From contig JAILRA010000096.1 in NCBI GenBank assembly GCA_024698715.1, positions 1-45,123 of the forward strand: a DNA stretch of 45,123 nucleotides. The letters are read 5' to 3'. The stretch is from Lachnospiraceae bacterium. GTDB taxonomy: Bacteria; Bacillota; Clostridia; Lachnospirales; Lachnospiraceae. The notes beneath the pieces were generated by a model. It was not told where the DNA came from. It was given only the letters and a program-made list of their open reading frames with translations, and made no database searches. Positions 1 to 45,123 of this stretch are shown in pieces; position 1 is the stretch's first letter; each line of letters starts with the position of its first letter. The position numbers were made by a program, and so were the translations under genes.

Positions 1-2324
1 TTGTTAAAACCGCAGGAGATCACAGCGAATTTTGGCTTTATGACACTTAAAAACTCTTGATCGTTTGTATTGATTGAAGAGCCGTGATGAGCGACCTGAA
101 GAATGTCTATGCCGTTTTTACTTATTATCCTTAACGCATCATTTTGTGAACGCCCCATATTTTCATCAGACATTAAATACCCGATCACAAGTTTTTCCGC
201 TTCTTCTCCGCCGTCCCCCGTAAAAAGAACGTTCCCTGCATCCGTTTGCATGATAACAGTCAGGGAATTCTCATTACAGTCTTCAGTTTTTTCATTACCG
301 AAATCGGGAGATATGACCGTAAACGTTATACCTTTTCCTTTGAACTCATCGCCTGCTCCGGCTTTTATTATATCGGTTTTACCTGATCTGTTACCTTCTT
401 CAACTTTTTCTTTGGATACATCCATATTGTTTTCATATTCTTCATTCGCTTTTTCCTTATACATTTTTTCATAAAATACATCATATAATGCCTCGGATAC
501 AATGATCTGCTCCACCTTTACACTTCCGTCATTAAGTATCTCCTTTATCCCGCTTATATGATCGCTGTCCCCGTGTGAGATGAACCATGCATCAACACGA
601 TTGATCCCGTAGTATTTAAGATACGGTTCGATCACATATTTCCCGACCTGTTTTTTGTCAGAAGAGCCTCCGTCATAGCAGTATACATGTCCTTTATATC
701 GGACACATACACATAACCCCTGTCCCACATAGAGGAACTCTATCCTGTCATCTCTCTCATAAACAAAGAACGAGAGTATATTTAAAACAAGAAGGAAGAA
801 ACAGATAATAAGCCCGAGTCTTTTCTTCTTTTTTATTGTCTTTTTTTCTTTCGAATAATCCGAATAAAGATCCGGTTGCAGATCTGTCCGATCCTTTATT
901 TTGTTTCGTCTTAACCAATTGTCTGCAAGTTTGCCTTTTCTCCAGAAATATACTTTGATCTTCTCAATAATTACAGACAAAAGTATCAGAACCGCCTCAT
1001 AAACGATCACTCTTTCCGTTTCTCTTGAGCCGGTCGTGATCAGCGAAAAAGGAATCATAAGCTCAGCTTTCATGAGCCACTCGTATACCGCAAACGAAAA
1101 ATGGATTCCGTATGCAAAAACATTCGGTATGAATTGCGTTACCGGATATATTAACGGTATTTCCTTTATCGCTTCAATGATGATGCATAAGAATCCCATA
1201 CCGAGAATAAATGTCATTCCGGGTATGAGAAGGATATTAAGAAACGGTGACAGGATATTAATCTGATAATATGTGTTTAAAACCGCAGGAAGAGTTGAAG
1301 CCGTTACCGAAAAGCTCATTGCAGCGGATGAAGCCGTTTTGGGAAGTCTCTTTCCTATAGGTGTAAAAACAGGCAGGACAACCGCTATTCCAAGGATAGC
1401 CAGATATGACATCAGAAAGCCTGTATGGAGTACGAATAGCGGTCTTACAATAACTGTTATCAATGCAGCTGCAGCCATCGCTGTAAGAGCATCATATGAT
1501 TTCTTACTTATCTTACCGATGCAGAGGATAACAAACATTATAAGAGCACGTAAGGATGAAGCGGAAACGCCTGCTATCGCGACATATACCGAAAGAAAGA
1601 TCATCGTCAGTATGTATGCCATATTCAGCTTCATCGGAGTTTTCTTTAAAATATAAAGGATCGCAGTTGCCAGGAATGTTATGTGCAGACCGCTGATCGC
1701 AAGAAGATGGCTTGCTCCCGCATCTTTATAAAGCTCTTTTATCTCACCGTCCAGATCTGTTTTGTCTGCGATTATAAGGGCCTTCATCATACCGGCATCT
1801 TCGGTATCGAGACTTTTTTCTAAAAGATTTCCGATCTTTTGTCGAACCGTAAAAATATAATCTTTCGCATTCTTCTTTCCGTCACTGTACAAAACCTCGC
1901 ATGAAGATGCCTTAAACAGATATCCCTTTGACAGATAGTATCTCCTCGAATCGAATTCCCCGGGATTTACCGCATTGTCATAAACGGATATCTTTCCGTA
2001 AACACGTATTTTTGAACCGATATGAATATTATCATCGAAATTAAGCGTACAAACGCATCCGGATCTTTTGCACAAAAAACCTGAGGATCTGATTCTTCTC
2101 AAATCCTCTGTTCCTTCTCCGTAAAATTCAATATTTTTAAGATAGCAGATAACCTGTCCGTATTTGTATTCTATATCCGCCACAACACCTTCCGTTTCGC
2201 CTTTAACGGCAGCTATACGCGGTATATCCATATTACGGACATAGATATTTATAAAAATCGCGGCGATCCCCGTTATGAAGAGAGCCATGCACATAACGGG
2301 GCGTTTAATGTATTTACCTGACAC
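1..2324 (-). CDS. comEC: ComEC/Rec2 DNA-uptake channel, 3' end cut by window edge
   Basis: Polytopic inner-membrane protein that carries single-stranded DNA into the cell during natural transformation. 774 codons are open from a GTG at 2324 to the window edge, all in one frame. The N-terminal DUF4131-like part ends with NPGEFDSRRYYLSKGY (about residues 128-145). The competence (transmembrane) domain opens with AGASHLLAISGLHI (about 205-220). The C-terminal metallo-beta-lactamase-like domain shows HGDSDHISG (about 583-590) and, near the edge, VAHHGSS. Only the last conserved segment (the usual NNxYGHP) is missing, because the window stops. The GTG start overlaps the end of comEA by 11 nt, which suggests translational coupling; an ATG at 2294 is an alternative start. 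Identity is firm. The start is less certain because the ribosome site is weak. Confidence 0.93.
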   Translation of the reverse strand, partial: MSGKYIKRPVMCMALFITGIAAIFINIYVRNMDIPRIAAVKGETEGVVADIEYKYGQVICYLKNIEFYGEGTEDLRRIRSSGFLCKRSGCVCTLNFDDNIHIGSKIRVYGKISVYDNAVNPGEFDSRRYYLSKGYLFKASSCEVLYSDGKKNAKDYIFTVRQKIGNLLEKSLDTEDAGMMKALIIADKTDLDGEIKELYKDAGASHLLAISGLHITFLATAILYILKKTPMKLNMAYILTMIFLSVYVAIAGVSASSLRALIMFVILCIGKISKKSYDALTAMAAAALITVIVRPLFVLHTGFLMSYLAILGIAVVLPVFTPIGKRLPKTASSAAMSFSVTASTLPAVLNTYYQINILSPFLNILLIPGMTFILGMGFLCIIIEAIKEIPLIYPVTQFIPNVFAYGIHFSFAVYEWLMKAELMIPFSLITTGSRETERVIVYEAVLILLSVIIEKIKVYFWRKGKLADNWLRRNKIKDRTDLQPDLYSDYSKEKKTIKKKKRLGLIICFFLLVLNILSFFVYERDDRIEFLYVGQGLCVCVRYKGHVYCYDGGSSDKKQVGKYVIEPYLKYYGINRVDAWFISHGDSDHISGIKEILNDGSVKVEQIIVSEALYDVFYEKMYKEKANEEYENNMDVSKEKVEEGNRSGKTDIIKAGAGDEFKGKGITFTVISPDFGNEKTEDCNENSLTVIMQTDAGNVLFTGDGGEEAEKLVIGYLMSDENMGRSQNDALRIISKNGIDILQVAHHGSSINTNDQEFLSVIKPKFAVISCGFN

Positions 2325-2907
2325 AAACGTACGGCTTTATCTTGTTAAATGTCGCATCCTTTATACCCGAAATGTTTTTTAACTCTTCAACATCTTTAAA
2401 GCCGCCGTTCTTTTCTCTGTAATCTATGATCGCATTGGCTCTCGATTCACCTATTCCCGGAATACTGCAAAGTCTGGACACATCGGCGGAATTGATATCG
2501 ATCAGTTCCTCATCGGATTCATACGCTTTTTCTCCGATGTATGGTATCCTGATCTGCATGGCATCCGAAACTTCCATCGCAAGATTTATCGCATCGGCAT
2601 CAGCTTCTTCATCCAGTCCCCCGGCTTCCTCAATCAGTTCGTATAGACGTGTTCCTTTTGAAAATTCATAGATACCGGGCTTTTCCACGGCACCGCAGAT
2701 ATAGACACAGCCGTCTTTGATACGTTCACCCTCTGCATTTCCTGCATCAAAAGAAGACGCATCGGCTGCGTCATTCGAAACCTTATTCAATTCGGCATTT
2801 TCATCGGGAAATAATTCCGAAGGATCGGAAATCGCAAGTCCGTTCCCGCCGCATGCGACACAGAACAGACTGCAAAAAATAATCAGAAATAAAATATATC
2901 TTTTCAT
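2314..2907 (-). CDS. comEA: ComEA-like DNA-binding competence protein
   Basis: Extracytoplasmic DNA receptor that hands double-stranded DNA to the ComEC channel. At 197 aa it has the usual ComEA layout. A hydrophobic N-terminal segment (residues 4-19) ends in cysteines (CVACGG) and looks like an imperfect lipoprotein signal or a membrane anchor. An acidic linker follows. An SLBB domain starts at about residue 66 (VYICGAVEKPGIYEF). Paired helix-hairpin-helix motifs fill the C-terminus (about 136-197), with INSADVSRLCSIPGIGESRA and then ISGIKDATFNKIKPY. A GGAG ribosome site precedes the ATG. The stop overlaps the start of comEC. No pilus or comF genes lie in the window, so competence cannot be inferred from this pair alone; transformation-negative Clostridia commonly keep comEA-comEC. 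Confidence 0.93.
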   Translation of the reverse strand: MKRYILFLIIFCSLFCVACGGNGLAISDPSELFPDENAELNKVSNDAADASSFDAGNAEGERIKDGCVYICGAVEKPGIYEFSKGTRLYELIEEAGGLDEEADADAINLAMEVSDAMQIRIPYIGEKAYESDEELIDINSADVSRLCSIPGIGESRANAIIDYREKNGGFKDVEELKNISGIKDATFNKIKPYVCVR

Positions 2908-2997
2908 AAGTCAACTCCATTTCTCCCCCGAGCCGACTTATTTTCCGTTTTATTTTATTAAACCGACAGATCAGCTTATGCAAACACGCATAAAGCA

Positions 2998-4440
2998 TCA
3001 TTCCTGAAATACGTAATCTTCATTTATGACAGGCGTCTCTATATATCCGTCCTCAACATAAACTCCGTGTATCTGCTTTTTCAGCTGACCTGAAAGCTGT
3101 CTTAATAATTTATTGACATCCTCTCCGTCCCAGGCTTTGGTATAGACCATCTCAGCCAGTACCCAGTAATTCGATGTTTCAACTATTTTGGGAAGAGAAA
3201 CGCTGTTTTCGTATGTTCTGACAATATCCTCCATCTGAGGATACTGATATTCTTTCTGGTAATTGCATGCCATTTTCCCGGTTCTCGCATATAGGTTCGA
3301 CGAATAATCAACCGTCAGGAATTTGGCAAAATCCTCTGCCTCCTGCTTATGCTTTGACATGCCGTTTACGGAAACCAGTTTGGTTACGGAAAGTCCCTGA
3401 GATCTGAGCGTATCGTTAAGCATTCCGATGCTTGTGATCCCGTACTCGTATTCAAAAGGATTCTCCTCATTCTTTCTGGCTGCTTCAAGTTTACCTATAA
3501 CATTCGTGTCGGCAGCCATAAAAAGAAGTTTTCCCGACATGAATTCATTCAGGATATCATCATATTTCGACTCATCGATCTCCATGGAGAAGAACTGTTT
3601 GAAATCCTGGAAAACTTTGAGACAGTACATACTGTTTTCGTTGTAAACATCAATTATGTCTCTGTCATCGCCCTTTTCACCGCCGACATTCATATATGCC
3701 CCGGCAAACCAGTATTCGTAGAGTACATCTGAAACACACCATTTAAAATAGGATTCCGTGCCTTCGGGAAGATTGTAATTCAACGCGAACTCAATGATAC
3801 CCACTATAGATGTGGGAAGTATATCATCCGCGGTATACTCTACTGCCAGAGTGTTTTCTTCGCTGTCCGGAGTATCTACACTTTCTGAGCCTTCACCATA
3901 ATCGGAAGCCGAAGAAGAACCGCCGATTCCTGCGGCAACCTGTTCAAGAAGAGTCCTGTTATATAAAAACAAAGAGCACTCAAATAAAAGAGGATATCCG
4001 AGTTTCGAATCCGAATAACTTATAGCATCTAAAGATATTTCAGGAAAATATGTGGAATTAAGGACTCTGTGCGAATCTCCCAATTCGTAACAAAGTCCCG
4101 ACAGATAAGCCTTTTCAAGCGACTCATTGCCTATTATGAAAAGATCCGGTCCGTAACCGTCATCAATGGTAGCCTTCTGAATGGCTTCCAGAAATTCCAG
4201 ACCGAATACTCTTGTTGATACAACTTTTACACCTGTTTTTTCTTCATATACTACTGCCGCATTTCGAATATACTCATCAAGATATTCATCGGTATACCAG
4301 ATCGAGAGAATATTTTTCTCATCTTTCTTGGCACTTTCCGATTCGATCAGAGAATTCTGCGGAAACAAGTCTCCAAGCAAAGCAACTACAGTCATTGCCA
4401 GAATGGCCAATATAGAAAAAAACTTTCTTCTAATATGCAT
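2998..4440 (-). CDS. Orphan extracellular solute-binding protein (family 1-like)
   Basis: 480 aa. The N-terminal hydrophobic segment (residues 6-23) is followed by a fold typical of ABC sugar-binding proteins: ILSIWYTDEYLDEYIRNAAV (about 44-63), EEKTGVKVVSTRVFG, and GPDLFIIGNESLEKAYLSG. No lipobox cysteine follows the hydrophobic segment, so the protein is probably secreted or held by an uncleaved anchor rather than lipidated, which is unusual for a Gram-positive binding protein. A Ser/Gly/Glu-rich insert lies at about 172-200. No ABC permease or ATPase gene is adjacent; its start codon overlaps the end of argD by 11 nt, so it is probably co-transcribed with arginine genes. The ligand cannot be deduced. 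It could act as a sensor or cell-wall protein rather than a transport component. Confidence 0.75.
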   Translation of the reverse strand: MHIRRKFFSILAILAMTVVALLGDLFPQNSLIESESAKKDEKNILSIWYTDEYLDEYIRNAAVVYEEKTGVKVVSTRVFGLEFLEAIQKATIDDGYGPDLFIIGNESLEKAYLSGLCYELGDSHRVLNSTYFPEISLDAISYSDSKLGYPLLFECSLFLYNRTLLEQVAAGIGGSSSASDYGEGSESVDTPDSEENTLAVEYTADDILPTSIVGIIEFALNYNLPEGTESYFKWCVSDVLYEYWFAGAYMNVGGEKGDDRDIIDVYNENSMYCLKVFQDFKQFFSMEIDESKYDDILNEFMSGKLLFMAADTNVIGKLEAARKNEENPFEYEYGITSIGMLNDTLRSQGLSVTKLVSVNGMSKHKQEAEDFAKFLTVDYSSNLYARTGKMACNYQKEYQYPQMEDIVRTYENSVSLPKIVETSNYWVLAEMVYTKAWDGEDVNKLLRQLSGQLKKQIHGVYVEDGYIETPVINEDYVFQE

Positions 4441-5620
4441 TCTCTATAGCCTCTTTCAGAATAACGATCATTCTGTCCACATCATCTTTAGTGATAATGA
4501 GCGGCGGAAGGAATCTGATAATATTAGTGCCCGCATTGATAAGTACAAGTCCCTTGTCAAGGGCATAGTTAATGATATCACCTACGGGTTTGTCAAACTC
4601 AAGTCCCTGCATGAGCCCCAGTCCTCTGTGATCGATTATTCCTTTATGCGAATTCTTTATTTCTTCAAGTTTGTCAAAAAGATATGAGCCGACTTCCTTG
4701 GCGTTTTCACAGATCCCGAGCTCTTCATAAAGTTTGAAAACCTCGGTACATGCTGCTCCTCCAAGAGGATTGCCGCCGTATGTCGTTCCGTGATCGCCTG
4801 CAACGAGCGAATTCTTTGCAACTTCTTCAGTCATAAGGAATGCACCCATGGGAATTCCTCCGCCAAGTGCTTTTGCAGTGGTCAGAACATCAGGTTTTAC
4901 ACCATATTTCTGGAAACAATACATATATCCCGTACGACCCATACCGCACTGGATCTCATCCAGAATAAGAAGCGCGCCGATATCGTCGCAAAGCTTACGT
5001 ACTCCTTTTATAAACTCCTCGGTAGCAGGATGTATCCCGCCTTCACCCTGAAGTGTTTCCATAATCACCGCACAGGTTTTATCTGTTACGAGAGCTTTTA
5101 CGCTCTCGAGATCATTCATTTCGGCAAATTTGATATTTCCAATCATCGGTCCGAAAGGTGCACGGTATTTTTCCGTACCCGTTACGGACAGAGCCCCGAA
5201 TGTACGTCCGTGGAAAGAATGATTCATTGCGATAATTTCATGATCCGTCTTTCCGTCTTTGTTGTAGGCATACTTTCTTGCAACTTTAAGAGCCCCTTCA
5301 ACAGCTTCCGCACCCGAGTTGGTGAAGAAAACCCTGTCCATTCCGGAAGCCTTGGTTACTGCTTTTGCCGCTTCGATGGAAGGAACATTGTAATAATAAT
5401 TGGATGTATGAAGGATCTTATCCACCTGTGCTTTTACTGCATCATTGTATTTTTTGTTGTTGTATCCGAGCGCGAACACACCTATTCCGGAAACAAAATC
5501 AAGATATTCCTTTCCGTCTGTATCATAAAGGCATACTCCGTCGCCGTGATCAAATACAACCTGATAACGGTTGTATGTGTGGAGAATATATTTCTCCGCT
5601 TCATCTATATACTGTTGCAT
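4430..5620 (-). CDS. argD: Acetylornithine aminotransferase
   Basis: PLP enzyme that converts N-acetylglutamate 5-semialdehyde plus glutamate to N2-acetylornithine and 2-oxoglutarate in arginine synthesis. At 396 aa it is the normal length. Class III aminotransferase landmarks are all present: TNSGAEAVEGALKVARKYA (about 100-118), NHSFHGRTFGALSVTG (133-148), the PLP-ring aspartate in LILDEIQCGMGRTG (D221), and the Schiff-base lysine in TTAKALGGGIPMGAFL (K250). A GAGG ribosome site precedes the ATG. It lies 71 nt downstream of argB in the same direction, so argB-argD form an operon. Class III enzymes also include ornithine and GABA aminotransferases; the argB neighbour makes argD the best call. 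Confidence 0.95.
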   Translation of the reverse strand: MQQYIDEAEKYILHTYNRYQVVFDHGDGVCLYDTDGKEYLDFVSGIGVFALGYNNKKYNDAVKAQVDKILHTSNYYYNVPSIEAAKAVTKASGMDRVFFTNSGAEAVEGALKVARKYAYNKDGKTDHEIIAMNHSFHGRTFGALSVTGTEKYRAPFGPMIGNIKFAEMNDLESVKALVTDKTCAVIMETLQGEGGIHPATEEFIKGVRKLCDDIGALLILDEIQCGMGRTGYMYCFQKYGVKPDVLTTAKALGGGIPMGAFLMTEEVAKNSLVAGDHGTTYGGNPLGGAACTEVFKLYEELGICENAKEVGSYLFDKLEEIKNSHKGIIDHRGLGLMQGLEFDKPVGDIINYALDKGLVLINAGTNIIRFLPPLIITKDDVDRMIVILKEAIENAY

Positions 5621-5691
5621 GATTAATTCCTCAAATATCTTTCCCGTCCGCCGTTTCTCATCCGCAGAATGAACGGCATTCGATAAATCGT

Positions 5692-6576
5692 TTATTCCTC
5701 GCCCGAGTCCGGCATGATCATTGTACCGATACCTTCTTTGGTAAAGATCTCAAGAAGAAGGCAGTGAGGGATCCTTCCGTCAAGGATATGCACTCTGTTT
5801 ACTCCTGCTTCCATCGCCGATGTGCAGTTGGTAAGTTTGGGGAGCATTCCTCCGCCGAGAGTACCCGAAGCGATAAGTTCCTTTGCATCGCTTACGGTGA
5901 TCTTTGAAATGAAAGAACTCTTGTCGTTAATGTCTCTGTAAAGTCCTTCGATATCCGTAAGGAACGCAAGTTTTTCGGCTCCGACAGCTTTAGCGATCTC
6001 GCATGCTGCGTCGTCCGCATTTATATTGTATGTATTAAAATCGTCGTCAAGTCCGATGGGAGCTACAATGGGAAGAAAATCATTGCTTAAAAGGTCGTAA
6101 ATGACTTTTGCATTCACTTCCTTGATATCACCCACGAAACCGATGTCTTTTCCGTCTGCAAGTTTCTTGTTAACTCTCAAAAGGCCGCCGTCCTTTCCGG
6201 AAATACCGACAGCTTTTACACCGAGTTCCTGAACCATTGCAACAAGGGATTTGTTGACCTTGTTTAAAACCATCTCGGCTATTTCCATCGTCTCGGCATC
6301 GGTAACTCTTAAGCCGTTGACAAATTCCGGAGTCTTTCCGACTTTGTCAACCCATCTGCTTATCTCCTTTCCGCCGCCGTGAACGATAATGGGCTTAAAC
6401 CCTACAAGTTTTAAAAGTACAACGTCTTCGATGACTTTTTTCTGAAGTTCGATATTTGTCATCGCGGAACCGCCGTATTTAACAACTATTATCTTTCTGT
6501 TATATTTCTGAATATATGGAAGTGCCTCAACCAGCACGCTTGCTTTCTTAAGAAACTGCTCCATGTCTTTTTCCAT
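5692..6576 (-). CDS. argB: Acetylglutamate kinase
   Basis: Phosphorylates N-acetyl-L-glutamate with ATP, the second step of arginine synthesis and often the feedback-controlled one. At 294 aa it has amino-acid-kinase motifs: [12 protein letters not shown] (phosphate-binding lysine and GG, about 30-41), [14 protein letters not shown] (about 62-75), [16 protein letters not shown] (about 148-163), and an ADP-site segment with DIEGLYRD. The N-terminal helix ([22 protein letters not shown]) resembles the extension of arginine-sensitive hexameric enzymes, so feedback inhibition by arginine is plausible. A clear GGAGG site sits about 10 nt before the ATG. It is the first gene after the argJ terminator and has its own promoter candidate, so argB-argD appear separately expressed from argJ. 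Confidence 0.96.
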
Positions 6577-6633
6577 TTTTAAAGCCTCCGTCAGAATACT
6601 CGTTTTTCTTTAACAGAAAAACATATTCTCTTT

Positions 6634-6662
6634 ATTCTACAACAAATAAATCTTCAATTCAA
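6634..6662 (-). promoter_or_regulatory. Predicted sigma-70 promoter of argB-argD
   Basis: On the minus strand TTGAAT (6662-6657) and TAGAAT (6639-6634) are separated by exactly 17 nt, giving a good -35/-10 pair. It lies downstream of the argJ terminator and 57 nt before the argB start. This is by-eye matching, without transcript data. Confidence 0.55.
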
Positions 6663-6726
6663 CAGAAAATACCGACTGAATACGGACAAACCGAAGACGG
6701 CCATCGGAAATCTGCCTTCTTTTTGA

Positions 6727-6780
6727 ATTAAAAAAACAACGACAGCCTTTCGGATATCCGGAATGTCGTTGTTTTCGTTT
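6727..6780 (-). terminator. Rho-independent terminator after argJ
   Basis: A 12-bp perfect stem (6733-6744 with 6764-6775, AAAACAACGACA and its complement) encloses a 19-nt loop that itself holds the palindrome CGGATATCCG. On the minus strand the stem is followed by a T tract. It lies 17 nt beyond the argJ stop codon. Because the stem ends are A/T-rich on both sides, it may also work on the plus strand. Confidence 0.85.
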
Positions 6781-6796
6781 TTTATGCTTCAGAAGA

Positions 6797-8029
6797 TCAC
6801 GAGCGGTAGTCCGCGTTTATCTTTACGTAATCGTAGGTGAGATCGCAGCCCCAGGCCTCTGCCTCGGCTTCGCCGTCATGCATGTCGACATCAACGATAA
6901 CTTCCTTATCGGACATGATCTTCGTTGCGTATTCTTCGTCGAATTCAAGAGGTACTCCCATTTTGAACACCTGAAGAGTTCCGACGCTGCTTCTGAAGAA
7001 CAGCTCAACTTTTGTCTGGTCGAAATCCACTCCTGAGTATCCCATTGCACAAAGAAATCTGCCGAAGTTTGCATCACAGCCGTAGATCGCAGCTTTTGAA
7101 AGGCTTGAGCTTATGATCGAACGCGACAGGATCTTTGCCTCTTCCTTTGATCTTGCATTGTAAACACGGGCTGTAAACAGCTTGGTTGCGCCTTCTCCGT
7201 CAGAAGCCATCTTTCTTGCAAGATAACGGCATACCGTCATAAGTGCTTCTTTGAAGATCTCGTAGTTTTTATCCTTGGATGTTATCTTTTCATTACCTGC
7301 AAGTCCGTTTGCCATAAGGATGAAAGTATCATTCGTGGATGTGTCTCCGTCTACTGAGATCATATTGAAGGTATCGGCTATGACTTCGCTGACAGCTTCC
7401 TGCATAAGTGATTTTTCGATGGCGATATCGCTTGTTAAAAGTGCTATCATCGTACACATGTTAGGATGGATCATTCCCGAGCCCTTGCTCATTCCGCCGA
7501 GCGTAACTGTCTTTCCGTCAAGTTCAAACTGAACGGCATATTCCTTGTTAACCGTATCCGTGGTCATAATAGCGATACTTGCATTGGTTCCGTTTTCAAG
7601 CGAGGAATCAAGTTTATCGCAAAGATCGTTTACACCCATTATAAGTCTGTCAACGGGGAGCTGCATTCCGATAACGCCTGTCGAGCCGACAGCTATCGAA
7701 TCTACGGGAACACCGAGTTTGTCACTCATAGCCCCGGCAGTAGCTTCACAGGCATCAAATCCTTCTTTACCGGTGCAGGCATTCGCAATGCCTGTATTGA
7801 TCACCATTCCGTGCATGGGCTTGTCTGACTTTACGATCTTCATATCCCACTGAACACAAGCCGCCTTAACAACATTGCTTGTAAATGTTCCGGCACTGAC
7901 ACAGGGTGTTTCTGAAAACACCATCGCCATATCTTTTCTGTTTTCGTATTTGATTCCGGCTTCGGTATAAGCTGCTTTAAATCCTTTGGCAGCCGTAACG
8001 CCACCTTCAACTGTTTTGATATTACTCAT
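6797..8029 (-). CDS. argJ: Bifunctional ornithine acetyltransferase / N-acetylglutamate synthase
   Basis: Transfers the acetyl group from N-acetylornithine to glutamate, so the arginine pathway recycles acetyl; many members also acetylate glutamate from acetyl-CoA. At 410 aa it has family landmarks: SAGTFTSNVVKAACVQWD (about 45-62), the oxyanion-type STGVIGMQLP, and the self-cleavage site in GMSKGSGMIHPNMCTMIALL, where Thr193 should become the nucleophile of the beta chain. The residue before Thr is Cys192, where Ala is usual. The C-terminal CDLTYDYVKINADYRS is typical. It begins 90 nt downstream of the GNAT gene, across a fragment of the dispersed repeat, and ends at a strong terminator. No argA or argE is visible, which fits the cyclic acetyl pathway. 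Whether it is bifunctional or only an ornithine acetyltransferase cannot be told from sequence. Confidence 0.95.
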   Translation of the reverse strand: MSNIKTVEGGVTAAKGFKAAYTEAGIKYENRKDMAMVFSETPCVSAGTFTSNVVKAACVQWDMKIVKSDKPMHGMVINTGIANACTGKEGFDACEATAGAMSDKLGVPVDSIAVGSTGVIGMQLPVDRLIMGVNDLCDKLDSSLENGTNASIAIMTTDTVNKEYAVQFELDGKTVTLGGMSKGSGMIHPNMCTMIALLTSDIAIEKSLMQEAVSEVIADTFNMISVDGDTSTNDTFILMANGLAGNEKITSKDKNYEIFKEALMTVCRYLARKMASDGEGATKLFTARVYNARSKEEAKILSRSIISSSLSKAAIYGCDANFGRFLCAMGYSGVDFDQTKVELFFRSSVGTLQVFKMGVPLEFDEEYATKIMSDKEVIVDVDMHDGEAEAEAWGCDLTYDYVKINADYRS

Positions 8030-8056
8030 TTATTTTCCTCTGTTCTTTTAAATATA

Positions 8057-8100
8057 TGCTGCGTACGACATCTTAGCGGGAGTGCGCCCGCGGTGTACTT
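8057..8100 (+). repeat. Partial copy of the dispersed structured repeat (copy C)
   Basis: The plus strand here (GACATCTTAGCGGGAGTGCG, then CCCGCGG) matches the 3' half of the repeat copies upstream of argG and the AICAR transformylase gene, read in their transcribed orientation: GACAT-TTAGCG-GAG-G-CCCGCGG. Relative to argJ the fragment is antisense. It includes a GCGGG/CCCGC hairpin. The 5' half of the element is absent; unrelated sequence continues towards argJ. Confidence 0.6.
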
Positions 8101-8119
8101 TGTTGTCATCTCCCCTGTA

Positions 8120-8575
8120 TTATTTGTTGAATGCCGTTATATTTGCTTCGTTAAGTGTAAAGTCGTAGTAGTTAAGATCTTCTCTTTTGGTCCAGCCTAC
8201 CTGTCTCCAGAAAGCGTTTCCGACATCGTTGGTGGTGAACGCTATAAGGCTTACTTTATTGATGCCTTCGGATCTGAGTTTCTCCATGCATTTTACCACC
8301 ATGGCTTTTCCTATGCCGTGCATTCTGACATCTTCCCTTACGCACACATGATACAAACAGCCTCGTCTGCCGTCATGTCCGCAAAGAATGGCTCCGACAA
8401 CTTCTCCGTCAAGAATGCATACCACAGAGCAGCCGGGATTTCTTTTAAGGAATTTTTCGACACCCTCATACGAGTCGTCTATGCTTCTTATGGCAAATCC
8501 TTTGATCGACAGCCAGAGTTTTTTAACTCCTTCATAATCTTCAATTTTCATTTCCCTGACAATCCGGTCGCCCAT
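8120..8575 (-). CDS. GNAT-family N-acetyltransferase
   Basis: 151-aa single-domain GNAT protein that transfers acetyl from acetyl-CoA to an amine of unknown identity. It opens with IVREMKIEDYEGVKKLW, typical of beta1-alpha1. Motif A holds the CoA-pyrophosphate loop RMHGIGKAM (R84 to about M92), preceded by the beta4 strand GCLYHVCVRED. Motif B shows NDVGNAFWRQVGWTKRED (about 116-133). The fold resembles the RimI/YpeA type. It sits between the receiver-domain gene (21 nt upstream) and argJ. The argJ neighbour raises the question of whether it acetylates glutamate, but nothing in the sequence shows that. Cytoplasmic; substrate unknown. Confidence 0.85.
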   Translation of the reverse strand: MGDRIVREMKIEDYEGVKKLWLSIKGFAIRSIDDSYEGVEKFLKRNPGCSVVCILDGEVVGAILCGHDGRRGCLYHVCVREDVRMHGIGKAMVVKCMEKLRSEGINKVSLIAFTTNDVGNAFWRQVGWTKREDLNYYDFTLNEANITAFNK

Positions 8576-8596
8576 TTTTTCCTCTTTTTCCGAAAA

Positions 8597-9070
8597 CTAT
8601 TTGAAAAGCTTACCAAACAGTCCCTTTGATCTTTTGGCACTAAGTTCTTCTTCCCACTGTTTGATGTTTTCAATTACCTTTTCTTCGTCTTTAACTTTTT
8701 TTATTTCCAGTGCTTTATCTATAACTGCCGTGAGATCCGCAACCCTAATAGGCTTTTCGATATACAAAAGGCCTTCGGGTTTATCGGTCCCTTCCAGTTC
8801 GTTTTCGCTTCGCATTAAACAAATGGGGACCTGTATCCCCTGCGCTAACAGATCATTGATGATTTTAACGCTGTCAAATACCGGCCCCTTTAAGTCTATT
8901 AAGAAAAAATCATATTGTTTTTTTGGGGCAAGCATCAGTGCATCGACCGATCCGTAAGAATCAATATACAGATTTCCCGTAGTCTGGATTCTTCTGTCGG
9001 ATTCCCTGTCAAGCAGTCTTTCAAGCTGCTTTCTGTCAGCAATATTATCGTCCAATACCGCTATGTGCAT
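8597..9070 (-). CDS. Stand-alone response-regulator receiver domain protein
   Basis: 157 aa. Receiver-domain marks: acidic pocket LDDN (D7, D8), phospho-acceptor candidate D59 in YDFFLIDLKG, a serine near the switch position (CLMRSE, S88), and the conserved lysine-proline pair YIEKPIRV (K106-P107). No DNA-binding or enzymatic output domain follows. The C-terminus (about 118-157) is a charged helix ending in GLFGKLFK, a short basic amphipathic tail that might bind membrane or a partner. No histidine kinase gene is adjacent. It probably signals by protein-protein contact, in the manner of CheY or Spo0F, but its partner is unknown. It follows the D/Y-rich membrane protein gene after 18 nt. Confidence 0.8.
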   Translation of the reverse strand: MHIAVLDDNIADRKQLERLLDRESDRRIQTTGNLYIDSYGSVDALMLAPKKQYDFFLIDLKGPVFDSVKIINDLLAQGIQVPICLMRSENELEGTDKPEGLLYIEKPIRVADLTAVIDKALEIKKVKDEEKVIENIKQWEEELSAKRSKGLFGKLFK

Positions 9071-9088
9071 TTTAACCCCCGCAAATTT

Positions 9089-10102
9089 TTAATAAATGTG
9101 AATATGATTCATCAGAGAAATAAGATTATTCAAATCTCCCTTGTCATCGTCTCCCGATGTATCCACGGTCAAAACCGCATAGTCATTCGTAGTCTTCGAA
9201 TATGCAAATACCGAATAATCAAGATAATAATAATCTTCGTCATATACATAGTATTCGCAGTATGCATATTCCCATTCATCGTTGAAACTTGTAAGTTTGT
9301 CGGAATAATATTGTACTTCAATGTCTTCAAGCTCGTTATTCCAGTAATCGATCCAGTCCATGAATGAATCCATTTTAGTACTTCCGTATTCGGTATAATC
9401 CGCATATGCATATTCAGGAAAAGTAAAATATGCATCATTGTAAATGTACTGACGGAAAGGTTCATCGGAATTTAAGTCTTCATAATCCAGCGAATATCCG
9501 TACTGTTCGAGATCCTCAAAGTAAATATTTCCGACATAGAATCCGCCGCTCTGATTATAATCATTATCATTGACGTTTAAATAATCATCATAATTGCTTT
9601 CGTAATCATCGTATCCGTCCAAAAGGAAAGATTCATCCCAGTCATCATAATCAAAATTCAGATCGTCAAAATCATCCAAAAAAGTTGAGGGATCAACATC
9701 GTATTCATATCCGCTGTTCAGATCGTTGAGCAGTTCAAGATACTCAAGATATTCGGGATTGAGTCCTATTGAGTTGAATAATGATGTAAGTGCAGTAACT
9801 ACCGCAGTTCCGAAAGCTACGAGTATAAAAACAACCACTACTGCCGAAACACAGCCCCATACCAGACTGATGATCGAAAGAATGAGACCCGCAACGGCGA
9901 GACCTTTGGGATTCAGTTTTTTAGCAAGTGAAACGATCGAAAAGATCAATCCGAGAATGGCAAATAATCCGCCCAGTCCGACAAGACCGAATACCGCTGC
10001 CAAAATACCGAATACAAGAGCGGCTATACAAAGACCGGATTTTTTTGGCTGAGCCGGCGGAGCATAATAATAATTCGTATTACCCATGTTTCCGTTATCC
10101 AT
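9089..10102 (-). CDS. DUF4190-like membrane protein with Asp/Tyr-rich outer domain
   Basis: 337 aa from the ATG at 10102. That start is chosen because a perfect AGGAGG lies 7 nt before it, inside the longer reading frame that begins at 10123. A short Asn/Tyr/Pro-rich N-terminus is followed by two or three hydrophobic segments (about 24-62 and 67-108) rich in Gly/Ala/Ile/Leu, with the KKLNPKGLAVAGLILSI segment typical of DUF4190 proteins. The remaining 220 residues are outside the membrane segments and extremely acidic and aromatic, with stretches such as DDFDDLNFDYDDW and DYYYLDYSVFAYS. Similar proteins are common in Clostridia without a known role. The acidic part could bind cations or the cell wall, but this is speculation. 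The gene is co-directional with the DUF1294 and receiver genes. Confidence 0.7.
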   Translation of the reverse strand: MDNGNMGNTNYYYAPPAQPKKSGLCIAALVFGILAAVFGLVGLGGLFAILGLIFSIVSLAKKLNPKGLAVAGLILSIISLVWGCVSAVVVVFILVAFGTAVVTALTSLFNSIGLNPEYLEYLELLNDLNSGYEYDVDPSTFLDDFDDLNFDYDDWDESFLLDGYDDYESNYDDYLNVNDNDYNQSGGFYVGNIYFEDLEQYGYSLDYEDLNSDEPFRQYIYNDAYFTFPEYAYADYTEYGSTKMDSFMDWIDYWNNELEDIEVQYYSDKLTSFNDEWEYAYCEYYVYDEDYYYLDYSVFAYSKTTNDYAVLTVDTSGDDDKGDLNNLISLMNHIHIY

Positions 10103-10171
10103 TTTAATTCCTCCTATTAGCAACTATATATATTTATAACAGTTGTTCTTAATCAGGTTAAAAATACCGTC

Positions 10172-10468
10172 CTACAAAAAAATCAGGTTAAGCGGAGCAA
10201 AAGCGATAATTGCGATCGCGATCAGCTGAAGTACCAGTATTATCGGCATTCCTATAACAAAATATATATGTTTTGTTTTATGTCTGAAAATATACATTCC
10301 GGCAATCGAGCCAATCGATCCGCCGATGGCTGCCACCATAAAAAGCGTAGCCTCGGGAATGCGCCATTTTCTTCTTTTGGCTTTGACCTTATCAATGCCC
10401 ATAATGGCAAATCCGAAAAGATTGACTGCTGCCAGATATATTATGACGATAATCCAAATATCCTTCAT
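10172..10468 (-). CDS. DUF1294 family small membrane protein
   Basis: 98 aa with three to four hydrophobic segments. The family signature is complete: MGIDKVKAKRRKWRIPEATL (residues 23-42), then AAIGGSIGSIAGMYIFRHKTKH (about 46-67), with the conserved R-I-P-E, G-G and RHKT elements. DUF1294 domains have no established function; in some proteins they follow a cold-shock domain. Here it stands alone. It begins 36 nt after the argG stop and is probably co-transcribed with it. Nothing links it to arginine metabolism except position. Confidence 0.85.
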   Translation of the reverse strand: MKDIWIIVIIYLAAVNLFGFAIMGIDKVKAKRRKWRIPEATLFMVAAIGGSIGSIAGMYIFRHKTKHIYFVIGMPIILVLQLIAIAIIAFAPLNLIFL

Positions 10469-10504
10469 TATCGCTCCCGACTCAGTATTTTGCGAGGTTT
10501 CAGA

Positions 10505-11722
10505 TTACTTTTTCTCTCTTGCCTGTGCTTTCATTGCACGTACCTTTGTTGAAAGTCCGAAAAGATTGATGAATCCTTCGGCATCATGATGATCGTAAAG
10601 ATCGCCCGTAGTAAATGAAGCGATATTCTCATCATAAAGTGAATAAGGAGATGTTGTGCCGGCTTTGATGATATTTCCTTTGTAGAGTTTCATCTTAACA
10701 TCACCGGTTACCTGCTCCTGAGATTTCTCAAGGAATGCCTGGCATGCTTCTCTTAAAGGTGAGAACCATTTTCCTTCGTAAACGATCTGAGCAAACTTGT
10801 TGCCGATCTCCTGTTTCTCTCTGTAAATATCACGGTCAAGGATCAGTTCTTCGAGCTGCTGATGTGCTTCGTAAAGGATCGTTCCTCCGGGTGTTTCGTA
10901 TACACCACGTGATTTCATACCAACTACACGGTTTTCAACGATATCGATGATACCGATACCATGCTTTCCGCCGAGTTTGTTAAGGTCGCGGATGATGTCG
11001 GAAACTTTCTTCTTTTCGCCGTTGATCGCAACGGGAATACCCTTTTCAAATGAAAGAGAAACATATTCGCCTTCATCGGGAGCCTTCTCAGGTCTTACAC
11101 CGAGTACAAGAAGGTGATCGTAGTTAGGCTCATTTGCGGGATCTTCAAGTTCAAGCCCTTCGTGAGAAATGTGCCATAAGTTTCTGTCTCTTGAATATGA
11201 GTTATCAGCAGAGAAAGGAAGGTTGATTCCGTGCTGATGGCAGTACTCGATCTCCGACTCTCTCGAATCAAGTGTCCACTTGTCGTTTCTCCATGCAGCG
11301 ATGATCTTAAGATCGGGAGCAAGTGCTTTGATACCGAGTTCAAATCTGATCTGGTCGTTGCCCTTACCGGTAGCGCCGTGGCAGATTGCGGTAGCGCCTT
11401 CTTTTCTAGCTATCTCTACAAGTCTCTTTGCGATAACGGGACGTGCCATTGATGTTCCGAGAAGATACTTATTCTCGTAAACTGCATGAGCCCATACACA
11501 GGGAACTATATATTCATCACAGAATTCATCGGTTACATCTTCAATATAGAGTTTTTCCGCACCCGAGAGTTTTGCTCTTTCTTCAAGTCCGTCAAGTTCA
11601 TTGCCCTGACCGCAATCAATACAGCAACATATTACTTCATAATCAAAATTTTCCTTAAGCCAGGGGATGATAGCTGTAGTATCAAGTCCGCCGGAGTAAG
11701 CCAAAACAACTTTTTCTTTCAT
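10505..11722 (-). CDS. argG: Argininosuccinate synthase
   Basis: Joins citrulline and aspartate with ATP cleavage to argininosuccinate, the penultimate arginine step. The ATG at 11722 (405 aa) is chosen because GGAGG lies 6-10 nt before it and the protein then begins with the universal [16 protein letters not shown]; the frame stays open upstream only because it runs into the structured repeat. Landmarks: ATP-binding YSGGLDTT (9-16), [17 protein letters not shown] (about 113-129), and the citrulline/aspartate-site stretch [15 protein letters not shown]. Length is normal. argH is not in the window. The 5' region consists mainly of the 150-bp structured repeat, whose edge lies about 15 nt before the ribosome site. 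Confidence 0.97.
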
Positions 11723-11746
11723 AAAAGCCTCCTTTATAACTTTCAT

Positions 11747-11896
11747 CGAGTATCGGACGCAAGTATTCGCCGCGGGCACGCTCTCGCTAAAATGTCTCAC
11801 GTAGCGGACGCTAAATTCAACTTCGCATAAATGCTCGTTTCATTAAGCGCCGACGGAGCCATATTACCCGCTCGCGAACCATGCGTCCTCTCCTCG
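11747..11896 (-). repeat. Structured intergenic repeat, copy A (argG leader)
   Basis: Elements of copy A, read as minus-strand RNA. Terminal stem: GGACGCA (near 11888) pairs with TGCGTCC (near 11755). Continuing stem: TTCGC-GA-GCGGG pairs with CCCGC-G-GCGAA. Inner hairpins include GCAT-TT-ATGC and TAGC-GTCC-GCTA. An outer CGAG/CTCG pair extends the stem. The core between the stems is closely similar to copy B upstream of the AICAR transformylase gene. The element fills nearly all of the argG 5' region. It could be a cis-acting RNA leader or a palindromic mobile-type repeat. Confidence 0.7.
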
Positions 11897-11933
11897 TAAA
11901 TATTTCAAATGTATATTTTTATCTGTGATTACC

Positions 11934-13460
11934 TTATCTTCCGTACGTCCGTGTAACCTTTGAAAGATATTCCGCTGCCTCTTTACGCTTTTCGCCTTCA
12001 AGGTATGAAGGAAGTAAACGCCACTTCCAGTTATTGCCTAGTGTAGAAGGTATATTGATACGTGCATCCGAATCAAATCCGAATACATCCTGAATCGGAA
12101 TAATGCATGTATCCGCTACGGAACTTTCGGCAAGTCTTATCATTTCCTTATGAAGATTCCCGACATTCTTTATGCCAAGATACTCTTTTAAATACGCCTT
12201 GTCAACGCGCTTTAGTGTTTTGTACCAGCCTTTTACGGTGTCATTGTCATGAGTTCCCGTGTATACGACGCAGTTTTTATCGTAATTATGGGGAAGATAA
12301 TCATTGTCTTCCGCCGAATCAAAAGCAAATTCCAAAACCTTCATTCCGGGATAGCCCGTCTTTTTAACAAGTTTTAAAACCGTCGGTGTCAGGAATCCAA
12401 GATCTTCGGCTATGATCCTCGGATTTTTCAGTTCCCTGTTGATCGCCTTAAAAAGTTCAAATCCCGGACCAGGAACCCAGTAACCGAATTCCGCCGTCAG
12501 ATCACCGAACGGAATAAAATAATATTCATCAAATGCCCTGAAATGATCGATCCTTACAACATCATACAGTTCAAAACATTTTGAAAGTCTCTTTATCCAC
12601 CATGAATAACCGTCTTTTTTATGGACATCCCAGTCATATAAAGGATTGCCCCAGAGCTGACCTGTGGCTGAAAAATAATCGGGAGGACAGCCCGCAACTC
12701 CCTTTGGTCTTAATTCCTCATCAAAAATAAAAAGTTCCGGATTTGCCCATGTGTCCGCCGAATCCGATGCCACATAAATAGGTATGTCGCCAATGATCTC
12801 GATTCCTTTTTCATTCGCATATTTTTTAAGCGAAAGCCACTGCTTCTTAAAGAAATACTGAAGGAATTTATAAAACCCGATCTGAGGTGCAAGTTCTTTT
12901 CGGGCATTGGTCATTGCCTTTTCATCACGAAGTCTTAATTCATCTTCCCAATCGTAAATGGAAACTCCGTTCTTGCTGTCCTTTATCGCCATGTAAAGTG
13001 CATAATCATCAAGCCAGTATTCTTCATCCAGGATGAATTTCGCATAATCCTTATCGGACTCGATATAACTTCTTTCGTATGCACGTCTCAAAAGAGAAAA
13101 CCTTGCATGATACTGTGCTTCATAATCTACGTGATTGTTTTTTTCGTCATCGCCCGCTTTTTTATACCATTCGTTCGACTCGTAATACTCTTCATATGCT
13201 TCATCGCATTCTTCTGCCGACAGCCATCCGTTATCGATAAATTCCTGAAGATCAATAAAATACGGATTACCCGCAAATGTCGAAAATGACTGGTACGGTG
13301 AATCGCCATAGCCTGTCGGTCCCAGCGGAAGGATCTGCCAGAATTTCTGTCCCGACTCAACCAAAAAGTAAACAAAATCATAAGCCTCTTTTGAGAAGCA
13401 TCCGATTCCGTATTTATTTGGAAGGCTGAATATCGCAGCCAAAATTCCGCTTTTTCTCAT
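11934..13460 (-). CDS. malQ: 4-alpha-glucanotransferase (amylomaltase)
   Basis: GH77 enzyme that disproportionates maltodextrins so that glycogen phosphorylase can keep shortening them. At 508 aa it is the bacterial short form. Motifs: the N-terminal GILAAIFSLPNKYGIGCFS, then LPLGPTGYGDSPYQSFSTFA (about 45-64), IGDIPIYVASDSADTWANP, and GCPPDYFSATGQLWGNPLYDW. The catalytic nucleophile is D305 in VRIDHFRAF, the acid/base E352 in IIAEDLGFLTP, and the transition-state aspartate D405 in GTHDND. It lies 8 nt after a small unknown gene and close behind glgP, so the three form a glycogen/maltodextrin-breakdown operon. Its ribosome site is weak, suggesting translation coupled to the upstream gene. Confidence 0.96.
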   Translation of the reverse strand: MRKSGILAAIFSLPNKYGIGCFSKEAYDFVYFLVESGQKFWQILPLGPTGYGDSPYQSFSTFAGNPYFIDLQEFIDNGWLSAEECDEAYEEYYESNEWYKKAGDDEKNNHVDYEAQYHARFSLLRRAYERSYIESDKDYAKFILDEEYWLDDYALYMAIKDSKNGVSIYDWEDELRLRDEKAMTNARKELAPQIGFYKFLQYFFKKQWLSLKKYANEKGIEIIGDIPIYVASDSADTWANPELFIFDEELRPKGVAGCPPDYFSATGQLWGNPLYDWDVHKKDGYSWWIKRLSKCFELYDVVRIDHFRAFDEYYFIPFGDLTAEFGYWVPGPGFELFKAINRELKNPRIIAEDLGFLTPTVLKLVKKTGYPGMKVLEFAFDSAEDNDYLPHNYDKNCVVYTGTHDNDTVKGWYKTLKRVDKAYLKEYLGIKNVGNLHKEMIRLAESSVADTCIIPIQDVFGFDSDARINIPSTLGNNWKWRLLPSYLEGEKRKEAAEYLSKVTRTYGR

Positions 13461-13468
13461 TTTTTAAC

Positions 13469-13732
13469 CTATACTACCGGATAATTTGCAGTTTCATATT
13501 GTTTCCAATACCTGAGAATATAGTCTGCATCTACTTCATCATCCAAGAATCTTTTTATTTCTTTGATTTCATCCATAAATTCCGGCAAAACTCTTTTATC
13601 TATTTCACTTTCACATTTTCTTTCTACGGCATTTAACCAAAAATCAGAGTAATCTTTACCGCTTATTCCGTTTATATAATTCATGTGACTGTCTACACAT
13701 CTTTTTACATCACCGGCTATATCCAAAAGCAT
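13469..13732 (-). CDS. Small hypothetical protein between glgP and malQ
   Basis: 87 aa, acidic, with no membrane segment or signal peptide; not recognised. The sequence looks mainly alpha-helical, with charged/aromatic spacing (DYSDFWLNAVERKCESEID, then ILRYWKQYETANYPVV). A GAGGG ribosome site precedes the ATG. It is 8 nt from malQ and 40 nt after glgP, so it belongs to the same transcript. An adaptor or regulator of one of the two enzymes is one possibility, but a recent insertion cannot be excluded. Codon use looks native. Confidence 0.6.
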   Translation of the reverse strand: MLLDIAGDVKRCVDSHMNYINGISGKDYSDFWLNAVERKCESEIDKRVLPEFMDEIKEIKRFLDDEVDADYILRYWKQYETANYPVV

Positions 13733-13772
13733 ATTATTCCCTCATCTTATCCATAATCATATAAATTTACCT

Positions 13773-16115
13773 TTATACTATCGATACCTTAATATCTTTC
13801 TTTGGGAAAAGTTTCCATATGTCTCGGTTGTAATCCTCGATGGTTCTGTCGGAAGAGAAGAAACCGGCTTTGGCGATGTTGGTAAGCATCATCTTCTGCC
13901 ATTTTGACCTGTCTTCGTAATCTTCTATCATCCTGTCTTTAACTTCGATGTATTCCTCAAGGTCGATAAGCGTCATGAACCAGTCTTTATTAAGCAATTC
14001 TTTGTAAAGACGTTCAAGATTTTTTTTATGTCCGACCTTCAATGCTTCTTTGGACACGATAAAGTCTACCGCTTCTTTTATGACTTCAGACTTCTTATAG
14101 TAATCTTTTGATACATAATCCGCTTTTACATAATGCTCAATGACTTCGTCGCTTGACACACCGAATTCGTAAATGTTTTCTTTACCGACGAGTTCAGCGA
14201 TCTCAACATTTGCTCCGTCGGCGGTACCGAGTGTTACCGCACCGTTTAACATGAACTTCATGTTACCCGTACCTGATGCTTCCTTGCTGGCAAGCGAGAT
14301 CTGCTCGGAAATATCACATGCGGGAATGAGTTTTTCCGCATAACTTACATTGTAGTTTTCAAGCATTACAACCTTCATATACTTGTTTACGTCGGGATCG
14401 TTGTTTACGATCTCCTGTAAAACAAGAATGAGATGAATGATATCCTGTGCGATAACATAAGCGGGAGCAGCCTTGGCACCGAAGATAAATGTGATCGGTC
14501 TTACGGGTTTCTTTCCGCCTTTTATCTCAAGATACTTATGAATGATGTAAAGAGCATTCATCTGCTGTCTCTTGTATTCATGAAGTCTCTTTGCCTGAAT
14601 ATCGAAGATCGAATCCGTATCTATCTCCACTCCTGCTTTTTCTTTCAGATATTCTGCAAATTCAACTTTTTTGGTATGTTTTATTTCTTCTATTCCTTTA
14701 AGAACATCGGCATCATCTTTGAACTCAAGAAGCTTTTCGAGATCATTGGCATTCTTCTTGTATGAAGTACCGATCTTCTCATCCAGAAATGCGCAAAGTT
14801 CGGGATTGCATGATAAAAGCCATCTTCTGAATGTGATTCCGTTGGTCTTGTTGTTAAACTTTTCGGGGTAGATCTTGTAAAAAGCATTTAATTCCGAGTT
14901 CTTCAAAATATCGGTATGGATCGCGGCAACACCGTTGATTGAGAAGCCGTAATGAATATCGATATGAGCCATGTGAACTCTTTCGTCCTTGTCGATAATG
15001 GCTACCTTGGGATCTTTGTATTTTGCTTTTGCTCTCTTGTCGAGTTCCTTGATGATGGGGATCAGCTGGGGAACAACTTTTTCAAGATATTTGAGCGGCC
15101 ATTTTTCAAGAGCTTCCGAAAGGATCGTATGGTTGGTATATGCACAAGTCTTTGATACGATCTCGATCGCCTCGTCGATACCGATTCCTTTTTCGCTTGT
15201 CATGATCCTGATAAGCTCGGGAATGATCAGTGTCGGGTGAGTATCGTTGATCTGGATCACGCAGAAATCATACATGTGTCTTAAGTCGTACTTTCTTTCC
15301 CTGAGTTCATAGAGAATAAACTGTGCGGCATTGGAGCACATAAAATACTGCTGGTAAATACGAAGAAGATTGCCCGCTTCATCCGAATCATCGGGATAAA
15401 GGAACAATGTAAGATTCTTTTCTATTTCTTTTTTGTCAAAAGTGATCCCTTCTTTTACAAGCTTCTCATCCACGCTTTCAAGATCGAAGAGATGAAGTCT
15501 GTTGACACCGTTTTCATATCCGATCACATCTATGTCATAAAGTCTGGATCTGACGCTGCAGTCTTTAAAAACCACCGTAAAAGAAGTATCCGTTTTTCTG
15601 AGCCAGCTGATCTCTTCGATCCAGTCGTTCTTTTCTGCACACTGAAGATTGTCTCTGAACTCCTGTTTGAAAAGTCCGAAATGATAATTGAGTCCTATGC
15701 CGGCACCGGGTAATCCGAGTGTTGCTATCGAATCCATAAAGCATGCGGCAAGTCTTCCGAGTCCACCGTTTCCGAGTGAAGGTTCGGGTTCCACTTCTTC
15801 AATGAGTGCGATATCTTTTCCGTTCTTTGCAAGTACTTCTTTTACCTTGTCGTAAATCCCAAGATTGATGAGATTGTTAGTCAGAAGTCTTCCGATAAGG
15901 AACTCTGCGGAAATATAATATACCTTCTTCTCACCGTTTATCCTGTCCGTAACATTGGTCAGGTCTTTGGTAAAAAGAAGTATCACATAGTATGCTTCGC
16001 GATCTGATAATTCCTTCAGATCCTTACCGAAAATTTTATTTGAAATATAATCAAGGCCCTCTTCCATGTTGGCTTCGAGCAATTGTTTCTGGATCATCTC
16101 TGCCTGTAATGACAT
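13773..16115 (-). CDS. glgP: Glycogen/maltodextrin phosphorylase
   Basis: GT35 enzyme that releases glucose 1-phosphate from the ends of alpha-1,4-glucans. 780 aa, slightly short for the family but with every block present: [14 protein letters not shown] (65-78), [19 protein letters not shown] (111-129), [15 protein letters not shown] (137-151), [14 protein letters not shown] (327-340), [12 protein letters not shown] (509-520), and the PLP-lysine block [20 protein letters not shown] with K620. The start has an AAGAAGG site. A consensus promoter lies just upstream, so glgP leads the glgP-small-malQ operon. No glycogen synthesis genes are in the window. Whether the preferred substrate is glycogen or maltodextrin is not visible from sequence. 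Confidence 0.96.
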
Positions 16116-16151
16116 TTTTATCTACCTTCTTTCAAAAAGATATTCCTTACA

Positions 16152-16180
16152 ATTTTACATCATAAATACCGCTAATTCAA
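16152..16180 (-). promoter_or_regulatory. Predicted sigma-70 promoter of glgP
   Basis: Minus-strand TTGAAT (16180-16175) and TAAAAT (16157-16152) are spaced by exactly 17 nt. The -10 box is 36 nt before the glgP start. Matched by eye. Confidence 0.6.
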
Positions 16181-16228
16181 TAAATAAAACTACTTTAATT
16201 TATTAGCACATACTTCGTTCGGGCATTT

Positions 16229-17779
16229 TTATTCATTCGAAAGTGTCACTGTATTTTTACCGAAATACCTAGCGTAAGCCTCATTAACCCAGTCGGTATT
16301 ATCAGTTGAAATATCCACGAAATGCAAAAGATACGGCATTCTCGTGTAAGGCTTAAACACTGCGTCCGTAACATCAGGATCGTTCAATACTTCAAGACGC
16401 TCTTCCCATTCTGCCCGATAGATTCCAGCTTCGTTTTCCCTTAAGGAATAGTATGCGGAGATCGATGTCGCAGTCTTTCCGTAGTACTTATATATGCAGA
16501 ATGCGATAAGGACCGTTGCCAGAAATGCAATCGGAAGTTTTAAAAACTTTATGACTTTTTTAAGATCGGCTACGGTTTTTTTATCATAATTTCCTTCGCT
16601 TAAATCTTCATTTTTTTCACTGCAGTTTCGTTCGCTTTTTTTCTTTTTCAGTCCTTCAAAAAGATCGGATAAATATCCGGTCCAGTACCAGAGATTCAAG
16701 GGTAAAAGAAGAAACATCGTAAACCTGTAGAGATTCTGAACCCTGTACATTCCGATGATCTTTAAAGCATAAAGATTGGACGTGAACATCGATGCAAAAA
16801 CACAGAATGAGAACAACGTGAAAAGTACCGGAAATCTGAATCTTATCTTTTTGTTTTTCATCATTCCGATAAAAAGCGGAAGCAGGAAAACGTTCAAAAG
16901 AATGACCGGAAGATTCGTCCATGTTTTGATATATTTTGCAGCCTCGACAAATGACATCATTATCGCATGCAAAGCCGTGTCTCCTTCGCCTGCGGATGCC
17001 TGCCTTACACCCGCTCCGGGGCTCAACGCATTAAGCGCAAACAGCGCAACAAACCAAATGAACAGAGTGATGAAAAATACTCTGTTTCTTTTTTCGAAAA
17101 AAGATGAGATCATTACGATCCCTGTCAGGCATAAAGCAGCAAGTCCGGTAACATAGTTTGAACCTGCAATGACAAACGCCATCACAAAGATCAGTACCCG
17201 AAGGATCGCGGGATGATCTTCGTCAGAAACAAGCATGGAATAAAGAAGTGCAAAATACAGAATACTGACCGCAAAAGGGAAAGTGTAGAGTGCCACGCTC
17301 GGCATCCAGAAAAAAGCCTCCATACCCGAAGGAGGAAGCAGTATCTGAAACATTATCACGGGAAGGATCGCAGTTACCGCTTTGACTGTCGTTGTTCCCT
17401 GAACCTTATGAAACAAAAAGAATGCGGCAAGAGTTTCGAAAACGATCAGTGAAATGAGACCGATAAATGTCGATACAAAATATGCTTTTTCGGCGAATAT
17501 CGCAAGAAGCACAAAATAAAGCCAGTCCGCGAAATACAATCCCTGCCAGCTTTTCCATGTCTCATATGACTGAACCGCTTCGTACCACAGTGTCTTTAAG
17601 ACCGAATGCGATTCTTTCCACACGCCGCCGACCTGATACATATAACTGAAATCATCTGCGGACATAAAAGAATATTTGGAGATCATGAAAAGAGGAATGA
17701 GAATGATAACGAGTGTTACCGTCAGACCTGAAAGTATTAAAATATCAAAAATATCAGTCCTGTTTTTCATTTCTTTCAT
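16229..17779 (-). CDS. Polytopic membrane protein, DUF6056/GT-C-like
   Basis: 516 aa with about ten to twelve hydrophobic segments. After the first segment comes an outward loop with SADDFSYMYQVGG (about 38-50) and then WQGLYFADW (about 78-86). The acidic DDF/DDL motif after TM1, followed by a W-x-G-R/L pattern, and a later SPGAGVRQA (compare APGNFVRNA in the protein at 38605) point to the same DUF6056-type family. Such proteins resemble GT-C glycosyltransferases, which use lipid-linked sugars and act outside the membrane; activity is not shown. A charged cytoplasmic loop (KKKKSERNCSEKNEDLSEG) lies near residue 385. Its start overlaps the preceding gene by 26 nt, so the two are translationally linked. 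Confidence 0.65.
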   Translation of the reverse strand: MKEMKNRTDIFDILILSGLTVTLVIILIPLFMISKYSFMSADDFSYMYQVGGVWKESHSVLKTLWYEAVQSYETWKSWQGLYFADWLYFVLLAIFAEKAYFVSTFIGLISLIVFETLAAFFLFHKVQGTTTVKAVTAILPVIMFQILLPPSGMEAFFWMPSVALYTFPFAVSILYFALLYSMLVSDEDHPAILRVLIFVMAFVIAGSNYVTGLAALCLTGIVMISSFFEKRNRVFFITLFIWFVALFALNALSPGAGVRQASAGEGDTALHAIMMSFVEAAKYIKTWTNLPVILLNVFLLPLFIGMMKNKKIRFRFPVLFTLFSFCVFASMFTSNLYALKIIGMYRVQNLYRFTMFLLLPLNLWYWTGYLSDLFEGLKKKKSERNCSEKNEDLSEGNYDKKTVADLKKVIKFLKLPIAFLATVLIAFCIYKYYGKTATSISAYYSLRENEAGIYRAEWEERLEVLNDPDVTDAVFKPYTRMPYLLHFVDISTDNTDWVNEAYARYFGKNTVTLSNE

Positions 17780-19469
17780 CTTTGAAACTCTTTACCAACG
17801 GAAGCATGCTTAAGAAGAATACCGAGAACATCATTTTACCGGGAAAAGCACTGTTCTCCAGCATGCCTATCAAAACCATACCGAGCTGCCATAACGCGAT
17901 CGCAATAAAATACCAGGGTGTTTTTTCTTTTTTCACAAAAGCAAAAACGATCGGATAAATAAGCGAATAAAGCGACATACCCGTGAAAATGATACCCTGA
18001 ATGATGCCGAAACAGTATGCAATCTGAAGATACGAATTATGTGCATGAGGAACGGCATACCAATGCAGGATATACACCGAAGGATATTCTTCTTTGTGAC
18101 CTGTAAAATTGAGGTTCTTAAAGAAGTACGCGAATATGTATTTTCTTATTCCGAATATCTTTTCTATTCCTTCGTAATTTTCGTAAACATATGCGGGATG
18201 TTCATGGTCCGTTCCGGGAAGCACATGATCTGGATATGAGTATACAACTCCTCCTATCTCCACATATTCTCCGAGAGGTTCTTCTTCCTGAGCTTCTTCA
18301 GCCGCAGGATCGGGAGAAGCATATCTTTCTTCGGATATCACTTCCTGTGTGACTATACCGCCTCTTGTATCGATGTTCTCGGGATCGAACCTTCCGGTGA
18401 AGCATTCGAAAAACTCATTCAGATCAGTGTATTTTTCAGAATTCCAGGGATCAAACGAATGTACAAAATCCTCACTGTATTCGGTGATCCAGATCGGATG
18501 ATGTCTTAATGCGGGTATGTATCTTACACAGACAAAAACAAGCGGGAAACTCAATGCAAAAATGCAGAACATGCAGATCCCCTTTAAAAGGAATCCTTTG
18601 AGAAACTTCTTTCTGAACAGAATGAGATCATTCAGAACGAGATAAAGTATCGTTGTGAAAAAGAATGAAACAAGGGTGCTTCTGCTTATCGTAAGACACG
18701 CAAATGACCACATGGCGCATGCAAAAAGGAAATGGATCACGCGAAGGAATTTCCCGGCATTTATCTTTTCAAGATATGTGCACTTTACAAGCCATCCGAA
18801 ATAAACACAAAGATAAAACATTCCGTTAACATTGGAATTGGTATACGCACCGACATATCTTATCTGATCGTAGGGGCGATGCAAAAACGCAAATGACTGG
18901 ATCAGGAAAAACGAAATGATGAGCGCATCCGAAAGAGATACAAAAAGTCTTTCGTCATCTTTTGAATCACCGGGAGCAAGGAAAAGCGGGATGAAATACA
19001 ACCCGAAATAAAGCGGCCACAATGCCCTGTTTATCGAGATCGTACAAAGAATAAAGAATGCGGCGCATACATAAAAGAACGGATTTAATCTCTTAAATAT
19101 TCCGACGAATTCTTTTTTGATGATACCCTGAATGAGCCTTATGACGATCAAGCCGTAAAATACAGTTTCGACAACAAGTCCGGCAAACGCCATCCTGTGT
19201 ATTGCACTGTAATAATATTTCTTTATAACGAAAGCCGCTACGGGAACGGATAGGATAAGCCAGATAAGATAAGGGATTTTAATGAAACTCTTGAATCCGA
19301 ATTTCGTGACCGTTACGGGGAAAATGCAAAAGCCGACACAGCTGACGGCAAGATTCCACCAGTCTCCGCCGCCAACCGCTCTTACAAAAGCAACGGTGCA
19401 AAGAAGGAGCATGCTCAGAGTATATATTATTCTTTTGTGATCGATCGTGATCGGTTTATGCTCTTTCAT
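17754..19469 (-). CDS. O-antigen ligase/polymerase-like membrane protein
   Basis: 571 aa, with about twelve hydrophobic segments. The Wzy_C/WaaL type is indicated by a large extracytoplasmic loop (about 325-470) followed by the family's catalytic-site signature VPHAHNSYLQIAYCFGII, with H475, H477 and N478. Another family-like stretch, CLTISRSTLVSFFFT, sits near residue 255. Members transfer or polymerise undecaprenyl-linked glycans on the outer face of the membrane, for example in O-antigen, teichuronic-acid-like or glycoprotein assembly. The loop contains an acidic segment (PDPAAEEAQEEEP). It is the third of four consecutive large membrane proteins. The glycan acted on is unknown; the fucose nucleotide genes at the right end are a possible but distant link. 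Confidence 0.75.
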   Translation of the reverse strand: MKEHKPITIDHKRIIYTLSMLLLCTVAFVRAVGGGDWWNLAVSCVGFCIFPVTVTKFGFKSFIKIPYLIWLILSVPVAAFVIKKYYYSAIHRMAFAGLVVETVFYGLIVIRLIQGIIKKEFVGIFKRLNPFFYVCAAFFILCTISINRALWPLYFGLYFIPLFLAPGDSKDDERLFVSLSDALIISFFLIQSFAFLHRPYDQIRYVGAYTNSNVNGMFYLCVYFGWLVKCTYLEKINAGKFLRVIHFLFACAMWSFACLTISRSTLVSFFFTTILYLVLNDLILFRKKFLKGFLLKGICMFCIFALSFPLVFVCVRYIPALRHHPIWITEYSEDFVHSFDPWNSEKYTDLNEFFECFTGRFDPENIDTRGGIVTQEVISEERYASPDPAAEEAQEEEPLGEYVEIGGVVYSYPDHVLPGTDHEHPAYVYENYEGIEKIFGIRKYIFAYFFKNLNFTGHKEEYPSVYILHWYAVPHAHNSYLQIAYCFGIIQGIIFTGMSLYSLIYPIVFAFVKKEKTPWYFIAIALWQLGMVLIGMLENSAFPGKMMFSVFFLSMLPLVKSFKDERNEKQD

Positions 19470-19520
19470 TTTACGTTAAATCCTTTTATCTTCAGACACT
19501 GATAGGATTATTACTTTCTC

Positions 19521-21167
19521 CTATCGAAGAATATACATACTAACTTCATCATCGGCAAACAAAAGCGTAGCATTCTTTTCCTGCAAAAGAATATCCACCT
19601 CTCCGCCTGTCAGTGTGGCGATGTACTTTGATCTCAGACCATCCATGTTATCTTTAACATAGTCAGGATAGCAGCAGCTGATACCGAATCCTTTCGGAAG
19701 AGAATACAGTCTCTGCCATTTCATATACACAACCTTATCGTCCAGTTTATCGTACAGGTTCCAGATCACAACATTGTCGTAATTCGGAACATTATCAGTG
19801 AGTTTCATATCCTGCATCGCAGCTTCCCAGTTCTGCGTTCTTTCGATCGTATCAGCCGTTGCGAAAGGCACCTGATAATCGTATGCCGAATTTGCCCTGG
19901 CAACGAAAAAGAATACGCAAAGAACTGCGATCGCAGCATTCTTAATAAAGAATCTGTTGTTCATAAGCGAGAGAACAAATATACCCGCTGCAATAAACGT
20001 AAGAAGATGTTTGCTGCCTTCAGTAAGCTTATACATCAAAAGAAGTGCTGCAAGCATTCCGAGCATTGAAAAGAGATAATGCCCTTCGAGTATCAGGATC
20101 GCATGATCATTATCCGACTCATTTTTCTTATCAGTATCATCCCGTTCATCCGAAGATTTTTTCTTCTCAGCTTCACCGGTCTTCTTACTTTTGAATATCT
20201 TAACAATATCGATCACAAACTGCACCGTGAAAACGATGATCATTCCGATGAAGGTAACAAAGAACGCACCTGATGCAAGACCTGTTCTGACGCCCTGAAT
20301 GCAGTGTCCGAGGAAGTCCTTGCTCATGTAATAAAGCCTTCCGAGGAAATTGTGTATTCCGGTCCCGATCCCTTTCGTAAAGAAATCCGTCAGCCAGTCC
20401 ATAGAGAAAAGGGGCGTAAAATATTCCGCACCGAGAAACTTTTTAACACATGCATATACTGCAAGCGTTCCGAGAAAAACAAGAGCGGAAGCTATAATCC
20501 TTCCTATCTTCTTTTGTGCGAACGAAAGTCCTATCGGAAGCAGCATGAAGAGCAAAAGATACGGACGCATTAAAGTCATTACGGAAGACATTAAAAGCAA
20601 AATAACGAATTTGTATGTTTTGTCTTCTTTCAGGAAACTGTAAGAAAATGCCGCAAAAAGAATGACCATGCAAAAGCATATTATTTCGGGCATTCCCGAA
20701 AGCATGTAACGTTCAAAAGGAATAAAGAACGTCATGCCGATCGCAAGCGATGCCATCTGCTTCCAGTTCATCTTTGTCAAAAGAACGAATGCGCAAGTGG
20801 TCACGCACATGAGGAAAATATTGCATACGATCGGAGACAGCAGATTCCATCCGAATATCATGCCCCATATGATCCAGGGAAATACAAGCACGGGACTCCA
20901 AGCCGCAAAACTCAGCATCTCAGCGTGACTTTCGTTAAAGCCGAAATACCCTTGAGGAAAACCGTATTTTACTATTCCTTCAACCTGCTTAAAGTAAAAG
21001 AGTTCGTCATTCCATTCGCAGTTCGGAAGATACACGTTTCCGATGGTTTCACCCTGAATCGCACAGTATATCACACACAAAAAAAGCGGGAAAAGCAGTG
21101 CTGTCAGTCCTTTTACGAGGATCATATATCTTTTGTTTTCTTTTAAATACGCAATAACTTTTTTCAT
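19521..21167 (-). CDS. Large polytopic membrane protein, putative GT-C type
   Basis: 548 aa, not recognised at family level. It has about ten to twelve hydrophobic segments. The first outer loop carries NCEWNDELFYFKQVEGIV (about 49-66), an acidic motif placed like the DD/DE of GT-C glycosyltransferases. A highly charged cytoplasmic loop (KIFKSKKTGEAEKKKSSDER, continuing with DDTDKKNESD) lies at about 325-360. The C-terminal soluble portion (about 435-548) holds WNLYDKLDDKVVYMKWQRLY. It sits between two other polytopic genes, 15 nt from one and 51 nt from the other, in a run of four. A role in surface glycan assembly is inferred from the ligase-like neighbour only. Confidence 0.5.
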   Translation of the reverse strand: MKKVIAYLKENKRYMILVKGLTALLFPLFLCVIYCAIQGETIGNVYLPNCEWNDELFYFKQVEGIVKYGFPQGYFGFNESHAEMLSFAAWSPVLVFPWIIWGMIFGWNLLSPIVCNIFLMCVTTCAFVLLTKMNWKQMASLAIGMTFFIPFERYMLSGMPEIICFCMVILFAAFSYSFLKEDKTYKFVILLLMSSVMTLMRPYLLLFMLLPIGLSFAQKKIGRIIASALVFLGTLAVYACVKKFLGAEYFTPLFSMDWLTDFFTKGIGTGIHNFLGRLYYMSKDFLGHCIQGVRTGLASGAFFVTFIGMIIVFTVQFVIDIVKIFKSKKTGEAEKKKSSDERDDTDKKNESDNDHAILILEGHYLFSMLGMLAALLLMYKLTEGSKHLLTFIAAGIFVLSLMNNRFFIKNAAIAVLCVFFFVARANSAYDYQVPFATADTIERTQNWEAAMQDMKLTDNVPNYDNVVIWNLYDKLDDKVVYMKWQRLYSLPKGFGISCCYPDYVKDNMDGLRSKYIATLTGGEVDILLQEKNATLLFADDEVSMYILR

Positions 21168-21182
21168 GTGAACCTGAATTTA

Positions 21183-22469
21183 TCAATAATACGATCTTCC
21201 CGCGAAGATCTGTCCGAAATACCATATACCGCTTACAAGATGCAAAAGGAAAAACGACAATTCCGCTATTCCGAACGCTCTTCTTTTTTTATCGAAGATA
21301 TCTTTTATCGTAATGATCAAAGCAGTGAAGAAACTGAAAAACAATCCGTACATATACGACCATGAAAAGTTAAAGTCCACTGCTCTTCTTCCTTTTTCAA
21401 AACAGAAAAACGCGAAGCAGAACGATACTATGTAGAAAAGCCATGTAAACCGGTATCCCGCATTTTTCTTCAAAAGAGGGATGTTAAATGCAAGCACCGC
21501 CAGAGGAAATGCCATTGCGAAAATGATCGATGTAAGCATGTTGTCGGTATACAAAAGCCAGATCTTACCGAGGCAGAATCCAATGCCGCCTTCTTCACCG
21601 GTGTCAGGAACAAATACTCCCTTAAACTGATACAAAAGATCGATAAGCGTCGGCACAAAGATGAGTGCGATTAACAACGATTCCCTGAAAGTTCTGCATT
21701 TGTTCTTGAAGAACCTGAAGAACACAAGAAGCACCGCTGAGGCGCCGAGCACTATCGTAAAACTAGGTTTTGCCATCGTTGATAAAAGAAAAACAACCGC
21801 AAAGAAAATATAGTCTTTTATGTTTTCTTTGGCGGGCTTTTCATATTCATTCATCAGTTTTATAAAACACGCGAACGAAAGGATCGCAAACGGTCTCGCC
21901 GCCATATACGTCGCATTCTGGAATGGATTCGGACTGAACACACCGAGGTATCTGAACCTTGTACCCGCATAAACATTCGGTATTATCAGCATGGATACAA
22001 AAAATATCGAAACCGACAGGATGCCCGATGCTATACCTGCGAGAAGACGAATACTGTTTTTTTCGATCGATAAACTTTCAAATCCGAATTCATTAAGACC
22101 GGAGTTCTCTTTCGGTCTTTTAAAAAGAAATGCATCTATAACAAGCTTCGTTGCAATGACTGACAGTGTGTTCAGAATACAGGTTGCCAGCGCCACGCTG
22201 TTTTCGGGCGAAAGAAAGATATTGATCAGTGCAGAGAGTTTGAAAAGTATCGGATACGGGAAACTGTATCCGCTGTCGAGTCCCTGCATTTCCTGCATGT
22301 ACGCATACATGTCCGATGGAAAATTATTTATCGAAAAATCACTTTCATGATATATCACACCGCTGACCGCCTGATTCTTAAAAAGAATAAAAGTGATCAC
22401 CGCAAAAGCACATGTAAGGAATGCAAAGAAAATATATTCAATTAAGGGATTATATTTCTTTTCTTTCAT
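21183..22469 (-). CDS. Polytopic membrane protein, putative glycan-related
   Basis: 428 aa, about ten hydrophobic segments, family not recognised. The first outer loop contains YHESDFSINNFPSDMYAYMQEM (about 40-61), with acidic residues after TM1, again GT-C-like in placement. It begins inside trmD (20-nt overlap), so its translation depends on the housekeeping trmD message. A basic cytoplasmic loop (FKNKCRTFRESLL) is near residue 255. It is the first of four consecutive large membrane-protein genes; the set contains no soluble glycosyltransferase, flippase or sugar-nucleotide gene. Confidence 0.5.
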   Translation of the reverse strand: MKEKKYNPLIEYIFFAFLTCAFAVITFILFKNQAVSGVIYHESDFSINNFPSDMYAYMQEMQGLDSGYSFPYPILFKLSALINIFLSPENSVALATCILNTLSVIATKLVIDAFLFKRPKENSGLNEFGFESLSIEKNSIRLLAGIASGILSVSIFFVSMLIIPNVYAGTRFRYLGVFSPNPFQNATYMAARPFAILSFACFIKLMNEYEKPAKENIKDYIFFAVVFLLSTMAKPSFTIVLGASAVLLVFFRFFKNKCRTFRESLLIALIFVPTLIDLLYQFKGVFVPDTGEEGGIGFCLGKIWLLYTDNMLTSIIFAMAFPLAVLAFNIPLLKKNAGYRFTWLFYIVSFCFAFFCFEKGRRAVDFNFSWSYMYGLFFSFFTALIITIKDIFDKKRRAFGIAELSFFLLHLVSGIWYFGQIFAGRSYY

Positions 22470-23256
22470 CGTTTTCTATCTCACGCATCCTGATGATCTC
22501 TTCGGAGAGAGATCTTTTCTTTCTGAATTTGCGGGGATATTTGCCCTTGCATTCATTCAGTCTTTCAAGCATTTTTTCATACATATCAGGGCGTCTTTCT
22601 TTGGTTCTTTCCAAAGCTTTTTCAACACGCCATTTTTCGATCTCTTTGTGATTGCCGCTAAGCAGAACGGGCGGAACGCTTTTTTCCTGCCATTCTTCCG
22701 GTCTGGTATACTGCGGATATTCCAAAAGTCCGTCCGAAAAGCTTTCATCCGATGCCGATTCTTCGCTTCCGAGCACTCCCGGAATGAGCCTGGAGATACA
22801 GTCAATCATTACCATTGCGGCAAGTTCTCCGCCTGTAAGTACGAATTCTCCGAGTGAGATCTCATCCGTAACGATCTCTTCGATGACTCTCTCATCGATG
22901 CCCTCATAGTGACCGCAAAGGAATATCAGATCCTCTTCCTTTGACAGTTCTTCAACTATACGCTGATCGAATGTTCTGCCTTGAGGTGTCATTAAGATCA
23001 CTCTCGCTTTTTTGGATATTCCGTTCTTTGAAACAACATCATTGTAAGCATCAAAAATAGGCTGAGCCTGCATTAACATTCCGGCTCCGCCACCATACGG
23101 ATAGTCATCGACTTTTTTGTGTTTGTCCAACGAATAATCCCTGATATCCACGGCATTAATCGTTATTATCCCCGCATCGGACGCTCTTTTTAAAATGCTT
23201 GTATTCAAGCCTTCCTCGACCATCTCGGGAAATAAACTCAGTATATGAAAATTCAA
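22450..23256 (-). CDS. trmD: tRNA (guanine-N1)-methyltransferase
   Basis: SPOUT-class enzyme that methylates G37 next to the anticodon, preventing +1 frameshifts. 268 aa. Knot-forming segments are present: LFPEMVEEGLNTSILKRA (8-25), DDYPYGGGAGMLMQ (50-63), the AdoMet-binding LCGHYEGIDERVIEE (113-127), and LGEFVLTGGELAAMVMIDCIS (135-155). PGVLGSEESASDESFSDGLL covers the position of E. coli Asp169, the proposed catalytic base; by my alignment it is Glu here (DESF instead of xDSF), a conservative change. It follows rimM after 37 nt, the classical arrangement, and overlaps the next, membrane-protein, gene. Confidence 0.96.
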   Translation of the reverse strand: MNFHILSLFPEMVEEGLNTSILKRASDAGIITINAVDIRDYSLDKHKKVDDYPYGGGAGMLMQAQPIFDAYNDVVSKNGISKKARVILMTPQGRTFDQRIVEELSKEEDLIFLCGHYEGIDERVIEEIVTDEISLGEFVLTGGELAAMVMIDCISRLIPGVLGSEESASDESFSDGLLEYPQYTRPEEWQEKSVPPVLLSGNHKEIEKWRVEKALERTKERRPDMYEKMLERLNECKGKYPRKFRKKRSLSEEIIRMREIENDERKEI

Positions 23257-23293
23257 AATGTACCTCTTTAGTGCCGCCCGTCTTATCCTCGGA

Positions 23294-23815
23294 TCAGTCC
23301 AAAAGTCCAGGCATAATATGAACGGTCATGATTTCTTCGTCAAGGTCGACATCCATTATACATTCTTCTATTGCAGGTATCAAAACCTCTTTGCCGTCCG
23401 GTTGGGTTACAACATAGACATCATTGGCTTTTGTGAAAAGAACATCCGTAAGTTCGCCGAATTCTTCTCCCTCGTCGGTAACGACTTTCAGTCCTAGAAG
23501 ATCCGCCACAAAATACTCGTCGTCTTCAAGATCGACAGCATGTTCCCTGTCCACATATATATTTTTGCCCTTAAAAGGCTCTATTTCGTTGATATCACCG
23601 AATTCTTTGAATTTGACGATGATAAACTGCTTAAAGTATTTTACGTTCTGAATGTGCAGGACCTTAAGTTCTTTTCCCGTATCGAGAAAAACTTCGTCAA
23701 GTTCGTCATATCTTCTCGGATCGTCGGTTGTCGGAAAAACCTTTACTTCTCCCTTGATCCCGTGCGTGGAAGTAATGGCTCCGACCTGCAGATATTTGTC
23801 AGAATCTATTTCCAA
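23294..23815 (-). CDS. rimM: Ribosome maturation factor RimM
   Basis: 16S rRNA-processing factor that binds ribosomal protein S19 during 30S head assembly. At 173 aa it has the normal two-domain form. The N-terminal beta-barrel begins YLQVGAITSTHGIKGEVKVFP (9-29) with the invariant THGIKGEV, and DDPRRYDEL follows. The PRC-barrel half shows DDEYFVADLLGLKVV (about 97-111) and the family signature VLIPAIEECIMDVDLDEEIM (about 144-163). It lies between pyrF and trmD in the same direction. rpsP and ffh, its usual upstream neighbours, are replaced here by pyrF. Confidence 0.96.
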   Translation of the reverse strand: MEIDSDKYLQVGAITSTHGIKGEVKVFPTTDDPRRYDELDEVFLDTGKELKVLHIQNVKYFKQFIIVKFKEFGDINEIEPFKGKNIYVDREHAVDLEDDEYFVADLLGLKVVTDEGEEFGELTDVLFTKANDVYVVTQPDGKEVLIPAIEECIMDVDLDEEIMTVHIMPGLLD

Positions 23816-23885
23816 ATCGTACTCCTTACAATCAGTCCGAAACCGGACTTCAAATGCCGTAATAATTCTTTCGTTCCGTTATCCT

Positions 23886-24803
23886 TTACATTGCAGACTT
23901 GATATCCGCTTTCATATCAAGTACGGCACGACGTGATGCATCCGCAAAATTCTTATCGGTAAATTCCGCATATTTCTCATTCTGATAAGCTGCGATGATC
24001 CCTCTCGAAGAATTGATGATCGCACCGAGGCCGTCCTTGTTAAAGAAATGAACGAGATCCGCTCCTTTTCCTCCCTGTGCACCGTATCCGGGAACAAGGA
24101 TATATACCTTGGGCATTTTCTTTCTTAAGATCTCGCCCTGCTCGGGATATGTGGCTCCGACAACTGCGCCCACATTGCTGTATTCGCCGTCCATTGAAGT
24201 GCTTCCCCACTCATTGACCTTATCGGCAACATGCTCATATAAAGGCTTGCCGTCTATGATCCTGTCCTGAAATTCTCCCGAACTCGGATTGGATGTTTTG
24301 ACCAGAACAAAGATACCTCTGTCATTGGCATTGCAAACATCAACGAAAGGTTTTACGCCGTCGGTTCCGAGATACGGATTAACGGTAGCAAAGTCTTCAT
24401 CAAACGGCATGAATGTTTTGCCTTCGATCTCAACAGTTCCGAGATGTCCGACTGCATATGCAGCGGAGGTCGATCCGATATCGCCTCTTTTAACATCTCC
24501 GATAACAACGAGTCCCTTTGATTTACAATAATCCACTGTTCTTTTGAAAACTTCAACACCGTCAGTTCCGAACTGCTCATACATTGCGATCTGAGGCTTT
24601 ACGGCGGGGATCAGATCATATGTGGCATCAACTATCGCTTTATTAAAAAGCCATACGGCTTCTGCTGCGCCCTTAAGGTTCGCACCGTATTCTTCATAAC
24701 ATTCATCCAGAATGAATCTCGGAATGAATTTGAGTGTGGGATCGAGTCCTACTACTATAGGTGCGTCTTTTTCGACTATTTTGTTGATGAGTTTTTGTAT
24801 CAT
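23886..24803 (-). CDS. pyrF: Orotidine 5'-phosphate decarboxylase (type 2)
   Basis: Converts OMP to UMP, the last step of pyrimidine synthesis. 305 aa, the longer type 2 class found in Clostridia, actinobacteria and others. Motifs: VVGLDPTLKFIP (17-28), and the catalytic Asp-Lys-Asp array in VIGDVKRGDIGSTSAAYA with D103, K105 and D108. VTVNPYLG-type phosphate-side residues appear as ATVNPYLGTDGVKPF. The C-terminal ILVPGYGAQGGKGADL contains the phosphate-binding GxGxQGG. A GGAG site precedes the ATG, 21 nt after the GltS-like gene. No other pyr genes are nearby. Confidence 0.96.
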   Translation of the reverse strand: MIQKLINKIVEKDAPIVVGLDPTLKFIPRFILDECYEEYGANLKGAAEAVWLFNKAIVDATYDLIPAVKPQIAMYEQFGTDGVEVFKRTVDYCKSKGLVVIGDVKRGDIGSTSAAYAVGHLGTVEIEGKTFMPFDEDFATVNPYLGTDGVKPFVDVCNANDRGIFVLVKTSNPSSGEFQDRIIDGKPLYEHVADKVNEWGSTSMDGEYSNVGAVVGATYPEQGEILRKKMPKVYILVPGYGAQGGKGADLVHFFNKDGLGAIINSSRGIIAAYQNEKYAEFTDKNFADASRRAVLDMKADIKSAM

Positions 24804-24824
24804 ATTTTTATCTCCTTTGAAAAC

Positions 24825-26255
24825 CTAAACATTTTCCTGTTTGGGTTGTTTTTTTCTGAATATGACCGAACGGAAAAGAATAATGTTCAACACGATGAAG
24901 TAAAGCGCGATAACACCCATCGTGATATATACACTCGTATCGCTCTTGGGACAGAAAGCCGCCACGAGCATCATCGGGAATCCCAGAAGGATCGCAGGGA
25001 AGTTCTGGTAAACAATATTCTCCGATGCGGGGGTGTCGAATGAAGGATCTATCTCTCTTAAAAGAATAACACCCGTCGAAGCCGTTCCCGTAAGCATTCC
25101 GTACATTACCATGAACTGCTCATGTTTATACTGAGAGAAAAGCCTGTTGGATACAAATTTGATGTATACAAATGTAACCAATACGCCCAGCACTGCGAGG
25201 ATAATCAGAACAAGCCAGTAATCCTTGATAAGATCGACACGGATGGCTCCGATTCCCGCAACGATCATAATATCAAAAGCGAAACCCGCGATCCTGTTCA
25301 AAAGGAAATTATTGACGTAATCGCGGTGCATCAGATTAGTTTTCTTGAGCAGTTTCAGTATTTCCTTAACGATGACCGCCGAAAGTGCGCCGAGCAGGAA
25401 ATTAAATCCGTATATCGTGGTTGTAAGCCCCGGTCCCACCAATTCCGCAAGAGTGACCATAAGAGCAAAAGTAAGCGCATAACAGACAAACACCAGAGCA
25501 ATCTGTAAAGTAAGCTTGTCTATCGAGTCCACCATCGGAACCTCTCCGTCCTCTTCCACGAGTTCGTTGTTAAGTTTGGAACCCAACTCGCGAATGACAA
25601 TATTGCCTTTTTTCTTATGATAGTTAAGATAGATTACACCGCCGATACTTGCAGCAAGAAAACCCAATGCGGCTATGGTAAGTCCGAAGGATTTGCCGCC
25701 GATGAATCCGTAATCGTTTTCGTATATAGAACCGTAGTTTAATGCCTGTCCGGTACCCTGTCCGAACCCGAAGCAAAGTATGATGCCGCTCGCTTTAATA
25801 AGCTTCGGAATAAAAAAGGAAGCCGCAACCGTAACCGCCAGACCGATAAATCCCTGTAAAAGATAGGTGCTTACCGTGGTGATTCCGGTATTTATGACCT
25901 CATTTATACGCCCTTTTATCTTTCCCTTGCTTTCTGATTTTCTGAGCGTCATCGCAATAAATCCGATTGCAAGACAATGATATGTGAGCACTTCAAGTAT
26001 TTCAATCCCGCTCATTGAAGTGCCTTCATTGAAGATCGGAAAATTGAAAATATATTCCCCGAGCGTGAATTTGGCAATGGTAGAGATCAAAAGAAGAAAC
26101 AGTCCTCCCAAAACCGATACCGGGATCAGCGATTTCCGTAAAAAAGGTATATATCTTTTCAGTGTATTCCCTACAAGAAGGCTGCCTAAAATCATAGCCA
26201 TAAAAAGAATTATCGGCCATACGTTGGTACTTGCAAATGATAATCCGCTAGACAT
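24825..26255 (-). CDS. GltS-like sodium/glutamate symporter family protein
   Basis: 476 aa with about twelve hydrophobic segments in two inverted halves. The first half contains the conserved pore stretch GIILCFGFGQGTGQALNYG (about 156-174), corresponding to the GGHGTA-type loop of the GltS/ESS family. The second half has MYGMLTGTASTGVILLREIDP (about 388-408). Known members import glutamate with Na+. The first-half loop departs from the usual GltS signature (FGFGQGTG for GGHGTA-like), so the substrate could be another carboxylate or amino acid. It is co-directional with pyrF. A GGAGA site precedes the ATG. Confidence 0.8.
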   Translation of the reverse strand: MSSGLSFASTNVWPIILFMAMILGSLLVGNTLKRYIPFLRKSLIPVSVLGGLFLLLISTIAKFTLGEYIFNFPIFNEGTSMSGIEILEVLTYHCLAIGFIAMTLRKSESKGKIKGRINEVINTGITTVSTYLLQGFIGLAVTVAASFFIPKLIKASGIILCFGFGQGTGQALNYGSIYENDYGFIGGKSFGLTIAALGFLAASIGGVIYLNYHKKKGNIVIRELGSKLNNELVEEDGEVPMVDSIDKLTLQIALVFVCYALTFALMVTLAELVGPGLTTTIYGFNFLLGALSAVIVKEILKLLKKTNLMHRDYVNNFLLNRIAGFAFDIMIVAGIGAIRVDLIKDYWLVLIILAVLGVLVTFVYIKFVSNRLFSQYKHEQFMVMYGMLTGTASTGVILLREIDPSFDTPASENIVYQNFPAILLGFPMMLVAAFCPKSDTSVYITMGVIALYFIVLNIILFRSVIFRKKQPKQENV

Positions 26256-26300
26256 TAATTTCTCCGTTTCTATATTTGATCAAACTGCTTTGTCATTTTT

Positions 26301-27470
26301 TCAGTTCGCCTGTTTCAGACAGCGGTCAAGAAGCAGTTTGTACAGGTATCCGGGATATTTGATCTTTTTGTCGCTTATCTCGTAATATTTTTTATCTTTG
26401 GTAAATATCAAAAGATATCCGTGGAAGAAAATATCATATCCGCTTATGTCTTTAAGTTCAATGACTTTGTCACCCACACTTAAAGTCCGTCCTGTTAATA
26501 CCAGATCGCCTTCACCTACGATCTTTTCCTCGTGATCCCTGTTTATTTCGCGAATGGTCTGCCCCGGATGAGATATCAGTACTTCTTTTTCGGGAATTTC
26601 GGTAAATGAGAAAATTTCATTTTTCTGCCACTTATCCCATTCGGGAATGGTTGAAAACCCGAAGCCTTCTCCCGAAAGCATACCATATTCATTATACACA
26701 CCTTTAAGCCCGCAGTCACAAAAAAATCGGTTTTTTTGGGATTTAATTGTGGCAAGACCCCTGCATTTAGGGCACATTACCAGTTCAAACTCAATGCCTT
26801 CCGCCGCTTTTCGGCTTTTGTAAGCAATCTTTTTGTCACTGTTATATGAATAAGCATCTTCAAAAATATCCCGGTTTATGGCTTCATCCAGCTCAGCGGA
26901 ACTCATTTTCTTCAGATCGTTCGGAGTATAAATATGAACCAGTTCGGCACTCATCTCACCTTTTCTGATATCCGATGCCCATCTGGGTGATGTGAAGAAC
27001 CCTCCGTGGATCCTGAATGTCACGAGGGTATATCCGAGTTTTTTAACAACTGCTGCCGTGGACGGAACAATTTTGTTGCTTAGTCCGTCAGCCGATCTGA
27101 CACCCTCCGCGAACAGTCCGACATTATGTCCTGCCTGAAGACATTTCTTCATTTCGACCACCGTGCTGAGTCCGACGGTACCCTTTTCACGAACTATCGG
27201 ATGAAAGAGATTATTGAGCAGTTTTCCGCCCAGACCTTTCCTTACAACGTGTTCGCTGGACACAAAATATAGATGATTGACTATGGAATAACCTATCCAG
27301 ACCATGTCAAGATTGGTCACATGGTTGGAAATGAGAATAAACGGTTCGTCCGGCAGATTATAAAGCGTTTCCCTTTTAAAATTAAATTTAGATTTAACAA
27401 AAGGTACGGCGATTTTTCTTAAAATCCGATATGCTTTTATGTCAAAATTGTATGTATCTTTCTTTTCCAT
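26301..27470 (-). CDS. PlsC-type acyltransferase with internal zinc ribbon and extra C-terminal domain
   Basis: 389 aa from the ATG at 27470. Upstream ATGs at 27548 and 27497 are unlikely starts: the first lies against the terminator T tract of nrdD and the second overlaps a predicted -10 box. The acyltransferase domain has the catalytic NHVTNLD (H50, D55) and FAEGVRS (120-126), where FPEGTRS is usual. After it a four-cysteine ribbon appears, CPKC (233-236) and CDC (251-253), then about 130 residues that look beta-rich (ISGYDIFFHGYLLIFTKDKK). Plain PlsC proteins acylate lysophosphatidate; the added ribbon and C-terminal domain suggest a specialised member of unknown acceptor. It has its own predicted promoter. 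Confidence 0.8.
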   Translation of the reverse strand: MEKKDTYNFDIKAYRILRKIAVPFVKSKFNFKRETLYNLPDEPFILISNHVTNLDMVWIGYSIVNHLYFVSSEHVVRKGLGGKLLNNLFHPIVREKGTVGLSTVVEMKKCLQAGHNVGLFAEGVRSADGLSNKIVPSTAAVVKKLGYTLVTFRIHGGFFTSPRWASDIRKGEMSAELVHIYTPNDLKKMSSAELDEAINRDIFEDAYSYNSDKKIAYKSRKAAEGIEFELVMCPKCRGLATIKSQKNRFFCDCGLKGVYNEYGMLSGEGFGFSTIPEWDKWQKNEIFSFTEIPEKEVLISHPGQTIREINRDHEEKIVGEGDLVLTGRTLSVGDKVIELKDISGYDIFFHGYLLIFTKDKKYYEISDKKIKYPGYLYKLLLDRCLKQAN

Positions 27471-27495
27471 ATCTTGTATACCCGCTACACCTACC

Positions 27496-27524
27496 ATTTT
27501 ATTGGTTTTTAGGCGTTTATGCAA
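27496..27524 (-). promoter_or_regulatory. Predicted promoter of the zinc-ribbon acyltransferase gene
   Basis: Minus-strand TTGCAT (27524-27519) and TAAAAT (27501-27496) are spaced by 17 nt, directly downstream of the nrdD terminator. Transcription from it would begin after the ATG at 27497, which supports the start at 27470. Confidence 0.5.
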
Positions 27525-27548
27525 GCAAAAGCTGTCATAAAAGGGCAT

Positions 27549-27608
27549 AAAAAAACCAACTCCCGAATACCGCGCTGAACTTCAACCGGTATATTTCGAG
27601 GAGTTGGT
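27549..27608 (-). terminator. Rho-independent terminator after nrdD
   Basis: A perfect 9-bp stem (ACCAACTCC at 27555-27563 with GGAGTTGGT at 27600-27608) contains an inner ATACCG/CGGTAT stem. On the minus strand it is followed by seven T residues. It starts 13 nt beyond the nrdD stop. Confidence 0.88.
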
Positions 27609-27620
27609 CATTATCAGATC

Positions 27621-30092
27621 TTATGCAAGTACGCCCTTCTTTTCATCCACATATTTCTTGATCTCGGAAGCACGAACGTATTTCTTGATATCCGTTCCGT
27701 CATCAACTATAAGAGTGGGAGCCATCTGAACTCCGTATTTACGTGCGAGTTCGGGCTGCTCAAGAGCATCGATCAGTTTGTAGGGAAGATTTCCCAAGTA
27801 TTCTTTCGCAATTGCACAGTTAGGACAGGTTTTTGTAGTAAACAGAAGAACCGTGTCCGCGCTGTCATTGTACAAATTAGCGGATGCATGTACCTGTGAA
27901 CTGTTCAAAGATGAAGCATTTCCCGAAAAAAGATTGGCATATGTTTCATTTTCATTATTTTCAGTCTTTACTGCTGCCTTCTGCTCATCCTTTTTGGAAA
28001 GGCTGTCGGATTTGGTCAGTGAAAGATTGATATCGTATTCTTTTCTGTTCTTGAATTCCTGAAGTTTTCCGTCATTCCAGTTCTGAACAGGTCTGTAGTA
28101 TCCGGTGATACGGCTGTAGATCTCTGTCTTGCATCCGCAGTCGGGACAGATATCCTGCTCACCTGCCAGATATCCGTGATTCTTGCAGATGGAATATGTA
28201 GGAGACATTGTATAGTAAGGAAGTTTGTAATTCTCGGCAATCGTTCTTACAAGTTTTGCCGCTGCCTTCCAGTCGGGAAGCTTCTCACCGAGGAATGCAT
28301 GGAATACTGTTCCTGAAGTATATAATGTCTGAAGTTCGTCCTGAATATCAAGTGCATCAAATACATCGTCGGTAAAATCTACGGGAAGATGGGATGAGTT
28401 TGTATAGTAAGGAGTGTCACCCTCTTTTCCTGCCGTCTTGATATCGGGCCAGCGGTCGCGATCGTGCTTTGCAAGACGGAATGTTGTAGATTCTGCGGGA
28501 GTAGCCTCAAGGTTGTAAAGGTCACCGTACTGTTCCTGATAATCGGAAAGACGATTGCGCATATGATTGAGTACTTCTTTTGTAAACTCCTGAGTTTCTT
28601 TGTTGGTCATGTCATGACCGAGCCATTTTGCGTTAAGTCCCACTTCGTTCATACCGATAAGACCGATGGTCGAGAAATGGTTGTTGAAGTCACCGAGATA
28701 TCTCTTTGTATAAGGATAAAGTCCTTCATCGAGAAGTTTGGAGATGACTCCTCTCTTAAGCTTAAGACTTCTTGCGGAAATATCCATTATCTTGTCGAGT
28801 CTCTTGAAGAACTCTTCGGGATTTGCAGAAAGATAAGCTATTCTCGGCATATTGATGGTAACAACGCCCACCGAACCGGTTGATTCGCCCGAACCGAAGA
28901 ATCCGCCTGTTTTCTTTCTTAATTCTCTGAGGTCAAGACGAAGTCTGCAGCACATTGAACGGACATCCGAAGGCTTCATATCCGAATTGATGTAGTTTGA
29001 GAAATAAGGTGTTCCGTACTTTGACGTCATGTCAAAGAGAAGTTTATTGTTAAGTCTGTCTGACCAGTCAAAATCAGCTGTTATTGAATATGTGGGAATG
29101 GGATACTGGAATCCTCTTCCGTTTGCATCGCCTTCGATCATAGTTTCAAGGAATGCACGGTTGATCATATCCATTTCTTCCTTGCAGTCCGCATAGGTGA
29201 AATCCATTTCCTTTCCGCCGACAAGTGCCTTTTCGTTGGCAAGGTCATCGGGAACGGTCCAGTCAAGCGTAATGTTGGTGAAAGGTGCCTGTGTACCCCA
29301 TCTTGAAGGTGTGTTTACACCGTAAATGAAGGATTCGATACATTTCTTAACATCATCATAGCTTAAGTTGTCTGCTTTAACGAAGGGAGCAAGATATGTG
29401 TCAAATGACGAGAATGCCTGAGCACCTGCCCATTCGTTCTGCATGATACCGAGGAAGTTTACCATCTGGTTGCAAAGAACGGAAAGGTGAGCTGCAGGAG
29501 CAGATGTGATCTTTCCGGGAATTCCTCCGAGGCCTTCCTGAATAAGCTGCTTTAATGACCATCCTGCACAGTAACCCGTAAGCATGGAAAGATCGTGAAT
29601 ATGAATATCGGCGTTACGATGTGCATCCGCAATCTCTTCATCATAAATCTCGGAAAGCCAGTAGTTTGCGGTTATGGCACCGGAGTTTGAAAGGATAAGA
29701 CCGCCTACCGAATATGTAACGGTTGCATTTTCCTTAACTCTCCAGTCCTCTACTTTAACATATGCGTTCACTACATCCTTATAATCAAGGATAGTGGATT
29801 TCATGTTACGCATTTTTTCACGCTGCTTACGATAAAGAATGAATGCTTTGGCTGCTTCTGCGTATCCCGACTGCTCAAGGATCTTTTCTACAGAGTCCTG
29901 TACGTCTTCAACATGAACGTAACCCTCTTTAATCTTAGCCTGAAAATCAGCAGTTACACGGAGTGCGAGAAGATCTATGATATCTTCGCTGTACTGAACA
30001 TCAGTAGCATCGAATGCTTTCTTGATGGCATCATTGATTTTAACGATCTTAAAATCAGATTTTTCTCCGTCTCTTTTAATTACACCAAACAT
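27621..30092 (-). CDS. nrdD: Anaerobic ribonucleoside-triphosphate reductase fused to a glutaredoxin-like domain
   Basis: Class III glycyl-radical enzyme that makes deoxyribonucleotides without oxygen. 823 aa from the ATG at 30092, which has a GGAGG site; the longer frame opens at a TTG that is part of the -35 box. An ATP-cone (about 1-90) begins MFGVIKRDGEKSDFKIVKIN. Catalytic landmarks include WGTQAPFTNITLDW and the zinc-site cysteines CKNHGY and CPDCGC. The radical glycine is G664 in RITGYYRPVQNWNDGK. A Ser/Asn-rich linker of about 80 residues leads to a C-terminal thioredoxin-fold domain (about 747-823) with CPNC (756-759), probably a built-in disulfide reductant. The activase gene nrdG is not adjacent, since a terminator follows at once. 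Confidence 0.95.
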   Translation of the reverse strand: MFGVIKRDGEKSDFKIVKINDAIKKAFDATDVQYSEDIIDLLALRVTADFQAKIKEGYVHVEDVQDSVEKILEQSGYAEAAKAFILYRKQREKMRNMKSTILDYKDVVNAYVKVEDWRVKENATVTYSVGGLILSNSGAITANYWLSEIYDEEIADAHRNADIHIHDLSMLTGYCAGWSLKQLIQEGLGGIPGKITSAPAAHLSVLCNQMVNFLGIMQNEWAGAQAFSSFDTYLAPFVKADNLSYDDVKKCIESFIYGVNTPSRWGTQAPFTNITLDWTVPDDLANEKALVGGKEMDFTYADCKEEMDMINRAFLETMIEGDANGRGFQYPIPTYSITADFDWSDRLNNKLLFDMTSKYGTPYFSNYINSDMKPSDVRSMCCRLRLDLRELRKKTGGFFGSGESTGSVGVVTINMPRIAYLSANPEEFFKRLDKIMDISARSLKLKRGVISKLLDEGLYPYTKRYLGDFNNHFSTIGLIGMNEVGLNAKWLGHDMTNKETQEFTKEVLNHMRNRLSDYQEQYGDLYNLEATPAESTTFRLAKHDRDRWPDIKTAGKEGDTPYYTNSSHLPVDFTDDVFDALDIQDELQTLYTSGTVFHAFLGEKLPDWKAAAKLVRTIAENYKLPYYTMSPTYSICKNHGYLAGEQDICPDCGCKTEIYSRITGYYRPVQNWNDGKLQEFKNRKEYDINLSLTKSDSLSKKDEQKAAVKTENNENETYANLFSGNASSLNSSQVHASANLYNDSADTVLLFTTKTCPNCAIAKEYLGNLPYKLIDALEQPELARKYGVQMAPTLIVDDGTDIKKYVRASEIKKYVDEKKGVLA

Positions 30093-30141
30093 TTTCCATT
30101 CCTCCAACACAAATCTTTCGGCTTTCACGCCGATTGTCTCT

Positions 30142-30170
30142 ATTTTAGCATCAGCATTTTTCCTTGTCAA
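30142..30170 (-). promoter_or_regulatory. Consensus sigma-70 promoter of nrdD
   Basis: Minus-strand TTGACA (30170-30165), a perfect -35, is separated by 17 nt from TAAAAT (30147-30142). The -10 box is 49 nt before the nrdD ATG. Confidence 0.8.
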
Positions 30171-30177
30171 CGAAAAT

Positions 30178-30223
30178 CTACAAGATGTAGTATTGTTTTT
30201 TTCTTAACAATACCATATATTGT
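30178..30223 (-). promoter_or_regulatory. Candidate NrdR box pair upstream of nrdD
   Basis: Two palindromes lie just upstream of the -35 box. CTACAAGATGTAG occupies 30178-30190. ACAATA-ccata-TATTGT occupies 30207-30223. Their centres are 31 bp apart, about three helical turns, which is the known spacing of paired NrdR boxes. The first resembles the ATCTTGT core of NrdR sites on the minus strand. NrdR represses ribonucleotide reductase genes when dATP/ATP are high. The assignment is by eye; nrdR itself is not in the window. Confidence 0.5.
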
Positions 30224-30250
30224 CAAAAATGGTTTGCATAAAAATGAGCA

Positions 30251-30287
30251 TAAAAACAGCGCACCCCCTAATAAAATGGGGATGCGC
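30251..30287 (-). terminator. Rho-independent terminator after the TPR lipoprotein gene
   Basis: A ten-position stem with one mismatch (GCGCACCCC at 30259-30267 with GGGGATGCGC at 30278-30287) and an A/T loop is followed on the minus strand by a T-rich tract. It lies 24 nt beyond the stop at 30311 and separates the purine/TPR unit from nrdD. Confidence 0.85.
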
Positions 30288-30310
30288 TTCATTTTTAGGT
30301 TTACATAATT

Positions 30311-31417
30311 TTATCTGGTCTTGAGGAAATTGTATTCTCTTGCCATGTCCTCATCTGAGGGGTAATCCACAAGATATTGTGCACAAAGGTCCCTTGCCTT
30401 GTCAAACTGTGCAAGATGTTCGTATGCCACTATCCTGTTGTACAACAGTTCCTGTCTGCATTCGTTGGCATCCAGTTCGAGACCGTTCACCACAGCATCA
30501 AGTGCTTCCTCATATCTGCCCTGATCAATGAGTGCAACGGCGAGCTGATTGTATACTCCTGCATCGGGTTCCGTCTCCAGATACTTACTGTATATTGTGA
30601 TCGCAAAAGCAGTATCATCAAGTTCCTCGTAACATTTGCCGAGCAAAAGAAGAACCTCTTCACTCTTGTTTCCGCCGGTCCTGGCCTGTTCGAGATAATC
30701 TTTTGCCGTCGGATAATTGCCGAGGCAGTAGTTGATGTATCCCTTGTCGTAATCCGACATGTTGCGGTTGTATTTCTGCAGAGCTTCGTTCAGATAATCG
30801 GCGCCGTAGGACTGATATCCGGTTTCGGCCAGAAGATTATAAATATCTATATATAGTGTAAAATCTTTTTTCTTAAGCGAAAGTGCCTTGTCAAAATCCG
30901 TACATGCCGAGTCCACATCCTTAAGATACAGATATTCCGCGCCGCGCTGCATATATGCGTCAACTTCTCTGGACTTGAGTGCTATTATCGCATCATATCT
31001 TTCTTTTGCTTCTTTATACTGTCCGAGCTTATGAAAACATACGCCCATATAATAGTTTACGTCATAATCCATTTTGGAAGGTGTGGCGCCCGAGTTGGCC
31101 AGAGCTTCCTTAAAAGCATCTATCGCCTCCTCATATTCACCCTTGTTCATAAGACAGATACCGAGTCCTCTGTAGGCCATTGCAAGGTCGGATTTCGAAT
31201 CTATCGCCTGTCTGAAACTCTGCTCAGCCGAGGTATAATCCGGTTCCTCGAGAAATTCGTATCCCTTTTGAACAGCCTCTGCATCCTCTTTGGATGTACA
31301 AGCCGTAAGGGAAAAGACTCCGAGCAGCAGTGCAAAAATCACCGGCTGCCAAAAAGCTCTTTTGGATGATATTACTTCTTTATTCGGTTTTCTGACATTT
31401 CGGTTTAAAAAACGCAT
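30311..31417 (-). CDS. TPR-repeat lipoprotein
   Basis: 368 aa. A basic N-terminus and hydrophobic segment (22-36) end in the lipobox SLTAC, so Cys40 should be lipidated and the protein held on the outer face of the membrane. From about residue 45 to the end it is built of tetratricopeptide repeats (for example AMAYRGLGICLMNKGEYEEAIDAFKEAL, then VNYYMGVCFHKLGQYKEAKERY, and later VYNQLAVALIDQGRYEEALDAV), roughly eight helical pairs. TPR domains bind other proteins; the partner is unknown. It starts 33 nt after the AICAR transformylase gene with an AAGGAG site and ends at a terminator, so it is the last gene of that unit without an obvious link to purines. Confidence 0.85.
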   Translation of the reverse strand: MRFLNRNVRKPNKEVISSKRAFWQPVIFALLLGVFSLTACTSKEDAEAVQKGYEFLEEPDYTSAEQSFRQAIDSKSDLAMAYRGLGICLMNKGEYEEAIDAFKEALANSGATPSKMDYDVNYYMGVCFHKLGQYKEAKERYDAIIALKSREVDAYMQRGAEYLYLKDVDSACTDFDKALSLKKKDFTLYIDIYNLLAETGYQSYGADYLNEALQKYNRNMSDYDKGYINYCLGNYPTAKDYLEQARTGGNKSEEVLLLLGKCYEELDDTAFAITIYSKYLETEPDAGVYNQLAVALIDQGRYEEALDAVVNGLELDANECRQELLYNRIVAYEHLAQFDKARDLCAQYLVDYPSDEDMAREYNFLKTR

Positions 31418-31450
31418 ACCGAATGCTCCTTAATATATACGCTTGATAAA

Positions 31451-32626
31451 TTAATGATGGAAAAGTCTCATCTTTGTAAAGCACATTACCATGCCGTACT
31501 TGTCGGCACACTCGATAACGAGATCGTCTCTTACGGATCCGCCGGGTTCGGCAATATACTTAACACCGCTCTTCTTTGCTCTCTCGATGTTGTCCGAGAA
31601 GGGGAAGAAAGCGTCCGAGCCGAGAGCCACGTCAGTCATCTGATCGAGCCATGCTCTCTTTTCTTCTTTTGTAAAGATCTCGGGTTTAACCTTGAAGATC
31701 TTCTGCCAGTTGCCTTCGGCAAGACAGTCAAGTTCGTCACCGATGTAGTTGTCGATAGCATTGTCTCTGTCTGCACGGCCGAGTCCGTCTACGAACTGAA
31801 GCTCAAGTACCTTGGGACACTGACGAAGCATCCAGTTGTCAGCCTTGCTTCCGGCAAGTCTTGTACAGTGAACTCTGGACTGCTGCCCTGCACCGATACC
31901 TATAGCCTGTCCGCCCTTTGCGAAGCAAACGGAATTGGACTGTGTATACTTTAATGTAATAAGTGAAATGATAAGGTCGATCTTTGCAAGGTCGGGAAGT
32001 TCCTTATTCTTGGTAACGATCTCGCTTAAAAGTTCGTTGTTGATCTTGAACTCGTTTCTGCCCTGCTCGAATGTGATGCCGAAAACATCCTTGTGCTCGA
32101 TGGGTTCGGGCTTGTAATCGGGATCTATCTGAATAACATTGTAGTTTCCGCCCTTTTTAGCCTTTAAGATATCAAGTGCTTCGGGCTCGTATCCGGGAGC
32201 GATAACACCGTCGGAAACTTCTCTCTTGATGATCTTGGCTGTGGAAACATCACAAACATCTGAAAGTGAAATGAAATCACCGAAGCTTGACATTCTGTCA
32301 GCGCCTCTTGCTCTTGCATATGCACATGCCAAAGGTGAGAGTTCGCCAAGATCGTCAACCCAGTAGATTTTTGCAAGTACATCGTCCAGAGGAAGACCTA
32401 CTGCGGCACCTGCGGGTGAAACATGCTTAAAACTCGTGGCTGCGGGAAGACCTGTTGCTTCCTTTAACTCCTTAACAAGCTGCCAGCCGTTGAACGCATC
32501 CATAAAGTTTATATATCCGGGCTTGCCGTTAAGCACCGTGATGGGAAGTTCACGACCGTCGTTAACGAAAATCTTACTCGGTTTCTGATTGGGGTTGCAA
32601 CCGTACTTTAATTCCAATTCCTTCAT
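31451..32626 (-). CDS. purH: Stand-alone AICAR transformylase
   Basis: Formylates AICAR with 10-formyl-tetrahydrofolate to FAICAR, the ninth step of IMP synthesis. 391 aa, containing only the transformylase half of classical PurH (about 510-530 aa). Motifs: FKHVSPAGAAVGLPL (about 66-80) with the catalytic Lys-His, SDGVIAPGYEPEAL, IGIGAGQQSRVHCTRLAG, SDAFFPFSDNIERA, and EPGGSVRDDLVIE. The N-terminal IMP-cyclohydrolase (MGS-like) domain is absent; its job is probably done by the separate archaeal-type cyclohydrolase one gene upstream. The symbol is given for the conserved half. An AAGGAG site precedes the ATG. A 211-bp structured repeat fills the space to the cyclohydrolase gene. Confidence 0.93.
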   Translation of the reverse strand: MKELELKYGCNPNQKPSKIFVNDGRELPITVLNGKPGYINFMDAFNGWQLVKELKEATGLPAATSFKHVSPAGAAVGLPLDDVLAKIYWVDDLGELSPLACAYARARGADRMSSFGDFISLSDVCDVSTAKIIKREVSDGVIAPGYEPEALDILKAKKGGNYNVIQIDPDYKPEPIEHKDVFGITFEQGRNEFKINNELLSEIVTKNKELPDLAKIDLIISLITLKYTQSNSVCFAKGGQAIGIGAGQQSRVHCTRLAGSKADNWMLRQCPKVLELQFVDGLGRADRDNAIDNYIGDELDCLAEGNWQKIFKVKPEIFTKEEKRAWLDQMTDVALGSDAFFPFSDNIERAKKSGVKYIAEPGGSVRDDLVIECADKYGMVMCFTKMRLFHH

Positions 32627-32648
32627 AATTTACTCCTTAATTTACTCC

Positions 32649-32859
32649 GTCGAATCGGCATCCATACGATACTGCGCGGGCACGCTTCACACAGTGTGGA
32701 TTCACTAAGCTCGAAAGAACCTCGCTAAGTGAATAGCGACATCGCTAAAGATGTCGCACGTAACGGCTGCTAAACTCGCCTTCGCACGTACGTGCTTGGC
32801 TCGTTAAGCACCGACGGCGCCATATTGCCCGCTAAAGCATCATATGGATGCCTTTCGAC
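32649..32859 (-). repeat. Structured intergenic repeat, copy B (purH leader)
   Basis: Long imperfect terminal inverted repeats: GTCGAA-TC-GGCATCCATACGATAC at the low end against GTCGAA-A-GGCATCCATATGATGC read inward from the high end, both followed by GCGGGCA. Read as minus-strand RNA the core matches copy A (AATATGG, CCGTCGG-GCTTAA, TTTAGC, TACGTG, GACAT, TTAGCGA, GCGTGCCCGCG). Inner hairpins: GCACG-TA-CGTGC, TAGC-AGCC-GTTA, the perfect GCGACATC/GATGTCGC, and an 11-position ATTCACT stem absent from copy A. It ends about 12 nt before the purH ribosome site. Confidence 0.72.
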
Positions 32860-32879
32860 TCACTTAATCAATTATTTAA

Positions 32880-33593
32880 TTATTTGTTCTTATTTACAAT
32901 TCTTGATTCAAAGGTTCCGTCTTCAATATTGATGTATCTTACGAATAAAGAAACTTTGTTGTCCTCGTTAAGTGCATTCCATACTTCATTGGTGAACGCA
33001 TCGATATCGCCTGAAATACCTACCCATGTAGGCTCGCCTTCGAATGAAGGAAGGGGATTTCCGTCGCCTTCGTATGTATGGATGAAATGTCCTTCACCTG
33101 CAAAAGGATTCTCGTATGCGAACGTAAAACGATTGTGAGCACCCTCACGACCGTTATTGCTCTTTAATATGGAAAGTGCGTAATTGTATTTGCCGTTTTC
33201 TACATGCATGATGCCTGAGATCCTCGGTGTGAGATTGGGAGCATCGGGCTCGTAGCAGCGGGAACGAAGCGACTGCTCAAATGTCATCTGCTTATCCATA
33301 CCTTCATAAATGGTATCAGTCTGATCTCCGTTGGTAACGATCGTCTTGTTTCCGAGAACTCTTACGGGAGCATAAATGATAAGGCTCGGATCTTCAAGTT
33401 TGGATTCGTCGAATGCCTGTGTTCTGATCCCGTTTCCGTCCTCAACAAAGATACGGTTACGTGAATTGGTGCTTCTTCCCATGATAAAATATGCGGTAAC
33501 CGCATACTTTCCGCATGCACTCTTTCCGATTACGATACCTCTTCCGGGGTATGAATTGTTCTGCAAAATTTCAGCAAGATTCTTCTTTTCCAT
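32880..33593 (-). CDS. IMP cyclohydrolase, archaeal PurO-like
   Basis: 237 aa, matching the IMP_cyclohyd family first known from archaeal PurO, which closes FAICAR to IMP. Family-type stretches: YPGRGIVIGKSACGKYAVTAYFIMGRSTNSRNR (residues 16-48, an N-terminal-hydrolase-like start region), a central RISGIMHVENGKYNYALSIL, and the C-terminal GDGNPLPSFEGEPTWVGISG. The bacterial MGS-type cyclohydrolase is missing from the neighbouring transformylase, so the pair completes the last two purine steps. A GGAG site precedes the ATG, 34 nt after the Na/Pi transporter gene. Function rests on family resemblance plus context. Confidence 0.88.
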   Translation of the reverse strand: MEKKNLAEILQNNSYPGRGIVIGKSACGKYAVTAYFIMGRSTNSRNRIFVEDGNGIRTQAFDESKLEDPSLIIYAPVRVLGNKTIVTNGDQTDTIYEGMDKQMTFEQSLRSRCYEPDAPNLTPRISGIMHVENGKYNYALSILKSNNGREGAHNRFTFAYENPFAGEGHFIHTYEGDGNPLPSFEGEPTWVGISGDIDAFTNEVWNALNEDNKVSLFVRYINIEDGTFESRIVNKNK

Positions 33594-33627
33594 ACGCTTC
33601 TCCTTTATTTTTTAATTTATTATTTTA

Positions 33628-35442
33628 CTAATTCAGCTGCAAACCGTTTTCATCGGAAAGTTTTCCGAAGTATTCCGAATGCGCAGCAATGTATTCTTCG
33701 TTAAATGCACTGTCTCCGCCCTGATGAAGAGTCGAGATATATGTATGTGCGAGGCTCGCCGTTGCGGGATTTACTCTTGCGACTATCGCCACACCGATAT
33801 TGGAACAGATATCCGCGATCCTCTCCAGATTGGATAAGATATCCAGAAATACGATTCCCGCACGAACTGAACAGTTGCCTTCTCTGAGTCTTGAAAGATG
33901 ATTGTCGTGAAGCATGTTCACAAGATCGTCCATAACTTCTTCCAGAGGTTCGATATGTCTTGCCGCTTCTATGTCTCTTCTTTCAAACGCAATAACCGTA
34001 TGATCAAGGATCTTTTTCGTAAGATCAAATGCCACACTCAGTTCCGAAAGCGCCTGCTCACTGAATACGGTGTCGTCATCAAAAAGTTCCTTTGCATTAT
34101 CCGCAATCTTTACCGCATGGTCACCCAGACGTTCAAATTCCTTTACGACCTTATGGTATTCCGTCATGATACGAACATGCACATCCTCATTCACATGAGG
34201 TGACAGATCGATAAGGTATGTATCCACACAGTCGGTCAGATGGTCGATATTTTCTTCCTCTTCATTTATCTCGTCAAAGATCTTCTCGTCGAATTTCTCA
34301 AGGATGCCCATTGACTTTTCTATATTGGAGATAGAGGAATGGAGCATCACATCCAGACACTCGTAACAGCTTCCGAATGCGATCGCGGGTGTATTAAAGA
34401 ACACAGGGTTTAAGGCTGCGATCTTTTCATCATATTTACCTGCGGGTTTTGCTTCGTCTTTAACGATCTTGCGGCTGACATTTCCCAGTAATTTCATGAA
34501 AGGAAGAATAATCAAAGCGCATGCCAGGTTAAATACCGTATTGGTGTTCGCTATCGAACCGGAAGTCATTCTCATATCCCATAATCTTTCAAGGAATCCG
34601 AGTCTGTGTACGATGAAGATCACAATGATAACAAGAAAGGTCTTCGCAAGGTTGTACATAATGTTTACGAGACCGACACGTTTCGAATCGTTTTTGGCTC
34701 CGATCGAGCATACAATCGCGGTAGTTACGCAGTCGCCGAGATATACGCCCACGATTATGACATAGGCAACCTTAAACGGAATATCGCCTGCAGTGGAGAT
34801 TGCCTGCAAAATACCGATCGTAGCCGATGAGGACTGCAGAGCAAATGCAACGCCCGCACCTACCACATATCCGAGAACGGGATTGTTTCCCAGACCCATA
34901 AAGAGTTTGTCTATAATACCGCTTTCCTTAAGTACGCCTACGGCGGCCGTCATATTCAAGAGACCTGTGAAAAGAATACCGAATCCGACAGCAATATTAC
35001 CGATATTGTCGGATTTTTTGAATTTAAAGAACATTATCAGCGCAACACCCAAAATAAGTGCTATCGGCGCCAATGTTGAAGGCTGGAAAAATTTAAGAAC
35101 AACCGAAGCATCACCGCTCACATCCAGAAGTCTGATGATCTGTCCGGTTACAGTGGTACCTAAATTTGCACCTACGATAATACCAAGTGACTGGTTTAAA
35201 GAAATAATACCCGCTGCCACAAGGCCGGAGGTAATAACTATGGTCGCCGTCGAAGACTGGATGACCGCCGTAACGAGCAGACCGAGAATAAACGCTTTGA
35301 GCGGATTGTCGGTAACTTTTCCCATGATTACCTTAAGTGTACCGGATTGTCCTTCCTTTAGGCTGTTGCCCATAAGGCGCATACCGTAAAGGAAAAGAGC
35401 CAGACCGCCAAGCAGTGATATCAGATTGAAAACATAGTTCAT
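33628..35442 (-). CDS. Na+/phosphate cotransporter with PhoU-like domain
   Basis: 604 aa of the NptA/YjbB type. The membrane half has about eight to ten segments in two repeats, each with the family's QSS motif: VIQSSTATIVITSGL (Q62) and ALQSSSATIGILQAI (Q203). GANLGTTVTGQIIRL (91-105) is typical. After residue 340 the protein is soluble and helical, with two PhoU-like three-helix repeats (for example YHKVVKEFERLGDHAVKIADNAKELF, then LDILSNLERIADICSNIGVAIVARV), which carry the E/D-x-x-x-D metal-binding pattern. Members move phosphate with Na+, inward or outward; PhoU-type tails usually regulate by phosphate state. The gene heads a unit with the cyclohydrolase and transformylase genes. Confidence 0.92.
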   Translation of the reverse strand: MNYVFNLISLLGGLALFLYGMRLMGNSLKEGQSGTLKVIMGKVTDNPLKAFILGLLVTAVIQSSTATIVITSGLVAAGIISLNQSLGIIVGANLGTTVTGQIIRLLDVSGDASVVLKFFQPSTLAPIALILGVALIMFFKFKKSDNIGNIAVGFGILFTGLLNMTAAVGVLKESGIIDKLFMGLGNNPVLGYVVGAGVAFALQSSSATIGILQAISTAGDIPFKVAYVIIVGVYLGDCVTTAIVCSIGAKNDSKRVGLVNIMYNLAKTFLVIIVIFIVHRLGFLERLWDMRMTSGSIANTNTVFNLACALIILPFMKLLGNVSRKIVKDEAKPAGKYDEKIAALNPVFFNTPAIAFGSCYECLDVMLHSSISNIEKSMGILEKFDEKIFDEINEEEENIDHLTDCVDTYLIDLSPHVNEDVHVRIMTEYHKVVKEFERLGDHAVKIADNAKELFDDDTVFSEQALSELSVAFDLTKKILDHTVIAFERRDIEAARHIEPLEEVMDDLVNMLHDNHLSRLREGNCSVRAGIVFLDILSNLERIADICSNIGVAIVARVNPATASLAHTYISTLHQGGDSAFNEEYIAAHSEYFGKLSDENGLQLN

Positions 35443-35638
35443 CGTGCTGTCCTCTGTAATGCATAAAAAACATGCACTACCGAATTTATATTATGTAAAC
35501 CAAGTGGGAACCGGACCGTTTTTATACAAGCCCACACCTATAAAGTTTACTATATATCGAAAATAAAAGAAATCGTTAAAATGTTGAATTCAATATCGGA
35601 ATTCACCCGAAAATCCGTCTTTATACACAAATGCCCCA

Positions 35639-38374
35639 TTATAATTTCAGCGGGTCAAAAGTATCGCTTTCGTATCCGTATCTCTTTATCAGCAGACGTG
35701 TTTCCTCTTCCAGCTTAAGAATGGGCTTTGGCTGAGGATGACCGATGAAAAATCCCTGAACCAGGTCCACTCCCAGTCTTATGACGGTTCTTAATTCCTC
35801 TTTGGTCTCAACTCCCTCCGCCAATACTTTTACATTGTTTCTTCCGGCATAATCAATGATGCTGCTGACAAAATGCCTCTTTTGAGGATTGGAATCAATA
35901 TTTTCAATCAGCATATGGTCGATCTTGACATATTTGGGATTGTACCTGATAAGATTGTTCGCATTTGAATAGCCGCTTCCGTAATCATCGAGCGCCACTT
36001 CTATATTGAGTCCGTCATATTCGTCTCTTCTCGCCGTAAGAGCCTCATCACTGAATTCCGACTGTTCGGTAAATTCAACCACGATCTTTCCGCCGTGATT
36101 CTTTAATCTCAGAATGATATTGATTGAATCTTCACCCTTTAACTGACAGGAAGGCAGGCTGTTAATAAACACCTTAGCATCCGCGAAGTTTTCGGGACTC
36201 TTCTCTATTATGTCCAAAACACCGTTAAACGTACACTTTTCCACATCATAAAGTCTGCCCAGATGCTCCGCGCATTTAATGATCTCCAAAGGAACGAGCT
36301 TTGTCGCTCCCTCATAGCGCATAAGTGCCTCATAACCGTATATTTTCACACTTCTCACATCAACTATGGGCTGGAAATAATATGTTAGGAGCGAATCGTC
36401 AAGTATCTTTTGAACTTCCGAACATTTAAGGATCATTTCCTCGGGCATATTGACGACTTCAGTCGTATCCTGCCTGCTCATTTTCTTTACGTGGTTCTTG
36501 GCGTTTACGGTACGGTTAATCAGGAAGTCCGGGTTTGCAAGTTCGCCTCTGGCTCCCTGTCTCATTATATGATGTATCTGAATGTATCTGGTATTGCCTT
36601 CGGAATCCTTGTACGCAATTCCGTTTTCGGAAACAGCCGAGATGATATCCTCGTATCTTTCTTCGCAGTCATCGTCAACCATGCCGATCAGGAATTCATC
36701 GTTTCCTATACGTGCGCAGATTTCGTCATCGCGGGTATTGGAAGAAACGAATCTCGCCAGAGCATGAATCGCACTGTCTCCGACCATACGGGAAAGATCA
36801 TTGTTTATGGCACTGAGATTATCTATATCGAAAGCAATTATCGCAACGCTTCTTTCATCGTTTATCCTGACGCTTTCAAGTGCGGAAAGTCCCTGATGGA
36901 ATCCTCTGTAGTTATAAAGACCGGTGTCTTTGTCACGGACCTGCTCGGCTTTGATCCTTGAGAGCAATCCTGTCATAACCTTTTGTCTGTAAAATGCTTC
37001 AATGCCCTGATTGACATTTCTCATCCAGATCCTGTAGGTTTCGTTGTAAATTTTTATTTCTCTTCCCGGATTAAATACCGCATACCCGAAACAGGTGTCT
37101 TCGAAAAACATGGGTGTGAAAATAAATGTTGTGGGATAATCCCTTTCTTCGTAAAGATCCGGAAGCATAAGATAAGTATCGAACTGTCTGTCAAAATCCA
37201 CACTGTTTGTCTGGCTCAAAAAGCCGTCGGATTCGCATTTTATGACCAGATTCATTTTGGATGAATATCCGACTCTGCGGGCATTGTCACCAATAAATAA
37301 TTCAGGATCGAGAAAGCTGTCATTCATGCAAATGTAAAACTTATCGAAAGGTTTGATCTGATAAGAATACTTTGCGATAACTTCGTAAAACTTACCGAAA
37401 TCGTTCTGGCAGAACATATCCTCAATGATATGATTGAAATCCGAGTAAAAGCTCACTTCGGAATTATCCGTTTTCCATGTATCCCTGTTGATCTTTTTGC
37501 TCGTAAGCACATAATCGCCGCATCCGCAGCTTCCGCCTTTTAAGATCGGAGTATCGAGTATAACTTCTTCAAGTTCGGTATTTGTGATCTTCTCATAAAG
37601 CCTGTTAAAGCAGAGTTTCCCGAAACTGTCGGCAGGGATCATTGCCGATGTGAGCGGAACGGGCGAGAGTCTTCCTTCAATGGAGGAATCGTAGCCTGCT
37701 ATCGCTATGTCATTGGGAATATTGTATCCGTATTCGGAAAGTCTTACGGCTACGCCGATGGCCATATAATCGTTTGCACAGAGTACGGCCTCAGGCATAT
37801 CGTCTTTATTTTCGTAAAGGTAATCGGCAAATTCATGACCGCTGTTATACCAGTAGTTGCCGTGTTTTATCCTGTCTTCTCTGACGGAAAGGCCCGCTTC
37901 CTTCATGGCATCAAGATATGCATTGAATCTCGCAACAGAATGGGGATGACCTTCTTTACCTCCGAGAAATGCGATATCCTTATATCCGTGATCTTTGATA
38001 AGGTGCTCGGCGATCTTCTTAAACGGTGTATAGTGATCCATCAGAATGTAATCAAAATAATCGTTTGCTTTGTCAGCGACCAAAACGGGACCGTCAAACT
38101 GTTCTTTTACACTTTGCAGCAGCCTGTCCTCAAGCCCCGGCGTAAGCAGGGTATCAAGAAGAATCAGCAGTCCGTCGAATTCACTGTACTGGATCAGCGA
38201 AAAAATATTGGAATCGCCGATATCCCTTAATTCCGTGTCCTGATATTTCAGGTACATGGAAAAAATACATACATCAAAATCCTTTGAGTATGCTTCATTT
38301 ATAAATGCGGTCATAATCCGCTTTTGAGTATTCTCATCCAACTGTGCCAGAAGCACTCCCAGACGTCTTCTCAT
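35639..38374 (-). CDS. LacI-type sensor fused to degenerate GGDEF and intact EAL domain
   Basis: 911 aa, predicted cytoplasmic (no signal peptide or membrane segment). Residues 1-285 match the sugar-binding core of LacI-family repressors (MRRRLGVLLAQLDENTQKRI, AVLCANDYMAIGVAVRL, IPNDIAIAGYDSS) but lack the helix-turn-helix. A CGCG motif (283-286) and a GAF-like stretch (about 300-470) follow. The GGDEF domain (about 480-630) reads GNDEF (557-561), so cyclase activity is doubtful. The EAL domain (about 650-900) keeps every catalytic residue I can place: E682, N738, E767, D796-D797, K817, E853 and Q873. It is therefore probably a c-di-GMP phosphodiesterase controlled by a small cytoplasmic ligand, perhaps a sugar. 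It has its own promoter. Confidence 0.9.
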   Translation of the reverse strand: MRRRLGVLLAQLDENTQKRIMTAFINEAYSKDFDVCIFSMYLKYQDTELRDIGDSNIFSLIQYSEFDGLLILLDTLLTPGLEDRLLQSVKEQFDGPVLVADKANDYFDYILMDHYTPFKKIAEHLIKDHGYKDIAFLGGKEGHPHSVARFNAYLDAMKEAGLSVREDRIKHGNYWYNSGHEFADYLYENKDDMPEAVLCANDYMAIGVAVRLSEYGYNIPNDIAIAGYDSSIEGRLSPVPLTSAMIPADSFGKLCFNRLYEKITNTELEEVILDTPILKGGSCGCGDYVLTSKKINRDTWKTDNSEVSFYSDFNHIIEDMFCQNDFGKFYEVIAKYSYQIKPFDKFYICMNDSFLDPELFIGDNARRVGYSSKMNLVIKCESDGFLSQTNSVDFDRQFDTYLMLPDLYEERDYPTTFIFTPMFFEDTCFGYAVFNPGREIKIYNETYRIWMRNVNQGIEAFYRQKVMTGLLSRIKAEQVRDKDTGLYNYRGFHQGLSALESVRINDERSVAIIAFDIDNLSAINNDLSRMVGDSAIHALARFVSSNTRDDEICARIGNDEFLIGMVDDDCEERYEDIISAVSENGIAYKDSEGNTRYIQIHHIMRQGARGELANPDFLINRTVNAKNHVKKMSRQDTTEVVNMPEEMILKCSEVQKILDDSLLTYYFQPIVDVRSVKIYGYEALMRYEGATKLVPLEIIKCAEHLGRLYDVEKCTFNGVLDIIEKSPENFADAKVFINSLPSCQLKGEDSINIILRLKNHGGKIVVEFTEQSEFSDEALTARRDEYDGLNIEVALDDYGSGYSNANNLIRYNPKYVKIDHMLIENIDSNPQKRHFVSSIIDYAGRNNVKVLAEGVETKEELRTVIRLGVDLVQGFFIGHPQPKPILKLEEETRLLIKRYGYESDTFDPLKL

Positions 38375-38418
38375 AGCTCACCCGAACACATATTTTTCCC
38401 TTTTATCACATATAGAAT

Positions 38419-38447
38419 ATTTTATCCCATAATACGACAGTATTCAA
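38419..38447 (-). promoter_or_regulatory. Predicted promoter of the LacI-GGDEF-EAL gene
   Basis: Minus-strand TTGAAT (38447-38442) and TAAAAT (38424-38419) spaced by 17 nt, the same hexamer pair and spacing as the glgP promoter. The -10 box is 44 nt before the start codon. Confidence 0.6.
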
Positions 38448-38566
38448 GATACAAGTGTGTGCTCCGGCATACAATCTTAGCGATATTTTTTGCATAAAAT
38501 ACCCATAAAAAACGCCCATGAAACGAAGTATCCCCTCTGTCGATTCACTTTGAAGAGCCCCTATGG

Positions 38567-38572
38567 TATAAT
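38567..38572 (+). promoter_or_regulatory. Extended -10 promoter of the plus-strand glycan genes
   Basis: TGGTATAAT (TATAAT at 38567-38572) is a perfect extended -10 box with a weak -35 (TTCACT, 38544-38549, 17-nt spacing). It lies 32 nt before the ATG at 38605 and diverges from the promoter of the c-di-GMP gene. Confidence 0.65.
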
Positions 38573-38604
38573 AGGCTTTGATTATTTCTATTTTGAAGGT
38601 TTTC

Positions 38605-39741
38605 ATGGAACAAAAAAACAAGATCACGAAAATCCATATAATTACCGCAGCCGCTCTGTTAATACTGCTGTTGCTCGAGTTTATCCTTCATGTCAGAACA
38701 CCGTTCATGAAGGATGATCTGTGGTATGCCACAAACCTTGTGACCGGCGAAAAAATTGCCGGCTTAAAGGACATCATTCAAAGCCAGATCTGGCATTATT
38801 TCAACTGGGGAGGACGAATAGTCAACCATGGCCTTTTGCAGGCAGTGCTCTCAAGCGGGGAAACCGGCGCAGATATCCTTAACATTCTCGCCACTCTTAT
38901 CCTCGGCTTTGCGATCTGCTCTCTCTCGGAAAGAAAAAATCCTGTTTTTTATCTTATTTCCGAAGCTCTCATAATATCATTTAACGCAAGCATACATTTT
39001 TCAATGTGCTGGGAATCGGGAAGCGTAAACTATCTTTATTCGACTTCGTGGATCCTCGCTTATGTTTTCGTCATCTTCAGGGAGCTAAAAGAAGATCCGT
39101 CCGCAGCAAACAAAAGAACATATATGCATTTTCTCATCATCCCTCTTTCTTTCATCGCGGGAATGAGTACGGAAAATATGGGACCGACCTGCTTTGTCGC
39201 AACTATTTTCACGATCGTTTATCTTTTCGTTAAAAAACGTAAAGTTCCGTTTTATCTTTATACGGGTGCTTTTTTCACACTGCTCGGAAGTGCTCTTATG
39301 ATCCTGGCTCCCGGAAACTTTGTAAGAAATGCCTTCATAGACGATACCTCGCTTAAAGACATGCTTTCTTCAAGATTCGACAACCTTATCACATCAACGG
39401 GGTCGTTTCTTTTCGTCGCATTTCTTACTGCCTTCGTGCTGACAGCCGTATACATACTCGTATTTAAGTTAAAGCCTGATGCATCTCAGATGGGCTTGCT
39501 TTTGTTTGCAATTACGGCTCAGGCAGCAATGTTTCTTTCGCCCGCTTATCCTCAGCGCGCATCGTTCGGAATAATGTGCGTACTGATAGCATATATTGTT
39601 TCGATACTTAAAAAAATATCTGACAAAGACAGCAAAGTATTATCATACATTTATATATTCTGCGCATCGGTATATATACATGCTCTGATCGTTGTTTGCA
39701 CCGATCTTGTATTCCCGCCGGTGTTGCTGAGCGAACTGTAA
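38605..39741 (+). CDS. DUF6056-like polytopic membrane protein
   Basis: 378 aa from the ATG at 38605. A GAAGG ribosome site supports this start over the TTG nine codons upstream. About ten hydrophobic segments. After TM1 comes TPFMKDDLWYATNLVTGE (about 29-46 in the shorter form), then WHYFNWGGRIVNHGLLQ (about 66-82), later CWESGSVNYLYSTSW, GMSTENMGP, and MILAPGNFVRNAF. The DD-motif, the W-G-G-R-x-x-x-H/N pattern and APGN-x-x-R are typical of DUF6056, a GT-C-like family of unknown activity that often accompanies surface-glycan genes. It is the first gene on the plus strand, divergent from the c-di-GMP gene. Confidence 0.75.
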   Translation: MEQKNKITKIHIITAAALLILLLLEFILHVRTPFMKDDLWYATNLVTGEKIAGLKDIIQSQIWHYFNWGGRIVNHGLLQAVLSSGETGADILNILATLILGFAICSLSERKNPVFYLISEALIISFNASIHFSMCWESGSVNYLYSTSWILAYVFVIFRELKEDPSAANKRTYMHFLIIPLSFIAGMSTENMGPTCFVATIFTIVYLFVKKRKVPFYLYTGAFFTLLGSALMILAPGNFVRNAFIDDTSLKDMLSSRFDNLITSTGSFLFVAFLTAFVLTAVYILVFKLKPDASQMGLLLFAITAQAAMFLSPAYPQRASFGIMCVLIAYIVSILKKISDKDSKVLSYIYIFCASVYIHALIVVCTDLVFPPVLLSEL

Positions 39742-39834
39742 ATTGAATCAATTACCTGATAAAACTAAGGATATCGCATACCGTTCAACCATTACGTTTG
39801 AGCAATACCGATATCCGGGAAAGAAATAATACAT

Positions 39835-40428
39835 ATGGACGACAAAAAGAAAAAAATAGCATATGAGATAATTGCGGTGCTGATTTCGGTCCTGCTTCTT
39901 TTGTCGTACTTCTTTTTTTACAGGAGCGTTCCGAGACTGCTTCTTCTTGTGGTTTTAAGTGCGATAACACTCATACTTCCGAAGGCATTTTCAGCTGCTT
40001 CTTTCTTAAGATGTCTTATAATTGAAGCGGCGTTTCTGCCTTATTCATCACTCGGCATTTCGCTCTCTTTACTGAAACCTTCAGTTCCTTCATTTAAGGA
40101 TTTCTTCCAGATGATCATTGCCTTTTCGTTTGTACCGGCAGTTTTCGTTCCCGTGATCGTGATCCTTTTGGCGGCATGCTCACATTTAAAGAAGGAAATC
40201 AAACCAAAAAGATACATTCCTTTTGCAGTTTTGATATTACTCAGTTTCGCTATTGCGATCTTCTTCCCTGCGATCATAAATCACGCGATTTTCGCATCGA
40301 TCTGTCTGGCGACTTTGATCGTTACGGATCTTGTCGAAGGGAAACTTATGAAGAAACGCAATCCATCATGGGAAAGCTTAATATATGTATTACTGATCAT
40401 AAAATATTTGTACGGTGTCTTAATCTGA
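39835..40428 (+). CDS. Small polytopic membrane protein, unknown
   Basis: 197 aa with five to six hydrophobic segments and short charged loops (MDDKKKKIAYE at the N-terminus, KKEIKPKRYIP near residue 120). No family recognised. It begins 93 nt after the DUF6056-like gene, with a GGGAAAG-type ribosome site. Position between a DUF6056 and a VanZ-family gene suggests an envelope role, but nothing more can be said. Codon use resembles its neighbours. Confidence 0.6.
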   Translation: MDDKKKKIAYEIIAVLISVLLLLSYFFFYRSVPRLLLLVVLSAITLILPKAFSAASFLRCLIIEAAFLPYSSLGISLSLLKPSVPSFKDFFQMIIAFSFVPAVFVPVIVILLAACSHLKKEIKPKRYIPFAVLILLSFAIAIFFPAIINHAIFASICLATLIVTDLVEGKLMKKRNPSWESLIYVLLIIKYLYGVLI

Positions 40429-40489
40429 TCAAACGCTGAACCACCCTGAAAAGCAATTCAAAATAAATAACACGATGAGAATATAATTT

Positions 40490-40963
40490 ATGAGATCGAA
40501 GAAAATAAAAACCGTACTTACGATCTTTTCCGTAACAACGATACTGACTCTTTTGTTCATCTGGGGACAGTCGGTGATCCCGAGTGCCGGATCCGCGAAA
40601 GAAAGCACTTCTGTCAAAAATGCCATTGAAGGAGTATTAAACTTCGTTGCATTAAAAGAACTGATCGTTTCGGAAAACCTCGTAAGAAAACTGGCACATA
40701 TAATCGAATATTCTTTGCTGGGACTGCAGTTTCCCGTACTTGCTGTTTTTTCCGAAAAGAAAATCGAAAGAATGGCTTTCGGAAAGATTTATCCGAAGAT
40801 AGCCCTTCTTCCGATGCTTGTTGCAGTGATCGATGAAACGATCCAGATCTTTTCATTGCGCGGAAGTCAGGTTAGCGATATCTGGATAGACTTTGCAGGG
40901 GCTACCTTTGCAATGATAATTTCGCTTTTGATCTGTCTTAAGATCCGGAAGTCTCAGAGATAA
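40490..40963 (+). CDS. VanZ-family membrane protein
   Basis: 157 aa with four hydrophobic segments. VanZ-like signature elements are present: NLVRKLAHIIEYSLLGLQF (about 63-81), matching RKxxHxxEYxxLG, and VAVIDETIQIFSLRGSQVSDIWIDFAGA (about 112-139), matching DExxQxxxxxRxxxxxDxxxDxxG. VanZ itself gives low-level teicoplanin resistance, but most relatives have no resistance role and are found near envelope or glycan genes, as here. An AT-rich hairpin (ATAAATC/GATTTAT) directly overlaps its stop region. Confidence 0.88.
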   Translation: MRSKKIKTVLTIFSVTTILTLLFIWGQSVIPSAGSAKESTSVKNAIEGVLNFVALKELIVSENLVRKLAHIIEYSLLGLQFPVLAVFSEKKIERMAFGKIYPKIALLPMLVAVIDETIQIFSLRGSQVSDIWIDFAGATFAMIISLLICLKIRKSQR

Positions 40964-40990
40964 ATCCGGAAAAGATTTATAATAATTTCT
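40962..40990 (+). terminator. Weak possible terminator after the VanZ-family gene
   Basis: ATAAATC and GATTTAT form a 7-bp stem with a 7-nt loop, followed by an A/T-rich tract with a modest number of T residues. The AT-rich stem makes termination uncertain. Confidence 0.3.
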
Positions 40991-41117
40991 TTGTTTTACC
41001 GGCTACTTTCATTTCCTGATGAGCAAAAAGGATCTTATATGTTTTGATAAATCATATCAAAAAATGTATAATGACTATTGCACTAAATATTACGCGCTTA
41101 ATCCAAGAACAGTTTAA

Positions 41118-41507
41118 AACGCGTGTAAGAAAAGGATCCCGAAGTCGGAAAACTACACGCAAAAAACGAAAGAAGCTTCAAACGCGCGTAAGAAAAAGTC
41201 CCCGAAGTCAGAAAACTACGCGCAAAAAGCCGAAGAAGCTCAAAACGCACGTAAGAAAAGGATTCAGAAGTCGGAAAACTACACGCAAAAAACGAAAGAA
41301 GCTTCAAACGCGCGTAAGAAAAAGATCCAGAAGTCAGAAAACTACGCGCAAAAAGCAGGTGGAACCTCAAACGCGCGTAAGAAAAGGATCCAGAAGTCGG
41401 AAAACTACACGCAAAAAACGAAAGAAGCTTCAAACGCGCGTAAGAAAAAGATCCAGAAGTCAGAAAACTACGCGCAAAAAGCCGAAGAAGCTTCAAACGC
41501 GCGTAAG
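41118..41507 (+). repeat. Tandem array of six exact 63-bp units (three 126-bp dimers)
   Basis: Units start at 41118, 41181, 41244, 41307, 41370 and 41433, with a 12-bp remnant at 41496. Every unit is exactly 63 bp. Odd units share GTCGGAAAACTACACGC; even units share GTCAGAAAACTACGCGC, so the true period is 126 bp. The frame starting at 41118 encodes a 21-residue repeat (NARKKKIQKSENYAQKAEEA plus S) and runs to a TAA at 41538, but TAA lies directly upstream (41115) and no start codon precedes the repeats. A second frame (ATG at 41044 to 41511) encodes a very basic Arg/Lys repeat, and the minus strand is also open. With its flanks it fills the gene-free stretch 40964-41638; the rest of that stretch, 41541-41638, is A/T-rich with a twice-repeated ACGATAAATA and no clear promoter. 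Confidence 0.9.
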
Positions 41508-41638
41508 ATGATAAAATGCAGGCAAACGGGCCGTGCGTAAGCGAAGCACATGGTGCCATGCCAAGAACGAAAAAAATATAATAATCGAACGATAAATAAA
41601 CGATAAATAAAATTCATATAATTACGGAGAACAAAAAC

Positions 41639-42583
41639 ATGATGGATAAAAATGCAAAAATATACGTTGCAGGTCATAAAGGAATGGTAGGTTCCGCGAT
41701 AGTCAGGGAACTGGAAAAACAGGGATATCACAATATTGTCAAGAGAACACATCAGGAGCTGGATCTGACAAGACAGGCTGATGTTGAAGCGTTCTTTGCT
41801 TCGGAAAAGCCCGAATATGTTTTTCTGGCAGCCGCAAAGGTCGGAGGTATTCTCGGAAACGCTACCGCGAAAGCTGATTTCATGTATATCAATATGATCC
41901 TGGAGATGAATGTCATTCACAGCGCATGGCAGAACGGGTGCAAAAAACTCGAATTTCTGGGTTCGTCCTGCATATACCCTAGAATGGCTCCGCAACCCAT
42001 GCCCGAAAGCTGTCTTCTGACATCTTCTCTCGAGCAGACCAATGAAGCTTATGCTCTGGCGAAGATCAGCGGACTTAAATACTGCGAATATCTGAACGAG
42101 CAGTACAAGACGGATTATATCAGCGTAATGCCCACCAATCTTTACGGTCCAAACGACAATTATCATCCGGAGCATTCGCATGTTCTTCCCGCTCTTATAA
42201 GGAGATTTCACGAAGCCAAGGAAGCGGGAGCAAAAAGCGTAACCTGCTGGGGCGACGGCTCACCTCTTCGCGAGTTTTTATATGTGGACGATCTCGCAAA
42301 CCTTTGCGTTTTCCTCATGAACAATTATTCGGGAAATGAAACAGTCAATGCAGGAACCGGCAAGGAATTAAGTATCAAAGAACTTACCGAACTTGTTGCA
42401 AAGGTGATCGGATACGAAGGCGAGATCCTCTGGGATACATCAAAACCCAACGGTACACCGAGAAAGCTGCTTGATGTTTCAAAAGCCACATCTCTCGGAT
42501 GGACATATAAAACGGAACTTGAAGACGGAATCAGACTTGCATACGAAGATTTCCTAAATAACCCCATGAGAGCCGAAAGATAA
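41639..42583 (+). CDS. fcl: GDP-L-fucose synthase
   Basis: Epimerises and reduces GDP-4-keto-6-deoxy-D-mannose to GDP-L-fucose with NADPH. 314 aa, normal length. SDR features: the nucleotide-binding VAGHKGMVGSAIVREL (10-25), where GHxGMVG is typical of this enzyme, and LAAAKVGGI (63-71). GSSCIYP (108-114) carries the active-site Ser and Cys. The catalytic pair is Y138 and K142 in NEAYALAKISG. The substrate region shows MPTNLYGPNDNYHPEHSHVLPALIRRFH. A GGAG-type site precedes the ATG. With gmd and manC downstream it supplies GDP-fucose for a glycan. The gene is flanked on both sides by tandem repeat arrays. Codon use matches the bulk of the window, unlike distal gmd and manC. Confidence 0.96.
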   Translation: MMDKNAKIYVAGHKGMVGSAIVRELEKQGYHNIVKRTHQELDLTRQADVEAFFASEKPEYVFLAAAKVGGILGNATAKADFMYINMILEMNVIHSAWQNGCKKLEFLGSSCIYPRMAPQPMPESCLLTSSLEQTNEAYALAKISGLKYCEYLNEQYKTDYISVMPTNLYGPNDNYHPEHSHVLPALIRRFHEAKEAGAKSVTCWGDGSPLREFLYVDDLANLCVFLMNNYSGNETVNAGTGKELSIKELTELVAKVIGYEGEILWDTSKPNGTPRKLLDVSKATSLGWTYKTELEDGIRLAYEDFLNNPMRAER

Positions 42584-42584
42584 A

Positions 42585-42845
42585 ACAATGCAGTTTTGAT
42601 CCGAGATTTATTGAAAAACAATGCAAATTTGATCTGGGATTTATTGAAAAACAATGCAGTTTCAATCCGGGATTTATAAAAAAAACAATGCAAATTTGAT
42701 CTGGGATTCATTGAAAAAACAATGCAGTTTCGATCCGGGGATTTATAAAAAAAATCAATGCAAATTTGATCCGAGATTCATTGAAAAAACAATGCAGATT
42801 TAATTCGGGATTTATCGAAAAGCTGTTCCGGGTTTCATTGAAATT
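42585..42845 (+). repeat. Tandem array of about seven 33-36-bp units between fcl and gmd
   Basis: Units of the type ACAATGCARTTTGATCCGGG followed by ATTTATTGAAAA begin at 42585, 42618, 42651, 42685, 42719, 42755 and 42789, with an eighth decayed unit near 42822. Versions with GCAGTTT and GCAAATTT alternate, so there is again a two-unit super-period. The units abut with no unique spacers and no recognisable protein, and lengths vary by one to three bases, so no reading frame is kept. It fills the 308-nt gap 42584-42891, apart from about 45 nt that hold the gmd ribosome site. Confidence 0.88.
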
Positions 42846-42891
42846 CAGATAATAAACTACTAGTATGAAAATATAATATGAGGTGCACAAA

Positions 42892-43974
42892 ATGAAAAAA
42901 GCATTAATAACAGGCGTTACAGGTCAGGACGGTTCATACCTTTCCGAATTCCTTCTCGAAAAAGGATATGATGTTCACGGTATCATCCGAAGATCTTCGG
43001 TTGATTACAGAGAACGTATCGCGCATATCGAAGAGAACGAACATTTCCATCTTCATTTCGGAGATCTCTGTGATTCGATATCGCTTGTAAAAGTCATCAA
43101 CGAAGTTAAGCCCGATGAAATATACAATCTGGCTGCTCAAAGCCATGTACAGGTATCTTTCGATGTACCTGAGTTCACTGCAGATATCGACGCGACCGGC
43201 GTTCTTCGTGTGCTTGAAGCAGTAAGGATATGCGGTCTTGCAGACAAATGCCGTATTTATCAGGCTTCCACCTCGGAGCTTTACGGCAGGGTCGAAGAAG
43301 TTCCGCAGAACGAGAACACTCCTTTTCATCCCTATTCTCCCTATGCGGTTGCCAAGCAGTACGGTTTCTGGATTACGAAGGAGTACCGTGAAGCCTATAA
43401 TATGTTCTGTTGTTCCGGGATTCTCTTCAACCATGAGTCGGAACGTCGTGGCGAAACCTTCGTAACGCGTAAAATTACGCTGGCAGCAGCTCGTATCGCT
43501 CAGGGGAAGCAGGAGAAATTGTATCTTGGTAATTTGGACAGTCTGCGTGACTGGGGTTATGCCAAGGACTATGTGGAATGCATGTGGCTGATTCTTCAGC
43601 ATGACAAGCCAGAGGATTTCGTTATTGCTACGGGCGTGCAGCACTCTGTCCGCGAGTTCTGCCAGCTGGCCTTCCATCATGCTGGCATTGAACTGAAGTT
43701 TATGGGCGAAGGAATGGAGGAGAAGGGGATCGACAAGGCTACGGGAAAGGTGGTAGTCGAGGTAAGCCCGGACTTCTATCGTCCTACAGATGTTGTAAAT
43801 CTTTGGGGTGAACCGACTAAAGCGAAAAAGGAACTCGGTTGGAATCCGACAAAGACTACTTTTGAGCAGTTGGTGGAAATCATGGTGAAGCATGATATGG
43901 AGAAAGTGGCTGCCGAGCGGCTGAAGGAACAGGTTGATTTGTCGGAGTTTCTGGAAAAAGGCATTGTAAAATGA
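42892..43974 (+). CDS. gmd: GDP-mannose 4,6-dehydratase, possibly chimeric at DNA level
   Basis: Converts GDP-D-mannose to GDP-4-keto-6-deoxy-D-mannose, the substrate of Fcl. 360 aa from the ATG at 42892, which a GAGGTG ribosome site supports. Intact and full-length: [20 protein letters not shown] (7-26), [24 protein letters not shown] (about 82-94), STSELYG (catalytic Thr/Ser-Glu region, about 126-132) and [14 protein letters not shown] (catalytic Tyr-Lys). The last third has [24 protein letters not shown]. Codon use changes inside the gene: ATA, AGA, CTT and GGA in the 5' third give way to TTG, CTG, GGG, AAG and CGG after about 43.3 kb. The protein stays in frame, as expected if two homologous gmd genes were joined in a conserved stretch. 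Confidence 0.93.
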
Positions 43975-44879
43975 TGGAAAACCTGCATGTTGTTTTGTTA
44001 TCTGGCGGTTCCGGCAAGCGTCTATGGCCGCTATCCAATGATATTCGCTCCAAGCAGTTTATCCCGTTGTTCCCGCAGGTAGATGGAGAGTATATCTCCA
44101 TGGCTCAGAGAGTGTTTCGACAGATTCGTAAGGTAGACAGGGCGGCGGATATTACTGTGGCTACATCGAAGTCGCAGGTGTCCACGTTGAAGAATCAGCT
44201 GGGAGATAATGTGGATATTTCCGTGGAGCCTTGCCGAAGGGATACTTTTCCGGCAATTGTGCTGGTCAGTGCCTATCTTCATGATGTGAAAGGCGTGGGG
44301 CTGGATGAAGCGGTGGCCGTTTGCCCTGTTGACCCTTATGTTTCCACGGATTATTACAAAGCTGTTGAGCATTTGACTGAACTTGCGGCAAAGGGAACAG
44401 CTGACTTGATGCTGATGGGCATTGAGCCCACTTATCCCAGCGAGAAGTATGGCTACATTATGCCGACTTCCAAAGATGGAATCAGCAAGGTGGCGTCTTT
44501 TAAGGAGAAACCAACAGAGACGAAAGCGGCTGAATATATTAAGCAGGGTGCCCTGTGGAATAGCGGTGTATTTGCTTATCGGCTGGGGTATGTGCTGGAG
44601 AAAGCGCATGAGCTGTTGGATTTTAAGTGCTACGAAGATTTATATGAAAACTATGGTAATCTGACAAAAATCAGCTTTGACTATGCCGTGGTGGAAAAAG
44701 AGCAGAGCATTGGCGTCCTCCGCTATGCCGGAGAATGGAAAGACTTGGGAACATGGAATACCTTGACGGAAATCATGCATGAACCGTCCATAGGTGACGT
44801 AGTATTGGATGAAGCAACCTGCGATACCCATGTAGTCAATGAAATGGATGTGCCCAAGTCTTTCCATTCTCCGGCATAG
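43971..44879 (+). CDS. manC: Mannose-1-phosphate guanylyltransferase, truncated by fold-back
   Basis: Makes GDP-mannose from mannose 1-phosphate and GTP, feeding Gmd. The start overlaps the gmd stop (ATGA). Nucleotidyltransferase motifs: [22 protein letters not shown] (about 9-30), [19 protein letters not shown] (about 84-102), the FKEKPT box (about 181-186), [10 protein letters not shown], and [29 protein letters not shown]. 302 codons are present, short of the usual 345-360 for the single-domain type. The sequence is genuine up to NEMD near residue 293; after that the last codons (PKSFHSPA) come from the inverted copy of an earlier part of the same gene. The true C-terminus is therefore missing here. 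Codon use differs from the rest of the window. Confidence 0.88.
44479..44754 (+). repeat. Left arm of terminal inverted duplication
   Basis: A 276-bp part of manC whose reverse complement reappears at 44848-45123. I count 11 mismatches, none in the outer 121 bp; about half are synonymous third-position changes. A 93-bp spacer of ordinary manC sequence separates the arms. Confidence 0.9.
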
Positions 44880-45123
44880 CGGAGGACACCAATGCTTTGC
44901 TCTTTTTCTACCACGGCATAGTCGAAGCTGATTTTTGTCAGATTAGCATAGTTTGCATATAAATCTTCGTAGCCCTTAAAGTCCAACAGCTCATGTGCTT
45001 TTTCCAGCACATACCCCAGCCGATAAGCAAATACACCGCTATTCCACAGGGCACCCTGCTTAATATATTCAGCCGCTTTCGTCTCTGTTGGTTTCTCCTT
45101 AAAAGACGCCACCTTGCTGATTC
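44723..45123 (-). pseudogene. Inverted partial manC copy, open at the window edge
   Basis: Read on the minus strand from the edge, this frame encodes the same segment as the forward manC ([20 protein letters not shown], then [10 protein letters not shown] and EWKDLGT) with substitutions such as C to G and E to A in the [10 protein letters not shown] stretch. It then runs into the reverse complement of the spacer and of the forward arm, giving an unrelated tail that ends with the same KSFHSPA. It is a by-product of the fold-back and not a functional gene as it stands. Confidence 0.8.
44848..45123 (-). repeat. Right arm of terminal inverted duplication
   Basis: Inverted, about 96% identical copy of 44479-44754 that runs to the window edge without ending. 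The join with the forward gene lies at ATGGATGTGCCC, where only a few bases (ACAT/ATGT) are shared, a microhomology junction. Confidence 0.9.

Follow-up and report, generated by a model that had tools for sequence, protein, structure and literature searches.

The bcr1-type repeats of the Bacillus cereus group are dispersed repeats of roughly 150 nt with a predicted RNA structure, and bacterial MITEs are short non-coding inverted repeats that vary in copy number and in presence or absence at individual sites. REP, BIME and REPIN elements, as described in the passages of PMC3733652 drawn on here, are palindromes of 20–40 bp tagged with GTAG or CGTC. For the CGTC group no obvious dedicated enzyme is named there, and the text of the paper contains neither "Firmicutes" nor "Clostridi".

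Here, we compare these systems with an element that occurs twice, as copies A and B, in a stretch of 45,123 nucleotides from a Lachnospiraceae bacterium (contig JAILRA010000096.1), hereafter the window. In our judgement, A and B are likely two of seven copies, within their own genome, of a dispersed REP/BIME/MITE-like inverted-repeat family that would have spread by mobilisation. The element is probably a REP/MITE-like, non-autonomous putative mobile repeat; it combines an RNA-like core with palindromic arms that differ between copies, and some lineages have it in head-to-head dimers. Like the bcr1-type repeats, it is dispersed, of similar size and predicted to form an RNA structure, a likeness of description; its host group is a different one. 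Its terminal inverted repeats, small size and lack of an ORF are those of a MITE, and it shares with bacterial MITEs the variation in copy number and site occupancy. Unlike in MITEs, its terminal repeats are copy-specific. Neither a consistent target-site duplication (flanks inspected by eye) nor an autonomous copy or parental transposase was found at the loci looked at. With REP, BIME and REPIN elements, as far as the cited passages portray them, it has in common that the palindromes are dispersed, extragenic and numerous, that head-to-head dimers occur next to singlets, that the stems are variable and, as in the CGTC group, that there is no obvious dedicated enzyme. It differs from these 20–40 bp units in its size of about 130–600 nt, its conserved multi-helix core and its copy-specific arms.

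Both window copies lie on the minus strand at the positions collected in the table and have in common the core motifs by which the first-pass annotation had related them. Although their outer arms differ in sequence, pairing is preserved in both (GGACGCA/TGCGTCC in A and GGCATCCATA opposite its partner in B), and the inner hairpins covary (GCAT..ATGC versus GCACG..CGTGC). Copy B is longer than copy A because it carries two extra hairpins. Both copies are much more stably folded than shuffled sequences: the folding z-score was −4.35 for the minus strand of copy A, −3.32 for its plus strand and −8.06 for positions 32645–32875, which comprise copy B and a few flanking bases; the fold predictions allow a long hairpin on both strands. 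Read off the sequence, about 11–13 nt separate the end of each copy from the ribosome site that follows, that of argG for A and that of the AICAR transformylase gene for B.

Table. Features of copies A and B and their neighbouring genes in the window.
Feature	Position	Strand	Score or basis
Copy A, upstream of argG	11747..11896	minus	138.2 bits (covariance model)
Copy A P1 5′ arm, partner of 11755–11770	11874..11888	minus	fold
Copy A P1 3′ arm	11755..11770	minus	fold
Copy A P2 5′ arm (GCGGGTA)	11865..11871	minus	
Copy A P3 hairpin and following linker, conserved core (approximate limits)	11789..11862	minus	
Copy A P4, a GAGA loop (GNRA-type) closed by two pairs	11780..11787	minus	
Copy B, upstream of the AICAR transformylase gene	32649..32859	minus	136.1 bits (covariance model)
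Copy B P1 5′ arm, partner of 32657–32673	32836..32852	minus	fold
Copy B P1 3′ arm	32657..32673	minus	fold
Copy B, the two additional hairpins that A lacks	32700..32757	minus	
argG, argininosuccinate synthase (context of copy A)	10505..11722	minus	
malQ, 4-alpha-glucanotransferase (context of copy A)	11934..13460	minus	
AICAR transformylase, stand-alone (context of copy B)	31451..32626	minus	
IMP cyclohydrolase-like gene (context of copy B)	32880..33593	minus	

That A and B represent a real family was borne out by wider searches. A motif pattern matched four times in the own genome and not once in a reversed control, and a covariance model built from these four copies retrieved three more (133.5, 133 and 89.2 bits), indicating that the motif matches are not due to chance. 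Besides these seven copies, the covariance-model search revealed many in relatives. Among the matches listed, the element is present in 27 of the 31 genomes of the genus, the own one included, with a range of 0–53 copies per genome, and four congeners gave no match to a model (R1) that leans to the window's clade. Of 200 Lachnospiraceae genomes, 87 had it and 113 lacked it in the same search; under strict filters, 281 further genomes of the class gave no match. Many near-equal high-scoring copies occur within each of the genomes G349, G383 and G379. No Rfam family matched anywhere in the window at E≤1, in agreement with the earlier remark that no named riboswitch is known to have such a layout. 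Seven copy-bearing loci gave only two weak Rfam matches, both far below the gathering score: OppA_thermometer over the L329 copy (25.6 of 290 bits) and mir-2064 (21.2 of 100 bits). Searches of an open-access library gave no published description of the family; seen here only in Lachnospiraceae, it is apparently unnamed, and it offers a practical target for repeat masking in gut and rumen genomes. A phage or plasmid origin was considered and dropped: the motif pattern matched a single viral contig, and copy A had no match in plasmid or phage collections.

Each copy has palindromic arms, formed by P1 and often an outer P0, whose sequence is copy-specific but self-complementary; at their tip sits a conserved RNA-like core (P2, P3 and P4). 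Two-sided changes affect 42 of 49 pairs in an alignment of the genus and 45 of 49 in one of the family, confirming that the stems covary. The arms of one copy pair better with each other than mismatched arms do (median score 42 versus 12), and the arm score exceeds the control's 95th percentile in 147 of 151 copies. One analysis of stem extension and the analysis of end motifs leave out L041, L099, L071 and L152 (duplicates or remnant), together with any copy that contains N or lies close to where its contig or locus stops. P2 and P3 show an excess of G-U over A-C, at 120:18 in sense copies and 91:17 in antisense ones; this equality indicates that the constraint acts on the element's own strand and not on a host message. 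The strongest G-U excess (A4) is not independent, since it stems from related copies. Polarity in the arms was counted over 150 copies (arm scores of at least 16) and is slight beyond the window's clade, at 80:51 and 16:14; the long arms of G428 gave 98:134. The element offers a natural setting in which to follow the evolution of matched stems, with RNA-like selection on the core set against DNA-level upkeep of a palindrome in the arms, and it cautions that covariation by itself does not make a riboswitch.

Occupancy of orthologous sites varies among congeners. The pheS–pheT gap is element-free in six of them and filled in G010 and G009; a second site is element-free in four and filled in G003 and G015. 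The glnQ-like site is clean in G042 and G044, and the ferredoxin-gene site is filled in several congeners. Such sites, common to several genomes, indicate that many copies are old. The "empty" argG site of G020 and G013 resembles a deletion scar. For the empty sites of the Falcatimonas-type dimers, a search in 20 relatives of G379 gave no full junction-spanning match and one weak match (78%) to the right flank of L304. A short hairpin at the argG site of G020/G013 and a stem around the G005 copy (L023) had suggested a host hairpin or terminator as insertion target. Except for G428, this idea was dropped on two grounds: the letters of the loop are those of the element's right end, as in a scar, and the clean G042/G044 sites have no such hairpin.

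The first-pass annotation had set a cis-regulatory RNA for biosynthetic genes against a dispersed palindromic repeat and proposed a bias towards leaders as the test. Of 147 distinct copies that could be placed, 109 have a neighbour within 600 nt on either side and were counted: between co-directional genes there are 47 sense and 46 antisense copies, 8 lie between convergent and 8 between divergent genes, and no leader bias is seen. Collapsing them to 80 distinct sites (30 sense, 37 antisense, 6 convergent, 7 divergent) or using a simpler gene caller (44 sense, 44 antisense, 20 convergent and 16 divergent, the remaining 27 not having both neighbours) left the conclusion unchanged. A riboswitch-like leader RNA controlling argG, purine and other biosynthetic genes would fit the location of A, B and a copy at a ferredoxin gene (L003), all three sense and lying downstream of the preceding stop codon and upstream of the ribosome site, and likewise the strong covariation and the strand polarity of an invariant core. 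We nevertheless regard it as extremely unlikely. Sense and antisense copies are balanced, polarity is unchanged in the antisense ones, and orthologous leaders carry the element only sporadically: 2 of 26 readable leaders of argG, where one remnant was also seen, and 2 of 25 of the AICAR transformylase gene (counts that omit L102, whose leader lies beyond the contig end). In the own genome, these three sense leaders stand against four copies that are antisense or have a neighbouring gene pointing towards them, and the neighbours have no function in common. Of the two initial readings, it is the dispersed repeat that is favoured.

A structured RNA of use to the host, such as an mRNA stabiliser, a processing site or a small RNA, anciently spread and kept in either orientation, would account for the covariation in nearly every copy, old shared sites included, for the 93 of 109 copies flanked by co-directional gene pairs and for the long hairpin of either strand. 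It is unlikely given the sporadically filled orthologous sites with repeated deletion, the many family genomes without the element and the lack of promoter enrichment upstream of 144 copies. There, the mean best score was 6.32 as compared with 6.89, 6.22 and 7.26 in controls, and an own promoter was rejected. REP/REPIN elements proper, whose short palindromes are moved by a Y1 (RAYT-type) transposase working on one DNA strand, resemble our element in the habits that the cited passages of PMC3733652 describe: head-to-head dimers, singlets, polarity and extragenic location (one survey of such habits covered 80 of 118 stretches plus one viral locus). This assignment is very unlikely, since the units far exceed 20–40 bp and Y1_Tnp is lacking in six element-rich genomes (G428, G392, G443, G006, G041 and G019), whereas G045, with no element match, has three. 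A Y1 transposase or a reverse transcriptase as mobiliser was rejected for want of co-occurrence in 28 genomes (Y1_Tnp in 15, RVT_1 in 13). Nor is a GTAG or CGTC tag general: GCGTCC ends occur in only 15 of 133 copies (L022 and L024 also left out), an enrichment over the 0.86 expected, and this motif may or may not be related to the REP CGTC tag.

If the family is a mobile repeat, as we favour, its copies would have been spread by a process acting in trans. The core may be kept for a role in mobilisation or in upkeep of the element, as RNA or as a single strand of one polarity, and either fold-back copying or a DNA-level correction of palindromes could keep the arms matched. If argG or the purine gene were affected at all, this would then be a side-effect of location. 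It is conceivable, if rather doubtful, that the element represents a distinct kind of mobile element, which would spread via its own strand-specific structured RNA or single-stranded core at the tip of a palindrome and, rather than conserving its arms as terminal repeats, have them rewritten to match in every copy by fold-back copying, without a known transposase or reverse transcriptase.

Pairs of copies within 500 nt were head-to-head in 11 cases, direct in two and tail-to-tail in none. Lineages differ in this respect: G379 has 13 head-to-head pairs among its 35 matches, and G509 and G428 hold mostly singles. Ends with conserved sequence were found only within lineages (G509, G428 and G379). 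By eye, terminator-like hairpins flank copies on both sides in G428, and ORFs resembling a helix-turn-helix protein and a metallopeptidase lie between two same-strand copies in G379.

Both copies proposed in the first-pass annotation, A and B, were recovered on the minus strand, and they share a core as described there (mean column identity 75% over a 216-column alignment with long insertions in B). Their outer arms differ in sequence from A to B and keep their pairing within each copy. Folding z-scores were -4.35 for copy A and -8.06 for copy B. Rfam returned nothing at E<=1 across the window, in agreement with the earlier statement that no named riboswitch is known to have this layout. A sequence pattern allowing up to three mismatches matched four places in the window's own genome (assembly GCA_024698715.1; reversed control, 0), and a covariance model built on these four copies (R1) found seven copies there. 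At two of these loci, L003 and L004, an extra duplicated right arm adjoins the element.

Coordinates of element copies and associated features
Feature	Location	Coordinates	Strand	Context
Copy A	window	11747-11896	-	gap malQ-argG
Copy B	window	32649-32859	-	gap IMP cyclohydrolase-AICAR transformylase
Last two purine-synthesis steps	window	31451-33593		separate genes: stand-alone AICAR transformylase and IMP cyclohydrolase-like (PF07826)
Extra right arm	L003	1345-1440		ferredoxin-gene copy, own genome
Extra right arm	L004	1340-1430		own genome
Nested copies	L156	near 1839-1970 and 5096-5227		within other inverted repeats with GGGGACGGTTCTCCTGTC-like and TTTCACGGGGACAGGC stretches (L262 noted alongside)

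The element consists of an outer stem P1, which varies from copy to copy, followed by P2, a long hairpin P3 with a near-invariant stretch (CGTCGG..CTTA / TTAG..CCG..ACG), and P4, a small hairpin whose loop is of the GNRA type. The covariation seen between A and B held in larger samples. Among 44 distinct copies from the genus, two-sided changes occurred at 42 of 49 pairs, and 95.8% of cells were paired compared with a shuffled mean of 74.5%, or 24-48% when the partner was slid by 1-3 columns; among 103 copies from a wider sample, the values were 45 of 49 pairs, 94.0% versus 63.2%, and 31-41%, both alignments being fitted to the model and hence biased towards its structure. In a model-free comparison of the left arm with the reversed right arm, the median score was 42 within the same copy and 12 between different copies, with 147 of 151 copies above the 95th percentile of the control. 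Beyond P1, 30 of 132 copies have an additional copy-specific inverted repeat (P0) that scores higher than the 99th percentile for mismatched controls. Of 133 copies, 11 carry the left-end motif AACAGC (1.52 expected) and 15 the right-end motif GCGTCC (0.86 expected).

Within the genus, R1 detected the element in 27 of 31 genomes, own genome counted, with 0 to at least 53 matches per genome, these counts being lower bounds with at most 105 first-look candidates scored in each. A second model (R2; 103 copies from 81 contig stretches) was positive in 87 of 200 genomes of the family, own genome counted (18 candidates scored per genome), and in 7 of 291 class genomes, all seven among the 10 labelled as the same family; under strict filters, with 12 candidates scored per genome, none of the 281 class genomes outside that family was positive. 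A pattern scan of named genomes matched at least 118 stretches. The titles of the 80 matches listed were mostly Lachnospiraceae, together with Clostridiales, Clostridia, Eubacteriaceae, Agathobacter, Acetatifactor and similar, and one Bacteroides sp. MAG. The matches listed include the isolates AC2028, G41 and Falcatimonas sp. MSJ-15, so the element is no MAG artefact. One viral contig carried a pattern match, and copy A had no match in plasmid and phage collections. We found no paper on this family in an open-access library with little coverage of subscription papers and preprints, so an earlier description is possible.

The annotation had left two readings, a cis-regulatory leader RNA for biosynthetic genes or a dispersed palindromic repeat. 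Copies A, B and the ferredoxin-gene copy are sense leaders in the own genome; the copy at L004 lies antisense, with both neighbouring genes running the same way, and at L259, L260 and L261 the gene on the element's 3' side is directed towards it. Of 147 distinct copies, the 109 with both neighbours within 600 nt comprise 47 sense and 46 antisense placements between co-directional genes, 8 convergent and 8 divergent ones (genus: 23, 18, 1 and 0; other loci: 24, 28, 7 and 8). These include the same site in several congeners, and collapsing by flank similarity left 80 sites (30, 37, 6 and 7). A further 24 copies from genomes G428 and G509 fell into 4 sense, 9 antisense, 9 convergent and 2 divergent positions. 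The leader bias expected of a regulatory RNA is absent from these counts. Orthologous argG and AICAR loci were each found in 27 of 31 genomes; where at least 150 nt upstream was readable, the full element preceded argG in 2 of 26 leaders and the AICAR gene in 2 of 25. G023 retains a remnant at argG, and at L100 (G010) one more element lies downstream of the AICAR gene. The L100 gap equivalent to that of copy B holds a different inverted repeat with ends ACACCTCATC...GATGAGGTGT and several internal hairpins.

Flank queries and alignments among congeners point to a dispersed repeat. The pheS-pheT gap contains the element in G010 and another element sequence in G009; in six other congeners this gap is element-free. 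At a second site, G003 and G015 carry differing element sequences, G020, G013, G023 and G005 are element-free, and G044 is ambiguous. A glnQ-like site contains the element in G005, G007 and G023; it is clean in G042 and G044 and carries two differing partial deletions in G003 and G013; in G020 it is occupied by another repeat, and a GGGGACGGTTCTGTT stretch is also present in this gap. The short argG hairpin of G020 and G013 is probably a deletion scar, since the sequence of its loop corresponds to the right end of the element. As filled, element-free and partly deleted states are seen at orthologous sites, the aligned flanks indicate that the element is gained and lost over time and that one gap can carry differing element sequences.

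If pairing mattered in double-stranded DNA alone, G-U wobbles should be as frequent as A-C wobbles. In fitted alignments of three sets of copies (A4, related copies; A5; A6), G-U:A-C counts were 31:2, 32:8 and 13:2 in P2 and 13:1, 64:19 and 12:1 in P3. The excess is equal in sense (120:18) and antisense copies (91:17), so the constraint is on the element's own strand and does not work via the host message. For the arms, symmetric scoring gave 106:16 in the window's clade, whose copies are related and non-independent, 80:51 in the wider sample, 16:14 in A6 and, among 14 copies from G428, an inverted 98:134 for the long arms. We infer that the core is the RNA-like part and the arms are DNA-level palindromes.

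The family resembles REP/MITE repeats (PMC3733652) in its habits and is set apart by its size, conserved core, host group and absent Y1 link. Among 28 genomes, neither Y1_Tnp (15 genomes) nor RVT_1 (13 genomes) tracks the element: G428, G392, G006, G041 and G019 are element-rich without either, and G045 has three Y1 genes and zero element matches. This absent co-occurrence speaks against a Y1 transposase or reverse transcriptase as mobiliser. Since the analysis revealed neither an autonomous copy of the element nor an enzyme for it or a consistent target duplication, we infer its mobility from its distribution.

In the 81 contig stretches, copy pairs within 500 nt were head-to-head in 11 cases, direct in 2 and tail-to-tail in none. 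In G379, 26 of 35 matches form 13 head-to-head pairs; five such units inspected by eye (L302-L305, L153) each combine ATTTAAAAATCTC-type and GCGAAACTC-type arms around a middle of 140-281 nt. Copies are mostly single in G509 (41 matches) and G428 (42 matches). G428 arms are alignable over 218-399 positions. The two arms of one copy gave a mean score of 316 and an identity of 0.86 (nine copies), higher than the 220 and 0.81 for same-side arms of different copies. At L329-L340 of this genome, the arms are several hundred nt long and terminator-like hairpins flank both; convergent genes flank 7 of 14 copies in G428.
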